Below, piece by piece: positions 1 to 64,000 of a DNA stretch of 64,000 nucleotides (within the stretch, counting starts at the first letter, position 1; each line of letters starts with the position of its first letter). This stretch comes from Sinohyriopsis cumingii (Eukaryota > Mollusca > Bivalvia > Unionida > Unionidae), in assembly GCA_028554795.2 (NCBI GenBank), contig CM068830.1:112719214-112783213 (forward strand), read 5' to 3'. The position numbers were made by a program, and so were the translations under genes. The notes under the pieces were generated by a model. It saw nothing but the letters and a program-made list of their open reading frames with translations. It made no database searches and was not told the DNA's origin.

Positions 1-99
1 CGATGGCAATATGCTCATCGGGGTCAAACAACTTCACACAGTGTATTCCAGCAAAAAAACCTCTTTCAATCCAACCAGCTATTCAAAAGGAGAAACAAT

Positions 100-860
100 G
101 AGATTTTCAAGATGGATGTATGCCATCTTGGATGTTAAATCTGTACCCTTTACATTGAAGATCAGCTTGACAGCACAGGAAGTTATTTAGTGAAATGCAT
201 ATTGATGTGAAAATCCAGAAATAAAGGCCACCATTGTACCTATAATGGATGTTAAAGTACCATTTTCATTTTAAGATCAACTTGGCACAAGTCATTTAGC
301 GAAAACTCCATGTTTATGTGACAATCCGTGCAGCAAGAGTAGAAATAAAAAGATTTGTAAGAAGTTTAATTTTTTGGCAACATATTCTTTATGTATCTTT
401 CCAACATGTGTAGTAAACATTCTATGAAGATATAAATATCCACTCAGTAGGATAAATGCCAAGATATTCCAAATAGCAATCATAGAGGCAATACTGAATA
501 TCAGATCAGCCCTATTTTCATTCAGGACTAAATAGACATCATATGAAGCCATTCAGTGAAAACAACCATATTTTCAAGAAGATATTGACAACAAATTTTT
601 CAAGTGTGCACTGGATTATCAGATCAGCAACATTTTTGTTTAGGACCAAGTTTACATCAAAAGAGGTCATTTGGTGAAAACCCTATGTTAATATGACCAT
701 CAACTGAAGGGAAGTGACATTTAGGAAAAGTTGTGATAACATGATTTTTAAAATGGCTGACACTGTGGACATACTGGATGTCCAAAATCATTTTTTTCAT
801 TGAGGATCAACCTGAACTTCAGATGAATGTGTATAGAAAGAATGGTGTCAACCTTCCCAG
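100..860. repeat. decayed ~140-bp dispersed/tandem repeat, block 1
   Basis: Four or more degenerate copies of one unit. The unit has a CATTTTCATTTAGGACCA-like segment, then ACATCATAAGA, a GTGAAAACCCCATGTT-like segment and a CAAGATGGC-like segment. Clear copies begin near 250, 505, 625 and 785. The same unit recurs near 3640-3790 and in a longer block at 10480-11540. No coding capacity is visible. Confidence 0.6.
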
Positions 861-2169
861 TAGCTCAGTGTAAACAAACATGTGCAAAGAATGATGGATG
901 AAAGTCCACCACATAAGCTCTTTATAATAATTACCTATTCAGTACAGGAGAAATTATATTCCAAGGTGGGACCCAAGCTGCTTTCATCATATCTAAAAAT
1001 ATAACAAACAATTGAAAAGAATGAAATGATGTCAATTATATCAATCATCCTTAAAATGATATATGTAATGTGTGTGTAATTTAGATTTTTAATTTAGCTT
1101 GAACAATTTTTGTCATATCGATACAATGTCTGCAGCACAGCTGTTTATAGTGATATCAGCACTAGGGCTTCAGGCTGCAGACTTATAGTCTGAACCAGTA
1201 AAGTTCAGCATCTGAGGCAGATGTTCTAACTCTTAGGACAGCAGAGAGGTATAATCTGTAATGTGTTTAAATTAAAATTAAAACTAAAGGAGTCTGTAAA
1301 AGCAAAAGAAACATCTAGGCAACTTACCTGACATTTTTACAAAGATGATATATGTACAGTTAATACACATCTAACCAAGCAGTCTGATATGTTTATCATA
1401 ATTCGTAAAGACGTCATGGATGGTTTTGGTACGCTCTGAAAATGAAAGTAAACTGGAAGAATTATTGAGAAAGAAACAGTGAGATTGATAGCCTGATGGC
1501 TACCATGCTTTATACAGACATTTAGAATGCTTTGGAGTCATGCTCAAAATAAAAAGTGTGATGTGAAAGGAATGTTGGAATGAAGGAAGGAAGTATTGAT
1601 GAACACATTTCTATACATTAAAGCCAACAAATTTTTAATAATGAAAAGCATATCTGGGCTACTGGTGTAATATGTTTATCAAGTTTAAAAAAATACCTTG
1701 AATGGCTTTTGAGTTACAGTGAACCTGCCTTAACTGTTCGCTTGTATTATGCAATCACCTTCTTCAAAATTCACTTTACTTAGATAAACGATTGCTGAAA
1801 TAAACCTCCATTAAGCAACTGCCTGTTTTAGAAGTTCACTTGTCACTTTCTGCTAGTGGCTGCTGTCACAAAATTAAACTCTTTTATTTATTGAATACAT
1901 GTACTCAGGTTTCGTTTTTTGTGTACAACGATACCCGAGGGTGATTTATGTATATTGTGTCGTATTTCAAAATAGTGAGCTTGGTTCATCCCATGCCACA
2001 TGTGCGATTCGTGCTCTTGATGGGATGAAATGGATGTCTACATTGCACAGACTGTATGTGTATAAATACCTCACCATATGTACATTTCTTTACAATACGA
2101 AATAGTCTTGTCAGTGGGCAGTCTGCTTCAAGGACTTGCACATCTTCAACTGTAGGGCTGTCTAGCATA
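861..2169. other. gene-free AT-rich DNA
   Basis: Only short, non-conserved open frames occur here. I recognise no repeat, RNA gene or protein similarity. Confidence 0.5.
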
Positions 2170-2400
2170 TGTGACCGGAATGTCTAGTGTCGATGTCCGG
2201 AGGCTCTACTGTCTGGAATGTCTACTGTCTGTGACTGGATTGTCTGATATCTGGGGTGCCTGGAATGTCTACTGTCCAGAATGTCTATTGTCTGTGACTG
2301 GAGTGTCTCTGTCTGTGACCAGAGTGTCTGTGTCTGAAGTGACCAGAGTGTCTAATGTCCAGGGTGTCCGGAAGGTCTAATGTTCGGAGTTATCCTAGTG
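2170..2400. repeat. degenerate TGTCTG-rich minisatellite
   Basis: Short imperfect units built from GTCTGTGACTGGAGT-like and GGAATGTCTACT-like words repeat across this stretch. The 69-codon open frame over it is a by-product of the repetition. Confidence 0.6.
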
Positions 2401-2925
2401 TCCAGAGTCTATAGCAGCTGTGAAGCTGGACTGTAGCAGCCGTGGAGCTGAAACAGTGTACTGATGGTGGAGTGTATCTCCGTACATGTAATTTCTTAGC
2501 CATGGGCTAATTTTGGGGTTCGTAAAACCCAGTGTTTCTTTCGGGACTGTAAAGAGAAGTTGTCTATCTGTCCCTCTTTTTTATCACCATAATTTCGCTA
2601 CCTGAGTGAATGCATTTTACTACATGAGTAAAATTTGACATCGTTTACTACCTGAGTAAACAATATCCATCGTTTCATTATCAAATTGTTGTGAACCATT
2701 CATCCCTTGTCTTTATATTTGCTATATTAATTTATTTGTATTTTTCATCATTAATTTGGTGCATTCTTATGTTTATCAAATCCAATATTTGGATTATATA
2801 TATTAGCACATTTTCATAATTAGTTACTCATTCAAGTCTACCATTATTAAACATTGTATTTATATCATCGTCAAAAGTGTTCTGCTGCAAATCCGAAAAT
2901 TCCACCGGTTATATCATTACAGCTG
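2401..2925. other. gene-free AT-rich DNA
   Basis: Nothing recognisable on either strand. Confidence 0.5.
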
Positions 2926-3059
2926 CTTGGAATGGATTTGACTACATTACTTAGAATGGATCTGACTGTACATTACAAAGAATGGATTAGACTGTACATT
3001 GCTTGGAATGGATTTGACTGTACATTACTTGGAATGGATTTGACTGTACATTACTTGGA
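2926..3059. repeat. 24-26 bp tandem repeat
   Basis: At least five head-to-tail copies of a unit near CTTGGAATGGATTTGACTG plus TACATTA. The last two copies are almost identical, and the first differ by small deletions. Confidence 0.8.
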
Positions 3060-5789
3060 TAATACATTTGTTATAACGACCGATGGATGTATGGAAAAAT
3101 AAATGAGAATACAATAAGACTAGTGAAGCTGAAGAACTCTTGATAGCAAAGGTACATGTGAAAAACAAGACTAAACTGTTCATCGAGATTTAAAGTTATC
3201 ACGGTCTGAATTATGGTCTGTAAGCAAAATCTCATGGAAATTAATTGAATGATGGATAGTTAGATAAATAAACTAACAACAGGAACAGGTACATCTAGAG
3301 CACAAATCTTTTCATAGAGATATCATGAATGTTTCTGAAGTTGTGCTCTTGAAAAAAAAAAGCATGAGAAACATATGTACAGAGGATATTTTAGTATAAT
3401 ATGTACAGAGGATATTTGATTCCAACTTGTTTAGCCTGATGTAGAGGGTAAAACCTTGCATGAGGTTGGTGAAGGCTGGAAGGTTATGTGTACATTAAAA
3501 CAAGAGTCCCTCTAAGGGTCTGTAGCTCTAATGGCTAAAAAGAATTTCCAGGAATTAAAGATAACACCACATTCATTCTTTTTAACTGCTTAACCATTTC
3601 TGATATTCTTTACTAATACAATTTTCAAATAAGCCATTGCTGCAGCCATATTGGATGAAAAAACTGGCACCCTGTTTCACTTAGAATAAAGTCCACATTT
3701 ATAAGACATTTGGTGATATCAGGAGAGCACCATTTTCATTTAGAACCAACTTGACATCATAAGACATCTTATAGTCACAAACCAGTGTTGAGATCTAAAC
3801 TGAAGATATGGATAAGTTAAAATTGTCCCTGAATAAGGAATTAGGTAAGTGACACATGCATATAAGAATATGCATGCTTTCTTTTAAGTCTGCTGAAAGA
3901 ACAAGATAGGGATATATTAAGGCCATCAGGACAATGCATATTTAAATGCCGTATCAAATGAGTTCATTCCATGATTCAATGCAAAACAAGAATGCAGTTT
4001 GTATTTATTATATATCCTCTCAATTTACACTTTGTAAATAGTGCTAGCATTACAGTGTTAATGAAATTCAAACATAACTGAGATCATACAAGTCCGAGTA
4101 GATGCATCTAAAAATATTTACATGCAGACATCAAAGAGAGCACCTACATGTAACCAGTTTCAATTTGTGATACAGATATATGGTTCAAACAAATATAATC
4201 AATGTCAGATCAACCACGCAATACTAAATGAACATACATGCCACCTCCCAGATGTATAGGTGTAATTATTGCTATTATAAAGGGCCAAAAAAGCACAACC
4301 TGGTTCTGCAGCTCGTAAAAATTATTGTCATAAACTGCAAAATCTATATGGATTAGATCTAGAATACAAACACAAAAAATATATTCAGCAGTCACTTCAA
4401 CTAGCCTACATGCGTAATGTACACAAAAAGATCATGATAGGAATCCTACAATGATCATAGTGAAATGCTCAGGTGTATTACATTACTCACATATTCTTCT
4501 TTTAAAGTTTGTAAAGCGGTGTTGATTTGTCCCTTTTTCTGATATGATGTTTTGAAGTTTGAAAAGATCCATCTGCTCTAATATTTTCTATCATATACCC
4601 TCCACAACTCACTTTGTAAAGTGTTCCACTTAACATGTGGTGAAATTTTCTTTAAAAACTTCACTAACTAACTAGCATATCAATCAAATGAATCTGTTAA
4701 ACAAAGTTCACTTTTGAAGTAACATGTCTGTTCTCTTGGAAATGGATCATATACAGTTGCTTTAAATAGCAAATAAGGAAAGTGAATGTATGCTATTCTT
4801 ACACATCAGTCACCTTTTAAAATAATATTCTCAAATTTATATGAGTGAAATTAAAGAGAAAATTGACAAAACAACTTGTATTGCTTTATTTTAATTTTAA
4901 TGTTATTTTTTAATGGAGCAGAAAAGCACAATTCATATATAGTTTAGCATAAAATGTAATCTGTTAGAAAAAGTGTAATGATTATGCCAAAAGTATAATG
5001 CTTGGCATGTACGAATGAGTATATCATAAAAAGGAAAATCAATATTCTTGATTTTTAAATACAAAAATGAAAATTTTAAATTTGTTACATATTTAATAGA
5101 AAACCTGGAAATATCATTTTATTTGTCTCATATAAATATATGTTTACCTCTGAGGAATTACGGTCTTTCTATTCTAATTCCGATCTTTGCCATCTAGATG
5201 ATTTAAGCATAATCAGAATATTTGGATTGATGCTGAACTGGTGACATGTCAGTCACAGTGTACTCCATGAACCATTGATTGCTGCAGCAGAAATTATTGC
5301 TCCTGTCTCACATCTCACTTTGATTTTCATTTCATCATCACACTCTTTTTACAATAATTTCCCTATTTTATTCTACTACCGGCACTTTTTAGCTGTATGT
5401 TACTGTGTTAATCAAAAGAACATAAGCTCCACACCACTCATTAACTGTCTAGTCCATGTTCAAGATTAGTGAATAAAAATTTAAAAATTTCTGAAACCCA
5501 TGTAATAAATTTTAGTCAAGTGATTGCGAAAATTACCACCACTGTTTAATCTTTCTACATTGATATTAAATTCTTACTAAATTTGCCTAAAATAAGAACA
5601 TGCTGGCTCGCACAGGTGACATTTGTACCTTTAATTAAAAATCAATATTATATGGGTTGAATGCATGCATATACTACCCAACCTCCAATCATGGACAAGT
5701 GCTTATGAAATATAGTGATAAAAGTGCAAGTGCTCTCTATCTCAAACATTCATACACAAACACATGGAATAAGTAAACAAAACATTACG
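3060..5789. other. gene-free AT-rich DNA with one repeat fragment
   Basis: No supported gene. Around 3640-3790 there is a fragment of the ~140-bp repeat also seen at 100-860 and 10480-11540, recognised by its TTCATTTAGAACCAACTTGA and CATCATAAGACAT words. Confidence 0.45.
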
Positions 5790-5925
5790 GTATCACACCT
5801 TAACATTACAGTGGTTCAAGGTATCACACCATGCCATTCCAGTGGTTCAAGGTATCACACCTTGCCATTACAGTGGTTTGAGGTACCAAAAATTGCCATT
5901 ACAGTGGTTCAAGGTGTCACTGTAC
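5790..5925. repeat. ~33 bp tandem repeat
   Basis: Four copies of a unit near CCATTACAGTGGTTCAAGG followed by TATCACACCTTG. The short open frames here arise from the repetition. Confidence 0.75.
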
Positions 5926-6444
5926 AATTTAGTTTTCCTAAATATCATCTATATTTCAAATTCTAACACAATAATAAAAAACAAAGGGGAATACTATGTT
6001 TCTCCTCTTAATTATCCGTTGTAACAAATATAAACAAATCAGCATGCCTAATGTAGCATTTTCTTATACTGAACACCTGTCTTGCTAGTAATTACAACTA
6101 GTATGGCATGTAAAAACAACTGACTGGTTCAATAAGGGTAGCAACACCTTGAACCAATATGGTTCCAGCCTGGAAGGTTCTGTGTCAGCACACATAACAA
6201 TATTTAGCAAATTTTGGAGTTGTCTACCTTACATCATCCACTGTGACTTTGCAGAGTTGCAGACAGAACTACAACTGGAATACTTTTACTTCAACTTTTG
6301 AAGAAAATAGGCTTTAAAAAGTAGAAATTGTTAAACAATATTCTGAAGAAAGTTTTAAAATTTAAATCTTTTGTTCCTTTCTTGATCACAAATAAGAAAG
6401 ACTACAAAACTGTTTTTGTCTTAATATCTAGATAAGACAATGGA

Positions 6445-7945
6445 TTATTATTTACTTAATACCCTGACCAAATGAAACTAGCCCCTCTATCAAGCAGGAG
6501 ATATTTACTTAATACCCTGACCAAATCAAACTAGCACCTCTATCAAGCAGGAGATATTTATTGAATACCCTGACCAAATCAAACTAGCCCCTCTATCAAG
6601 CAGGAGATATTTACTTAATACCCTGACCAAATCAAACTAGCCCCTCTATCAAGCAGGAGATATTTATTGAATACCCTGACCAAATCAAACTAGCACCTCC
6701 TCTATCAAGCAGGAGATAATTACTTAATACCCTGACTAAATCAAAATAGCACCTCTATCAAGCAGGAGATATTTACTTAATACCCTGACCAAATCAAACT
6801 AGCCCCTCTATCAAGCAGGAGATATTTACTTAATACCCTGACCAAACCAAACTAGCACCTCTATCAAGCAGAAGATAATTACTTAATACCCTGACCGAAT
6901 CAAAATAACACCTCTATCAAGCAGGAGATATTTACTTAATACCCTGACCAAATCAAACTAGCCCCTCTATCAAACAGGAGATATTTACTTAATACCCTGA
7001 CCAAATCAAACTAGCCCCTCTACCAAGCAGGATATATTTACTTAATACCATGACCAAATCAAACTAGCCCCTCTACCAAGCAGGAGATATTTACTTAATA
7101 CCCTGACCAAATCAAACTAGCCCCTCTATCAAGCAGGATATATTTACTTAATACCATGACCAAATCAAACTAGCACCTCTATCAAGCAGGAGATATTTAC
7201 TTAATACCCTGACCAAATCAAAATAGCACCTCTATCAAGCAGGAGATATTTACTTAATACCCAGACCAAATCAAACTAGCCCCTCTATCAAGCAGGAAAT
7301 ATTTACTTAATACCCTGACCAAATCAAACTAGCCCCTCTATCAAGCAGGAGATAATTACTTAATACCCTGACCAAATCAAAATAACACCTCTATCAAGCA
7401 GGAGATATTTACTTAATACCCTGACCAAATCAAACTAGCCCCTCTATCAAACAGGAGATATTTACTTAATACCTGACCAAATCAAACTAGCCCCTCTATC
7501 AAGCAGGAAATATTTACTAATACCCTGACCAAATCAAACTAGCCCCTCTATCAAGCAGGATATATTTACTTAATACCATGACCAAATCAAACTAGCCCCT
7601 CTATCAAGCAGGAGATAATTACTTAATACCCTGACCAAATCAAAATAGCACCTCTATCAAGCAGGAGATATTTACTTAATACCCTGACAAAATCAAAATA
7701 GCACCTCTATCAAGCAGGAGATATTTACTTAATACCCTGACCAAATGAAACTAGCCCCTCTATCAAGCAGGAGATATTTACTTAATACCCTGACCAAATC
7801 AAACTAGCACCTCTATCAAGCAGGAGATATTTACTTAATACCATGACCAAATCAAAATAGCCCCTCTATCAAGCAGGAGATATTTACTTAATACCCTGAC
7901 CAAATCAAACTAGCCCCTCTATCAAGCAGGAGATAATTACTTAAT
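6445..7945. repeat. 53-bp satellite array (~28 copies)
   Basis: The unit begins near TCAAGCAGGAGATATTTACT and continues TAATACCCTGACCAAATCAA, ACTAGCCCCTCTA; two successive CAAGCAG starts at 6491 and 6544 give a 53-bp period. About 28 head-to-tail copies are visible with few substitutions (CCC/CAC, ACT/AAT, CTG/ATG). Variants recur in blocks, which points to recent local amplification. No unit is in a sustained reading frame. Confidence 0.9.
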
Positions 7946-9149
7946 CACCTATTGATGAGCATCCAGGGCAGGCCACCTAAATATAGCATCACTCAAGCTT
8001 TTTGATTAGGTAATCCCTGGTAGTGGTTTTGGCATTTGTGTATATGTTGCCTGAGTTAACTTTTAAATTATGTACAACAAAGTTGTTTGATATCTGTAAT
8101 AATGGGAAAATCAGAACTGGAACAGCATCTCCATGCATCAAGATGCCAGTCAAGAAATGTATCTTACTATAATGTTAAAGTCACAGGTGCTGGTCAAAGT
8201 GATGACATTGGTGACTTGGTAAGAAATCCCAGCATAAAGCAATCATGAAAGAGACAATATTGGAGCAATAGCATCAAACTGTAGCTTTACTGTAATTTTA
8301 AACTTCACTTTTAATAAGGCTTGGAACTCTACCGCTGAAGTGCTTCATCCCCCATCCATCGTCTTCTGACTTTGTAGACCAGTTCATGCTAATGAAGAAG
8401 ATGAACATCTATCACAGTCATCAGAGCTAAACCCATACAAGCTTTTTCATCCCAGGATAGTGTGAGAATTCCACAATGCTGCAACAAAAGAATATAAGAC
8501 AAAGGATCAAGTCTGCAGTGAAAAATGATTTTCTTTCACCCAGTTCAGAGTAATAATGTGGCCTGGTTTAGAAAGGTCAAAAATGTGATTCATGTAACTA
8601 TTTAAATGAACCAAGAAAAAATGTGAAGTTAACAATTCTAAAACATAAAGTAAATGAAATAACAAATACACATGCATGTACATGTAATCCATTTGAAGTC
8701 CACTGAGGTCTGAAAAAAGCACATTTGTTCATAAAATTTATTAATCCAAGTGGAGTAAGCACTGTCCTCTCACAAATGTGTATTCCCTACTTGAAGAATG
8801 TCATGAATTTATGTTGACTGAGACATCATCATTTGTTTTCTTGGAATGTCTACAATGTTTTTCATTTGCATAATCTTTACTTGCCCAATGTCCTGATTTT
8901 CTAGCCCCATCCAACCTACATCAGTCTTATATTCAATAGTGAAGAAGTCCTCATCAATGTTGATCCAGTGCTAAATGCAGATTTATTTTAAGACATCCAA
9001 CTTATCTTTCACAATACTAAGCTTTTTCTTTTCTGTACATCTCCACTGAAAAATGAAATGTCTCAATTCATTATTTATCTAAACAATTTAAGTGAACAAA
9101 GTTCTGATTTGTAAATACTCATAATCTTGAACTCTTAAACATTTTTTGG
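7946..9149. other. gene-free AT-rich DNA
   Basis: No supported gene or repeat between the satellite and the LINE relic. Confidence 0.45.
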
Positions 9150-9480
9150 TATTGTGATCTCATGCAGGTAGCATATGAGAGCAATCAAAAGCCTTGCTTA
9201 AATCAATAAAGGAGATACATATTTGTTTCTTTTGTCTTCAAACATTTCTGATAACACATGTAAAGAAAGTAGTTGATCTACTGTTGAGTACCCAGCATGT
9301 AATCCAGCTTGGTTTCTTGCTATTATGTTGTGATGGCCAAGAAAACTTTTCATCACTGAGATCAGTATGGGGATAAACAACAAAACAGCTAAAGATAGTA
9401 ATTGGTCAGTAATTTTTAGCATTGGCGTGGTCTTTGCTGTGCTTAAAAACCGGTCTCATGATTCCAGGTTAAAACATGTC
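9150..9480 (-). pseudogene. LINE reverse transcriptase relic
   Basis: A broken fragment of a non-LTR retrotransposon reverse transcriptase. Reading the minus strand, one frame (9198-9422) contains NQAGLHAGYSTVDQLLSLHV, which matches the RT finger pattern 'QAGF..GYSTVDQ..SLH'. Another piece just downstream (about 9170-9205) reads FIDLSKAFD, the palm motif-A segment that carries the first catalytic Asp. Upstream, around 9425-9480, frames resemble the KHSKDHANAKN stretch that precedes these motifs. Frame changes and stops separate the pieces, and the YADD motif and endonuclease are absent, so this is an inactive 5'- and 3'-truncated copy. The clade is uncertain. Confidence 0.6.
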
Positions 9481-10359
9481 TCAAGTATAAAATTAAAAAT
9501 AAGATATTGGGAAAGGCATTAGTAAACTGGATGTGGTTTTAAAAATATTCATTAAATATACTGTAATTCAAAATGAGTTTTGTTGTCATTTAACACTTTA
9601 AAACATAAATTGATTTCTTTCTGAGCCATCAGTGCATTCAATATGTTATCATCACTGTCCAGCTAACTGATTTCATAACAAATTGACACATAATTGTTTT
9701 ATTGTACCATATCTGTAGCTACAAATGAACATACATCAGTGACTGTCACTTTCTCCCTTGCAATTGGATAATATACTTCAGGCTGTAATGAGTCGGTTAT
9801 GTTGCTAGTTTTGCAGGATGGGTACAATGTTACTGTATGCCATTGTTTGTTGACACAGAAAGTCTACTTATGACATGCTGCTGCTTATCCTTTCTGTGAT
9901 CAGTTGCTGTCCAAGTATCAATAAGCAAATACCTCAACTGGTAATCTGTATTAATGGCAAGCTGTGATTCTAGGTCTTAACTAAATGAATGTGAAACCAA
10001 CAATTTAATTAAATTCAATACACAATTTATTTCCCTTAAAATACAAACTGAAAATTCAAAAGACACAGTATTGTTAATTAAATGTCCAAAAATAACAAAT
10101 TTTCTGAATGAATGTCATATACCAGTAATTTTAAATGTCCTATAATACAAATGATAAAATCCAGAATATTTTTGAAGGAATTCAGGAAAATCAAAGTAAT
10201 GCATTAATCCATAGTCAATAAGCACTTTACAAGCTCAAATGTACAATTTAAATAATTCTTCTTGAATTATTTCTGAATTCAGTAATGCAACAGTAAACTT
10301 AATCGAATCCTAGAGACTGATCTAAAACAGGAATGAATTTACTTCTTAATAGTGTGATT

Positions 10360-10361
<2 letters not shown>
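9481..10361. other. gene-free AT-rich DNA
   Basis: Nothing recognisable on either strand. Confidence 0.45.

Positions 10362-10418
<57 letters not shown>
10362..10418. repeat. (AT)n microsatellite
   Basis: Uninterrupted AT dinucleotides over about 56 bases. Confidence 0.95.
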
Positions 10419-10419
<1 letters not shown>

Positions 10420-10479
10420 CAGTAAGTACATGATGCAGTCTGTGGTCACTGACCCTGACAATCTCATTATGATGAGCCA

Positions 10480-11540
10480 CCAGACTTAGTCATTAGCATT
10501 AAAGACCAACTAAACACCATAAGAACTATTATTCTGATGAAAACCCAATGTCAAAATGACTTTCCATTAGACTGGAGTACAGAAAAGAAAGTTTTCAAGA
10601 TGGCCATGTACTGGATATCAGATGATCACCATTTTAATTTCAGACAAATACAACATTACATTGTAATCCAGGAGAAGTAATGATAGCAAGGTTTTTCCAC
10701 TCTGTCATCCATATTAGATTGGCATCATTTTCATTTAGAAACTAACTAAACATCATAAGAGGTCCTCTGGTGGAAACCCCATATGACTTGAAATTCATGA
10801 ATGAATAGTGATAATGTAATTTTCAAGATGGCCACTGTGACAGCCATATTGAACCTCACACTGGCATCATTTGATTTAGAGCCAGTTTGATATAATTGGC
10901 AGTCTTCTGGTGAAAATCCATGTCCATGCGAAGAAGTAGTGATAACAAGAATTACACGATAGCTATTGTGATGGACATTTCCAACATAAGAACGGCACCG
11001 TTTTCATTCAGGACCAACTTGACATCATAAGAAGTCTTTGAGTGTAAACACCATGTTCATGATACCACCCAATCAGGAGGAGTAGTGATAAGACTGTCAA
11101 CAAGGCTGCTGTGTGATGGTTATGTTGGATGTCACATCAGTACTATTTTCATTTAAGATAACTGGACATCATAAGACGTGTTTTGGTGAAAACCCCACAT
11201 CAATATGTCTTTCAGTTCAGGTGGTAAAATTTTCAAGATGACTGCTATGGAAGCCATACTAGAATTCAAACTGGCACCATTCTTTTTAAGGACAAGCAAG
11301 ACATCGTAGAACTCACATTTTCATATTATCATCCATGAGGAGTTACAATAAAAAGATTTTCAAGATGGCGTTTGTATTGGCTATATTGGAGTCTGAGTGG
11401 CACAATATTTATTTAGGACCAACTACACATCAGCTTGACCTATGAACTTTTAGTTCATATGGCCATCCATTCAGGAGTAGTTTCAATAACAAGATTTTCA
11501 AGATGGCTGCAGTGGCGGCCATTTTGGACATGGATGGGCA
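10480..11540. repeat. decayed ~140-bp tandem repeat, block 2
   Basis: Seven degenerate copies of the unit described at 100-860. Their TTTCATTTAGGACCA-like words lie near 10627, 10722, 10864, 10996, 11145, 11275 and 11400, so the spacing is roughly 100-150 bp. Each copy usually ends in a CAAGATGGC word. Copies are strongly diverged, so the array is old. Confidence 0.65.
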
Positions 11541-13709
11541 CTGTTTGCTGGGTTCAAGAACTTCAATATTGTCATAATGTATCATATTTGAATAACTCAC
11601 ATGTAAGCATAATGTTGGGAAGTTCACATAGTCATGATTGAAAATGTGAAGAACAACTGTATTCATGGTATAAAAATACATCTTATTTCATGTCATTATC
11701 CTGACATATTTAAGTGTCATCAAATCCCATTCATACCATATCCAGTTCCAATAATTTTCTTATAACTTTTCATTCACAAAATCATGCCAAGCAGAATGTC
11801 AACATGCCATTTGCTTCATAATTTAAACAAGCTAAATTGGTCACATGAATAAAGATATTAAGGAAATGTGTTATACAACTGGTGGATGTTCCATTATGGG
11901 TGTATTGTCAAAGTCGCGATATTTTTCAATGTGGGTTCTTAGATCTGGAGTGTAAAGTTATAAAAGAATCCAGTCATCCATTCAAGTTTACAAAATGTGC
12001 CTTCTACTCATGGGGCATATAGTTTAAGTTTACAGAGATTGTTGTCAGTTACAAAATCATAAGAAAATAAATCATAATTATTTAATGAATCTACTACAAA
12101 TCGGGCATGCAAAAATCTTAATTAAATTTATGAATTTATGAATTTAATTTTGAAACCTTTTATTAAATGTGTTGCCTTTTCATAATATTTCCCAAATTTC
12201 TTTCTTTTTTTACACTTTGATACCATACTACTGACAGTCGCAGTATTTCTCAAATGCCACAGTAACAAGACACACTTCTGGGTGCCTCATGTCAGAGGTC
12301 ACCTCAAAATACCAAGCACTTTGGCACACTGGAGCTCATTACAAAGAAAATTAGGAGTATCGTATATGAATAGATTGCTGGGGTTCCACCTATAACAGTG
12401 TACATTGCTGATACCACGTGGCTACTGGACCTCTGATGTTACTGACATGTAGATTGCGAGATTTGAATAGCCTTGTGACTAGGAATGCAAATGGTGAGTT
12501 CCACATCAAATTTCATCAATGCTATAGTTTTGTCTTGTCTGTCTAAAGATATAACCACATGGTGTCAGCGAATTTCAACTTGTTGATAGTCATATGATGT
12601 TGATCCTACACCCAACAGAACTGTCCAAATATCAAACATGGGGTGGAATGGGTCATAGGATGCTCAGATTTGGTGACTACATGACCACATTCCACAGGTA
12701 CTTGATTCAGGAGGAAAATAATGATAATACCCTACCCCAATTAATGTTTAGAAAAAAACGCACTTTAACAAAGATTAAAATCAAGATCTTGCCTTAGTTT
12801 GTTAAGGCTACTTCAAAGACTAAAGTCTATTTGCCTTGAACTTACTTATACTTACTGTAATGCCATTATTTTTACTGGAGTACAGCACAGGATTTTGATG
12901 GCAATTGCTAATGAAATTCCTGAGACTTGTTTTTGACATCCCATCCACGTGGACCGCATCTGAGGACTAGAAGTTAAATAGAGAAATTTCCACATACTGT
13001 TCAATGGATAGAACTGATGTCATTTACAACTATACGATGAATATCACTCGGGCGTTTCCATCTGGCCGATAAATAATTATTTCACGACCTGACTCAAATG
13101 ACAGAAATGTTCTGGTCGGTGTGACATATTGTTGTTGCTATTGTTGATTTTAGATTCCACTGGTACTTTATCATAGTGGTGGAGAGTCTCCCTAAAAACA
13201 GTAATGGTCATTAATGGAGACGAATGGAGCAACAACAAATAAAATCATTTTGTACATAGGCAAGTGTATTAACTGAACACCACTTGAATATGCATTAGGG
13301 GAGACATACCATAATGGTGTGTTTGTGTGTGTGTGTGTATCTATGCATGTATCCAGTTAGGAGTCTGTTTTTGTTTCCTAAGTATGGTTTAAAATCGTTA
13401 GTTCATAAAATGGCTCGCTGCATATCACTGCAGAAAACGTTTTGAATAAAATATTACCAAAAAAAACACAACAATTTATAAAGACAGAGTATAAAATAAT
13501 TATGTAATTCAACACAAACCTCCTTTAAAGCTAACTGACCATTCTTAATGAGATATATTTATTCAAAAACAAATTGCCTCTCACGAATCTCAGTTTATTG
13601 ACGGAAATTGCATTTCATTCGGAAACCTCTTTTTCCGCCAAAACAGAAAAATGATAGACTGTTGCCCGATGCACCTGTGGAAAATGAGCGGGGAGATTTG
13701 GTCACATTC
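11541..13709. other. gene-free DNA with a short TG run
   Basis: No supported gene. A short interrupted (TG)n tract lies near 13318-13340. Confidence 0.45.
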
Positions 13710-13745
13710 GGAATAAGGTCTCACTGGATAGTTTCGTATTTTGAC
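13710..13745 (+). repeat. 36-bp repeat, copy 1
   Basis: The word AAGGTCTCACTGGATAGTTT continuing CGTATTTTGACATCCC occurs here and again, almost unchanged, at about 15536-15572. Just downstream, GGCAGGGTCCAGTTT (13763-13777) has an exact inverted partner near 14394-14408. The arrangement suggests pieces of a small non-autonomous DNA transposon, but I cannot define its ends. Confidence 0.45.
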
Positions 13746-14535
13746 ATCCCTTAATTTATGGAGGCAGGGTCCAGTTTTTATGTACAAATATAATGGCTCA
13801 ATCAGCGACCTAGTATAAAAAAATCACAAAAAATCAAATACACAAGTGAGGTCAAAAAAGTCCATATTTGTAAATACCTATATTAAAACAAAGCATAATA
13901 ATAGTATTCACTTGACCAGAGAAGTCAATGGCAGTTCACAGCAGAAGAGGTTTATGCACCCCAACCTCTATTTTATACATGAATTTTTCACATCCAAATG
14001 CCATTTTGGCAGCATGTGGTGTTCACAGTGCAAACGCAAGTCCTTTCCTTGGATGAAAATTTTGAAAAACATTGTCCACTAAAGAGTTTGAGCAATTCAG
14101 AATAGTTGTCATCCAAGCCGTTTTTGAGATACTATAGTTGCCTTGAACCCAGGTGTCTACTGCTATGGGAGGCTAGCTCTTCATCCTTGCCGGCCGACTA
14201 TTGGTATTTCAGTATATACATACTGCAGAGCAACTATGGAAGGTGTATATGCCTGACATCAATTTCAAGAACAACACAAGCCCAAAGCACCTAGTTCACA
14301 AATATATCCATATCTGTAAATAGTAAACAATAATAGCTGAAAAAAGTCACACCATAGCCTTAAGTTAAGAAATTTGTCAGGGGCCAATTTACGAAACTGG
14401 ACCCTGCCACCTAATGCTCTTACATCCATATCTACTCATGATGAAATGTTTCAATACATATATTTCATCTTATTTACCGAAATTTAAGTTATAATGACCT
14501 ATATATAAGAAGTTCAGGGTTTTATTTTCTTGTAG

Positions 14536-14678
14536 GCCCCAAGGTGTATGGGAGCACACCTGCCAAAGTGATATTGCTAACAGCAGGACAACATCAAACA
14601 TTTATTGGGAGTCAGACATGCCAATGTGGAGCTTTCACAGGAACAAATATATCTGCACCAGTTTCACTGAAGATTTTG
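14536..14678 (+). CDS. possible internal exon of an unidentified host gene
   Basis: A 143-base open segment is bounded by a good acceptor (pyrimidine-rich TTTTATTTTCTTGTAG) and a canonical donor (GTGAGT). The open frame gives a plausible globular peptide containing KVYGSTPAKVILLTAGQHQ and SQTCQCGAFTGTN. The first two bases complete a codon begun upstream, and the exon ends on a whole codon. Composition is less AT-rich than its surroundings. I do not recognise the protein family and could not identify neighbouring exons, so this may be a chance open frame, a gene fragment or part of an old transposon. Confidence 0.3.
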
Positions 14679-14699
14679 GTGAGTTATGTTAAATGGATG

Positions 14700-16540
14700 T
14701 CCCTTTTTACATTGTGTTTTTCCTCCTCCCCTTTTTTACTTTGCATGATTTTCTATTTGCTTTAGACAATCACTAGCAAAACAAACTTCTAAATAAAGCA
14801 ACTTCAACAACATTATGTGCCGGCCAGTATGAAAATGATTTAAATGTGACCTTCTTAGTGTTCTTAAAATACAGTATCCATGCATATTGTTTTATCAACA
14901 GATGGGATAAATCTGGGTATAGAATTTCATTGTTTAAGTTTCCCAACTGATGTGGTTCAGTTTACAAAGATTGGTCCATACATTTGATGTTACCTGATGA
15001 GTTGCCTCCCTTAAGTCTACCTTGGATTTCTCTATTCTAGAATAGATTTGACCATCTTTATGAAATCAGTGAGAGAGTTCTGGTCAGTTTATATATGCAG
15101 TGCATCGTTATTATTCTTTCAAGTACTTAGCATGTACATTCTGCAGCTATTGTACAAGAAATTCAGCTTGGCTTCTTTTACATCTTTTATTCACTACTAT
15201 TTCAGATTGCATGAAAATTTGTATTATTTGTGCTCTCAGATATCTCTGATATCACCAGGCACTAACAAGACAGGGTGTATTAGCTGTGAAAAATGATGAA
15301 ACTGACATATTGTAAGGAAATTGTATGTTTCAGAAGGGAAAGTAATACATGAAGTATGAAGCTGTCTCATAGCTGTTGCTCCGTTTGATAGCTTTTGGTC
15401 ATCGATAAATTCAATAAATCATAGGAAACAAACAATTTTGAATTTTAAACTTCTTAAGGTTGCGTTTTATTAGAATTGGCCAAAGTTTTGAAAATAAGAA
15501 GATTTTCCCTTAATCAGACTGCTATTTGAATTTTTAAGGTCTCACTGGATAGTTTCGTATTTTGACACCCCAATTTTTAATGTAGAAGCCATGAACCTAA
15601 TTTTCACAAGCCTAGCATTTATAAATTCACACATAAGCTAAATCTATAATGTGGTTTAGATTTACTTTGAGTTAGGCTTGGAAATAGGTTGGCTTGTTGG
15701 TGACTGCCTGTCACAGTTAGATGAGCATTGAAGATCAAATGCGTAACTTGGGCTGCAAATGAGCTGCCGACTTGGCTTACGTATTTATGTGTGTCTGCTA
15801 CAGAGGTAAATATCTAAAAATCTAGATGGTTGAGGGGGATGAAAAGTATGCTAATTTGTTATAGTACTAGTGAACTTTATTCATGGATAAGGTACATACT
15901 GATTCTTTTAGCTGCCTTGTCACAAAAAAATATTCAAAATAACTATTTCTTGTCAAAAATGAATGTAAAATTTAGGGGTTGGTGGCAGTGTTGGTTCAGT
16001 ACAAAAACCACCAATTGCATCAGGAATTAACCTGATTACTGCAGTCTAAATCTCACATGTATGCTTTCTACAAAAATCATTAGTTTGTTTTTATCTGTAT
16101 CTTAAGTGTAAAATTATTCTCATTTCTCTGTAACAGGTCATTGTCGGATGAAAATTCACCAGATAAACTGTCCAGTGGGACCTAATATCCTCTCTTTCTG
16201 TTGCGGGTACAAAAGAGAGTCGGAGGCTGAGTCAGACCACAATTATTTTTTGCTAATTGTAGCCATTCTTATAGCACGTTACTATACCTGATAGAACTCA
16301 GTACTTGAAACGTTTCATCACTGGTTGACCAGCTCGTTTTTGTGTACTAAAATGGTAAACAGATTGACTCCAGGGAAGTAACAAAAAAGTGCTTGACTGA
16401 AATGCAATTAGGTGACATTTTACACATCACTGTTTTTATTTTATAACTTTTAAACAATCTATATAGCTTTGTTAACCTTTTGAAGTCTACCAATCTAAAC
16501 GAGTTTATCAACATATCTTTTAACATTTCAAAACAAGTCA
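14700..16540. other. gene-free AT-rich DNA with 36-bp repeat copy 2
   Basis: No supported gene. The second copy of the 36-bp word seen at 13710 lies at about 15536-15572. Apart from that word, the two flanks are unrelated. Confidence 0.4.
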
Positions 16541-17018
16541 AATGTGAAATACGCCATTGAACTTGGTACTATTTCTTTTCGGAATATAGGTCAAATGGGT
16601 ATTTGTTTATAAGTTTAGTAAACAAAATTATTATTTCCTGTCTTAGTTTAGTATCTGGGAATTTATTAAGCTTACAGTTAGGCTTGAATTAGAAATAATT
16701 TGAGAGAAATTATTTATTAAAACTATTAATTGGAATCAGTGAAGTGCTCGTGAATTTTAGGATTAACATATTTCTTCGGACTTTAGTGAATTAAATCCTA
16801 AAATAATTATAGAATTGCCGACACAAGTCATATTAATTAAAGTTTTGAATAAACCTTAGTCGAAATCTATATTCTTCGCGTAATAAGACATTTAGGATTA
16901 TTTGGTATTTAATTCACAACACTGTAAGTGTCTGCTGAGTTTTCATTTTGTATTTCAAGGAAATAAATTATTAGTTGAATTTTACATAAACTGTTGGTTT
17001 CTCTTCTATCTGTTATAA
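16541..17018 (+). mobile_element. LTR-like 3' part of the Gmr1-like element that hosts the Polinton
   Basis: About 58 bases at 16958-17015 (CAAGGAAATAAATTATTAG and following, ending TCTATCTGTTA) match the 3' part of two other LTRs in this window, at 57862-57922 (plus) and inside 56399-57282 (minus). It lies directly upstream of the gag remnant at 17340-17770, which is where the 5' LTR of a plus-strand element belongs. The left boundary is a guess. Confidence 0.45.
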
Positions 17019-17339
17019 TATGCCGTCGTGCATATCGATTTCTTTAAAATATTTTAGAGAATTAAAATTGCCTTTGAAACTAAAATAGACTTTTCTTCTT
17101 CAATATGTTAATATCCCAAGAACATATTTGTTATTTCTCACATTTGCGAAATCTTTAGAGACATGAGCAAGTATTTACAATATCATCTAAAGTCGAGAGT
17201 TTTGCTTCAAATCCTATCCAGGAAGGGTTATAGTCTTTGAAAAAGGACGCATTGTTTTAGCTTGCCAGACATTAACATCTCTCTGTAGCAAAAGCTTCTG
17301 TAACAAAGCAAGGGATAAATATTATTTTGATTGATCGAA

Positions 17340-17557
17340 AAGGATATTTTGGATGAAATTTCTTAGCTCTTGACAAGTCTGTATCATGTTTTGATATGAA
17401 TTTAAAAGAATTACAGTTAAAACACATGATGGAATTAGATTTAAGAAAGCCTCAGCTATAGTGAAAGCAATAGGAGAAGGAAATACAATGACAATACAGG
17501 GAAAAGAGAGAGAGATCGATCAAAAGAGAAGATTGAAATTCGATGCAGATGCATAAC

Positions 17558-17600
<43 letters not shown>

Positions 17601-17770
17601 AGAAAAGGGAAATGCAATATAGCTTAAAAATTAAAACGTTCAGGCTGAGCACAATGCATACAAATTCACGTTTAAAGTTGCCAGACATATAAGAGTAGTA
17701 AGAAGTTGATCAATACTTTCATCATATTAAGAAAATTGCTGAACACTTGAAATGGCCAGGGGAACATTAG
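17340..17770 (+). pseudogene. gag, 5' part, of a Gmr1-like Ty3/gypsy element (interrupted by the Polinton)
   Basis: This is a decayed retrotransposon capsid gene. Plus-strand frames show a charged coiled-coil stretch (LKELQLKHMMELDLRK), then a GA-microsatellite of about 45 bases (near 17558-17600) that would encode an Arg/Glu run. The SCAN-like capsid start follows, containing FKVARHIRVV and EVDQYFHHIKKIAEHLKWPG. The last codons before the Polinton read GEH, and the frame resumes after the Polinton at 35566 as WMLLFQRLLIGNAHKVYTSL, so one gag was split by the insertion. Stops and frame changes show it was already dead or has decayed since. Confidence 0.7.
17765..17770. repeat. target site duplication, left (AACATT)
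   Basis: AACATT directly precedes the first TIR base and recurs at 35560-35565 directly after the last TIR base. Six bases is the normal Polinton target duplication length. Removing one copy plus the element leaves the gag frame continuous, which confirms the boundaries. Confidence 0.95.
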
Positions 17771-18110
17771 TAGTGAATGGGGCCACCCTAGGGACAATGG
17801 GACTTAGCATTAAAAACACCCCTGGGCCACTCTAGGGACAATGGAAATTTAACATGGAGAAAAACGCTGGGTCACTTTAGGGACAATGGGAATTTAACAT
17901 AGAGTTTGGGCTTGTCTAGGGACAAGGAATTGAACATGGGAATAGAGTTTGGGTTTGTCTAGGGACAAGGGGAATTGAATATGGGATTTTTTTTTTTTTT
18001 TAAAGTTTTTTTAAATTTAAATTTAAATTTAAATTTAAAAAAGGGTAGGCAATGGAAAGGCTATCTCTTTTCGAGAAATATGTCTGGCCCTGAAAAGGGC
18101 CTTTGGGTTT
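17771..18110 (+). repeat. Polinton left terminal inverted repeat
   Basis: This is the inverted partner of 35209-35559. Its outer half is five degenerate 40-45 bp sub-repeats of the type GGCCACTCTAGGGACAATGG followed by AATTTAACATGG. An (AAATTT)n palindrome follows near 18010-18040. The inner end holds a histone-type stem-loop and purine box on the minus strand, pointing outward. Length differences from the right copy are mainly in the T-run near 17990. Confidence 0.95.
18061..18101 (-). terminator. histone-type mRNA 3' end signal (stem-loop plus purine box) of the 77-aa gene
   Basis: On the minus strand GGCCCT-TTTC-AGGGCC (18101-18086) forms a perfect 6-bp stem with a 4-base loop. It is followed by a purine-rich CTCGAAAAGAGATAG box (18077-18063). 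It starts 25 bases after the stop of the leftward gene at 18126. It fits the animal histone stem-loop pattern GGYYYUUYUNARRRCC, and it lies inside the TIR. Confidence 0.85.
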
Positions 18111-18125
18111 ATGTTAATGTATTCA

Positions 18126-18359
18126 TTAACATAAATGGTACCGCATTGGTCTTCTTCTTGTCCTTAGGCTACGTCTCACTGTTGGTCCGTAAATCAGCAC
18201 TCTTTTCAGGCATCCTTGTCTTTCAACGTAGATCCTACGTATCCACAGGCTGGTGTTTGTCCTATGGACAACAGTCCACTTGGATCGGACATACATGAGC
18301 ATGTCCGTCCTAAACATCATGGAAGACACAAGGGTGGATGACTCAACTGTGGTCCACAT
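18126..18359 (-). CDS. small Arg-rich basic accessory protein (77 aa), unknown function
   Basis: I do not recognise a family. The protein is 77 residues, Arg-rich (RRSLRTRRRPMRYH at the C-terminus), with no membrane segment or signal peptide. It is believed real because it has a complete transcription unit on the minus strand: TATAAATA at 18411-18404, an ATG about 45 bases downstream, and a histone-type 3' stem-loop 25 bases after the stop. It is divergently paired with the gene at 18579 across about 220 bases. The stop and 3' signal lie next to or within the left TIR, mirroring the rightmost gene at the other end. It could bind nucleic acid because of its charge, which is only an inference. 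Confidence 0.6.
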   Translation of the reverse strand: MWTTVESSTLVSSMMFRTDMLMYVRSKWTVVHRTNTSLWIRRIYVERQGCLKRVLIYGPTVRRSLRTRRRPMRYHLC

Positions 18360-18578
18360 CTTGAAGCGACGAGAACAGGTGAATCAATATAGTGAACTGC
18401 GCTTATTTATAGGCAGAGGTAGGATTGAAACGGATTGAGTTCATTCACCAATCCGAACACGCGTTACAAAATTCAGTCAGCTTGCATCCAATCCGAAGAG
18501 AACAGTTTGTGACGTCACGTGGTCTATATAGATTCGCTAGCGCTTGTGTGCAGTCAATCTATGCGACAGTGATTCAAC
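18360..18578. promoter_or_regulatory. bidirectional promoter of the left accessory gene pair
   Basis: Divergent core promoters: TATAAATA on the minus strand (18411-18404) and TATATA on the plus strand (18525-18530). Just upstream of the plus TATA are a palindromic CRE-like TGACGTCA (18510-18517) and an overlapping E-box-like CACGTG. Three CAATCCG words (near 18431 inverted, 18449 and 18489) resemble CCAAT boxes. A three-codon upstream ORF, ATGCGACAGTGA, lies at 18561-18572 in the probable leader of the plus gene. Confidence 0.6.
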
Positions 18579-19139
18579 ATGACGGAAACTCAGAAAACGA
18601 TCCATTGGGGTGCACCAGCATGGGAGACTGCCCAAGGGAACCCGGACTTACTTTCAGAAGAGGTGAATTGGGATTTTGTGGATTTTCTTACCTCGCAAGA
18701 ATTTGTTTCGGAACCTTCGTTACCTTCTTCATTACCGCAAGTGGAGAATTTTAGACAGAGACAGAAAGAAGAATTGGAGAAATTTATGCAACGACAAAAG
18801 GAAGCGGAACAAGCTTTTCTCCTACAGCAACAGCAACAGCAAGAAGAAGAGGTAAGAAAAAAACAACAGCAACAACAGCAAGAAGAAGTAGCAGCAAAGA
18901 AACAAGAGGGTGAAAATCAAACGGCTACGGTACTGTTGGACATTTTAGCGGAGTTAAGAAGTCTGAAACAAATGTATCAGACTTCTTTATCACGACCGAA
19001 GAGAATACGACCTTCCCGAGCTAAACACGCCAACCCTGTGACTAAGCCTGTCGTACCACCCTTAGTGATTTCAACCCAATCATCAGAAGTAGGCCTTGGC
19101 CGTGGCAAAGGCTTAAGGCAGTTAAAGTTGATTGGTTAA
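18579..19139 (+). CDS. Gln/Glu-rich coiled-coil accessory protein (186 aa)
   Basis: Family not recognised. The N-terminal 50 residues are acidic and Trp-containing (IHWGAPAWETAQG). Residues about 55-120 are a long charged coiled coil with two polyglutamine tracts. A helical stretch (TVLLDILAELRSLKQMY) follows, then a basic tail with PKRIRPSRAKH and GLGRGKGLRQLK. The layout of acidic head, coiled coil and basic tail suggests a DNA- or RNA-associated oligomeric protein, which is an inference. The start has a TATA box about 50 bases upstream, and a histone-type stem-loop starts 28 bases after the stop. The poly-Gln style resembles the right-end gene at 32132. Confidence 0.75.
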   Translation: MTETQKTIHWGAPAWETAQGNPDLLSEEVNWDFVDFLTSQEFVSEPSLPSSLPQVENFRQRQKEELEKFMQRQKEAEQAFLLQQQQQQEEEVRKKQQQQQQEEVAAKKQEGENQTATVLLDILAELRSLKQMYQTSLSRPKRIRPSRAKHANPVTKPVVPPLVISTQSSEVGLGRGKGLRQLKLIG

Positions 19140-19166
19140 ACTCACTCCTACACCATAAAGAAAAAA

Positions 19167-19206
19167 GGCCCTTTTCAGGGCCACCCACATTTCTCGAAAA
19201 GAAATA
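19167..19206 (+). terminator. histone-type mRNA 3' end signal of the 186-aa gene
   Basis: GGCCCTTTTCAGGGCC (19167-19182) is preceded by an A-rich flank and followed by ACCCACAT, the canonical histone 3' flank. CTCGAAAAGAAATA starts about 11 bases after the stem, where the U7-binding downstream element lies in histone genes. An AATAAA occurs further down at 19233-19238, so a back-up polyadenylation site is possible. Confidence 0.88.
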
Positions 19207-19428
19207 CAATTTCAATTTGCCAATAACTCAAAAATAAACCCCACCCATTTTACCCTTATAGCACGTGTCTGTGTATGAGTGCGTGAGTGTAGCTTCTTAT
19301 TTTAAAATCAAAACTCAAAGACACTTACCTTATATCATTAATGTATTCTTTTCTCCATAGTTACAATCCAATTCACAATTCACAACAGAACACTTTAAAA
19401 AGTTCGTACACTTCTTCTTTCTCATTAT

Positions 19429-19921
19429 TTAGTCTCTCTGTTTTTTGAATTTCTTCACCGTTTTTTCCTCATTTTCTTCCCTTCTTCTTTTCTTCTCCTG
19501 TTTCTTAGCCTCTTTTAAATAGAATTGTCTTCTTTCTTCCTCTTCTTCCTCTGAAGAATCCCTCTCTTCTTTCGAAGAATCCCTCTCTTCTTCCGAAGAA
19601 TCCCTCTCTTCTTCTGAAGAATCCTTCTTTTCTTCTCACTCCTCTTGTTTCTTTTTTGGGCAATCTGGAGACCAATGTCCTTTTTCTTTACAATAATAAC
19701 AGGTATCTTGACTTTTGTCTTTTTTAGTCCCTGTTTTTTTTTTTTTTTTGACGGTCTGGACACTCTGAAGACCAATGCCCTTTCTTCTGACAGATATAGC
19801 AAGTATTCTGACTTTTATCTCGAAAGGAAGGAGAGTAGTCCGTAGGCTGGTCTGAAGAGAATTTTCTAATGACCCCTCGCAAAGCTCTGACGAAACGTTC
19901 CATCTGGGTAGTCTCTTCCAT
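19429..19921 (-). pseudogene. zinc-knuckle protein with acidic Ser/Glu tail, frame-shifted
   Basis: A leftward gene encoding two CCHC zinc knuckles (C-X2-C-X4-H-X4-C): CYICQKKGHWSSEC and CYYCKEKGHWSPDC. Such knuckles bind single-stranded nucleic acid. The start is ATG at 19921, below a TATATAAAAGG box at 19984-19973. The first knuckle's frame ends at 19724; the second knuckle lies in another frame, and the switch falls at a run of 16 A residues (19734-19749 on the plus strand as T). A TGA at 19638-19636 then interrupts, after which the same frame continues with repeated DSSEEER units and a Lys-rich end to 19429. The run could be a sequencing length error, a real mutation, or a slippage site. 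No histone-type stem-loop follows it. Confidence 0.6.
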
Positions 19922-19972
19922 CGTTGTGCTCGGTTTGAGAGTGAAATGAATAGTGAAAGGACAAGACACACA

Positions 19973-20009
19973 CCCTTTTATATACGCTGGTTTGTCATGA
20001 CTATAAATT
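19973..20009. promoter_or_regulatory. divergent TATA boxes of zinc-knuckle gene and DNA polymerase
   Basis: TATATAAAAGGG reads on the minus strand at 19984-19973 for the zinc-knuckle gene. CTATAAATTA reads on the plus strand at 20001-20010 for the polymerase, 46 bases before its ATG. The two start sites are back to back. Confidence 0.65.
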
Positions 20010-20055
20010 AGTCTATGGTGTTTAAACTTGAGTCATTTGACGTTTTGCACTCAAG

Positions 20056-23000
20056 ATGAAACGATCCTATTCATTCGAGAAGAAAGAAGAAGAAGAAGAA
20101 AGTAAGAGGCAGAAACGTGATCTATCGCCTCGTACCAGGGCTGAAATCTTGGCACAAATTCATGCCAGTGATTTTGAAGAGGACATGAGCGAACCAGAAT
20201 CCGAACCCTCTAAGCCAAGTTCACCACCCTTAGTCAACCCTGAAAAGTACTATTCCATTCGAGAGACGGAAAAGCGCTCCTCTAGAAAATTTAGAACCAC
20301 GGCTTACAAATACACGGTGAAGTTTAACGATTTCAAGGCCGACGTACCCTTGGAGAAAGCAGAAGGGTTTATCACCGAGATGTGGGATTCTTTGCTCACC
20401 TCACTCAAGCGACAATGTCAACCCAAAGAAGACGATCGCTTGACACTATCCATAGATCACGACGGTTTGAAATCCCCTGTTTGGATCGAGTTTAGCAGAC
20501 CCGCAGAACTAACCCCTTCCAAAGTCATGGACAAGATTCAACACGTACAACAATCTAATGACCAGTTTGACATCACCGATGGTAAAGCCACACTGAAAAT
20601 GGCTCACGTCTCTCTTCCTCAAGGGACAGGACGCAAAAAGATGTTATTGGTGGACGACCTTCGCAACACCAAAACAAGTCTCGTCCGAATTTACAACCCT
20701 CAAGACCAGATGTGCTTAGCCCGTGCCATCGTGGTGGGACGAACCTATGCCAACAAGAACGACACGGTAGAATGGAAAAGAACCTGGGAGAACATTCGAA
20801 AATCGAACCGAACCAAACAACGAAACGAAGCAGAACTCCTGTTGCAACAAGCTGGCCTGTCCAAAGACACACCCTGTGGCATTCCTGAGATGCAAAAATT
20901 GCAAGATGCCCTAGCTCCACGCTACACCTTGAAAGTGCACCCTCAAGAAATGCGCGGGCCTCTGTTGTTTCGAGGCCAAGACTTTAAGGACGGAAAATAC
21001 ATTCATGTTTATCATCACGATGACCATTTCGATACCATTACCACTATCACCGGATTCCTGGGATACAGATATTACTGTGAGAAATGTGACTATGGTTATA
21101 ATAATCGAGAGCAACACAAGCAGTGTGGATGGAAATGCCCAGGATGTTTGGCCTCTCCACCCTGTCTGAGCGAAGAACCAGTGCCTTGTTCAACTTGTCT
21201 GCTCACGTTTGTCAGCCCTACCTGTTACCAACAACATTTGAAAACACAAGGTTCACAGCAGAAATGTGCTTGTCAACTGCTGAGATTGTGCCCTACGTGT
21301 AGACAAGGCATACGTACCAACAGTACCAAGGCACACGTATGTCGAGGAAAGAAAAAATGTCACATTTGTCACCACATCGTCGACTTGGAACACCAATGCT
21401 ACGTGCAAAAATACCAACCCCCACCAGAGAAAGAGGACGGTCACAAGAAGAAAAGCAATTTCATCTTTTTCGATTTCGAATGCATGCAAGAGACCGGCAT
21501 TCACATTCCTAATTTCTGCGTGGCTCATCGAGCGTGCGAGAAGTGCATTCAAGAACCTATCTTCAGTCATTGCCCTCACTGAAGCAAGATTCCTGAAGGG
21601 CGTGAAAAAATCTTTCGAGGACAGAACACGTTAGCCGATTTTGCCCAATGGGTCTTAGATCCCATCGACAAGACGTGGAGCCAAGAGGACATCGAACGTT
21701 ACGGAGATTGTCATCGTCATGCCACAGTGATGGCTCACAATTTCTCCGGATACGATGAACAGTTTCTTCTCAGATACTATACGGAACAAGGCACCGAGCG
21801 TCCTAAAGTGACTTTGAACGGAGCCAAAATCATTTTCATGCAAGTGGGACAAGTGCAGTTTAAAGATTCGATGAGTTACTTGGCCATGCCTTTGAGTCGA
21901 ATGCCTAAAACGTTTGGAATGACAGAAATGGCTAAAGGGTACTTTCCTCACTTTTTCAATACGGAAGCCAATCAACATGCCGTTCTACCCCATTTACCTG
22001 AGGCTCACTATTACGACCCCGACAACATGCGTACCGAACAACGAGAAGCTTTCTACGCTTGGTACCAAGCTCACGCCTCGGACCCTTCCGACTTTCAGGA
22101 AGAAATGCTAACGTATTGTCGTTCCGACGTGGACATTTTACGGCGTTGCTGTGGAAAATTTCGAGAACTGTTCATGGAACACGGAGGGGTCGATCCTTTG
22201 AAAGAAGCTTGCACCATTGCCAAAGCGTGTTCCTTAGTGTATCGACAACGATTCATGCCTGAAAACACTGTGGCTGTCATCAGTCCTCAAACGACCCACT
22301 TTGTCAAACGTCAATGCTCGGTCAAAGCCCTACGTTGGTTACATTACTTGTGCGACAAGGAAGACAAGTGGATTCAGCATGCCCGCAACGGAGGGGGCGA
22401 AAAGACCATCGGAACGTATTCGGTCGATGGCTGGGACTTAGAAAACCCCAAGATCGTGTAGGAGTTTAACGGTTGCTTATTTCACGGATGTCCCGTCTGT
22501 TACCCTGACCGTGGCACTAAAAATCAGTTTTTGCAACGAACCATGGAAGACTTGTACCAGGACACTTGTCAGCGGCGCCTAAAGTTGGAACAGGAAGGAT
22601 ACCAAGTGGTGGAAATGTGGGAACACGAGTACGATCACCGTATGAAAACCGATCCCGAGTTTAAACGCCTCGTGGAAAGTTACCAGTTCATGGACCCGCT
22701 GAACCCGAGGGATAGTTTGTACGGAGGAAGGACCAATGCCACCTGTTTGCTGTACCAAGCCGACGAAGAGAAAGGAGAAGAAATCAAATACTTGGACGTG
22801 TGTTCGTTGTATCCCTACGTGTGCAAATATTGTCGCTTTCCTGTAGGGCACCCGCAATTGCTGACGGAACACATCGACCTGAAAAACATTCGACAATACG
22901 AAGGCTTGATCAAGTGTAAAGTTTTGCCTCCCACGAACCTATACCATCCCGTCTTACCTCACCATTGTCAAGGCAAACTGATGTTTCCCTTGTGCCGTAC

Positions 23001-24123
23001 TTGTGCCGAAACGTGGAACCAAGATCAGCCTTGTCAGCACACCCAGGAAGAACGGGCCTTGACGGGAACCTGGGTCAGCGTAGAATTGTTCAAAGCTCTG
23101 GACATGGGATACCAACTGTTAGAAGTGTACGAAATTTGCCACTTTCCCAAGACACAACAGTACCACAAGGGTGACCCTACTCAGAAAGGCATTTTCGCCG
23201 ACTACGTGGATGCCTTTTTGAAACTGAAGCAAGACGCCAGCGGCTATCCTTCCTGGTGTCACACTCCCGAAGACCAAATAAAATTCAAAGAGAAATACTA
23301 CGAACAAGAAGGCATCTCTTTAGACCACATCGAGAAAAACGAAGGCAGGCGATCGTTTGCCAAAGTGATGTTAAATTGCTTGTGGGGTAAAATGACACAA
23401 CGACTGTGTTTACCCAAGACGGAATATTTGACAGAACCTTCCCGCTACTTCCAGATGATTCACGACAAAACCAAATACATGAAACACGTGGACGTCGTTC
23501 GAGAGGTTTTGATCTTGGTCAATTACGAAGAAGATCTGGACTTTGTACAAGACGACCCTTTTGGAAATGTCATCATTGCGGCTTACGTGACAGCTCATGC
23601 TCGCTTAAAATTGTACGAAGCTTTAGAACTGTTAGAAGAACGCGTCCTGTACTTTGACACGGACTGTTGCATTTACATCCATCACCCGATTCAACATCAC
23701 CCTGACATCGAAGGAGACCGTTTAGAAGCCTGGACAGACGAGCATCCCGACGACAAGATTCTAAGTTTCGTCAGTGGCGGCCCCAAAAATTACGGCTACG
23801 AATACCGGGACAAACAAGGAGAAGTGCACACGACGTTCAAAGTGAAAGGACTGACTCTGAATTATCGTACCAGTCGAGTGGTCAACTTTGGGGTATTGAA
23901 AGAAGCCATGCAATCGGGAGAGGATGGAAACTTTAAAGTGACCACCTATCAACCGAACACGATTGTACGTTTACCCACTCACCACATCGTCAGTCGACCC
24001 TTGGAAAAAGTCTATCAAATTGTATACCAGAAGCGAGTGCGACTTCCCAATCACTTTACGTTGTCGTATGGTCACGTCGGTATTGGTCTGTATATAAAAA
24101 GGAACCCTAGGCAAGATCGATAG
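20056..24123 (+). pseudogene. polB: Polinton family-B DNA polymerase, two in-frame stops
   Basis: Replicates the element; Polinton polymerases are thought to be protein-primed. One frame of 1,355 codons runs from ATG 20056 to TAG 24123, interrupted by TGA at 21580-21582 and TAG at 22459-22461 with no frame change. An N-terminal region has several Cys-rich zinc-binding clusters (for example KCHICHHIVDLEHQC, codons about 435-450). The 3'-5' exonuclease follows: ExoI FFDFEC near 472, ExoII AHNFSGYD near 558, ExoIII YCRSDVD near 686. An insert with FHGCPVC follows. The polymerase motifs are A DVCSLYP near 914, B KVMLNCLWGK near 1102 and C YFDTDC near 1198. Catalytic residues are all present, but the stops separate ExoI from ExoII and the exonuclease from the polymerase, so this copy is probably inactive unless stops are read through. 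Confidence 0.95.
24091..24100 (+). promoter_or_regulatory. TATA box within the 3' end of polB
   Basis: TATATAAAAA overlaps the last codons of the polymerase gene and would start a transcript near 24120-24125, for the small gene that follows. Confidence 0.5.
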
Positions 24124-24190
24124 TTCATTGTTCATTGAAGTAACTTACCATGTCGTTGACGAAGAAGAAACCAGATTGGTTAGGAGTCAA

Positions 24191-24541
24191 ATGTTGGACA
24201 TCACCGAGACCAGGGTTTTGAGGCTTGGACACAAGAGATGGCCCAGTATGCACGAGAGTTATTCAAGGAAAAAAGTTACTTTTCAACCTGTGTTAGTGAC
24301 GGTGCCAGAAGAACCCGTCACCCAGGACAGGACTGTCGTGGACAGGCCTGAAAGACCCTTTCGGGAGGACACTTGTGTGACCTTACCCCTTACTATAGAA
24401 CTGGTTACAACTTTACCCAAAACATGTGGTTGTTGTACAGACACTTGTTTTTATTCCACGTTCATGGTTATCATGTGCCTTTTATCCTTGTACTTAAGCC
24501 TTTGGCTTTTATGTATTTTTGTCTTTCGTATTCATGTTTGA
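24191..24541 (+). CDS. small protein with C-terminal membrane segment (116 aa), frame uncertain
   Basis: The longest frame between polymerase and ATPase is open from 24128 to 24541, with its first ATG at 24191. It gives a protein with a Pro/Arg/Glu-rich middle and a single strongly hydrophobic segment of about 22 residues near the C-terminus, followed by a short basic tail, so it may be membrane-anchored. A TATA box at 24091 and an AATAAA at 24556 frame it. The first ATG after the predicted start of transcription is at 24150 in another frame. That frame stops after 23 codons, and a neighbouring frame then reads a helix-like WTQEMAQYARELFKEK. The true product may therefore be a frame-broken different protein. 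No family recognised. Confidence 0.35.
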   Translation: MLDITETRVLRLGHKRWPSMHESYSRKKVTFQPVLVTVPEEPVTQDRTVVDRPERPFREDTCVTLPLTIELVTTLPKTCGCCTDTCFYSTFMVIMCLLSLYLSLWLLCIFVFRIHV

Positions 24542-24631
24542 AAGAAAAAACATTCAATAAACGTGTTCTGAAAAAGAATATAAACTCTTGTCTTGTTTGT
24601 TTTTCGTGTCACAAGTGACATTTCTCACACT

Positions 24632-25375
24632 ATGGCTACCTCTGCTGTCTCTGCTCCCTCTTCCTCTACTGTCAAAGTCATCGACGAACACTTAGATCGT
24701 GCCAGTTGGGAGGATTTGTATCTTCGCCATCCCTTTAACATGCTCATTGCTGGACCTAGCGGTTCAGGCAAAACCGAATTCGTCAAACGTTTGATCGAAC
24801 ATAAACATCATTTGATCGATCGGCCACCTCAACGGATCGTGTGGTGTTACAAAGAGTGGCAATCGGCGTACAACCTCTTGCGAGAAAGTCAAGGCGATTC
24901 CATCGTGTTTGTGGAAGGCATTCCTAAAGAAGACGACGGCATTGTCTCTGACTCCCGTCAAACCCATTTGGTCATTTTCGACGACATGTTAGGAGAAGAC
25001 GAAGAAGAAATTAAACTGTGGTTCACGCGCAAAGGGCATCACCGTAATGCCAGTGTCGTTTACATCACCCAAAATTTGTTTCAACAAAGTAAAGCCCATC
25101 GCACCATCAGTCTCAATGCGCATTACGTGGTCTTGTTTAAAAGCCCTCGAGATAAATCACAAGTACAAGTCTTAGCCAAACAGTTAGGAACGCCTTGGCT
25201 GACTCAGGCGTACGACGATGCCACTCAAACGCCACACGCCTATTTACTCGTCGATTTGAAATCTACGACTCCCGAGGATTTGCGATTTCGTACCCACTTG
25301 TTTCACCACTGGTGCCAAGACGGAGGGCCTGTCCTGTACACGTCTCCGTCCTCGACTTCATTTCACTCCCCATGA
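24632..25375 (+). CDS. FtsK/HerA-type genome-packaging ATPase (247 aa)
   Basis: Hydrolyses ATP to pump DNA into the capsid, as in adenovirus IVa2-like and Polinton ATPases (family knowledge). Walker A GPSGSGKTEF lies near residues 41-50 and Walker B HLVIFDDML near 110. A sensor-like segment VVYITQNLF follows near 140. The length is normal for the family and there are no interruptions. The start chosen is the first ATG (24632) after a TATAAA at about 24581-24586; an open stretch upstream lacks an ATG. It lies between the small membrane protein and a basic protein, and its own TATA box suggests a monocistronic transcript. Confidence 0.93.
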   Translation: MATSAVSAPSSSTVKVIDEHLDRASWEDLYLRHPFNMLIAGPSGSGKTEFVKRLIEHKHHLIDRPPQRIVWCYKEWQSAYNLLRESQGDSIVFVEGIPKEDDGIVSDSRQTHLVIFDDMLGEDEEEIKLWFTRKGHHRNASVVYITQNLFQQSKAHRTISLNAHYVVLFKSPRDKSQVQVLAKQLGTPWLTQAYDDATQTPHAYLLVDLKSTTPEDLRFRTHLFHHWCQDGGPVLYTSPSSTSFHSP

Positions 25376-25382
25376 AAAAAAA

Positions 25383-25391
25383 TCTATAAAA
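25383..25391 (+). promoter_or_regulatory. TATA box of the 300-aa basic protein gene
   Basis: CTATAAAAA lies 8 bases after the ATPase stop and about 40 bases before the next ATG. Confidence 0.6.
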
Positions 25392-25430
25392 ACGTCAGAC
25401 CCTTTTTCGTCTGTCTCACACAGTGTGAAC

Positions 25431-26333
25431 ATGACGTCCCTTCAGTCGCATCTTCCCGTCAAATTGATTCGTGCCTTGTATGGCATCAGTCTAGAAAAAG
25501 ATCCACAAACACGAGCTCGTGTCTTAGAAGCTAGTCTCAAAGAAGTCTTACGATGGTTCACGGTGACGGCACGTCAATTACTCCAAGGAATCATTCAGAT
25601 TCCTCATCAAACCAAACGCTTTTTTGATCGAAACAAAGTCGCTTTGGTCCATCTGGCCGATCCCCGCATCGACACTCAAACCAAAAAACAAATCATTTTG
25701 AAACCTGGAGGGAGCGGTACTCTAGGAGGGGTCATCATTCGCTCACTCTTAAGATGGGATCCTAATGCCCCCAAAGTTATACCCAAGACAAAAGTCCAAC
25801 GAAGCCCCAAGAAGAAAAAGATCAGGTCCCCAAGGAGAACTTCTCCAGTGGCAGGACCCTCCTCTGACCAGACACCACCACCCCGGAAAAAGAAAAGAAG
25901 CCCCCAGAAAAAGAAACAGAGAAAAAGTCCCCAGAAAAAGAAAAGTCCACAGAAGAAATCTAGTCGCAAGAGAGGCAAACCAGTGACTGCGTCTTCGGCA
26001 GCCTCACGTTCATCCACTTCTCCGTTAATGACACCCAGAACTGAAGAGTACTTGGAGACGTTGATCACACCAAGAACTTCTCCGTTGATGACCCCCAAAA
26101 GATCTTCCCCAGTGGCAGGACCCTCCAATTTAGTGGCAGTGGCTGCTGCTCACAAAGTACCTTCTCCCAAAATCAAAGTCCAAGAAAGATCGGGCATGTT
26201 ACAAAGTTTACTGGATGTGTCCAAGCAAGAACTGGCTCGATTTAGTCCGTTACGTACCCCTGCACGACGTGTCATGCCTGTCCTCAAACTGATACGACGT
26301 AAAGACAATCAGTGGCGACGCGTTCCAGTATAA
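25431..26333 (+). CDS. Lys/Ser/Pro-rich basic virion-core-like protein (300 aa)
   Basis: Residues 1-75 look helical and globular (SLQSHLPVKLIRALYGISL and QTRARVLEASLKEVLRW). A hydrophobic Gly patch (LKPGGSGTLGGVIIRSLLRW) follows near residues 85-105. The remainder is a low-complexity basic region rich in SPKKKK, SPQKKK and TPRTSPLMTP repeats. The composition suits a DNA-condensing core protein or nuclear protein in a Polinton virion; this is inference from charge and position, since I cannot name a family with certainty. It starts at ATG 25431, because the GTG six bases upstream is not expected in eukaryotes. The next gene's TATA box overlaps its stop codon. Confidence 0.7.
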   Translation: MTSLQSHLPVKLIRALYGISLEKDPQTRARVLEASLKEVLRWFTVTARQLLQGIIQIPHQTKRFFDRNKVALVHLADPRIDTQTKKQIILKPGGSGTLGGVIIRSLLRWDPNAPKVIPKTKVQRSPKKKKIRSPRRTSPVAGPSSDQTPPPRKKKRSPQKKKQRKSPQKKKSPQKKSSRKRGKPVTASSAASRSSTSPLMTPRTEEYLETLITPRTSPLMTPKRSSPVAGPSNLVAVAAAHKVPSPKIKVQERSGMLQSLLDVSKQELARFSPLRTPARRVMPVLKLIRRKDNQWRRVPV

Positions 26334-26339
26334 AAAAGG
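26329..26339 (+). promoter_or_regulatory. TATA box overlapping an upstream stop codon
   Basis: TATAAAAAAGG contains the TAA stop of the 300-aa gene (26331-26333) and lies about 54 bases before the next ATG. Confidence 0.6.
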
Positions 26340-26392
26340 CCTGTGACCAAGTAGGGTATCAGTGTTTTTTTGGTGCTCCTGAAGACTCAAAG

Positions 26393-26779
26393 ATGTCACC
26401 CTCCAGAAAACCCCAAGGAAAGAAAAGGAAAGGACTGCCACCACGTTTAGCCAAACATGGGGACATGTTATCTGTCCTGTCCAAAGCTTCTCCACCCCTA
26501 CGAAAAAAACTCATTCAAACAGCCTCCAAAGAGGTCATCGATACCGTGTGCTAATGCTGTTTGAACGTTTTGAAAGGCACGATCCCTTTGTCCAAACACC
26601 AGAAACAATGCTTAAGCAAGCATCGTCACGTTCTTCGCCAAATGGTTCGAAAGAAAATTCCCATTCGTCAAAAAAAGAAGATGTTGGTCCATCGTGGAGG
26701 CATTTTGCCTCTCTTGTTAGGTCCCATACTGAAAGGAGTCTTGGGAACCATGTTGGGAGGACTGGTGGGAGCAAGATAA
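26393..26779 (+). pseudogene. adenovirus pX/mu-like core protein with an in-frame stop
   Basis: A frame of 128 codons runs from ATG 26393 to 26779, broken by TAA at 26552-26554. The first part is a basic leader (MSPSRKPQGKKRKGLPPRLA) and a helix ending EVIDTVC. After the stop the same frame continues with CLNVLKGTIPLS, a Lys/Arg-rich stretch, and the characteristic tail VHRGGILPLLLGPILKG plus a Gly-rich hydrophobic end. That tail matches small Polinton and adenovirus-like core/pX proteins, which bind packaged DNA. The continuity of the family pattern across the stop argues for a mutation in one gene rather than two genes. Confidence 0.7.
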
Positions 26780-26827
26780 AAAGGCCTCGGAAGTCCCAAG
26801 ATCTCAGAATCGACCGCTGACAACCCC

Positions 26828-27472
26828 ATGGAAGGACGAAAACTAGCTTTAGTGCCTTACAAACGATCTATGGAATACCATCGGTGGCAAGAACAACGCA
26901 CCCCGCATTTACCTCCCAATCCAAAATTGAGCGAGATGTCCCAGTTACAACACGAATTGCCGTCCTTGATGGATCGCCAAGATTTGTCCGAAACAGAAAA
27001 ATCGCAAAAGTACCGTCAACTCTTGCAACGACTGCAACTCTTTCACCAGAAAGCTTTAGACGAAACAGCTCTACCCACTCTGAAAGATTTTAAGACCTTG
27101 ATGAAAAGTCCAGCACCATCACCAGTACCAGTACCAGTACCAGTACCACCAGTACCAGTGACCAAGACAGAAAAAGGAGAAGAAGAAGAGGAAGGGTTTC
27201 AAACTCCACCAGAAAAAGTACGCAAGTTAACAACACCACCTACCTCCAGAATTGGATGGATTAAAAAGATGATGGCCACCCCTTCTTCATCACAAGAGAA
27301 AAAGAAAGTGAAGACAGAAGTGAAGACAGAAGTGAAACAAGAACCGATATCCCCCACTCAGGCATCCTAATCTTCGACACCTATTGCCGGCCGCACACGC
27401 AAAGCATTGCAATCCAAGAAAGTACCCCAAGAGAAAAAGAGTAGCATCCTCCAAGAGTGGGTGTCTTATTAA
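26828..27472 (+). pseudogene. Polinton PW-like protein with an in-frame stop
   Basis: A frame of 214 codons with TAA at 27368-27370 (codon 181). The N-terminus starts MEGRKLALVPYKRSMEYHRW; residues 40-80 hold a helical segment with LMDRQDLSETEKSQKYRQLL, a pattern I associate with Polinton proteins of unknown function found near the integrase. The middle has a PVPV repeat and an acidic tract; later come TSRIGWIKKMM and KTEVKTEVKQEP repeats. After the stop the frame continues with GRTRKALQSKK and ends ILQEWVSY, a C-terminus like that of related proteins. The role is unknown; it is possibly a virion or assembly factor. Confidence 0.6.
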
Positions 27473-27489
27473 CACAAAAAAAAATAAAA

Positions 27490-28599
27490 ATGGAAAAAGT
27501 CTTAGCCAGCATTTACTACGATCCCTCCCATCCTGCAGGTTACGCAGGACTTCAAAAATTGTATCGTGCTGCCAAAACTCGACTGAAAAGTCTCCGTTTA
27601 CCTCAAGTGCAACGATGGTTACAAGAACAAGCTACCTACACTTTACACAAACCCATTCGACGCAAGTTTGCCAGAAGTCGCACCCGAGTGGAAGGCATCG
27701 ATCATCAATGGCAAGCCGATTTAGCCGATGTCTCTCATTTGGCCAGCTACAATCGTGGCTACAAATATTTGTTTTGTGTCATCGACGTCTTTTCCAAATT
27801 TGCCTGGGTCGTGCCTTTGACTTCCAAATCGAGCAGCGAGTTAGTGCGAGCCCTGCAACGGGTGTTGAAACAAAGCGGTCGTCACCCTCTTCGATGGCAA
27901 ACGGACAAAGGCACCGAATTTCTGAACCAAGCTTTCCAAAAAGAATTAAAGAAATGTAACATTCACTTTTTTATAAACGAAAATACCGAAACCAAAGCCA
28001 GCATCGTGGAACGTTTTCAACGCACTTTGAAAGAACGCATGTGGAAACATTTTACGCATCACCACACTCTGAAGTACATCGAGATCTTACCACACCTGGT
28101 GCAAGCGTACAACCAATCTTACCATCGAAGCATCGGACGTGCCCCGCAAGACGTGACTCCCGACAACGAAGTGTTGGTGTTTGAGCGTCTGTTTGGTACG
28201 TCCCCGACGAGGGCTGTCCCCGAGAAAAGTGGAATGTTGGCCGTAGGAGATTGGGTGCGCATTGGCAAAACCAAACGCACTTTCGACAAAGGTTACTTAC
28301 CTAACTGGACGACCGAATTGTTTCGCGTCACTGGACGAGTGCATGGCCGTCATCCTGCCGTCTATAAATTGGAAGACATGAACGGAGAAGTGCTCAAAGG
28401 AACGTTTTATTTGCCCGAGTTACAACGTGTCACCAAAAAAGAAGACGACGTGTACGACATCGAAAGCATTCTCGAATGCAGAACCCGTAAAGTGGGCAAA
28501 CGACGTGTCAAAGAAGTCAAAGTACGTTGGAAAGGATATCCACCCAGTTTTGATTCTTGGATCGACGCTTCGCAAGTCATCGACTATAAAAAGAAGTGA
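27490..28599 (+). CDS. int: retroviral-like integrase with C-terminal chromodomain (369 aa)
   Basis: Inserts the element into host DNA by DDE strand transfer and makes the 6-bp duplication. The rve catalytic core shows the triad: Asp in WQADLADVSH (near residue 80), Asp in WQTDKGTEF (near 138) and Glu in KASIVERFQRTLKER (near 175). A chromodomain occupies about residues 315-365 (VYDIESILECR, VRWKGYPPSFDSWIDASQV) and could steer insertion to methylated-histone chromatin. The reading frame is intact. The ATG at 27490 is the first in frame after a stop-rich leader. The insertion found here, inside another transposon in AT-rich DNA, would fit heterochromatin targeting, but one site proves nothing. 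Confidence 0.95.
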   Translation: MEKVLASIYYDPSHPAGYAGLQKLYRAAKTRLKSLRLPQVQRWLQEQATYTLHKPIRRKFARSRTRVEGIDHQWQADLADVSHLASYNRGYKYLFCVIDVFSKFAWVVPLTSKSSSELVRALQRVLKQSGRHPLRWQTDKGTEFLNQAFQKELKKCNIHFFINENTETKASIVERFQRTLKERMWKHFTHHHTLKYIEILPHLVQAYNQSYHRSIGRAPQDVTPDNEVLVFERLFGTSPTRAVPEKSGMLAVGDWVRIGKTKRTFDKGYLPNWTTELFRVTGRVHGRHPAVYKLEDMNGEVLKGTFYLPELQRVTKKEDDVYDIESILECRTRKVGKRRVKEVKVRWKGYPPSFDSWIDASQVIDYKKK

Positions 28600-28604
28600 C
28601 CATC

Positions 28605-29021
28605 ATGCCCTTTCACACAGCGGACGCAGCTACGTCGACCACTCCTCCTTCACCTAGTTCTTCTGTGCAAGATTTACAAAAACAACCCTTGTGGGTGTGG
28701 TGTGGAGAACGTGTGCCTAAAGCGCAAATCGTCTTTTTTTGCCAAATCTTTGTGGTGTATTGTGTCATCGGGGCAGCCATCGCCAATTTGAGTTTGCAAC
28801 AAGGAGACAAACAATTGTGGACCATTTTATTGAGCAGTTGCATCGGTTACCTGCTTCCTAATCCCTCCCTGAAATTCACCTCGAAAGGGAACCCCGGGAA
28901 CCTTGTGTCCAGTGCCAGTGCCAGTCACCACTTCAACCACAACCAGAACCCCATTTTAGACGGAGACACGCCTCTGACGTCCACTAACCCCTCGGACAGC
29001 CACAGAACTCTGGAATTATGA
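28605..29021 (+). CDS. Polinton two-TM membrane protein (138 aa)
   Basis: A Ser/Pro/Thr-rich N-terminus precedes LWVWCGERVPKAQIVFFCQ, then one hydrophobic span (FVVYCVIGAAIANLSL) and a second (LWTILLSSCIGYLLPNPSL). A Ser/Asn/His-rich tail follows. The pattern W..GERVP...VFFCQ...L, then W..LLSS..GYLLPNP.L, is one I recall as a conserved small Polinton membrane protein of unknown role, perhaps in virion membrane or entry. A TATA box (CTATAAAAA near 28583) lies in the integrase tail. Its stop codon overlaps the ATG of the minor capsid gene (ATGA at 29018-29021). Confidence 0.75.
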   Translation: MPFHTADAATSTTPPSPSSSVQDLQKQPLWVWCGERVPKAQIVFFCQIFVVYCVIGAAIANLSLQQGDKQLWTILLSSCIGYLLPNPSLKFTSKGNPGNLVSSASASHHFNHNQNPILDGDTPLTSTNPSDSHRTLEL

Positions 29022-29941
29022 GTCACCAAAGCCAATTTTACTTAACTTTACCCAGTGACAGTTCCATGGAGGTGTTTCCCAAGAACACGTTGTGCTGTTA
29101 CACGTCCAAATTACCTCAGGCCATCCAGTTAGATCACGAAGCCCATTGGGAAGTGGCTTTAGTAGAAATCATTCACCCGACTCAAGTCCTCAATGTCCTT
29201 CCCAATCAAAATTTTTTTGATGTGGAAGTTCATGACGAGCAAATGCAACAGTGGATGGATAGCAATGTCAAATATGACAAGAAAACCCGTACACAAAAGT
29301 ACACCACCTATCACTTGTTCATTCCCCCAGGCTATTATTTTAGTGGTCAACATTTGGTCAGCACCATAGCCTCCAGGTTTAATGTCGTGTTTCTGAAAGC
29401 TTTGGAGCATGTCAACAAAAGTGTCACCATGGAGTACCACAAAGCAGCTCGTCGCTTCTTGATGAAATTTGAACGAAGTAAAATCCTGTCCATTTTATTT
29501 TGTCCTGAATTGTTTGACATGTTGGGCGGAGACATGGACATGAGAAAGGCCATGCTCAGAAAAAACGAATTACCCATCGTTTACGACAACGAGTCTTTTA
29601 GCAAGTCATTTCGTGCCCCGGTAGAATTGAACCAAGGACTGAATTTGATGTTCGTGTATTCCGATGTGGTGGAGTACAACGTGGTGGGACACACCTCCGT
29701 ACCGTTACTGCGTGTCATTCCTTTCAAAGTGGATTCTGCCACGAACACTGACGAGGAAGGTGGAAACACTTACCACGTCCACCGCGAATTTGTACATCCT
29801 CACTATTTGCCTGTCAGTAAGTCGTATTTGGACACGGTCAACATTGCTATAAAAGGAGATCTGGGACAAAATATTCCATTCACCAAAGGAAAAGTCACGG
29901 TGAAACTCCATTTTCGAAAACGGTTCTCTCACGACTCGTAA
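29018..29941 (+). CDS. minor capsid protein, penton-base homologue (307 aa)
   Basis: Single-jelly-roll capsid vertex protein of Polintons. It begins with the family-like FYLTLPSDSSMEVFPKNT and continues with TSKLPQAIQLDHEAHWEVAL and VEIIHPTQVLNVL. The C-terminal half includes GHTSVPLLRVIPF, YLPVSKSYLDTVNIAI and TVKLHFRKR, as in other copies. The length is typical and there are no interruptions. It overlaps the membrane protein stop by four bases, and is followed by the pVI-like protein and the major capsid gene, the usual Polinton morphogenesis block. TATAAAAGG near 29850, inside its 3' end, could serve the next gene. Confidence 0.9.
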   Translation: MSHQSQFYLTLPSDSSMEVFPKNTLCCYTSKLPQAIQLDHEAHWEVALVEIIHPTQVLNVLPNQNFFDVEVHDEQMQQWMDSNVKYDKKTRTQKYTTYHLFIPPGYYFSGQHLVSTIASRFNVVFLKALEHVNKSVTMEYHKAARRFLMKFERSKILSILFCPELFDMLGGDMDMRKAMLRKNELPIVYDNESFSKSFRAPVELNQGLNLMFVYSDVVEYNVVGHTSVPLLRVIPFKVDSATNTDEEGGNTYHVHREFVHPHYLPVSKSYLDTVNIAIKGDLGQNIPFTKGKVTVKLHFRKRFSHDS

Positions 29942-29948
29942 GTAAGTC

Positions 29949-30364
29949 ATGTATCCAGTGTACCGAGGGGTTTCTCGACAGCGAGGACACGGCTTAGGAG
30001 ACATGTTAAAATCGGCCTTTCGTTCGGTGGTACGGTGTTGAAACCGATGGTGACACGCGGATTGCACGCCTTGAAAGATGCGGCACTGACGCAAGGCAAA
30101 GAATTTCTCCAAAATGTCATCATCGACAAACGAAACCCTAAAGAAGCCTTCATGAGGGCAGGCAAAAATGTCTTGCTGCAAACGGGTAAAGACATTTTGG
30201 GTCGCCGAGACACACCTATAAATGCCCTGCACGCTACCGAGTCAGGCATTCAGCAAGGACAAGGCAGAAAGAGACGACGAAGAAAACACCCTTTCACCAG
30301 ACTTCAAGCGAGAAAGGCCAAGAAAAGAAGAACCGTTCGAGACTTAGACGTTTTCGATTATTGA
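29949..30364 (+). pseudogene. pVI-like small virion protein, frame-shifted
   Basis: The first frame starts at ATG 29949 with MYPVYRGVSRQRGHGLGDML and stops at 30041. The continuation lies in another frame, open from about 30035 to 30364: a helical part (VTRGLHALKDAALTQGKEF), IDKRNPKEAFMRAGKNVL, then a nuclear-localisation-like GRKRRRRK and a basic tail ending DLDVFDY. In Polintons a small protein beginning with a YPVYRG..GHGLG pattern lies just before the major capsid gene and is likened to adenovirus pVI, an internal capsid cement and membrane-active protein. The frame change falls at about 30025-30041. It could be a real mutation or a sequencing slip. Confidence 0.65.
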
Positions 30365-30383
30365 GAAAGAGAACAGAACAAAA

Positions 30384-31700
30384 ATGATGCACCGAGAGTC
30401 TTGCGCCTGTTCCAAGACGGAACTGGATCTGTTTGCCATGCCCCCCACCATGATGACGATGCAAGAATCCCAATGGGTGGAATTTCATCCCGTCTCCTCA
30501 TTGGCCGATTCCGCTCCCATCGAGTTTGAAATCAAAGGACAGCCCGAAGATTACATCGATCTGAATAGCAGTTACTTGTATTTGAAAGTCAAAGTTCTAG
30601 ATAAGGGAGGAGATTCTATAAGCGGCGAAGAGAAAGTAGCTCCCGTCAACAATTTCATGCATTCCTTGTTCAGTGGAGTGGACTTGTACTTGAATAACAA
30701 ACTGGTCAGTAGCAGCATGGATACTTACCCTTATCGTGCCTACCTGGAAAATCTCTTGACGTACGGAATAGATGCCAAGAACACTCATCTCAATGCCTGT
30801 GTGGTATGGGAAGCTGACGAACCTACGAAGTTTGAAATATTGGAAACTGATGAAAAGAAAGACAACAATGATGGATTTCTAGAACGAAGAAAGAGAATCA
30901 CGGGAGCCGACACAAGTTTAGAACTAATGGATCGTTTGCATTTGGACATGTGGTTCCAAGAAAAGTATTTGCTGAACGGGGTGGATGTCCGCCTGAGACT
31001 GAATCGTAGCAGTACCGCTTTCCATTTATTGGCTGATAGTGACGGTTACAAAACCAAAATCCAAGAAGCCAGACTCTACGTAAGCCGTGTGGAAGTGTTA
31101 CCTAAAGTGGGAAACGACATCAGTCAGACGTTGAGCAGAACGACCGCCAAGTATCCCATACGACGCGTGGAAGTGAAAACCTTCACCATTCCCAAGGGAC
31201 AGCGATCCATGATCGAAGATCATCTGTTCCAAGGACAGTTACCCAAACGTTTAATCGTTGGTATCGTCGAGAATACAGCCTTCAACGGAGCTGCCGAAAA
31301 AAATCCTTTCTACTTTCAACACTTTGGCGTGTCCAAAATCGAAGTCAGTCGCGATGGCAAGACCTTGTGTACCCGACCTTTCGAACCTGACTTTACCAAG
31401 AAGAATTACTTGAGATCGTACTTGTCCCTGTACGAAGCCACCGGACAGTTAGGAACCAATACCAGTCACGGTATTACGTACGAGGATTATGCAGGAGGCT
31501 ACGATTTGTGGGCTTTCGATTTCACTCCAGACCAAGGCAGCGACGAGGGACATTTCCACCCTATAACATCCGGCCAGATTCGTGTGGAAATTCAGTTTAA
31601 AGACCGAGACCCTGATGAAACGGTGAACGTCATCCTGTATGCAGAATTCGATAATACCATAGAAATCAACAGTTTGAGAGAAGTCATCCTAGATTACTAG
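30384..31700 (+). CDS. major capsid protein, double jelly roll (438 aa)
   Basis: Hexon-like shell protein of the Polinton virion. Conserved stretches include WVEFHPVSSLADSAPIEFEI and DYIDLNSSYLYLKVKV at the start of the first barrel, NNFMHSLFSGVDLYLNNKLV, and YPYRAYLENLLTYG. In the second barrel RSMIEDHLFQGQLPKRLIVG, FKDRDPDETVNVILYAEFDN and the terminal INSLREVILDY are visible. The length is typical for the family and the frame is intact. The ATG pair at 30384 follows the upstream gene by 20 bases; a TATA-like CCTATAAATG lies at about 30214. Downstream are two AATAAA signals in a tandem duplication, so the mRNA is probably polyadenylated, unlike the accessory genes. Confidence 0.95.
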   Translation: MMHRESCACSKTELDLFAMPPTMMTMQESQWVEFHPVSSLADSAPIEFEIKGQPEDYIDLNSSYLYLKVKVLDKGGDSISGEEKVAPVNNFMHSLFSGVDLYLNNKLVSSSMDTYPYRAYLENLLTYGIDAKNTHLNACVVWEADEPTKFEILETDEKKDNNDGFLERRKRITGADTSLELMDRLHLDMWFQEKYLLNGVDVRLRLNRSSTAFHLLADSDGYKTKIQEARLYVSRVEVLPKVGNDISQTLSRTTAKYPIRRVEVKTFTIPKGQRSMIEDHLFQGQLPKRLIVGIVENTAFNGAAEKNPFYFQHFGVSKIEVSRDGKTLCTRPFEPDFTKKNYLRSYLSLYEATGQLGTNTSHGITYEDYAGGYDLWAFDFTPDQGSDEGHFHPITSGQIRVEIQFKDRDPDETVNVILYAEFDNTIEINSLREVILDY

Positions 31701-31750
31701 AAACCATGGAAGACTGTTATCCCTCTTTACCTAGTGGAGAAACTTTTAGT

Positions 31751-31935
31751 GTTGGATTATTGTTAAAAAATGTTAGAGTTGTTGTTGTTTAGTGTTAAGT
31801 GATTTTTGAATAAAAAATGTTGTGTTTTGAAAAAATTGTTTGATGTTATATTGTTGGATTATTGTTAAAAATGTTAGAGTTGTTGTTTAGTGTTAAGTGA
31901 TTTTTGAATAAAAAATGTTGTGTTTTGAAAAAATG
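31751..31935 (+). terminator. duplicated 3' UTR with two poly(A) signals
   Basis: A ~100-bp segment (GTTGGATTATTG... TTTTTGAATAAAAAATG) is tandemly duplicated after the major capsid gene. Each copy holds an AATAAA (31809-31814, 31907-31912) followed by a GT-rich stretch. Confidence 0.75.
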
Positions 31936-32036
31936 CCTTTGTCTTTTGTTTAGCTATAAGAATGTTGGATTGATGCTCTTTCATTTCTCACTATCCCTCT
32001 CATGACACTCACTAAACGTTGCGACTCAAAAACCGT

Positions 32037-32077
32037 GTGGGGGATGTTTTCCTTCACGTCCGCGCTTTGACTTTAAG
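32037..32077 (+). promoter_or_regulatory. right-end accessory promoter module, copy 1
   Basis: GGGGATGTTTTCC, then TTCACGTCCGCGCTTTGA, then a TATA-like CTTTAAG at 32071-32077. The same block precedes the next two genes. The TATA variant suggests weaker or initiator-dependent use. Confidence 0.75.
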
Positions 32078-32131
32078 AACCGGGGTTGTTTCCAGTCTAA
32101 CCATCCATTGTCGACTCATCCTCCTACGAAG

Positions 32132-32491
32132 ATGTGCTCCAAACTAGCTAAGCTCAACGAAGCCTACGTGAATTTGCATAGGGTCAGACACAGTCTGATA
32201 CCGAAGCCAGAAGAAATAGAGAATGTGAGAATGTTAAAGATCACTGAAGACCTGATAGAAGAGCTCTTCAGAGAAGAAATGAACAGGGAAAAAGAAGAAT
32301 GGACAGAGAAGTACAGACTTCAGAGACAGCAGCAACAGCAGCAACAACAACAACAGCAGCAGCAACCTGAAGCTGACAGAGGCTTTGTCGATTGTCGTAT
32401 CGACACCAAAGAGTTCTTCTTCTCTTTTCGAAGAAGCAGACCTATCGCCAGAAAGTCTATCCTCAGAGGACATCGCATTCTTAGAAACTAA
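32132..32491 (+). CDS. helical poly-Gln accessory protein (119 aa), right-end family member 1
   Basis: Unknown family. The N-terminal 65 residues are predicted helical: MCSKLAKLNEAYVNLHRVRH, then LKITEDLIEELFREEMNREK. A run of about 13 Gln follows, then a short acidic-to-basic tail (RRSRPIARKSILRG). Its first 20 residues align with those of the next gene (MNTRLSKLLELHVHLEYARR): hydrophobic, Lys/Arg and Glu positions coincide, so they are paralogues. It starts at the first ATG after the shared promoter block. A histone-type stem-loop begins 35 bases after the stop. Confidence 0.75.
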   Translation: MCSKLAKLNEAYVNLHRVRHSLIPKPEEIENVRMLKITEDLIEELFREEMNREKEEWTEKYRLQRQQQQQQQQQQQQQPEADRGFVDCRIDTKEFFFSFRRSRPIARKSILRGHRILRN

Positions 32492-32525
32492 AAAAGAATG
32501 CCATAGCAAACAAAAAAAAAAAAAC

Positions 32526-32565
32526 AGCCCTTTTCAGGGCTACCCCAATACTCTAGAAAAGAAAT
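32526..32565 (+). terminator. histone-type mRNA 3' end signal of the 119-aa gene
   Basis: AGCCCTTTTCAGGGCT (32526-32541): 6-bp stem, TTTC loop, the invariant second G-C pair kept. The 5' flank is a long A run ending in C, the 3' flank is ACCCCA, and the purine box CTCTAGAAAAGAAATAA follows. An AATAAA appears about 65 bases further on. Confidence 0.88.
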
Positions 32566-32854
32566 AACGATCGATTTGCCAATGTGTGTAGGTAGAGTAG
32601 TGTGAAAATAAACACTAACTCTTTTTTTAAAAATGTGAGCATATGTGTTTGTGTGTTTGTGTTTGTAAGTGCTTAAGTAAGTTGGTATGGATAGTAGATT
32701 AAAATGATGTCTTTTTTTTGGTGTTTGAGGTGTATATTTGGAGTTAGATTGGATTGCTTTGCGTATGTGGATAGTCTATTGAAGTGATTTATAAAAAGTT
32801 TTAAAATAGTGATGGGTAGCATAAAAAAGTGAGTGAGTGTTTCTTTTAGGTCCG

Positions 32855-32948
32855 CGCGTTGTTTCTTTTGGTCATGATCTAGGTAAGATCAATTTTATGT
32901 TTTTTAGGGGGGATGTTTTCCTTCACGTCCGCGCTTTCACTATAAATT
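32855..32948 (+). promoter_or_regulatory. right-end accessory promoter module, copy 2
   Basis: A first GTCCGCGCGTTGTTT box, then a TGATCT-AGGTA-AGATCA dyad (about 32874-32890), then GGGGATGTTTTCC with CACGTCCGCGC and TATAAATT at 32941-32948. The same order recurs at 34455-34561. Confidence 0.75.
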
Positions 32949-32998
32949 GAAACTCGCTGGGCAGTCTAGATACCCTTGTTGATTGATCAACACCAAAA

Positions 32999-33379
32999 AT
33001 GAACACGAGACTGTCTAAACTGTTGGAACTTCATGTGCATCTGGAATATGCCAGGCGCCTGTTGAATGAACTGGCCGCGGAAGCCATTGTGGAAGACGGA
33101 AGGATGAGAGAGGAGGAGGAAAGAAGAAATAAAGAAGAGGAGGAGAGAAGATATAAAGAAGAAGAGGAAAGAAGATACAAAGAGGAGGAGAGAAGAAACA
33201 AAGAAGAGGAGGAGGAGGAGGAAAAGGAGAGAAGAAGAAGAAATTTCAGAATCCCAGAAACCGAAAATTGGGATTCTGAAGCGACATATCCTGCCTCTGC
33301 TCTCTCCCCCAAAAAGGTAAAAAGTAACTGGGGGATAAGATGTGTATGCGGCTCCAGGCCTGGAAGGTGCCACCATTAA
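32999..33379 (+). CDS. helical Glu/Arg-rich accessory protein (126 aa), right-end family member 2
   Basis: Unknown family. The N-terminal helix MNTRLSKLLELHVHLEYARR is paralogous to the preceding gene. Residues 38-80 are a near-perfect RRNKEEEE/RRYKEEEE repeat that would form a single long charged helix. The tail contains RIPETENWDSEATYPASALSP and a Cys/Arg-rich end. The start ATG 32999 is 52 bases below TATAAATT. A histone-type stem-loop begins 29 bases after the stop. Opposite-strand open frames here are shadows of the repeat. Confidence 0.75.
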   Translation: MNTRLSKLLELHVHLEYARRLLNELAAEAIVEDGRMREEEERRNKEEEERRYKEEEERRYKEEERRNKEEEEEEEKERRRRNFRIPETENWDSEATYPASALSPKKVKSNWGIRCVCGSRPGRCHH

Positions 33380-33407
33380 CCAGGTGTCCATGAAGTTCCA
33401 AAAAAAC

Positions 33408-33447
33408 AGCCCTTTTCAGGGCTACCCAATACTCTAGAAAAGAAATA
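33408..33447 (+). terminator. histone-type mRNA 3' end signal of the 126-aa gene
   Basis: AGCCCTTTTCAGGGCT (33408-33423), 5' flank AAAAAAAC, 3' flank ACCCA, then ACTCTAGAAAAGAAATAACC. It is nearly identical to the copy at 32526 over about 80 bases, including GATTTGCCAATGTG-like sequence downstream, so the gene 3' ends were duplicated together. Confidence 0.88.
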
Positions 33448-33544
33448 ACCATCAATTTGCCAATGTGTAGGTAGAGTAGTGTGAATATAAACACTAACTC
33501 TTTTTTAAGATAGTGTGAGGGTATGTGTTTGTGTGTTGGTGCTT

Positions 33545-34440
33545 GTAAGAGCTAAGGTATGTTTGTGTGAATAGTAGATTATGGGTTTCTTTATTGTTTC
33601 TTAGCGTAGGTGAAGAGTATAGTTAGGGTTCTGTAAGCGCTCACGTACGATTGTGTGGATAGTAGATTATGGATTTTGTTTATTGTTTCTTAGCGTACGT
33701 GGAGAGTATAGTTTGGGTTTTGTAAGCGCTCACGTACGATTGTGTGGATAGTAGATTATGGATTTTGTTAATTGTTTCTTAGCGTATGTGGAGAGTATAG
33801 TTAGGGTTTTGTAAGCGCTCACGTACGATTGTGTGGATAGTAGATTATGGATTTTGTTTATTGTTTCTTAGCGTATGTGGAGAGTATAGATTGGGTTTTG
33901 TAAGCGCTCACGTACGATTGTGTGGATAGTAGATTATGGATTTTGTTTATTGTTTCTTAGCGTATGTGGAGAGTATAGTTAGGGTTTTGTAAGCGCTCAC
34001 GTACGATTGTGTGGATAGTAGATTATGGATTTTGTTAATTGTTTCTTAGTGTATGTGGAGAGTATAGTTAGGGTTTTGTAAGCGCTCACGTACGATTGTG
34101 TGGATAGTAGATTATGGATTTTGTTTATTGTTTCTTAGCGTATGTGGAGAGTATAGTTAAGGTTTTGTAAGCGCTCACGTACGATTGTGTGGATAGTAGA
34201 TTATGGATTTTGTTTATTGTTTCTTAGCGTATGTGGAGAGTATAGTTAGGGTTTTGTAAGCGCTCACGTACGATTGTGTGGATAGTAGATTATGGATTTT
34301 GTTAATTGTTTCTTAGTGTATGTGGAGAGTATAGTTAGGGTTTTGTAAGCGCTCACGTACGATTGTGTGGATAGTAGATTATGGATTTTGTTTATTGTTT
34401 CTTAGCGTATGTGGAGAGTATAGTTTGGGTTATATTATAA
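33545..34440 (+). repeat. 89-bp tandem repeat array (10 units)
   Basis: Unit starts (GTAAGCGCTCACGTACG) lie at 33633, 33722, 33811, 33900, 33989, 34078, 34167, 34256 and 34345, exactly 89 bp apart; a diverged tenth unit begins at 33545. Each unit carries the palindromes AGCGCT and CGTACG, then GTGTGGATAGTAGATTATGG and GCGTATGTGGAGAGTATAG. Units differ at only a few bases. A degenerate relative lies at about 32640-32800, after the previous gene. It sits between two accessory genes and directly before the next promoter. Confidence 0.93.
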
Positions 34441-34454
34441 GAAATGAAAAAGTA

Positions 34455-34561
34455 GGGGATGTTTTCCTTCACGTCCGCGCGTTGTTTGGTCATGATCTAG
34501 GTAAGATCAATTTCATGTTTTAGGGGGATGTTTTCCATCACGTCCGCGCTTTCACTATAAG
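34455..34561 (+). promoter_or_regulatory. right-end accessory promoter module, copy 3 (duplicated boxes)
   Basis: Two boxes in tandem. The first is GGGGATGTTTTCC with CACGTCCGCGCG at 34455-34482, followed by the TGATCT/AGATCA dyad; the second is GGGGATGTTTTCC (34524) with ATCACGTCCGCGC and TATAAG at 34556-34561. Confidence 0.75.
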
Positions 34562-34611
34562 AATCCACAGTGTTCGTCGTTAGCACCATTCTACGGAATA
34601 ACGGAAAGAAA

Positions 34612-35196
34612 ATGGTAGCTGTATCTGACCTGTTCAACAACTTAAAGGAAACATACTACTGGATGATAGACAGTGAATATGTAGTGGAAAGAATTGAAAG
34701 AGAATGGAGGATAAGAAACAGTCTGGACTTTGCTAACAAACTAAAAGTAGCCAGGGAGAAGATAGAGGAGTTAATAGAAGAAGAGGTAAAGAAGTTGAGA
34801 GGGTTTATTAATCCTGCATATGTCAAAATTGGAATGTTAAAAGAGGCCTTGGACAATGTTGTAGAAGTAAGGTACTTTTTGGAAGGAATGGTGAAATGGT
34901 TAGATTGGCCATTTGTCATAAGAGGTCTGGAAAAGCTGAAGAAAGCTGAAGAATTGATAAGAAAAGTAATGGTGGAAGAAGTAAAGAAGATAAAGGAGAC
35001 ATGGAGTAAAGAAAGAAAGGATGAACAGAATAAGAAGAAGAAATTAGAATTCGACCAACTGAATAACAACTGGATGAAAATACAGGCCAAGTTCCGAGCC
35101 ATGGGTCACCCGGACTGGATACCGGAAACAGAAAAGAAAAAGAAGAAAGGAATGATGGACAAAATAAGAGGATGGTGGAAAAAGTTAAGAAGTTAA
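34612..35196 (+). CDS. helical accessory protein with internal duplication (194 aa), right-end family member 3
   Basis: Unknown family. Two copies of one ~60-residue helical module are visible. Copy 1 contains LKETYYWMIDSEYVVERIE and KLKVAREKIEELIEEEVKKL; copy 2 contains LKEALDNVVEVRYFLEGM and KLKKAEELIRKVMVEEVKKI. Residues at LKE, Y and EE.KK coincide. The module also resembles the N-terminal halves of the two preceding genes (LIEELFREEM). A Lys/Glu-rich tail with a Trp-containing end follows (MDKIRGWWKKLRS). The start is the first ATG after TATAAG; upstream GTG codons are not used. A histone-type stem-loop begins 22 bases after the stop and lies inside the right TIR. Confidence 0.75.
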   Translation: MVAVSDLFNNLKETYYWMIDSEYVVERIEREWRIRNSLDFANKLKVAREKIEELIEEEVKKLRGFINPAYVKIGMLKEALDNVVEVRYFLEGMVKWLDWPFVIRGLEKLKKAEELIRKVMVEEVKKIKETWSKERKDEQNKKKKLEFDQLNNNWMKIQAKFRAMGHPDWIPETEKKKKKGMMDKIRGWWKKLRS

Positions 35197-35208
35197 AAGA
35201 AGAAGAAA

Positions 35209-35559
35209 AAACCCAAAGGCCCTTTTCAGGGCTAGCCATATTTCTCGAAAAGAGATAGCCTTTCCATTGCCTACCCTTTTTTAAATTTAAATTTAAATTT
35301 AAATTTAAAAAAACTTTTTTAAAAAAAATTTTTAAAAAATCCCATATTCAATTCCCCTTGTCCCTAGACAAACCCAAACTCTATTCCCATGTTCAATTCC
35401 CCTTGTCCCTAGACAAGCCCAAACTCTATGTTAAATTCCCATTGTCCCTAAAGTGACCCAGCGTTTTTCTCCATGTTAAATTTCCATTGTCCCTAGAGTG
35501 GCCCAGGGGTGTTTTTAATGCTAAGTCCCATTGTCCCTAGGGTGGCCCCATTCACTACT
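35209..35559 (-). repeat. Polinton right terminal inverted repeat
   Basis: Reverse complement of 17771-18110, almost base for base apart from the poly(T)/(A) tract near 35320-35340. It contains the same five sub-repeats, the AAATTT palindrome and the stem-loop signal. Confidence 0.95.
35218..35258 (+). terminator. histone-type mRNA 3' end signal of the 194-aa gene (in the TIR)
   Basis: GGCCCT-TTTC-AGGGCT (35218-35233): five Watson-Crick pairs closed by a G-U wobble. The flanks are CCCAAA and AGCCATA, and the purine box CTCGAAAAGAGATAG follows. It is the mirror copy of the signal at 18061-18101. Confidence 0.83.
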
Positions 35560-35565
35560 AACATT
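35560..35565. repeat. target site duplication, right (AACATT)
   Basis: Exact copy of 17765-17770, directly after the last TIR base. Confidence 0.95.
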
Positions 35566-36010
35566 GGATGTTATTATTCCAAAGATTACTTATTGGCAAT
35601 GCTCATAAAGTTTACACTTCGCTGTTGGTATAGCAAAATGCTGAATATGATGCGGTGTTAAGGAATGTATATATCAGTTACCTGAGGCATATTGACAACG
35701 GTTTAGCAATTGTTGATATGAAATTTGATAAAACACATTTCGAGTTAGCAAGGGAAAATCCAATTATTTGATAGCAGGAGCTCAGTCAAAACGGTTGATA
35801 AAATATTACAATAACCTCATACAGTTCGTATTAATTGAAGAGTTCAAAATATGCATCTATCTTGTTGAGCAAGAAGTGGAGACATTGGAAGATGCTGCTA
35901 GGACAGCTGATGGGAGCGTATTGTTTCGACCAGTTATGGTCGCCATTCAGGATGAACACCGCGGCCAGCAGCAGTCAAACCCGCCATCATTATGCACCGC
36001 CTTCACGATA
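35566..36010 (+). pseudogene. gag, 3' part, of the Gmr1-like element split by the Polinton
   Basis: Continues the frame left at 17770: WMLLFQRLLIGNAHKVYTSL, a stop, then QNAEYDAVLRNV, later KTHFELARENP and LIQFVLIEEFKICIYLVEQE, DAARTADGSVLF. These match, in order, the SCAN-like gag of the second element in this window, whose minus-strand frames read HWNQLL, GKASDIYNSLSVHQSGGYNAV and KECILRGYGLVPEA. Stops show decay. Confidence 0.65.
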
Positions 36011-36760
36011 TCAGAAAATAACAGCCCATGTGCAGCCTGATGCCCAAACAGTCTGTTGGCCTGGATAGGGTTAAAACGCCTCACTATATATATAAGACCC
36101 GATGTCTGCTGATCTGGCCAATCCTTCCGCGGACATTGTGCCTGGCCAGTATGTTCATCTCCCAAACATCTCGTATGGCAGAAACAAGACATTGACGTTT
36201 TGTGCCAGAAGAACCTTCTTTGGGAACACGGTACATGACACCGTCGTGTTGATCTGTCACACGGCCTGTTTTTATTATTACTCTCGGGCTGAGTCTGTTT
36301 GCGCCATAGCATCCGAGGCTGTAGCAATCTGATGCAAGCTAGGCTTCCATAACTTTAATCTTAAGGTCCCTCTTCAGATGCGCACACGGCAACCTAATGC
36401 GAGCTGGCCTTTTTCCAGCACGAAAAGAGGCGACGACCAGGTCGCTCACCGGTTTCTGGCCTTTGGAGAGCGTCCAGGTATTGTATAACTTCCACGTCGG
36501 AGTTTTGGCGGTTGTATAATTCCTTGCTGCGCAAGTACACCAGGGCGTGCCAATGGTGTATGTGTCAACGCCTGCCAGTGGTCACAATGGATTGCCAATA
36601 TCAAATATCCAGCCGGCTCTTCTGCATTCAGCAATTTAATAAGCAAGTACTTTAACCCGAGATGCAAAGCTAGCAGCGATGTCGCGCATTACAGCTTCAT
36701 GTAGGAGCACCGATCGAACCTGATATTCTCTCCACAACACACACACACACGGCCCCATTA
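36011..36760. other. GC-richer block of unknown origin
   Basis: Composition is clearly richer in G and C than the flanks. A 126-codon minus-strand frame (35947-36327) has scattered Cys and His (CHTRCLGDEHTGQAQC). It may be further sequence of the retroelement or an unrelated old transposon. I cannot assign it. Confidence 0.3.
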
Positions 36761-38195
<1,435 letters not shown>

Positions 38196-38203
38196 TGGTC
38201 ATA

Positions 38204-38458
38204 TATGGGGCCCCGAGTGGCCGAATGGTTGAAAGTGCTCATTGTTACGGATCACTGCCATCTTACTTCTATCTGCGTGGGTTCGAGTCTCAATCCGGCC
38301 AATTTTGGGTATGTGAGAAAGCTTGCCAGTAACTTCTCGTGGGTAGGTGTTTCTTTCCGGGCTTTTCCGTGTTCTTCCTCCACCATTAATACTGGCTGCC
38401 ATGTATAGTCTATATTGTGCTGAAAGTGGCGTTAAACCCATCAACAACAACAACAACA
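38204..38458 (+). mobile_element. tRNA-derived SINE with 9-bp target duplication
   Basis: The head resembles a class-II (Ser/Leu-like) tRNA: GCCCCGAGTGGCCGAATGGT supplies an A box, and GGGTTCGAGTC a B box, for RNA polymerase III. The body follows with CTGGCTGCCATGTATAGTC and GTGGCGTTAAACCC, and the 3' tail is (CAA)n. The flanks ATGGTCATA at 38195-38203 and 38459-38467 are identical, giving a 9-bp duplication made by LINE-driven insertion. The GCGTTAAAC tail motif is common in molluscan SINEs as far as I recall. Confidence 0.85.
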
Positions 38459-38467
38459 ATGGTCATA

Positions 38468-39280
38468 GAATAATATATACATAATGCACGTAATGTTTTA
38501 TAGCAAAATAGATTAAATATATGTTCTGCTATATATTATGCAAGGGTATTCAAATCGTAAAAGAATCTAACAGTAGATATTTACAAAGATTGCCTGTATC
38601 ACAAAGCCATACATTACCAAGACAACAATTTAATTAGATCCCACCGTCACGATATGTGCAATATTACACTAATAATGTTGATCTTTCACATTGTAACAAT
38701 TAAAGATATTAAGTGGATAAGTTGATATTTTGCCATATGGCTATTGTCCATACTCCGACTTTATCATTTTAACTTCTAATTAAAAACTGTTTTCCAGACG
38801 ATGTAATAATTTTACATGTTCACTCTGTTTTGATTTAGCGAAATGTATCCTTTTCTTTAATCTTGTAAAATGCAATTGTGTTAAAAAGTACACGCTAAAG
38901 TTTTACTGTTTCGGTTGTAAAACATAATTATAAGCTATTGTTCACTATCAATTTAATTATATTTTTATTTTATCACCCACACATCTATTTATGAATGCCT
39001 GCTACTAAAGACTAACATTGTTAAATGTGTTGCTTTCACCTTTGCATCGCCAATGTAACTGTAACAATCCATCAGAAACAAAACGTATTCGTTTCCTGGT
39101 ATATACTAATGTGTAAGTCTTACTGAACATAAATGTGGGACGATTTTGTCAATAGAATCAAACATTTGTATATCCTGTTCAATCAAATCAAGCGTAAATT
39201 ATGTCTTCAACGATTTTTAATCAATTTTTAAGTGTTTCTCTTAACTGTATTCAAATATAAGTTAAAAGTTATATGTAGGG
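38468..39280. other. gene-free AT-rich DNA
   Basis: Nothing recognisable on either strand. Confidence 0.45.
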
Positions 39281-40160
39281 GTGAATGGTAAGGTGGGCCA
39301 CCGTAACGACAATGGAAAACCCAGTCTAAAAACTCGTGGGCCACTCTGGCCACAAGAGGAATTTAACATGGGGAATTTTATCAGCCACTATAGCGACAAT
39401 AGAAATCCCAGTCAAAAAGATCATGGGGCTGTTTAGGGTCTATGGGAAATTTTAACATAGGAAAAACCTTGGGACTGTTTAGGGTCTATGGAAATCCTAG
39501 TCAAAAAGGTCGTTTTAGGATCCATGGGACGTTTAACACGGGGAAAAACCTTGGAGCTGTTTAGGGTCTAGGGAAATCGCCCTCAAAAAGGCTGTGGGGC
39601 TATTTAGGATCTATAGAAAATTTAGCATGGGGAAAAACCTTGTGGTTGTATAGGGTCAATGGAAATCACAGTCAAAAAGTTCGTGGGCCACTTTAGCGTT
39701 AAGGGGAATTTAACATGGGCAAATGTAACTTAGAGTAAATCGGGAACTGAACATAGTGACAAGGGATTGGGTCACTTTAGCGTCAATGGGACAGTAACGT
39801 TAAAAATGGGTATATCAAAATTGGCGTCAATGGAATTTTACATAGGAATGTTACATGGAGGTCAATGGGATTTGAACATTGGTGACATCATAGGGTATAT
39901 ATAGTCAAAACTACTTATTGGGTGAAATGTACTTTTGTAGGGACAAAGGGTTGAGAGCATCAAACACAGACATACAGGAACAAACAAAACGTCAATGGAA
40001 AACCCAGTCATAAAGGCTGTGGACCACTATAGCGTCAAGGGTTATTGAAAGGTCGTGGGCCACTATAGGTTCAAGGGGAATTGAACATGGGAAAATTGAA
40101 CGGGTCACTTTAGCGTCAAGGGGAATCGAACATGGGAATATTGGGGTTGTATTATGTGTT
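39281..40160 (+). repeat. block of Polinton-TIR-like sub-repeats
   Basis: About 20 degenerate copies of GGGCCACTTTAGCGTCAAGG followed by GGAATTTAACATGGG. This is the same 40-bp module that builds the outer half of the Polinton TIR at 17771 (GGCCACTCTAGGGACAATGG, AATTTAACATGG). Variants use TGTTTAGGGTCTATGG. The block is longer than that TIR and is not followed by Polinton genes in this window. Confidence 0.7.
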
Positions 40161-41259
40161 AGCTTAAAATGTAAGTGGAGATCAAACCTCACAAAATAGA
40201 CCAACTTTTACACTAACGAGAATAATATGTGGAAAAACGCTAGTATTTATTTATGGTCACCACTGGTAGGAAATTGCTTTGGAAAACCCTAGTATTTATT
40301 TTTAGCTACAACTTGTCGGAAATTCCTATGGAAAAACCCGTCTTTTTAAAGCCTCAACTTGTGTGACGTTCCTGTTTAACACTCTAGTATCGATTTATAG
40401 CTTCAACTTGTGGAAAAACCCAAGTTAATATTTATAGTCCTAAAATTGCCAGCTTCAATGACGTCACTATACTGGACACTAGCAGAATGATAGCAACAGT
40501 GTTGCAAGTGGCTTACATGAATACGCGCTACTGTAGGTAGTTAGGTAGGTAGGTGAAATGAATTTGATAGGGATAAAGGGAGTTTTATAGGGACAAACAA
40601 AGACCAATACATACACATACAAACAAACGTACGCGTGCACACATGCACACATACAAACACACAAACACACACACATACACACACGTACGCGCACGCGCAC
40701 AAAGATAAACAGAGACCAAGAGACACACACTTCAATCGTTATGTGTTCGCTTAGAATGGAAGAGAAGGAAATGAAATTTCACAAAATATATATTCCTTAC
40801 AAAACAAAAATACTATCCATTACACCCACTATACCATCTTTATATCATACAGCAACAACTTCTACAATCATTGTTTAATGAAGGCTTGCACTAAACACAT
40901 CTAGTTTTTGAGTAATCTAATTAGTTAAAACCTTCTAGGTGTGTTTTTGTTGTTGTCATCGATACAAAATTTATGGATGGCGTTTTGAAAGACACGCCGT
41001 ACTTAAACGTTAGTAAGCTGGCATTATATGCTGACATTGAAAATTTAAATCTAAATTTTAAAAGCCCAATGAAGTATTTAGTGCGGTACGTTGATAAGCA
41101 TTAACCGAAAGCCGGGGGTGCCACCAAAAAAAAAAAAAAAAAGATGTAGAATCATGCCTTGTAGCATTATATGCATGAACATTTTTAGCAATGTATTAGT
41201 TCCAATCTTGTTCTTGCTCTTCCTCCAATGTCCATAGCATTTTAAGGCGTTCCATTCAA
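40161..41259. other. gene-free DNA with CA-rich simple repeats
   Basis: At 40240-40430 a weak repeat reads GGAAAAACCCTAGTATTTAT and AACTTGT..GAAATTCC. At 40610-40735 there is an interrupted CA/CG-rich simple repeat. No gene. Confidence 0.45.
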
Positions 41260-43760
41260 GTGTTCCCAGGCTCTATTTCCCTGTGGGTGAAATGGAGAGG
41301 AGCGAGAGTTCTATATGTTCGCTACTTTGCAAAGCTCCTTTATACCCATGCCCTCGAAATTACGTTCCTGATCACAGTGAAGCCTTTCCGGAAAGCTGTA
41401 ATATAAAAAAATGCTCGTCAAGGGCTTTAGCGATAGTCTGTGCCATTTGGTTGAGGAAAAGAACGGTCTGAGTGTACCTGGTGAAATGATCAGTTATCAC
41501 CAAGATACTTTCAAAACCTCTCTTAGACCATTCTCTAATGACACAAAATCTATGCAGAATATCTCCACAGGGCGATTGATGTTAATTGGGGTTAATTCAG
41601 TCGTAGCCCTAACAGGAGTCTTTCTGCGTATGTGCAGTTCGCAAGACTCCACCTTGCTATTCACATCCCTCTCCAGACCAGGTCAATACAATATTTGCCT
41701 AGCTAACCGGAATGTTTTCTCCTTGTCCTGATGACACATACCGTTATATATACCTTTCAGGGCCAGGCTCCGGTATGACTCTGGAATCACAAGCTGTCAG
41801 ATTGACCATCGAGAGAAGTGGTTCTGTAGAGAACTCCGTTTTCAACCACAAGGCGGTTCCATTCCCGGAGACATTTCTGCACAGACGAATGTTCTCTCCG
41901 GAGATCCTCCTCCCTGGGCCGAAAACCCTTACACTGGAGGTCAATAACATTTGCTATTGTTTTATCGGTCAGCTGTTCCCTATCCCAATTAATATTGTTA
42001 CAACGTCCAGACGAGAACCCCTCATCGGCCGATTCACGTGCCGAACCATCAATTAAGGGAACAGAGAAGGTGGCTGAAAGACAAATGGATTCCACCACGT
42101 CGGTGAACGTTTGTGGTAAACGCGATAGCGTGTCGGCGTCACCGTTATTTTTGCCAGCATTATATCTGATGAAGAAATCGTAGTTTGCTAGAGCTACAAC
42201 CCATCTATGCCCTGTAGCGTCAAGTGTTGCCGTCGAACGGACGTATGTCAATGGGTTGCTGTCCGTGACCACCTCCAATGAGGTACCTACGAGATAGTCA
42301 TAAAATTTGTGCGTCACGGCCCATATTAACACCAAAAACTTGAGCTTACGGGCTGGATAACTGGGTTCACTGGGTCTCAATCCACTACTCGCGTAAGCCA
42401 TGACCTTTTTACACCATGTTGCTCTTCATATAGGACTGCGCCTAAAGCAGAGCTGCTAGCATTCGTATGCACGATAAATGGCTTAGCATAGTCGGCAAAT
42501 GCTAAGATCGGGGTAGAGGTCAACTTGTCTATAATGGTCACAAATGCGGTTTCTTGGGCAGCGCCCAAAGTTCAAGGAGCTACTAGTTTCTTTTTGGACT
42601 TATTCTTTCGAGACGCCTTGGTCGTTCCATGACCCTCTAATAGATCGTTCAACGGTTGTGCTGTCTACCAAAACGTCTCGACAAAGCGGTTATAATAACT
42701 CGCAATCTCGCAAACCCCAAAAATTGACGCAGCTCCTTAATGATGTTAGGCTTTCGCCAAGGCTTAATAGCAGATGTTTTCTCTGGGTCAGTCTTGATAT
42801 CCTCCCCAGATATAACGTGTTCCAGATAAACGAACGAAGACATGAGCAACTCACATTTAGAGGGCTTCAGCTTAAGACCAATTTGGTGTAAGGGTGCGAA
42901 CGTTGCCTCTAAACGGTCCATGTGCTCATCGAACGTCTTCGAGAAAATGAGGCTATCGTTTATGAAAATGAGGCACTCCTTGAGGTGCATTTAACCTATG
43001 CATTTCTCCATAATGTAGCTCCAGCGTTGCACGAACCAAACTCATGCGGTTCGCCTCATAAAAGCCGAGTGGACCTTCAGAGAAGGCTGTGTATTGCTTG
43101 TGTTCTTTCTCCATCTCGACTTGCTAATATCATGATCTTAGGTCCAACTTGGAGAAGTACATTGCCTCTCGCAATGTATCGACGGTATCATCAAACCGCG
43201 AAAGAATGAGTCTTTCCGGGTCTTTGCATTGAGGGTCCTGTAGTTAACGCAGAGACGCAGGCTGTTATTTCGTTTTGAACCAACACAACGTATGAGGAGT
43301 AAGGACTATTAGATTCCCTAAATGTACCAGAATCTAACATTTCTTTAATATGCTGACGCACCTCCTCATACATCTCCGGGGTATTATTCTGTATGGTTGT
43401 TTGAAAGGTTTATCATAGTTGAGTACTATGAAGTCGGTTTTTCCCAAGTCTGTGGGGAAATATGCAGACCCATTTGGAAATTTTGGAAATATGCAGACCC
43501 ATTTGCCCTATACTTGTGAGTCAATCCAGTTGCTTTGGGGTCAGATTTTCCATGTCGATTTCAATCTTCGTGACATCCGGAGTAGAATGTAAACTGTTTT
43601 CTGACCTCCTGGGGGAAAAATCAGAAGCTAAGTGGTCAGCCACTTTAACTTCACTTATGAGACATAAGACAACGAGCTGATGCGTTGATTCCAGTGCAAT
43701 GGAATTCATGTATAATATGTGTTTTTTCTTCACCTTACATTGGCATATGGGTCCCACAGT
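41260..43760 (-). mobile_element. decayed Ty3/gypsy pol (RT-RNase H-IN order)
   Basis: Minus-strand fragments, in 5'-3' order. RT start at 43373-43191 (EEVRQHIKEMLDSGTFRESN and SPYSS). RT end at 42990-42649 with the catalytic box changed to FINDSLIFSKTFDEHM and KPSKCELLMSSFVYLEHVI, FLGFAR. RNase H at 42568-42100 (PFIVHTNASSSALGAVLYEE, LEVVTDSNPLTYV, DADTLSRLP). Integrase from about 42050 down to 41260, including VENGVLYR and a core in broken frames (ITELTPI-like, NGTDYR). Many stops and frame changes are present, and the RT box has lost YIDD, so it is dead. The domain order is that of canonical gypsy elements. LTRs were not found. Confidence 0.8.
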
Positions 43761-45898
43761 GTCGGTTGAATTTATAACGATTCTTTTGTAATGTGTATGT
43801 GTCTGAAAGAACTCTAGCTTTCATTGTTGCTCAGCCACATGACTGGGCTTACTTGCCACTGATGGGCGCAATGTATGTGGATATCTAAAGGATTTCCTGG
43901 ATATGAATAAATTTAAGAGAGAATTTGTTTAGTCTCTCTGTTTCAAAGTTTTCAGACCAGATTTTATTGGCATTGGATGACAGTGGAAATTCCTTCTTTT
44001 CCAATTTTCATCACATGGGTTTTTATTATAATGGCATAGGCTAATTGTAAGCAAGTACTTAGCGATTATAAACCAGATGTGCCTTGATTCATGCTCTAAG
44101 ACTAATTGCCAGATTGCAATCTCGTATTCCACCTTCTGGCTTGTAAAAATGTCAAATAACGTTTTTAATTTACATCACAATATGTGACGAAATAGTAATA
44201 ACTACTCTGGTAGTTAATTATTTAGACAGATGTTCTGGTGATTAGCAGATAATATTTCGCTTACTTTGTCTGAACCTATGTCCCATTCTTCGATGTGCTG
44301 TTTTTGTTGTCATTTCAAAACATTGTTTAACTTTTAGTCTGGCTGATGGTCGATAAGCCTTTGCAGTTGATGTGGTAGATTTGAGGCAGACCTTGTTTGT
44401 AGTTCCATCAGATGTGATGCAAGTGATACTATATTGTCCGCCATGCTGGGTACATTTATACAAGTTGTGATTATTTGGGTTCCTGAGTTTGGCTTCTCTT
44501 CAGTGTCAATGAGGTCATTACTGAAGCCTCTGGACGACGTGACGCTGGCGAGGGCTTCACTGGTTGTTTGATTCCTTGTAGAGTGGTTATGGAAGCTTAT
44601 TTCCAGTCCGTATGTTTTTCAGTGTAGATTTTGCCAGAAGAGGCGTACTGGTGAAAGGGACTTAACCTTTAAGGAATACAATTTATAATTGAATATGCTG
44701 AATTTGCTACGATTATTACATTCCCATTTTTGAAATAAACATTACAAAACCGACAAATCTGAGTTTTATCTGTAGGCACCTTTGCAAAAGACAATACATA
44801 TTGTCATAATTTAAACAGTCCTTTAATTTGGAGTTGTTTTATTCGGGTAAGAAATTTAGCGCATTAACATCAACTGAAATAATACAGAAATTTAACATAA
44901 TTTCTTTAAATTTTTTTTTGTCCTAATTGACAGGAAATAATTTAATCAATAACAAGGATATTTTGTTCTAAATAAAAGGAAATTAGATTTTATTGGGAAT
45001 CATTGATCTGTTAGAGTTTATTGTCAGCAGCGTAGTCATACAGGTAAGTCTTGTGTTCACGAATTCCCCACTATACGAAAGCAATGCTGGATATCGATCT
45101 GCTGTCTACAAATGGAAGTTTCAGGTTAGAAAACACTAAAGTATGGGTCCACAGATGTGACTGCTTTTGAATAGCTTCGTGTGAATGAGGTTATGTTGAT
45201 TCACAATCGAACTGTGATGTAATATCTGATTATAGATTAGCATTGGTTTCTAGAATTTCATTTAATCACATCTCTCATCCAATGGCAATTTGTTAGTCAA
45301 ACCCAATTGTCATTTACGTCCCTTCTTCTATAACAATTTTAGACGAGTTTATGTGTAAATGGACTAAACCCTTGCTTTGATTCAATCTATTTGGAGATTA
45401 TATATATTCTTTTTGAAGTAATCATCATTCTTAAATGTTGTACGTTTATTGCACCTTTGTTTAGATGTTTCTCCACTTTTTGCTTTCCGGTATTTATTTT
45501 CATTCTTACAACAGATGGGTTTGGTAACATCGTTTGTTTCTTATTACTAGTAGTATTTGGTGAGTCGGCCAAATACATGTTGTTTAGGTAATCAGTATAG
45601 TCCCTCGGACGTTGTTATAAGTGTGCGATTTTCAAACAAATCTACATAAACATCCTTTCAAACATGACACGATTTTACAATTCTCTGGACCCTTTTAACA
45701 TCATTTTCAATCTTGTCATTGGATAGATCATATTCAGACTGGATAGATGTCGGAATACATATTTGTTTTTAGGTGCAAAAATTGGCAAACACATTTTGCT
45801 TCTTCATTTGTCTGGAATTCCATACCTAACCATAAGTGATTTATATTTTTTGATCATTTCATCTTGCGCCGTTTGAATTTACAGTATATCTATGTAAT
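43761..45898. other. gene-free AT-rich DNA
   Basis: No supported gene. Short open frames show no recognisable similarity. Confidence 0.45.
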
Positions 45899-45923
45899 AT
45901 ACACACACACACACACACACACG

Positions 45924-45977
<54 letters not shown>
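45899..45977. repeat. (AC)n-(AT)n microsatellite
   Basis: AC dinucleotides to about 45926, then about 50 bases of AT, ending at the 5' end of the non-LTR element. Confidence 0.92.
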
Positions 45978-45981
<4 letters not shown>

Positions 45982-48900
45982 GGGTGCGTGGCCTGGGCCT
46001 GACGTCCCGCTTGCCAAAGGAAAGTGAAGCGTCTCTCATAGCCTCTCCTTCCCAGGTGTACTGATCGCCGCAGGACCACTGATACGCTCTGCGGGGCGGG
46101 AGGTTACTTGCATGTGGCCTCTCCTACACTATTGTGTCCACAGCAGCACCTTCACGCGGTGCGCCCTGTTTTAACAGAGCCTGCTGTGTGGCGCGACCGA
46201 GTACCCGGCGGTATAACTGGATGGGCAGACTGGGCTCATTAGCCTTGGCAGGCAACCAGTCTAAGAGAAGGGAAACTCTGACCCCAAACCCGGGCAGATG
46301 AAGCTCGTTAGCCTTGTCATTCAGTTCATCTAGGAGAAGGAAACTCTGATTCAAAACCAACCAAGTCCCATCCATTGGATTATGGCTCCACTGCCTTGTG
46401 GATATCTTCGGGAGAAGGAAAGGCTACGGGAGTAAACCCAGACAGAAAATCAGGAGTGGAGCCCCTAAGGCGGCTGGGGGTCGACTACGACCTCCTTCCG
46501 GCAGCTCCTGCATCCAAACTGGTGCCAAATGTCATGCTCAGCATTCCTTTTGGACCCCACCAGCAAGGACGAGAGGGGGATCCTGACGTCTGGGCAGCCC
46601 AGGATCTCCATACTCCACGCCCAGGCTTGCGCCCTGGAGAGGGCACTCCAGTCTCGCTACTAAGTGAGGAAACAACACGGAAGCTGACAGTTTACGGGTT
46701 ATAAGTCCCACCCGATAGGCGTAGGGAAGGGGCGCCACGGGTCAGCTTTGACGTTGGGAAGGATCATCGTGTCCCACTGGCCAACTATCGTCCGCCTCAA
46801 GCCGGGCAGCCCCCGGTCAATAAGGTGTTGACCCGCCATCGTCTGCCTGCTCCAGTGGGTGTCTGGAGCTTAGTGTGTTGTTCAGCATGACAAGCAGACG
46901 GTAATTCCACACCAGACAAAAAAAACAAGAAACCAATAAAGAAGACTCCATCTCTTCGATTTGCAAGCTGGAATGTGCGCACCATGTGTACAGGCATCTC
47001 CGACGACCTCAGAGAAGTGGACGACACCAGAAAGACGGCCATCATCGATAGAGAACTCACCAGACTAAATATCAGCATAGCTGCCCTCCAGGAAACCAGG
47101 CTTGCCTCTAGTGGCTCCCTCAGAGAGGAAAACTACACCTTCTTCTGGAAGGGTCGAGAACCTGAGGAGCCCCGTCAGCACGGAGTGGGCTTTGCCATCA
47201 AAAACAATCTCCTGGCCTCGGTTGAACCTCCCACAGGGGGCACTGAGCGTCTCTTGTCCATCCGCCTCACCACTACTTCAGGTCCTGTCAACATCATCAG
47301 TGTCTACGCCCCAACCCTCACGTCATCAGAAGACGTGAAGGATCAGTTCTATGGGCAGCTGGACGAACAGATCAAAGGATGCCCCAAAAATGAACCACTA
47401 TTCCTCCTCGGCGACTTTAATGCCAGAGTAGGTGCGGACCACGAGTCCTGGCCTACCTGCCTCGGATATCATGGCACTGGAAAGACCAACGAAAACGGCC
47501 AGAGACTGCTGGAGCTATGCACCTACCATGGCCTGTGCATCACAAACACCTTCTTCAAGTGTAAGCCACAACACAAAGTGTCATGGAAACACCCCAGATC
47601 TCATCACTGGCACCAACTCGACTTGGTCATCACCAGGTGCTCTGCCCTTAACAGTGTCCTCTCCACCAGAACCTACCACAGTGCAGACTGTGACTCTGAC
47701 CATGCCCTTGTGAGCAGCAGAGTGCGACTACAGCCACACGCGCTACACCGCTCAAAACCAAAAGGACGTCCTCGCATAAACACTGCACAGATGTCAGTCC
47801 CTGCCAAGGTGGAGGAGTATGTGTCTGCCCTGAACAAGGCTCTCCAGGACCTGCCTGAGTATGACGCTACAGCCAAGTGGAACGCCATGAAGGGTGCCAT
47901 TTACAGTACAGCTATGTCAGCGTTTGGCAAGAAGGAATGACCCAGCCAGGACTGGTTCAATGCACACCTATCAAGGATGGAACCACAAATCGAGGAGAAA
48001 CGAAAAGCCTTCATAGCTTACAAAAATGCCCTAATGAACGGACGCTTGCTGCTCTCAGAAGTGCCCGAAGTAACACCCAACGCATTGCTAGACAGTGTGC
48101 GAACGAGTACTGGCAACAACTGTGTGAAGGGATCCAGCGCAGTGCCGAGTCCGGACACATCCAAGGCATGTACAGTGGCATCAAGAAAGCTCTAGGCCCT
48201 ACAGTGAAAGGGGTCGCTCCCCTGAAATCCCTGACGGGAGAGAAGATCACAGACCGTGGGCAACAGATGGCCAGATGGGTGGAGCACTACTCAGAACTAT
48301 GCTCTCGAGAAACGTCAGTCACTGATGCAGCCCTCAGCAGCATAAAGAATCTGCCCACCATGGAAGAGCTCGACAAAGTGCCAACCTTAGAGGAGCTCAG
48401 CAAAGCAATCGACTGCCTTCCAAACGACAAAGCACCAGGTAGTGACAGCATCCCGCCCGAAGCTATCAAACGTGGAAAACCAGCATTGATTAAACCACTG
48501 CACGAGCTACTTTGCCGCTGCTGGGAGGAAGGAGTGTCCCCCAAGACATGCGTGATGCCACAATTGTGACCCTTTACAAAAACAAGGGCGACCGCAGTGA
48601 CTGTAATAATTACAGAGGGATCTCGCTCTTGAGTATTGTTGGTAAAGTGTACGTCCGCATCATACTCAACAGGCTGCAGTTGCTGGCAGACCGTGTGTAC
48701 CCGGAATCACAGTGCGGCTTCAGAGCAGGCAGGTCGACGACAGACATGATCTTCTCCCTACGACAACTCCAAGAGAAGAGCAGAGAGCAAGGTCAACCAC
48801 TCTACATGATGTTCATTGACCTCACCAAGGCCTTTGACTTGGTCAGCAGGAAGGGCCTTTTTGAACTTCTGAGTAAGATCGGTTGCCCCCCAAAACTCCT

Positions 48901-50166
48901 CAGCATGATAATCTCTTTCCATGCAGATATGAAGGGAACAGTCCTGTATGATGGATCATCCTCAACTTCCTTCCCAATTAACAGTGGTGTGAAGCAGGGC
49001 TGCGTGCTGGCACCAACACTTTTTGTGATCTTCTTCTCCCTGCTCCTGTCCTACGCCTTCGACACGTCCACGGATGGCATATATCTACACACCAGGTCTG
49101 ATGGGAGGCTGTTCAACCTAGCACGACTGCGTTCAAAGACCAAAGTGAGAGCTGTGCTCATCAGGGAGATGCTTTTTGCAGATGACGCAGCTCTTGTGGC
49201 CCACACCGAGGAAGCCCTCCAGAGACTGGGAGACTGTTTTGCTGTTGCCTGCACGCAGTTTGGTCTCACAATCAGCTTGGAAAAAACAAATGTCAGCGTG
49301 CAAGATACCACCATTGCCCCTTCAATCAAAATCAACGGTGTCACCCTGGAAGCAGTCAACAACTTTACCTACCTAGGGTCAACCATCAGCAACACTCTCT
49401 CAATTGATATGGAGCTGTACAGAAGGCTTGGAAAGGCAAACACCATCATGGCTCGATTAACAAAGAGGGTTTGGGAAAACAACGCGCTGACAGAGCACAC
49501 CAAGGTCCGAGTCTACCAGGCCTGCGTTCTCAGCACCCTTCTATATGGAAGTGAGACGTGGAGTACCTACATGAGGCAAGAACGCCGGCTCAACTCCTTC
49601 CATATACGGTGCCTAAAACGCATCCTGAAAATCAGCTGGCAAGACCGTGTTCCACACAGCGAGATCCTGCAGCGTGCAAGTACCCCCAGCATGTACTCCC
49701 TGCTAATTAAACGCCGCCTTCGATGGCTGGGTCACGTCCGACGCATGGAGGATGGAAGGCTGCCAAAGGACATCTTATATGGACAGCTGGCCACTGGCGT
49801 GAGAAGAGTCGGACGCCCCTCAGTCCGTTTCAAAGATGTGTGCAAGAGGGACATGAAGGCATGCAACATTTCACCCGATGGCTGGGAAGAGCTGGCTGAG
49901 GACCGAGGCACCTGGAAACTGATGGTAAACAATGGCATATCAGTCGCTGATGCGAGGAGAGGCCAGTTGGCGGCAGAGAAACGTAAGAGAAAGAAGAACG
50001 CAACAGCAACCACAGTAACGCAGACTTCACAGTATGTCTGCACCAACTGCAGTAGGGACTGTCACTCACGTATAGGCCTGCACAGCCACATCAGACGTTG
50101 CCAACAGAGACAGACAACACCCCAAGGGCGCTATTCGCATGGCCTTTCGAGACCGAGTCGAAAATG
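45978..50166 (+). mobile_element. non-LTR retrotransposon (RTE-like), nearly full length
   Basis: A GC-richer block set between two AT microsatellites. The 5' part (45978-46970) is a leader without a clear ORF1. An endonuclease, reverse transcriptase and C-terminal C2H2 zinc finger follow. The 3' end is GAAAATGATGATATAT running into (AT)n, a simple-repeat tail instead of poly(A), which is usual for RTE-type elements. The coding frame has one in-frame stop and two frame changes. The clade call is from general resemblance only. Confidence 0.8.
46960..48050 (+). pseudogene. apurinic-like endonuclease domain of the non-LTR element
   Basis: Nicks target DNA to prime reverse transcription. The domain begins FRFASWNVRTM near 46960. 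The catalytic Glu lies in AALQETRL, VNIISVYAPT follows, and GDFNARVG, HHWHQLDLVITR and the DSDHALV motif close the domain. The frame stops with TGA at 47938-47940, continues in the same frame with QDWFNAHLSRMEPQIEEKRK, and changes frame near 48035. Confidence 0.85.

Positions 50167-50167
<1 letters not shown>
48036..50167 (+). pseudogene. reverse transcriptase and C-terminal zinc finger of the non-LTR element
   Basis: Copies the element RNA at the nick. A first frame (to 48569) holds IDCLPNDKAPGSDSIPPEAI. A frame change near 48530 leads to the main frame, 48540-50167: RDATIVTLYKNKGDRSDCNN, GFRAGRSTTDMIFSLRQL, motif A FIDLTKAFDLV, motif B GVKQGCVLAPTLF and catalytic box LFADDAALV. The thumb region has RLRWLGHVRRM. 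The C-terminus has [20 protein letters not shown], a C2H2 finger. Catalytic residues are intact; only the two joins and the stop upstream break it. Confidence 0.88.
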
Positions 50168-50480
<313 letters not shown>

Positions 50481-51361
50481 TGTTACGTGTTTAAGCTCTC
50501 ATAAACAGTAACAAGAAAAGAGTGAATACAACAAGCTTTGTAAACTTTAACAAATAATTTATTTCCTTTGAAAAACAAGGTAAAAATGAGTTAGAAAACT
50601 TAGATTTTGAGAATCAATTCCAGAAATAATCCAAGAATAATCCAAGAAAAAATTAAAAGTTTAGTAATAAAATGTTCTAATGAATTTGAGTTCGAGTCAC
50701 GACGAAAATCTGATATGGAAGGCGATGACATATAGTATAGCCAGTAGAGTGCAGATGTATATACAGTTCTTTGTTGTACCACAGGAAATAATATAACGAT
50801 ATTTGAATTAAGAATAAAATTTCAATAAATGTCTTTGTCCAAGAATTCTGCATGAGCAACTAACAATTCCAAGAGAAAATAACTAATCTCTTAGAAGCCA
50901 AATAATCTGAAGAAAAATTAAATGTAATTCCAACTGGTCACAACAAAAAACACACATTGATATTTAAGTGTTTAAAAGCCCAGCTAAGATTATTTCTCAA
51001 AACATCGGTATTAATCCTGATTACGGCTCAATTCCGGTAAAACAAGAATTTCGACCTATTACATGTAAAAAGTCACGTAAACCCAGTACAGCCTCGATTC
51101 CACTCTTTATATCATAAATTTAGAATGAATGAAAAAGGTTGTTTACTCCACTGTTACCAATTTTGAATCAAGGTCAGGAACTAGGCCAGAATAAAGATAC
51201 AAAATTGTATCATTAGCTGCTTACGAAACTAATTTCTGGAAAATGTGAAATTCCAGTAAACAAAATGACATTACTATAACATGTAATGGAATAAAAAGAC
51301 GTTTTACAACTAATAAACAAGGAATTAAATCAAACATACATTGAATAAAATATACGTAACA
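50481..51361 (-). repeat. 3' LTR of the Gmr1-like element
   Basis: Direct repeat of 56399-57282. Shared words include AACAAGCTTT, TTGAAAAACAAGGTAAAAAT and CCAACTGGT. The two copies differ by many substitutions and small indels, so the insertion is old. Confidence 0.85.
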
Positions 51362-51377
51362 CTCCCCCTATAAAGAG

Positions 51378-52750
51378 TTATAATATAAAGAGTTCTCTTT
51401 TAACGATAGATAAATTATTCATTAGGTAAACAAACCCATAAGAACTCTTCTGAATTACACACAGTGTGCAAGAAATAATTAATTTGTGTTCACGGGAGAG
51501 TGCATCTACTATTAAGGTATATTTTCCCTTGATGTGCCTTATGTCAATATTATATTCCAGTAATAACAAACTCCACCTTGGTAGTCAATGTTTTTTTATT
51601 TTAATCTTGCCGATGAAAGTAAGGGAGTTGTGGTCACTAATACAATAATAAAGAAGAATCTGAACTAACGTAAACTTCAAAATATCAAAGCAAATCATTC
51701 CTTCTCGATTTGTTGAATAGTTTCTTTAGCGCTTGTTTAATTTCTTTTTAAAAAATAGCACACTGGATGATCAACACCATTTTCGTTTTCTTGAATATAT
51801 ACTGCTCCAACCCCAACATCATTTGCATCAACAGACAGTTTAAATGTTTGGCTAAAATGTATAGCTGTAAGAGCAGGCGCGCTTCTAAGTATCGCTTTTA
51901 ACTTGTCCGGACATTTTTTAGTCCAAAGCAACTTGTTTTCTTTACTCAATATATTTGTCAGGGTTTCATTAATTATAAAAAAATTGGAACAAAATTTCCG
52001 ATAGTATCCAGCTATACCTAAAATTCTCATCAGATGCTTTTTACTAACTGGCACAGGGATTTCAGAGATGACCTTGACATTAGCATATATACGTTTAACT
52101 TGTTCTTGTCCCACGATATGTCCTAGAAAAGTTACACTAGCACGGCAGAACTCAGTTTTGGATAAATTGATCGTCAAACTTGCATATGTGAGTCTGTCAA
52201 AGAATTTCCGAATTGTTGCTAAATATTCTTTCCAGGTGTCGTTGCAAATGATCACATCATCTATGTAAGCATCACAATTATCTAGACCAAATGTAATCAT
52301 GTGAATTAGACGCAGAAAGGTACTTGGCGACCCTTTTATCCCAAAAGGCATCACTTTATATTGATAAAGTCGATTTGGATTCACGAATGCCTAAATTTCC
52401 TTTACTCCTTCCGTCAGTGGAATTTGCCTAAATCCTTTCAGAAGGTCAAATTTGGTGACATTATTGGCATTTCCGATCTTAACGAAACAGTCATCGATTC
52501 TTGGTAGTTAAAATGAATCTGGTTTTGTCACTCTGTTCAACTTTCTATAACCAGTGCACTTACGGGACGTTTTATCTGGTTTCGGAACAAGTATACTTGG
52601 TGAACTGTAATCACTTTTACTGGGCTCTGTCAAATAATTCTCCAGCATATACTGAATTTCTTTTTTCAAGTATTCCTGTATGAAAGCGTTCATCTTTTGC
52701 AGGTGTTGTTTCACAGGCTTGGAATTTACGATTTCAACGTCATGGAATTA
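51378..52750 (-). pseudogene. reverse transcriptase and RNase H of the Gmr1-like element
   Basis: RT begins at about 52714: EIQYMLENYLTEPSKSDYSS, PSILVPKPDKTSRKCTGYRK. After a stop-containing gap it continues LYQYKVMPFGIKGSPSTF, catalytic box AYIDDVII, TFLGHIVGQEQVKRI and GIAGYYRKFCSNF. RNase H follows (FKLSVDANDVGVGAVYIQ) and ends near 51500 with IRHIKGKYTLIVDALSR. The YIDD box is intact, but several stops and frame changes inactivate it. Confidence 0.85.
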
Positions 52751-53236
52751 TTTTTTATTCTTGTAGGAACATCTGGAAATAAGTGCTCATATTCAAATAA
52801 TAAGTTCATTTCTTTAATGCTCTTGCAATAGTGAAAGTTTCTGGTAAAGATCTTTCATAATTTCTGAATTCCTAGATTTGTCACTCCAAGATCAGTTGAA
52901 TCCGATGATATTCCTTCACTTAAATCATCACTAAGTTGGACAGTTACAACTGAATTAGTTGCATATTTAACCTGGATGTCTCTTTCAATATATTCCTTTA
53001 ACATGTTTATGTGGCAAAGTTGTTTTGGTGTCGCCTAGCAGGAGTGTTAGTGTTTATATTGTAATTTAAATCATTTATTTTCCTGTCAACTGTGTAGGAA
53101 CCATAATACTTGGCCTGAAGTGGATTTTGTGGTATGAGCAAAAGAGCCAGAACTCAATCACCAGGCTGAAAACTCATATCTTAATTTCATTTTTAACTGA
53201 GTATAGTGCATATTCGCTCTTGCAACCTCACAAAAC

Positions 53237-54069
53237 TTAAAATTGGAAACAATCGAGAAGATTAATTGCAGTATCGTCATTAGAAAGAAATTCCTTTTTC
53301 AGCAACTTCAGTGGTCCACGCACACTCTGTTCAAAAAACAGTTCAAAGGGACTGAAGCCTAAGGATTCTTGAACTGATTCCTTAACAGCAAACAAGAGTA
53401 AATGAATGCCTTCATCCCAATCTTTACCCATATCAAAACAATATTTTCGAATCATAATTTGTAAAGTCTGATGTAATCTTTCTAATGCCCATTGGCTGTC
53501 AGGGTGATAGGCAGAACATTTAAATTGCTGGATCCCTGATTCATACATGACTTGCTGGAAAATTCTAAACATACAGTTTGGACAGATTTGGGAAGGCCAA
53601 ATTAAGTAAAAAATCTTTATCAAAGTTTCTACCATTGTTTTAGATTTAATGTTCCTTAAAGGAATTGCCTCTGAAAACCTTGTTGACGCACACATTATAG
53701 TCTACAATTATTGAATACATGACTTGGTTCTTGGTAAAAGACCAACACAATCTACCATAATTCTACTAAATGGTTCGTCAAATGCAGGAAAAGGTTGCAT
53801 ATAAGACTTAGGTACCTTTTGATTGGGGTTTCCTACCATTTAACAAGTATGACAAGATCTACAGTATTTACAAGCATCGCCATTGATTTCGGCCAATAAA
53901 AGTGATTCAAGATCTTGTGATAAGTCTTATTATTCACTAAATGATTAGCCAAAGAAGTTTCATGGGCCAGACTAAGTATTTCCTGTCTGTAAGATTTTGG
54001 ATCTACCATTTGATAGTTCACTAACCACTCGTCACCAGCAGGTACCTCGGGAGGTCTCCATTTTCTCAT
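53237..54069 (-). pseudogene. integrase of the Gmr1-like element, upstream of RT
   Basis: The N-terminal zinc-binding region is at 54069-53833 (EILSLAHETSLANHLVNNKT, ILNHFYWPKSM), with its Cys pair altered. The catalytic core is at 53695-53237: TRFSEAIPLRNIKSKTMVET, SAYHPDSQWALERLHQTLQI with the third catalytic Glu, and KESVQESLGFSPFELFFEQS followed by VRGPLKLLKKE. It lies between protease and RT. Confidence 0.82.
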
Positions 54070-54351
54070 AAGAATTCCATTTTTAATGAAATAACAGACA
54101 TGAACTTAAGTGACTTCAGTTTCACTAATGGTCCTTTGAAACAAACAGGAGATCTTGTAATGTTCGACGACAAGTGATTGTCGTTTATCACCATGATTAG
54201 AATAAAGAGAATGAGTAGCTAAAATAGGATCACTGTAATGAATACCTTTTGATAGATCCAAACAAGGAGTAAAAGTGACCTCATCAAAAGCCTGACCAAT
54301 ATATGTGTCAGCTAAAGGAACACTTTCCTTATTAACATAATTCGCAAGAAC

Positions 54352-54885
54352 TTATTTTGCTATAGCTCTGGTAACTGCACAAGCTGGGAATAAATCAAGG
54401 AATTCATTTTCAATTGGATCAACTTTCTGATCCAAACAAGGCTTGTCAGTTACAAGAGGGTTAACCACAACCTTGTAACCAGCTAGGTCGATGCCTAGTA
54501 ATAAAGCAATGCCCTCAACGAGTAAATAAAACACTGTTCCATCTATCACGGGTCCTGAGACTAAGTCTAATGACAAATGTACACAATGAAGAGGAACATT
54601 AACAAAGTCGTACTGTGCTCCCTGAACAAGAACATTTTTATCTATTACTCTCAGGTCCTTCACCTTTTTCGAAGAAGTCTTTTTGTACGAAAAAGGTAAA
54701 GTACCTGACAGTAATGAACTGTGAGAAGCTCCTGTGTCCGTTAAAATTTTAATAGGGATAGGATTGGTGAAATCATCTAAGAGTGATATAGAACCCTTCG
54801 ATATGAATGGTTCGTACTTTTCCATAATACGATCAGACGGGGGTTTATTAGACCCAACAAATGTATTACTTTCAATACATGACAA
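54352..54885 (-). pseudogene. aspartic protease region of the Gmr1-like element
   Basis: The active-site motif ILTDTGASHSSLLSG (DTGA) lies near residue 50, followed by VNVPLHCVHLSLDLVSGPV and LLLGIDLAGYKV, the second half of a retropepsin fold. The frame is open for 177 codons. Confidence 0.78.
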
Positions 54886-54899
54886 TGACCTTGACCTCT

Positions 54900-56330
54900 T
54901 AGAAATAAGAGCATTTGGAATAGGTCTGTCTTGATTCTGATGTCTATTCTTTTTTAATTTGTAGCAATTAGAAATAACGCGTCCTTTCTTCTTGCAATAG
55001 GTCCAAGTAGGAAAGACAATGATCTTTGATCAAGCTTATCTGAAGGTTGAGTTTTAGACGTTGTGCCAGTTTGAAATTTAGAAGGAGTTGTATTAGACTG
55101 AAATAATTTCTGTCATTAGAATGTTGAGTGGAAATATCATTTGCAAAAGGAAGTTTATGAGTTTAATGAATACTCATCAACATCAGTATTTTCCAAGATT
55201 TGTATCTTATGCTCGTCAATATAAGTTTTTTTCTTGTAATACAAGATGTTTGAAACTTTCATATCTTGTTCAACTTTTTATGCTAAGCACTATCTATTAA
55301 ATAACTGCTCTTTTTCTCATGCAAATTCGACATTAGTCTCTCCAGCTTCTTTTGTTATAGCTTCTGAATTTTTGCAGATTAGCTTCAGGGACTAACCCAT
55401 AACCCCTTAAGATGCATTCCTTAACCGCATTATAGCCACCACTTTGGTGAACTGACAGTGAATTGTAAATGTCACTAGCTTTGCCACTAAGTACACATTA
55501 TAATAATTGATTCCAATGCTCCTTTGGCCATTTCCAATTTTCAGCAACCTTTTCAAAACGAGGAAAATATTTGTCTACGTCTCTTTTTCTGAAAGGAGGC
55601 ACTCACCCAACATTCTTTGCAAAATCAAAACTTAAATTTGTATTTGAAGTGGGAATGTGCTTTTAACTTGCCAGCTGCACGTGTTTTATTCTAAACTTTT
55701 ATTCTCAACTGATATTCGCTCTCTTCCTTCTCTCTTTGCAATTGCATTTGTATCTCTCACTTTCTTCATTTTGTAACTGCATCTGCATCTGTTCCTCTTC
55801 TTTCCCCGATTGTAAATGCATTTGCTCCTGTTGTAACTGAATTTGTCTTCCTATCTTTTTACTTTCTTATCTAATTTCATTTGTTTTACTTTCCCTTTTT
55901 CCTATCTCTCTCTCTCTCCTCTTTCTCAAATTGTAACTGCATTTGTTTTTCTTCTTTCTGAAGTTCCAGTTTCCTTAACTCTAATTTCATCCTGTATTTT
56001 ATTTTTAATTTCTTTACTTTTATGTCAGAGTCTGATACACACTGATCGAAATTAAAGCACTTTTATCCAAAGCATTCTTTCCTCTCAAATACTGGACCAA
56101 CATCTTTTTTTGTTTTTTGCTTCGATAAGGAAGGTTTTACCTCAGAACGATCATACTTTCTGGCAAGTTGAATCGATTCATCTTTTTGCAAAAGATCTAA
56201 TTGTTACTGGGATGGACTTGAAAGAAAGATTTCCACTATTGGTGACATTGTATGAAAAGGTTGCCACTAAAGATTTCAAAGTTGTAAAATACTACTTGGG
56301 ATTTAAAAAGCTAGGGGGATTGAAATTTCA
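54900..56330 (-). pseudogene. gag region of the Gmr1-like element
   Basis: Decayed frames on the minus strand. Near 56220-56100 there is a Lys-rich N-terminal helix (LLQKDESIQLARKYDRSEVK). A coiled coil of Lys/Glu/Gln follows (KLELRKLELQKEEKQMQL-like). Near 55610-55380 the SCAN-like capsid core contains VDKYFPRFEKVAENWKWPKE, GKASDIYNSLSVHQSGGYNA and LRGYGLVPEANLQKFRSYNK. It is the same protein as the gag split by the Polinton. Plus-strand open frames here, such as 56110-56349, are shadows. Confidence 0.65.
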
Positions 56331-56398
56331 AAAAAAAGAAGTTTTCTGAAATATTTAACCGAACTTCATATATCCAAGGACGAGCGACCCACTTTCTT

Positions 56399-57282
56399 TG
56401 TTACTTGGTTAAGTTCTGATAAACAATAACAAGAAAAACGTGAAGACAACAAGCTTTACAAAATTTAAGAAATAACGTGTATTTCCCTTGAAAAACAAGG
56501 TAAAAATGAGGAAAAGAAGTTACGGTTTTAAGAATCAGATTCAAACACAATCCAAGAATAAAATTTAGAAGCCCTATTATTAAATGTTTCTAATGAATTT
56601 GAGTTCGAGTCCAGACGAAAATCCAATATGGAAGGCGATGACGTATACTATAACCAGTATAGTAATGACATATCTACAGTTCTTTGCTGTACCAAAGGAA
56701 ATACAATTGTGGTGTTTTAGTTCCGAATAAAATTTCAATAAAAGTCTTTGTCCTGAAATTTTGTATGAGCACATAAAAATTCCCTGGGAAAATAATAACC
56801 TCTTAGAATCCAACTAATCTGAAGAAAAATTCAAATGCAAGTCCAACTGGTTACAAAAACACACCCTGATATCAAAGCGTTTAAAAGCCCAACTGAGATT
56901 ATTTCTCAAAACATTGTTATTAAACCTGACTAATGCGCAATTTCGGGAAAACAAGAATTTCTAAAAAGAACCTATTACATGTTAAAAAAAAGTCACGTAC
57001 ACCCATCACAGCCTCGATTCCACTCTTTAAATCATACATTAGGAATGAATAAAATGTTACAAATTTTGAATTAAAGCCAGGAACTAGGTCAGCATAAAGA
57101 TGCAAAGTTCTATTATTAGGTGCTTACGAAAATAAGAGTCAGGTCAAACTAATTTCTGAAGAATGTCAAAGTTCAGTAAACAAAATTACATTACTATAAC
57201 ATGTAATGGGATACAAATAATTTAAAACTAACAAACAAACAATTATATTAAATTAAAAAAATTAAATCAAATATACAGAACA
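56399..57282 (-). repeat. 5' LTR of the Gmr1-like element
   Basis: Partner of 50481-51361 (see that entry). It is 884 bp and ends in CA/TG. Confidence 0.85.
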
Positions 57283-57951
57283 TTATTATTTCTCAGAGTA
57301 AGATTAATTAAGTGGTTTCAAGGTCACACCTAGACCGTGTGACATCAAGAATGTGTCTCTTATTACAAACTTAACAGTTTTCTAAAAGATTGACCAACAT
57401 TCGGGAATATGTTTTGCGTCCTAATTAGCGTATAACTGTGTTTATTTTTTATTATATAGAACTTTGTCAGTTGGGCTCCAAACAATTGACATGTTATGTT
57501 GTACTATGTTGTGACCAGTTTGAATTGAAATTTTATTTTATTGAAGTTCAAGTGATTATTTTCCCTATAAATACATAAGTGTTTGTACAAAATTCTTGTA
57601 CAAAGACATTCAATGACATTCATACGGATTTCAAAACTGGAATAATATTTTATGTGATTCAACAAGAAACTGGTGACATAACAGCACTTCGTAGGTTACA
57701 AGAGATGTCATTGTCTTCCATTTTGGATTTCATTAGGATTAGGACTCAGTTTAAGTGAGGACTTTTTATTACTAGGACTTCTATTTTTTAAGTCTTGGAT
57801 TATATTAGGAATTGATTCGTAAAACCGTAAGTTTTTTTTCTCCCTCATTTCTTACTTGGTATTCAAGGGAAATAAATTATTTGTTAAATTTTACAAAGCT
57901 TTTTGTCTTCACTCTTTTCTGTTACTTTTTGTATGAGAGTAGACTCGTAAC
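57283..57951 (+). mobile_element. 3' part of the split plus-strand Gmr1-family LTR
   Basis: Continues the LTR begun at 50276. TTCAAGGGAAATAAATTATT, AATTTTACAAAGC and TTGTCTTCACTCTTTTCTG match the LTR 3' part, and it ends CGTAACA at 57951. No gag follows, so it is probably a solo LTR. Confidence 0.65.
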
Positions 57952-60315
57952 AATCTATTTCAAAGAGATTTGAGTAGTATTCCACACTGATGTTGCAATG
58001 TTTCTTGCTGAATTCAAAGGGGTTGCAGACTATTTATTCCCACGGTTTAGTAGTGACTAATGTATAGTTCGTTCGCGTTAGCAGATTTTGCATGTATGTT
58101 CAGAGAGACACAATTCTCGCTTTTCTTATTCATATGCGCCTAGTTAATGCAATCTCGTCCACAAAATTAACAGGATGGCTTCGTTGAATGTGTCAGAGAT
58201 TGTTTGTCTCTCTGTATATGGAACAGCGACTCTCTCCCTTTCAACTTGGATTATTGATCGTGACCTTTATTTAAAAGTCTAGCAAATGCCTGGATGCTCA
58301 TTCTGGTCTGTCAGTTCTAAAGAATAACCTACTCTAAGATTTATTTTGTACCTGTCCATTCTCAAGGACAGGATCCATTAGCTTTCTTTTTCACATAAAT
58401 TATAATATCGTATCGATTGGTATTGTTAGAAAACCCGACACAACCCCAGTTGTTTCGTTGGTATTTCGCTGGGCTTGGATCTCCGGAAGCTGGTAAAACT
58501 ATACTGATTTGCAAACTACTCCCTATGAATTATGGGAAACCGGAAGTTCTAATTTCTTGTAATTTCAACTCACATCCTTTCAATAAACCTTTTGTCACAC
58601 TTGTAAATAGCCAGTGGATAGGAGGGTGGATGGTCGGGATTTACTTCGAAAAAATGAATTGAATATTGTTTGTTTGGGATTTAATATAAATTGAAGATAC
58701 GAAATTGGTGGTCAAGAGATTTATAAAACTTCTGCGTCTTGGAGGCCAGGTTTTTTTTTTTAATTGTGTCAGTTAGGAGGTGGGTGGGGTGGATGGCCTA
58801 GTGCTCTATGAAACAAATGTTTGAATCATGTGATGGGTAGAGTATCTGTTTCTTGAAAAAGCTTTCAAAAATGACAGGCGAGTGGCCTAAGATGCCAATG
58901 AAAAAAGTGATAGGCGAGCTTGTGACATAACATATTAGTCATATTTACATAAAATGTTCGTCTGACTCTTTTGTCCTGGGCTACATTTATTTTAGCATCG
59001 AAATAATGATACTACTAATAATTGAATGTACGAACGGAATCAAATTTAATGATATTCTTTCCGCGTTTGGCATGCAGAACTCCGAATCAAGCGGGTTGGG
59101 ATATGGGTTCGAATCCTGGTATATATCATTCAATTTGGCCACAGTGGTGTGTTCAGTTGCCTCGGCACAATGTGACCTGTCATTTGATGGTGTGCCATAA
59201 GATAACAAACAATGATCGGCAGTATGACTGTATCTATGGAAATTAGTTCTGCATCACTGTATCTACACCGAAGAAATATTCATCTTAAAAAGTGCGAGCA
59301 TTTATCGAAATCTCCATGGCAGAGTAGCAAATTGTGCTGTGGCACCTGCGGTGGTGGTGGTGGTGCGATGATAGCATTTGTTATTTTGACTTAACCCAGC
59401 CAATCCTAATTAAATTCAAGCTTTTGGCAGTGGGAAAGTCGAGTTTTAAGATATGTGGTTATTAGGTGATTTACTATAATTTATATTCAGTGACAAAATA
59501 TGTGCTCACTAAATGCATTCTTCAGCAGTTATGTCATCTGATATAAGATGCAATTGGCAAGTGTTAAATCAGGTCTAAATGTTTTGACCAAAAAATAACA
59601 TTCACTCTCCAAGGACAAACTTTTAACTCAGGCAGGGATTAGCATCACCCACAGATTGGTGAAGTTTCTTTTCAGAAGTGTTTTCTTATGACATGACTCA
59701 AAAGCATATTTAATCCAGTCAAACAGATTGTGTTTATTGGTCATTCTATCAAGACCTAATTTCGCGTTTCCTTCACTTCCGTCATATACTTACCATTAGG
59801 TTAATAAAACGAGTGTATTCTTTAGTGGCTTTCACGAGAAGTTGTAAGCAGTTTTGAATGAAAGTATATTTATGTACATTGGAAGTTTAAAATAATTCAT
59901 GTTAGAATACTGTTTCCAACTTGATGAGTACAACATTTTCCGTGCACAAAGGAGTTTAATTGATAGAACAGTGTTAGTCGCAGCAACATGAATAAGTATA
60001 TGACCCTGTGACACTGAAACAAGGCAGATCATATTTCATGAGGTAATATTTACACGTAGATGCCAAATAGACTTATATTTTATGTACATGTTGTCATGGA
60101 AGTCTTCTTTTTAGTCAACAAAGAGTTATCACTGAGTTAAATTTTTCAGCATTGTGAGATTGTAGAGCTAAGCTCGGTAACAGTAAGCACATTTGTTTTG
60201 TGAGTTGTTTGGCTAAGGGTAATATCTACTTGTATAAATTACACGAATATTAACATATAGAAATTACATTAATAATGTTCGCCCTCGAATAATTACTCAA
60301 ATAATTAAATGATCA
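57952..60315. other. gene-free DNA with a possible tRNA-like SINE fragment
   Basis: No supported gene. Around 59075-59200 the word GGGTTCGAATCCTGG is a perfect polymerase III B box, within a GC-richer patch that may be a SINE relic. I found no convincing A box or target duplication. Confidence 0.35.
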
Positions 60316-60317
60316 TT

Positions 60318-60319
<2 letters not shown>

Positions 60320-60396
<77 letters not shown>

Positions 60397-60421
60397 CATG
60401 CATGCATGCATGCATGCATGC

Positions 60422-60476
<55 letters not shown>
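60320..60476. repeat. compound (AT)n(GTAT)n(GCAT)n(AT)n microsatellite
   Basis: AT dinucleotides, then tetranucleotides TATG and TGCA, then AT again to 60476. The open frame over it is an artefact. Confidence 0.92.
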
Positions 60477-60478
<2 letters not shown>

Positions 60479-61537
60479 ATGATCATTTGAATTATATACA
60501 TTGCAGTCAATGACTATGTGCGTTACTGAAGCACTCGTTATTATTAAACTTCAATGCAATATTCCTTTTCGTCGAATATCAATACCTCTTAAGAAAATGC
60601 TTCTGTTTTGTTGTTGTTGTTGTAGTTAGGTTTTTGATATTTTTTGCAAAGCCTTCAAGCTAGAGATTGGCGGTTTAAATTTTTTAACTTTTGTAAACTT
60701 CTGTTACTTTCGTCACAAAGAAAATTCACATACTCGGAGATACTCAGCGTGATAACTTTTATAATGCCTTCGGGTCTGATAGAAATGAACGTCATTTGGG
60801 TTTTTACTCTTAGTCGACAGAACACGTTTGTTTTGGTAAAGACAGGTAGAAATTTTTTGAGAAGAATGATTTTTTCTCACTTGATTCATGTTTGCTGCGA
60901 GAGGAACCACGTACGAAAACTGTAGAAAAGAACCAACCCCCATTAAAATTAACCTTATTACGTATAAAATACGATTATATTTTCTTTGGCGTTTTTTCTT
61001 TCAAGTTGTATGTATATTTTTGATAACCGCACAACAATTGCATTATGAACTATATGATCAAGTATATGCTTAAGAGAATACACAATTGAATTGAGTTGTG
61101 GTATTATTTATAATTCTTCAAAAACAGACCAATGCTATGACAGTACATTGAAAAGAAAGAGAAGATATGACATATCTACCTTATCTTGGAACGTACTGCA
61201 GGTCGATGTTTACCGAACTAAAGAAAAGACCGCATGAATATACAAAAAGTAGTTGACAGTTTGTGACTTGCAGAAAGAAAGCAGAAAATAACATTTGTTT
61301 TAGACGGTGGCAGTGTAACCTGTAATGCTGTTTAAATTTAAACTAATTAATACAAAATCAGTTATGTCTCCTATTGACAAAGGGCTACACAGGCCATTTA
61401 GGATAATTAGGCTAACACTAAAATGTGCGACATTTTTTGGAACATGATTATTATCAAAGATCGCATCTAATATACTGCTTCTTCCTTTGATGTGATACAA
61501 TTATGTTATCAACAAAACAGCCTTTGATTAAATGCAT
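60477..61537. other. gene-free AT-rich DNA
   Basis: Nothing recognisable on either strand. Confidence 0.45.
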
Positions 61538-61610
61538 GGCCCCAGGGGGTCGAGTGATCTACAGCGCTCCCTTTACCGATTACTGCCATCTGCGAGAGTT
61601 TCAGTTACCT
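61538..61610 (+). mobile_element. 5' fragment of the tRNA-derived SINE
   Basis: GGCCCCAGGGGGTCGAGTGAT, shortened here to its match with the SINE at 38204, is followed by CAGCGCTCCCTTTACCGATT and ACTGCCATCTG. Only the tRNA-like head and a few bases beyond are kept. Confidence 0.45.
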
Positions 61611-64000
61611 TAACTCTTCTATTCTCATATAAAATACCCAACAAGAAACATATATTTCCTCACAAAGCAACAGCGTTCCTTCGTATTATCTTTTGGATCA
61701 TACAGTGACTCTACTATTCTGACTAGGATCAGAAACCAATGTAGCGACCTTACAAATATCCGGACGACAATCACCTGATTGATAATCCCTTATATAAGTC
61801 TGGTGTGCAAGCGCAAGGTATATAGCATAATATTTTCATTTTGCCCTCTAGACACAGATCAAACACAAAATCTAATATTTAGCCTTAACGAAATGTTGGT
61901 TCCATCTATTCAAACACGTTTCTATTGGGCTCACCTGAACCCGAAACTGAAATTGTTTTTTAATATCTATATTTTTCGTTCACAAATAAAATGACGATAC
62001 AAAGCGTTTTAAGTAAAGTTTCTTCCTTAGATTCAAAATATAAAGGGATTTTTTTTTCTCAGACAATGCAATGAAACATTTATAGTTGATGCAGTCGTAT
62101 TGCATACTAAATGTTATTTTCTACGGGAAGGGCTTATCTTACGCTGTGAGAAATTCTTGCCCGACCCGTTTTGCATAATTTATCAAATAAACTGTTTAAA
62201 TAAAACAGAATTAATATACAGTGATGTTATGTATCTGATCGAACGATATTCATTTATTTTTCAAGGAATTTCGAGAGGATAATTTTCGAGAGTTCTACTG
62301 CAATATAAAGTTGAAAATGTTTAAAGAGGATTTCAGGTAAGTTATTCATATTTATTTCCACTTGTTTTCAGTCTTAAGATAAGTAATGATTGGATTTCAC
62401 AATATTTTGACTAAGGATGTACGGAGAGATCTACAAAATCATGTACCATAGTAAATTTAAATTTGATTTATCTGTTCATATACTTGTTGGAAGCTAGATA
62501 CCCATCTCCTAACTTACTCTGACCGTATAGTATTAATTGTTATGTATATACATATCCATCTCCAAGCGGATGAGTAACGTCTCCCTTTGTGCCTCCTTGT
62601 TTTAATTGGAGTTAGATCCCCATTTCTTAGTGAGAAGCTCGGGATATTTAATTATTAACCTAAGTCCAACAAAATAACCCAGTCGGGCACATATAATGTA
62701 GTTCCTATTGATTGAGAGGACATGTTGAGCTATCGCATGGATTCAATAATGCGGCCAATTGTGTGTGTGTGTGTGTGTGTGACCTGGGTTGTTAACGTAG
62801 CTTTAACAATTTGTCAGTCATAATGCTACGATGTCTGCTGTGTGGCAGTTCATCGTGATGTCTTTCACAGGGGCATAATGCCGCAGACATGTAGTATGAT
62901 GTTCCACCCAGTCACATTTTCCTGACACAAGGATGACCGGTCCTAACACTAAGCTCTTAATACCGAGCGCCTAGCGAGGCAGCTGTATGTACCATTTTTA
63001 TAAGTCTTATGTACGACTCAGCTGGGGTTCTAACCCGCGACCAGTGATTCCGGTATAAACAAGTCACTCCTCGTCCTCCTTCCCTGGGCACTTTTCATAA
63101 CAATACATCATACAATCAATGAGGCTGTTGACATAATTAAATTACAATTGTTGATTGTACTTCAGTATTTGTGCACACTTTTTATGGAACCAAAACCCAG
63201 ATGAATTGATATCGACCGAGTTTTTAAATGATTTCTAACTTGAACCTTCTTAAACACAGCAAAGGACGTCCGATATAATTTATATGGACCCTCTACTAGA
63301 AATGATAATTCAGAGAGCATGTGCAGATATACATTCCATACAAAGGTGACAGAGGTCAGGTAAAAGCTTATAATTGACATGATACCAGGCAGACTCCAGA
63401 GGCAAGGTATGAAGAAGAAGACTCGTACTATTGTGTTCATTACATGCTACACAATACAGTTCACGTGTATACCTACTAACGACTGAAATCTTTTGTCTGA
63501 CAAATCAATCCTACATATTGGGAATTTGGAGTGTCAAGAGACTTAGAAGATTCTGACACTAATTTATCAGCAAACCAAACCCCCTCCCCAATATAACGTT
63601 TATATTAAATTGCGTTGTAACGAAATATGACGCATTCACAAGGGTTAGGACAATACCCTGACGTACTAAGGCTTGTACTGATAAATAGGTTTGAATAAAA
63701 CGTCACTTCATACAGTTTTGAATCAAATCTCAATTGATACGCCACTGTCCGTACACATTTGATTTTTTGAGTCTATATTTTTAAATTTATCTTAAATCTA
63801 GTTTTAACGTGATAACAAATACTGGGTATTTTCAAACAAATACTGTCATAGGCTGTACCACGATAATTCATAAATTGTCTCGATAATGTGTTTAAAAAAA
63901 GTATATTTTTATTTCTGGGACAAATAAATATGAATAACTTTCGAAAATTGTCATTGTCATCATTTTGCTTAGTAATCTTCGGTTTAAATTAGTTATACAA
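61611..64000. other. gene-free AT-rich DNA, window end
   Basis: A (TG)n tract lies at 62759-62780. Around 62930-63060 a GC-richer patch with GGTTCTAACCCGCGACC may be a minus-strand SINE or other dispersed repeat. A 92-codon minus frame at 63162-63440 shows no recognisable similarity. Confidence 0.4.

Follow-up and report, generated by a model that had tools for sequence, protein, structure and literature searches.

Histone-type 3' ends are regarded as a hallmark of replication-dependent histone genes, and histone-type processing requires 3' signals alone. The 3' ends described here share with those of replication-dependent histone mRNAs (RF00032; SLBP and U7 snRNP) the 6-bp stem, the 4-nt loop and the place after the stop codon. 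The purine box at 13-14 nt is alike as well, and the details match the histone genes of the same host. However, the five genes that carry them here belong to a mobile element and are not histone genes; cleavage of their transcripts is predicted.

The window, which is the whole 64-kb stretch of DNA that we analysed, contains a Polinton of 17,791 bp (17769..35559) with matches to PF03175, Pox_A32, rve and Chromo. Its ends were read directly, as was the 6-bp target duplication AACATT on both sides (17763-17768 and 35560-35565). The left terminal inverted repeat (17769..18110, plus strand, 342 nt) and the right one (35209..35559, minus strand, 351 nt) are 96.6% alike over 351 columns. The element is a Polinton by its PolB, A32-like ATPase, integrase, terminal repeats and 6-bp duplication. 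The PolB region (21727..24123, plus strand), putatively of the protein-primed type by its family match, hits PF03175 in two pieces (1.2e-15 and 4e-23); the frame is broken by stop codons in this copy and was read as separate stop-to-stop frames. The A32-like packaging ATPase (24593..25375, plus strand; PF04665, 6.9e-8) and a retroviral-type integrase with a chromodomain (27457..28599, plus strand; PF00665, 6.2e-14; PF00385, 3.2e-7) follow. The putative capsid ORFs at 30384-31700 and 29018-29941, candidates for the double jelly-roll major and minor capsid proteins of Polintons, had no relevant match in Pfam or PHROGs, and the former had none among PDB sequences either. The closest named animal relatives of the PolB were found in oysters, another named relative was present in a clam-symbiont assembly and another was a coral adintovirus.

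Five accessory ORFs, here g1 to g5, lie towards the two ends. On the left are g1 (18126..18359, minus strand, 77 aa) and the glutamine-rich g2 (18579..19139, plus strand, 186 aa); a similar protein was encoded at 18 of 30 copy loci in each case, aligned for g1. On the right, all on the plus strand, are g3 (32132..32491, 119 aa, read from its ATG), the highly charged g4 (32999..33379, 126 aa), with a similar protein at 12 of the 30 loci, and the helical g5 (34612..35196, 194 aa), whose model had a mean pLDDT of 79. The ten relatives of g5 are all unnamed metagenome proteins. No histone family in Pfam matched g2 to g5, while g1 was compared with PHROGs only.

The preliminary description of this DNA had placed a hairpin shortly past the stop codon of each of these genes, with an ACCCA-like flank in three of five and a purine box about 10-14 bases on. 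Direct reading confirmed all five hairpins. The 3' ends span 18061..18101 on the minus strand (g1; stem-loop 18101-18086, purine box from 18072) and, on the plus strand, 19167..19207 (g2; stem-loop 19167-19182, box from 19196), 32526..32567 (g3; 32526-32541, box from 32556), 33408..33448 (g4; 33408-33423, box from 33437) and 35218..35258 (g5; 35218-35233, box from 35247). The distance from stop codon to stem is 24, 27, 34, 28 and 21 nt in g1 to g5, respectively. Two stems are GGCCC/GGGCC, two are AGCCC/GGGCT and one is GGCCC/GGGCT with a terminal G-U pair. The 3' flank is exactly ACCCA in two genes, ACCCC in one, and AGACA and AGCCA in the remaining two. In all five, a GAAAAG box begins after a spacer of 13 nt, or 14 nt in g3. 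The pattern GCCCTTTTCAGGGC has five exact matches in the window, and with up to three mismatches GCCCTTTTCAGGGC has 11 against 2.83 expected.

The check by covariance model that had been proposed for these hairpins also came out in their favour. RF00032 matched all five, g2 (41.2 bits) and g1 (35.0 bits) above the curated cut-off of 34, and g4 (31.0 bits, E 6.4e-5), g5 (30.5 bits, E 9.5e-5) and g3 (29.3 bits, E 2.7e-4) below it; no sixth match appeared in the 64-kb window up to an E of 5. A host-specific model, built solely from the five histone genes of this host, found exactly the same five sites with 49.3 (g1), 50.1 (g2), 46.2 (g3), 52.8 (g4) and 40.7 bits (g5), and the next-best site in the window reached 13.4 bits. 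When compared with the host histone 3' ends, as also proposed, the element genes agreed in stem, spacer and GAAAAG box (five of five genes on either side). The best match to the host H1 was 98% identical, and its closest named relatives were those of Mytilus and oysters. With the named PolB relatives, this makes a molluscan host likely, probably a bivalve. The RF00066 search of the host for U7 gave three weak matches, all below the cut-off and none convincing, so the case for the proposed U7 step depends on the purine box that element and host have in common. The PF15247 search of the host for SLBP gave no match, but the positive control was likewise without one.

The g1 and g5 hairpins are located within the terminal inverted repeats; they therefore duplicate a single sequence and do not count as separate events. 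This position would fit a role as DNA or as some other RNA signal, for example in replicating the termini of the element or in terminating transcription. However, the other three hairpins lie outside the repeats, and all five stand 21-34 nt past a stop codon in the orientation of the gene. The unpaired spacer and the purine box, superfluous for such roles, also agree with the host histone genes, and we regard this explanation as very improbable.

The other half of the pattern, which the preliminary description had missed, is a histone promoter motif upstream of g3, g4 and g5. It is a 24-26-base motif of the host histone promoters (H2B, H1 and H4 of array unit L061), and its regulatory role here is putative. 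Before g3 it occupies 32041..32066 and has 23 of 24 bases as before the host H2B. Upstream of g4 the motif (32910..32935) is followed by TATAAA, and a 45-nt stretch (32816..32860) resembles the region upstream of the host H4 (78%, the last 21 bases being identical). Two motifs precede g5, at 34456..34480 and 34525..34550, the second with 24 of 24 bases as before H2B; all these sites are on the plus strand. The promoter match of each of the three genes was attained by none of 60 shuffles. Apart from the 45-nt stretch before H4 and g4, the similarity between element and histone genes ends near the motifs. The signals may have been captured from a histone gene or may have arisen by convergence, as far as the sequence can tell.

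In contrast to g3, g4 and g5, the motif was absent at g1 and g2, as well as upstream of six core genes and in ten flanking stretches. We rejected the idea of a histone-like promoter at g1 and g2, where the score of 14 for each gene was also reached by 4 and 6 of 60 shuffles, respectively. Histone-type ends without the promoter motif at these two genes would agree with functional ends whose use lies in processing without a poly(A) tail, in export or in translation, with S-phase timing incidental or absent, since 3' signals alone suffice for histone-type processing. However, g3 to g5 bear the motif too, and genome-wide the motif is found alongside the hairpin on a shared strand: among the promoter sites listed, 49 of 91 had a hairpin on the same strand and none on the opposite one. 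We consider such timing-free use unlikely.

Throughout the 2.9-Gb host genome, the promoter motif occurred 30,300 times and the hairpin plus flank had 33,189 exact sites, and the reversed controls gave none. These counts suggest that the element is present in about 10,000 copies. Of 75 Histone3 places, 50 were examined, and every one of these is next to genes of the element. In eight copies chosen by PolB, the g2 hairpin was present in all eight and the g1 hairpin in seven. The expectation that related copies carry the hairpins thus held within one Polinton family of one genome, to which all eight belong (85-96% across main stretches). Among the hairpins listed, the motif was found 250-900 nt upstream of 46 of 60 of the A-U type and of only 3 of 40 of the G-C type.

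The hairpins might also be relics, histone gene sequence that the element once acquired and has since multiplied, with the mRNAs polyadenylated downstream. AATAAA does occur 51 nt (g2) and 66 nt (g3) past the hairpin end, the PolB of this copy contains stop codons, and a family of thousands of copies would be similar even without selection. However, g1, g4 and g5 have neither AATAAA nor ATTAAA downstream within the element, and most of the PolB places listed are without a stop codon. At the right ends of the copies the promoter and hairpin bins are the best conserved, above the coding part, although the hairpin value is inflated by the way the loci were found; at the left ends the g2 hairpin was not outstanding in conservation. 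The terminal pair of the hairpin is kept as G-C or A-U among the copies, and other copies have a different last gene between the same promoter and hairpin. We find the relic explanation improbable, more so than timing-free use.

We consider it likely, judging from these signals, that the five terminal genes of this high-copy Polinton give rise to tail-less S-phase mRNAs processed by SLBP and U7. The host SLBP and U7 snRNP would cut the g1 to g5 transcripts right past the hairpin, leaving no poly(A) tail, and histone promoter factors would turn on g3 to g5 in S phase. The mRNAs would be in use for as long as SLBP is available and be degraded at the close of S phase, which would couple the accessory proteins to host DNA replication. 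The PolB, ATPase, integrase and putative capsid genes would remain outside this histone-type programme. The proteins of the five genes are thus probably made during host DNA copying; the timing is something we infer, and the promoter motif at g3, g4 and g5 strengthens it. Against S-phase, tail-less expression stand the three of five hairpins under the Rfam cut-off, the AATAAA after g2 and g3, and g1 and g2 without the promoter motif. The scarcity of the motif at G-C-type hairpins, the unremarkable conservation of the g2 hairpin at the left ends and the interrupted PolB are further points against it, as are the searches for the host U7 and SLBP, which gave no convincing match, and a scope of one family in one genome.

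There are about 33,000 exact element hairpins in the genome against roughly 550 histone hairpins, the latter an estimate from about 110 H4 copies times five genes. With this excess, expressed copies could draw SLBP and U7 away from histone mRNAs. The broader reading, that the transposon took over the host histone expression programme, with mRNAs of short intronless genes that are tail-less, made only in S phase and perhaps made in histone locus bodies, and with possible competition for SLBP and U7, is one we hold tentatively, as slightly short of an even call. With such competition, the element would tax or sense the host histone supply.

Beyond the host genome, the exact hairpin pattern had no match in viral contigs, and none of 11 stretches was confirmed when these were searched with the PolB of the window. 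In a PolB alignment against viral contigs, 264 of 369 stretches were confirmed and 77 loci were kept (26-42% identity); the host histone model gave nothing above 18.6 bits on those 77 loci. Four matches in a scan of prokaryotes are roughly the chance expectation, and the host model gave them at most 22.3 bits, covering the stem region only.

Among the papers that our literature searches brought up, as far as these were inspected, we found no report of a mobile element with a histone promoter motif and 3' end on non-histone genes. Histone-type ends or promoters are not mentioned in the passages of PMC8097293 and PMC11071296 that were located by term, and a term search of PMC11071308 returned no passage. 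If the S-phase reading holds, the mRNAs of the element would be timed to S phase and lack a tail, and RNA sequencing after poly(A) selection would not capture them. A further question is whether element and host conflict over the factors that process histone mRNAs. The SLBP/U7 site and the histone promoter motif are each available in thousands of naturally differing copies. The element has the PolB, A32-like ATPase, integrase, terminal repeats and 6-bp duplication of Polintons, Mavericks and adintoviruses, and differs from them in its histone-type ends and promoters. Adomaviruses, according to the parts of PMC11071296 available to us, are animal DNA viruses that encode histone-like Histoid proteins, and thus likewise link such a virus to histones. 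However, there the histone-like protein itself is encoded, whereas here the signals of histone genes surround other proteins.

The Polinton occupies positions 17769-35559, has the duplication AACATT on both sides and inverted repeats of 342 and 351 nt (96.6% aligned identity), and encodes PolB (PF03175), an A32-like ATPase and an integrase with a chromodomain. The PolB frame of this copy (20041-24123) is interrupted by stop codons; among the PolB matches listed genome-wide, most places have no stop and many lie in frames about 1,360 codons long. Five short ORFs lie at the ends of the element: g1 (18359-18126, minus strand) and g2 (18579-19139, plus strand) at the left, and g3 (32132-32491), g4 (32999-33379) and g5 (34612-35196) at the right. 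Their proteins are short and charged or helical, and the predicted model of the g5 protein has a mean pLDDT of 79. Between g4 and g5 (33586-34420) an 89-nt unit is repeated in tandem about ten times, the middle copies being 96-97% alike. On the minus strand between g2 and PolB (19515-19971) there are ORFs with CxxCxxxxHxxxxC motifs, which we take to be zinc-knuckle-like. They lack a histone-type 3' end, and the copies picked by PolB contain similar ORFs. Outside the Polinton, retroelement endonuclease and reverse transcriptase ORFs were found at 46975-50167 and 51737-52384, and microRNA-family matches at 45909-45993 and 60342-60486 were rejected as artefacts, being simple TA/TG repeats below the family cut-offs.

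The preliminary description had placed a hairpin after each of g1-g5, and a direct reading of the sequence bore this out for all five. All were also matched by the Histone3 covariance model (Rfam RF00032), which gave no further match in the 64-kb window up to an E-value of 5. Two of the five passed the curated cut-off, and the other three had E-values of 6.4e-5, 9.5e-5 and 2.7e-4. The host genome contains 114 H4 matches, most of them in tandem arrays, and one array unit carries H4, H2B, H2A, H1 and H3; RF00032 accepts the stem-loop of every one of them (35.0-39.4 bits). Another unit has an inversion, with oppositely oriented H4 genes about 1.5 kb apart. When a covariance model was trained on the five host histone genes alone, the five sites of the element scored 40.7-52.8 bits and the next site in the window 13.4. 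The agreement with the host extends to stem, spacer and purine box: GAAAAG follows the stem after 13 or 14 nt in all five element genes and all five host genes, and the element stem, GGCCC/GGGCC, occurs in four of the five host genes, H1 having GGTCC/GGACC. The 3' ends of g1-g5 are thus, as judged from sequence, histone-type.

An AATAAA lies 51 nt past the g2 hairpin and 66 nt past that of g3, so transcripts of these two genes could also be polyadenylated; in host H4, AATAAA overlaps the purine box. Downstream of the putative capsid ORF, AATAAA occurs 109 and 207 nt past the stop codon (31809 and 31907) within two identical 56-nt repeats; unlike the end genes, this ORF has an ordinary poly(A) context. 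Our search for host U7 with RF00066 returned weak matches only and did not identify it, and host SLBP was not identified by a PF15247 profile search, in which the control also gave no match.

The promoters of g3, g4 and g5 are predicted to be histone-type too, a point absent from the preliminary description. When one host histone unit was compared with the whole window by BLAST, every match above 34.7 bits fell inside the element, the best outside being 34.7. Within it, the 3' ends reached up to 55.2 bits and the regions upstream of g3, g4 and g5 up to 41.0; a match of 39.4 bits in a purine-repeat coding stretch was taken as low-complexity. The motif GATGTTTTCCATCACGTCCGCGCT is identical upstream of g5 and of host H2B, the H1 version differing at 1 of 26 bases, and the H4-type motif before g4 has 21 bases identical to the host. 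Scored against the host histone promoters, g3, g4 and g5 gave 22, 25 and 25, values reached by none of 60 dinucleotide shuffles each. The g1 and g2 upstream regions scored 14 each, a value that 4 and 6 of their 60 shuffles, respectively, also reached, and did not stand out; nor did any of six core-gene upstream regions (10-14) or ten flanking stretches (11-14). Taken with the 3' ends, this comparison gives g3-g5 histone signals at both ends and g1 and g2 at the 3' end only.

We compared 13 right ends, those of 12 copies and that of the window, by mean pairwise identity in 20-nt bins. Identity was 0.81-0.88 in the promoter motifs and 0.88-0.97 from hairpin to purine box, compared with 0.14-0.76 across the coding sequence, in which gaps were scored as differences; the way the loci were found inflates the hairpin value and not the promoter value. 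A g5 relative lies beside the last hairpin in 5 of the 12 copies (tblastn), and at least four of the other seven (L001, L005, L020 and L024) have a different short protein there, with a promoter and hairpin of the same kind. In the 19 left ends compared, identity was 0.93-0.98 at the g1 hairpin against 0.63-0.89 for the g1 coding part, and the whole upstream region common to g1 and g2 was also high (0.83-0.98). The g2 hairpin was not outstanding among these ends (0.69-0.72), two of the 19 rows stopping short of it.

Of the best 75 places scored in a genome-wide Histone3 search, we examined 30 as 3-kb loci and a further 20 as loci of 1 kb. Each of these 50 lies next to g1, g2, g4, g5 or an alternative last gene of the element; histone genes are missing from them because the ranking favours element copies, whose scores (up to 45.6 bits) exceed those of the host's histone genes. 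The 30 longer loci held 60 host-model matches. Across the 45 distinct hairpins among these, the six pairs were formed in 98.1% of cells, and the terminal pair was G-C in 31, A-U in 10, G-U in 1 and unpaired in 2. This change separates gene lineages, and few events may lie behind it. Since the 30 loci had been chosen by hairpin, we picked eight copies by PolB (of 75 scored), and these carried the g2 hairpin in 8/8 and the g1 hairpin in 7/8. All copies examined belong to one Polinton family, and no close relative was found in the viral collection. Two left ends lie head to head within a 3.5-kb stretch at one locus (L167), and in C119 a pair of oppositely oriented PolB places is separated by about 7 kb.

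The exact promoter motif occurs 30,300 times in the genome, some of which must be host H2B genes, and the exact hairpin with its ACCC flank 33,189 times; both reversed controls gave 0. The first 100 promoter sites listed form 42 clusters, with spacing often near 860 and 690 nt, like g3-g4-g5. Scaled up to the genome, this gives about 12,700 clusters when sites are counted or 18,200 when density is used, both figures being extrapolations from exact matches at one end of a chromosome. Of 91 promoter sites listed, 49 have a same-strand hairpin 410-847 nt downstream (45 of these at 410-499) and none has one on the opposite strand. A hairpin also lies 250-900 nt upstream of 39 sites, as expected of tandem genes. 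In the 100 hairpins listed the terminal pair was always A-T or G-C and never mixed, though the search pattern permitted mixing. The motif lay upstream of 46 of 60 A-type and 3 of 40 G-type hairpins listed, which fits the difference between g3/g4 and g1/g2.

Transcripts of animal histone genes are cleaved by CPSF73, mainly in S phase, and are not polyadenylated; SLBP is bound to their stem-loop and U7 snRNP is paired with the element downstream of it (PMC9756948). The element has the putative cis-signals for the SLBP, U7 and cleavage steps in the host's own dialect. Its end genes would yield tail-less mRNAs, and histone promoter factors would switch on g3-g5. Our guess is that the end-gene proteins might be needed while DNA is being replicated, a time at which the element could make copies of itself. 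Among the titles and abstract openings listed by searches of 5.39 million open-access papers, none describes such histone signals on a Polinton. What is new is the combination of an otherwise ordinary Polinton with ordinary histone signals.
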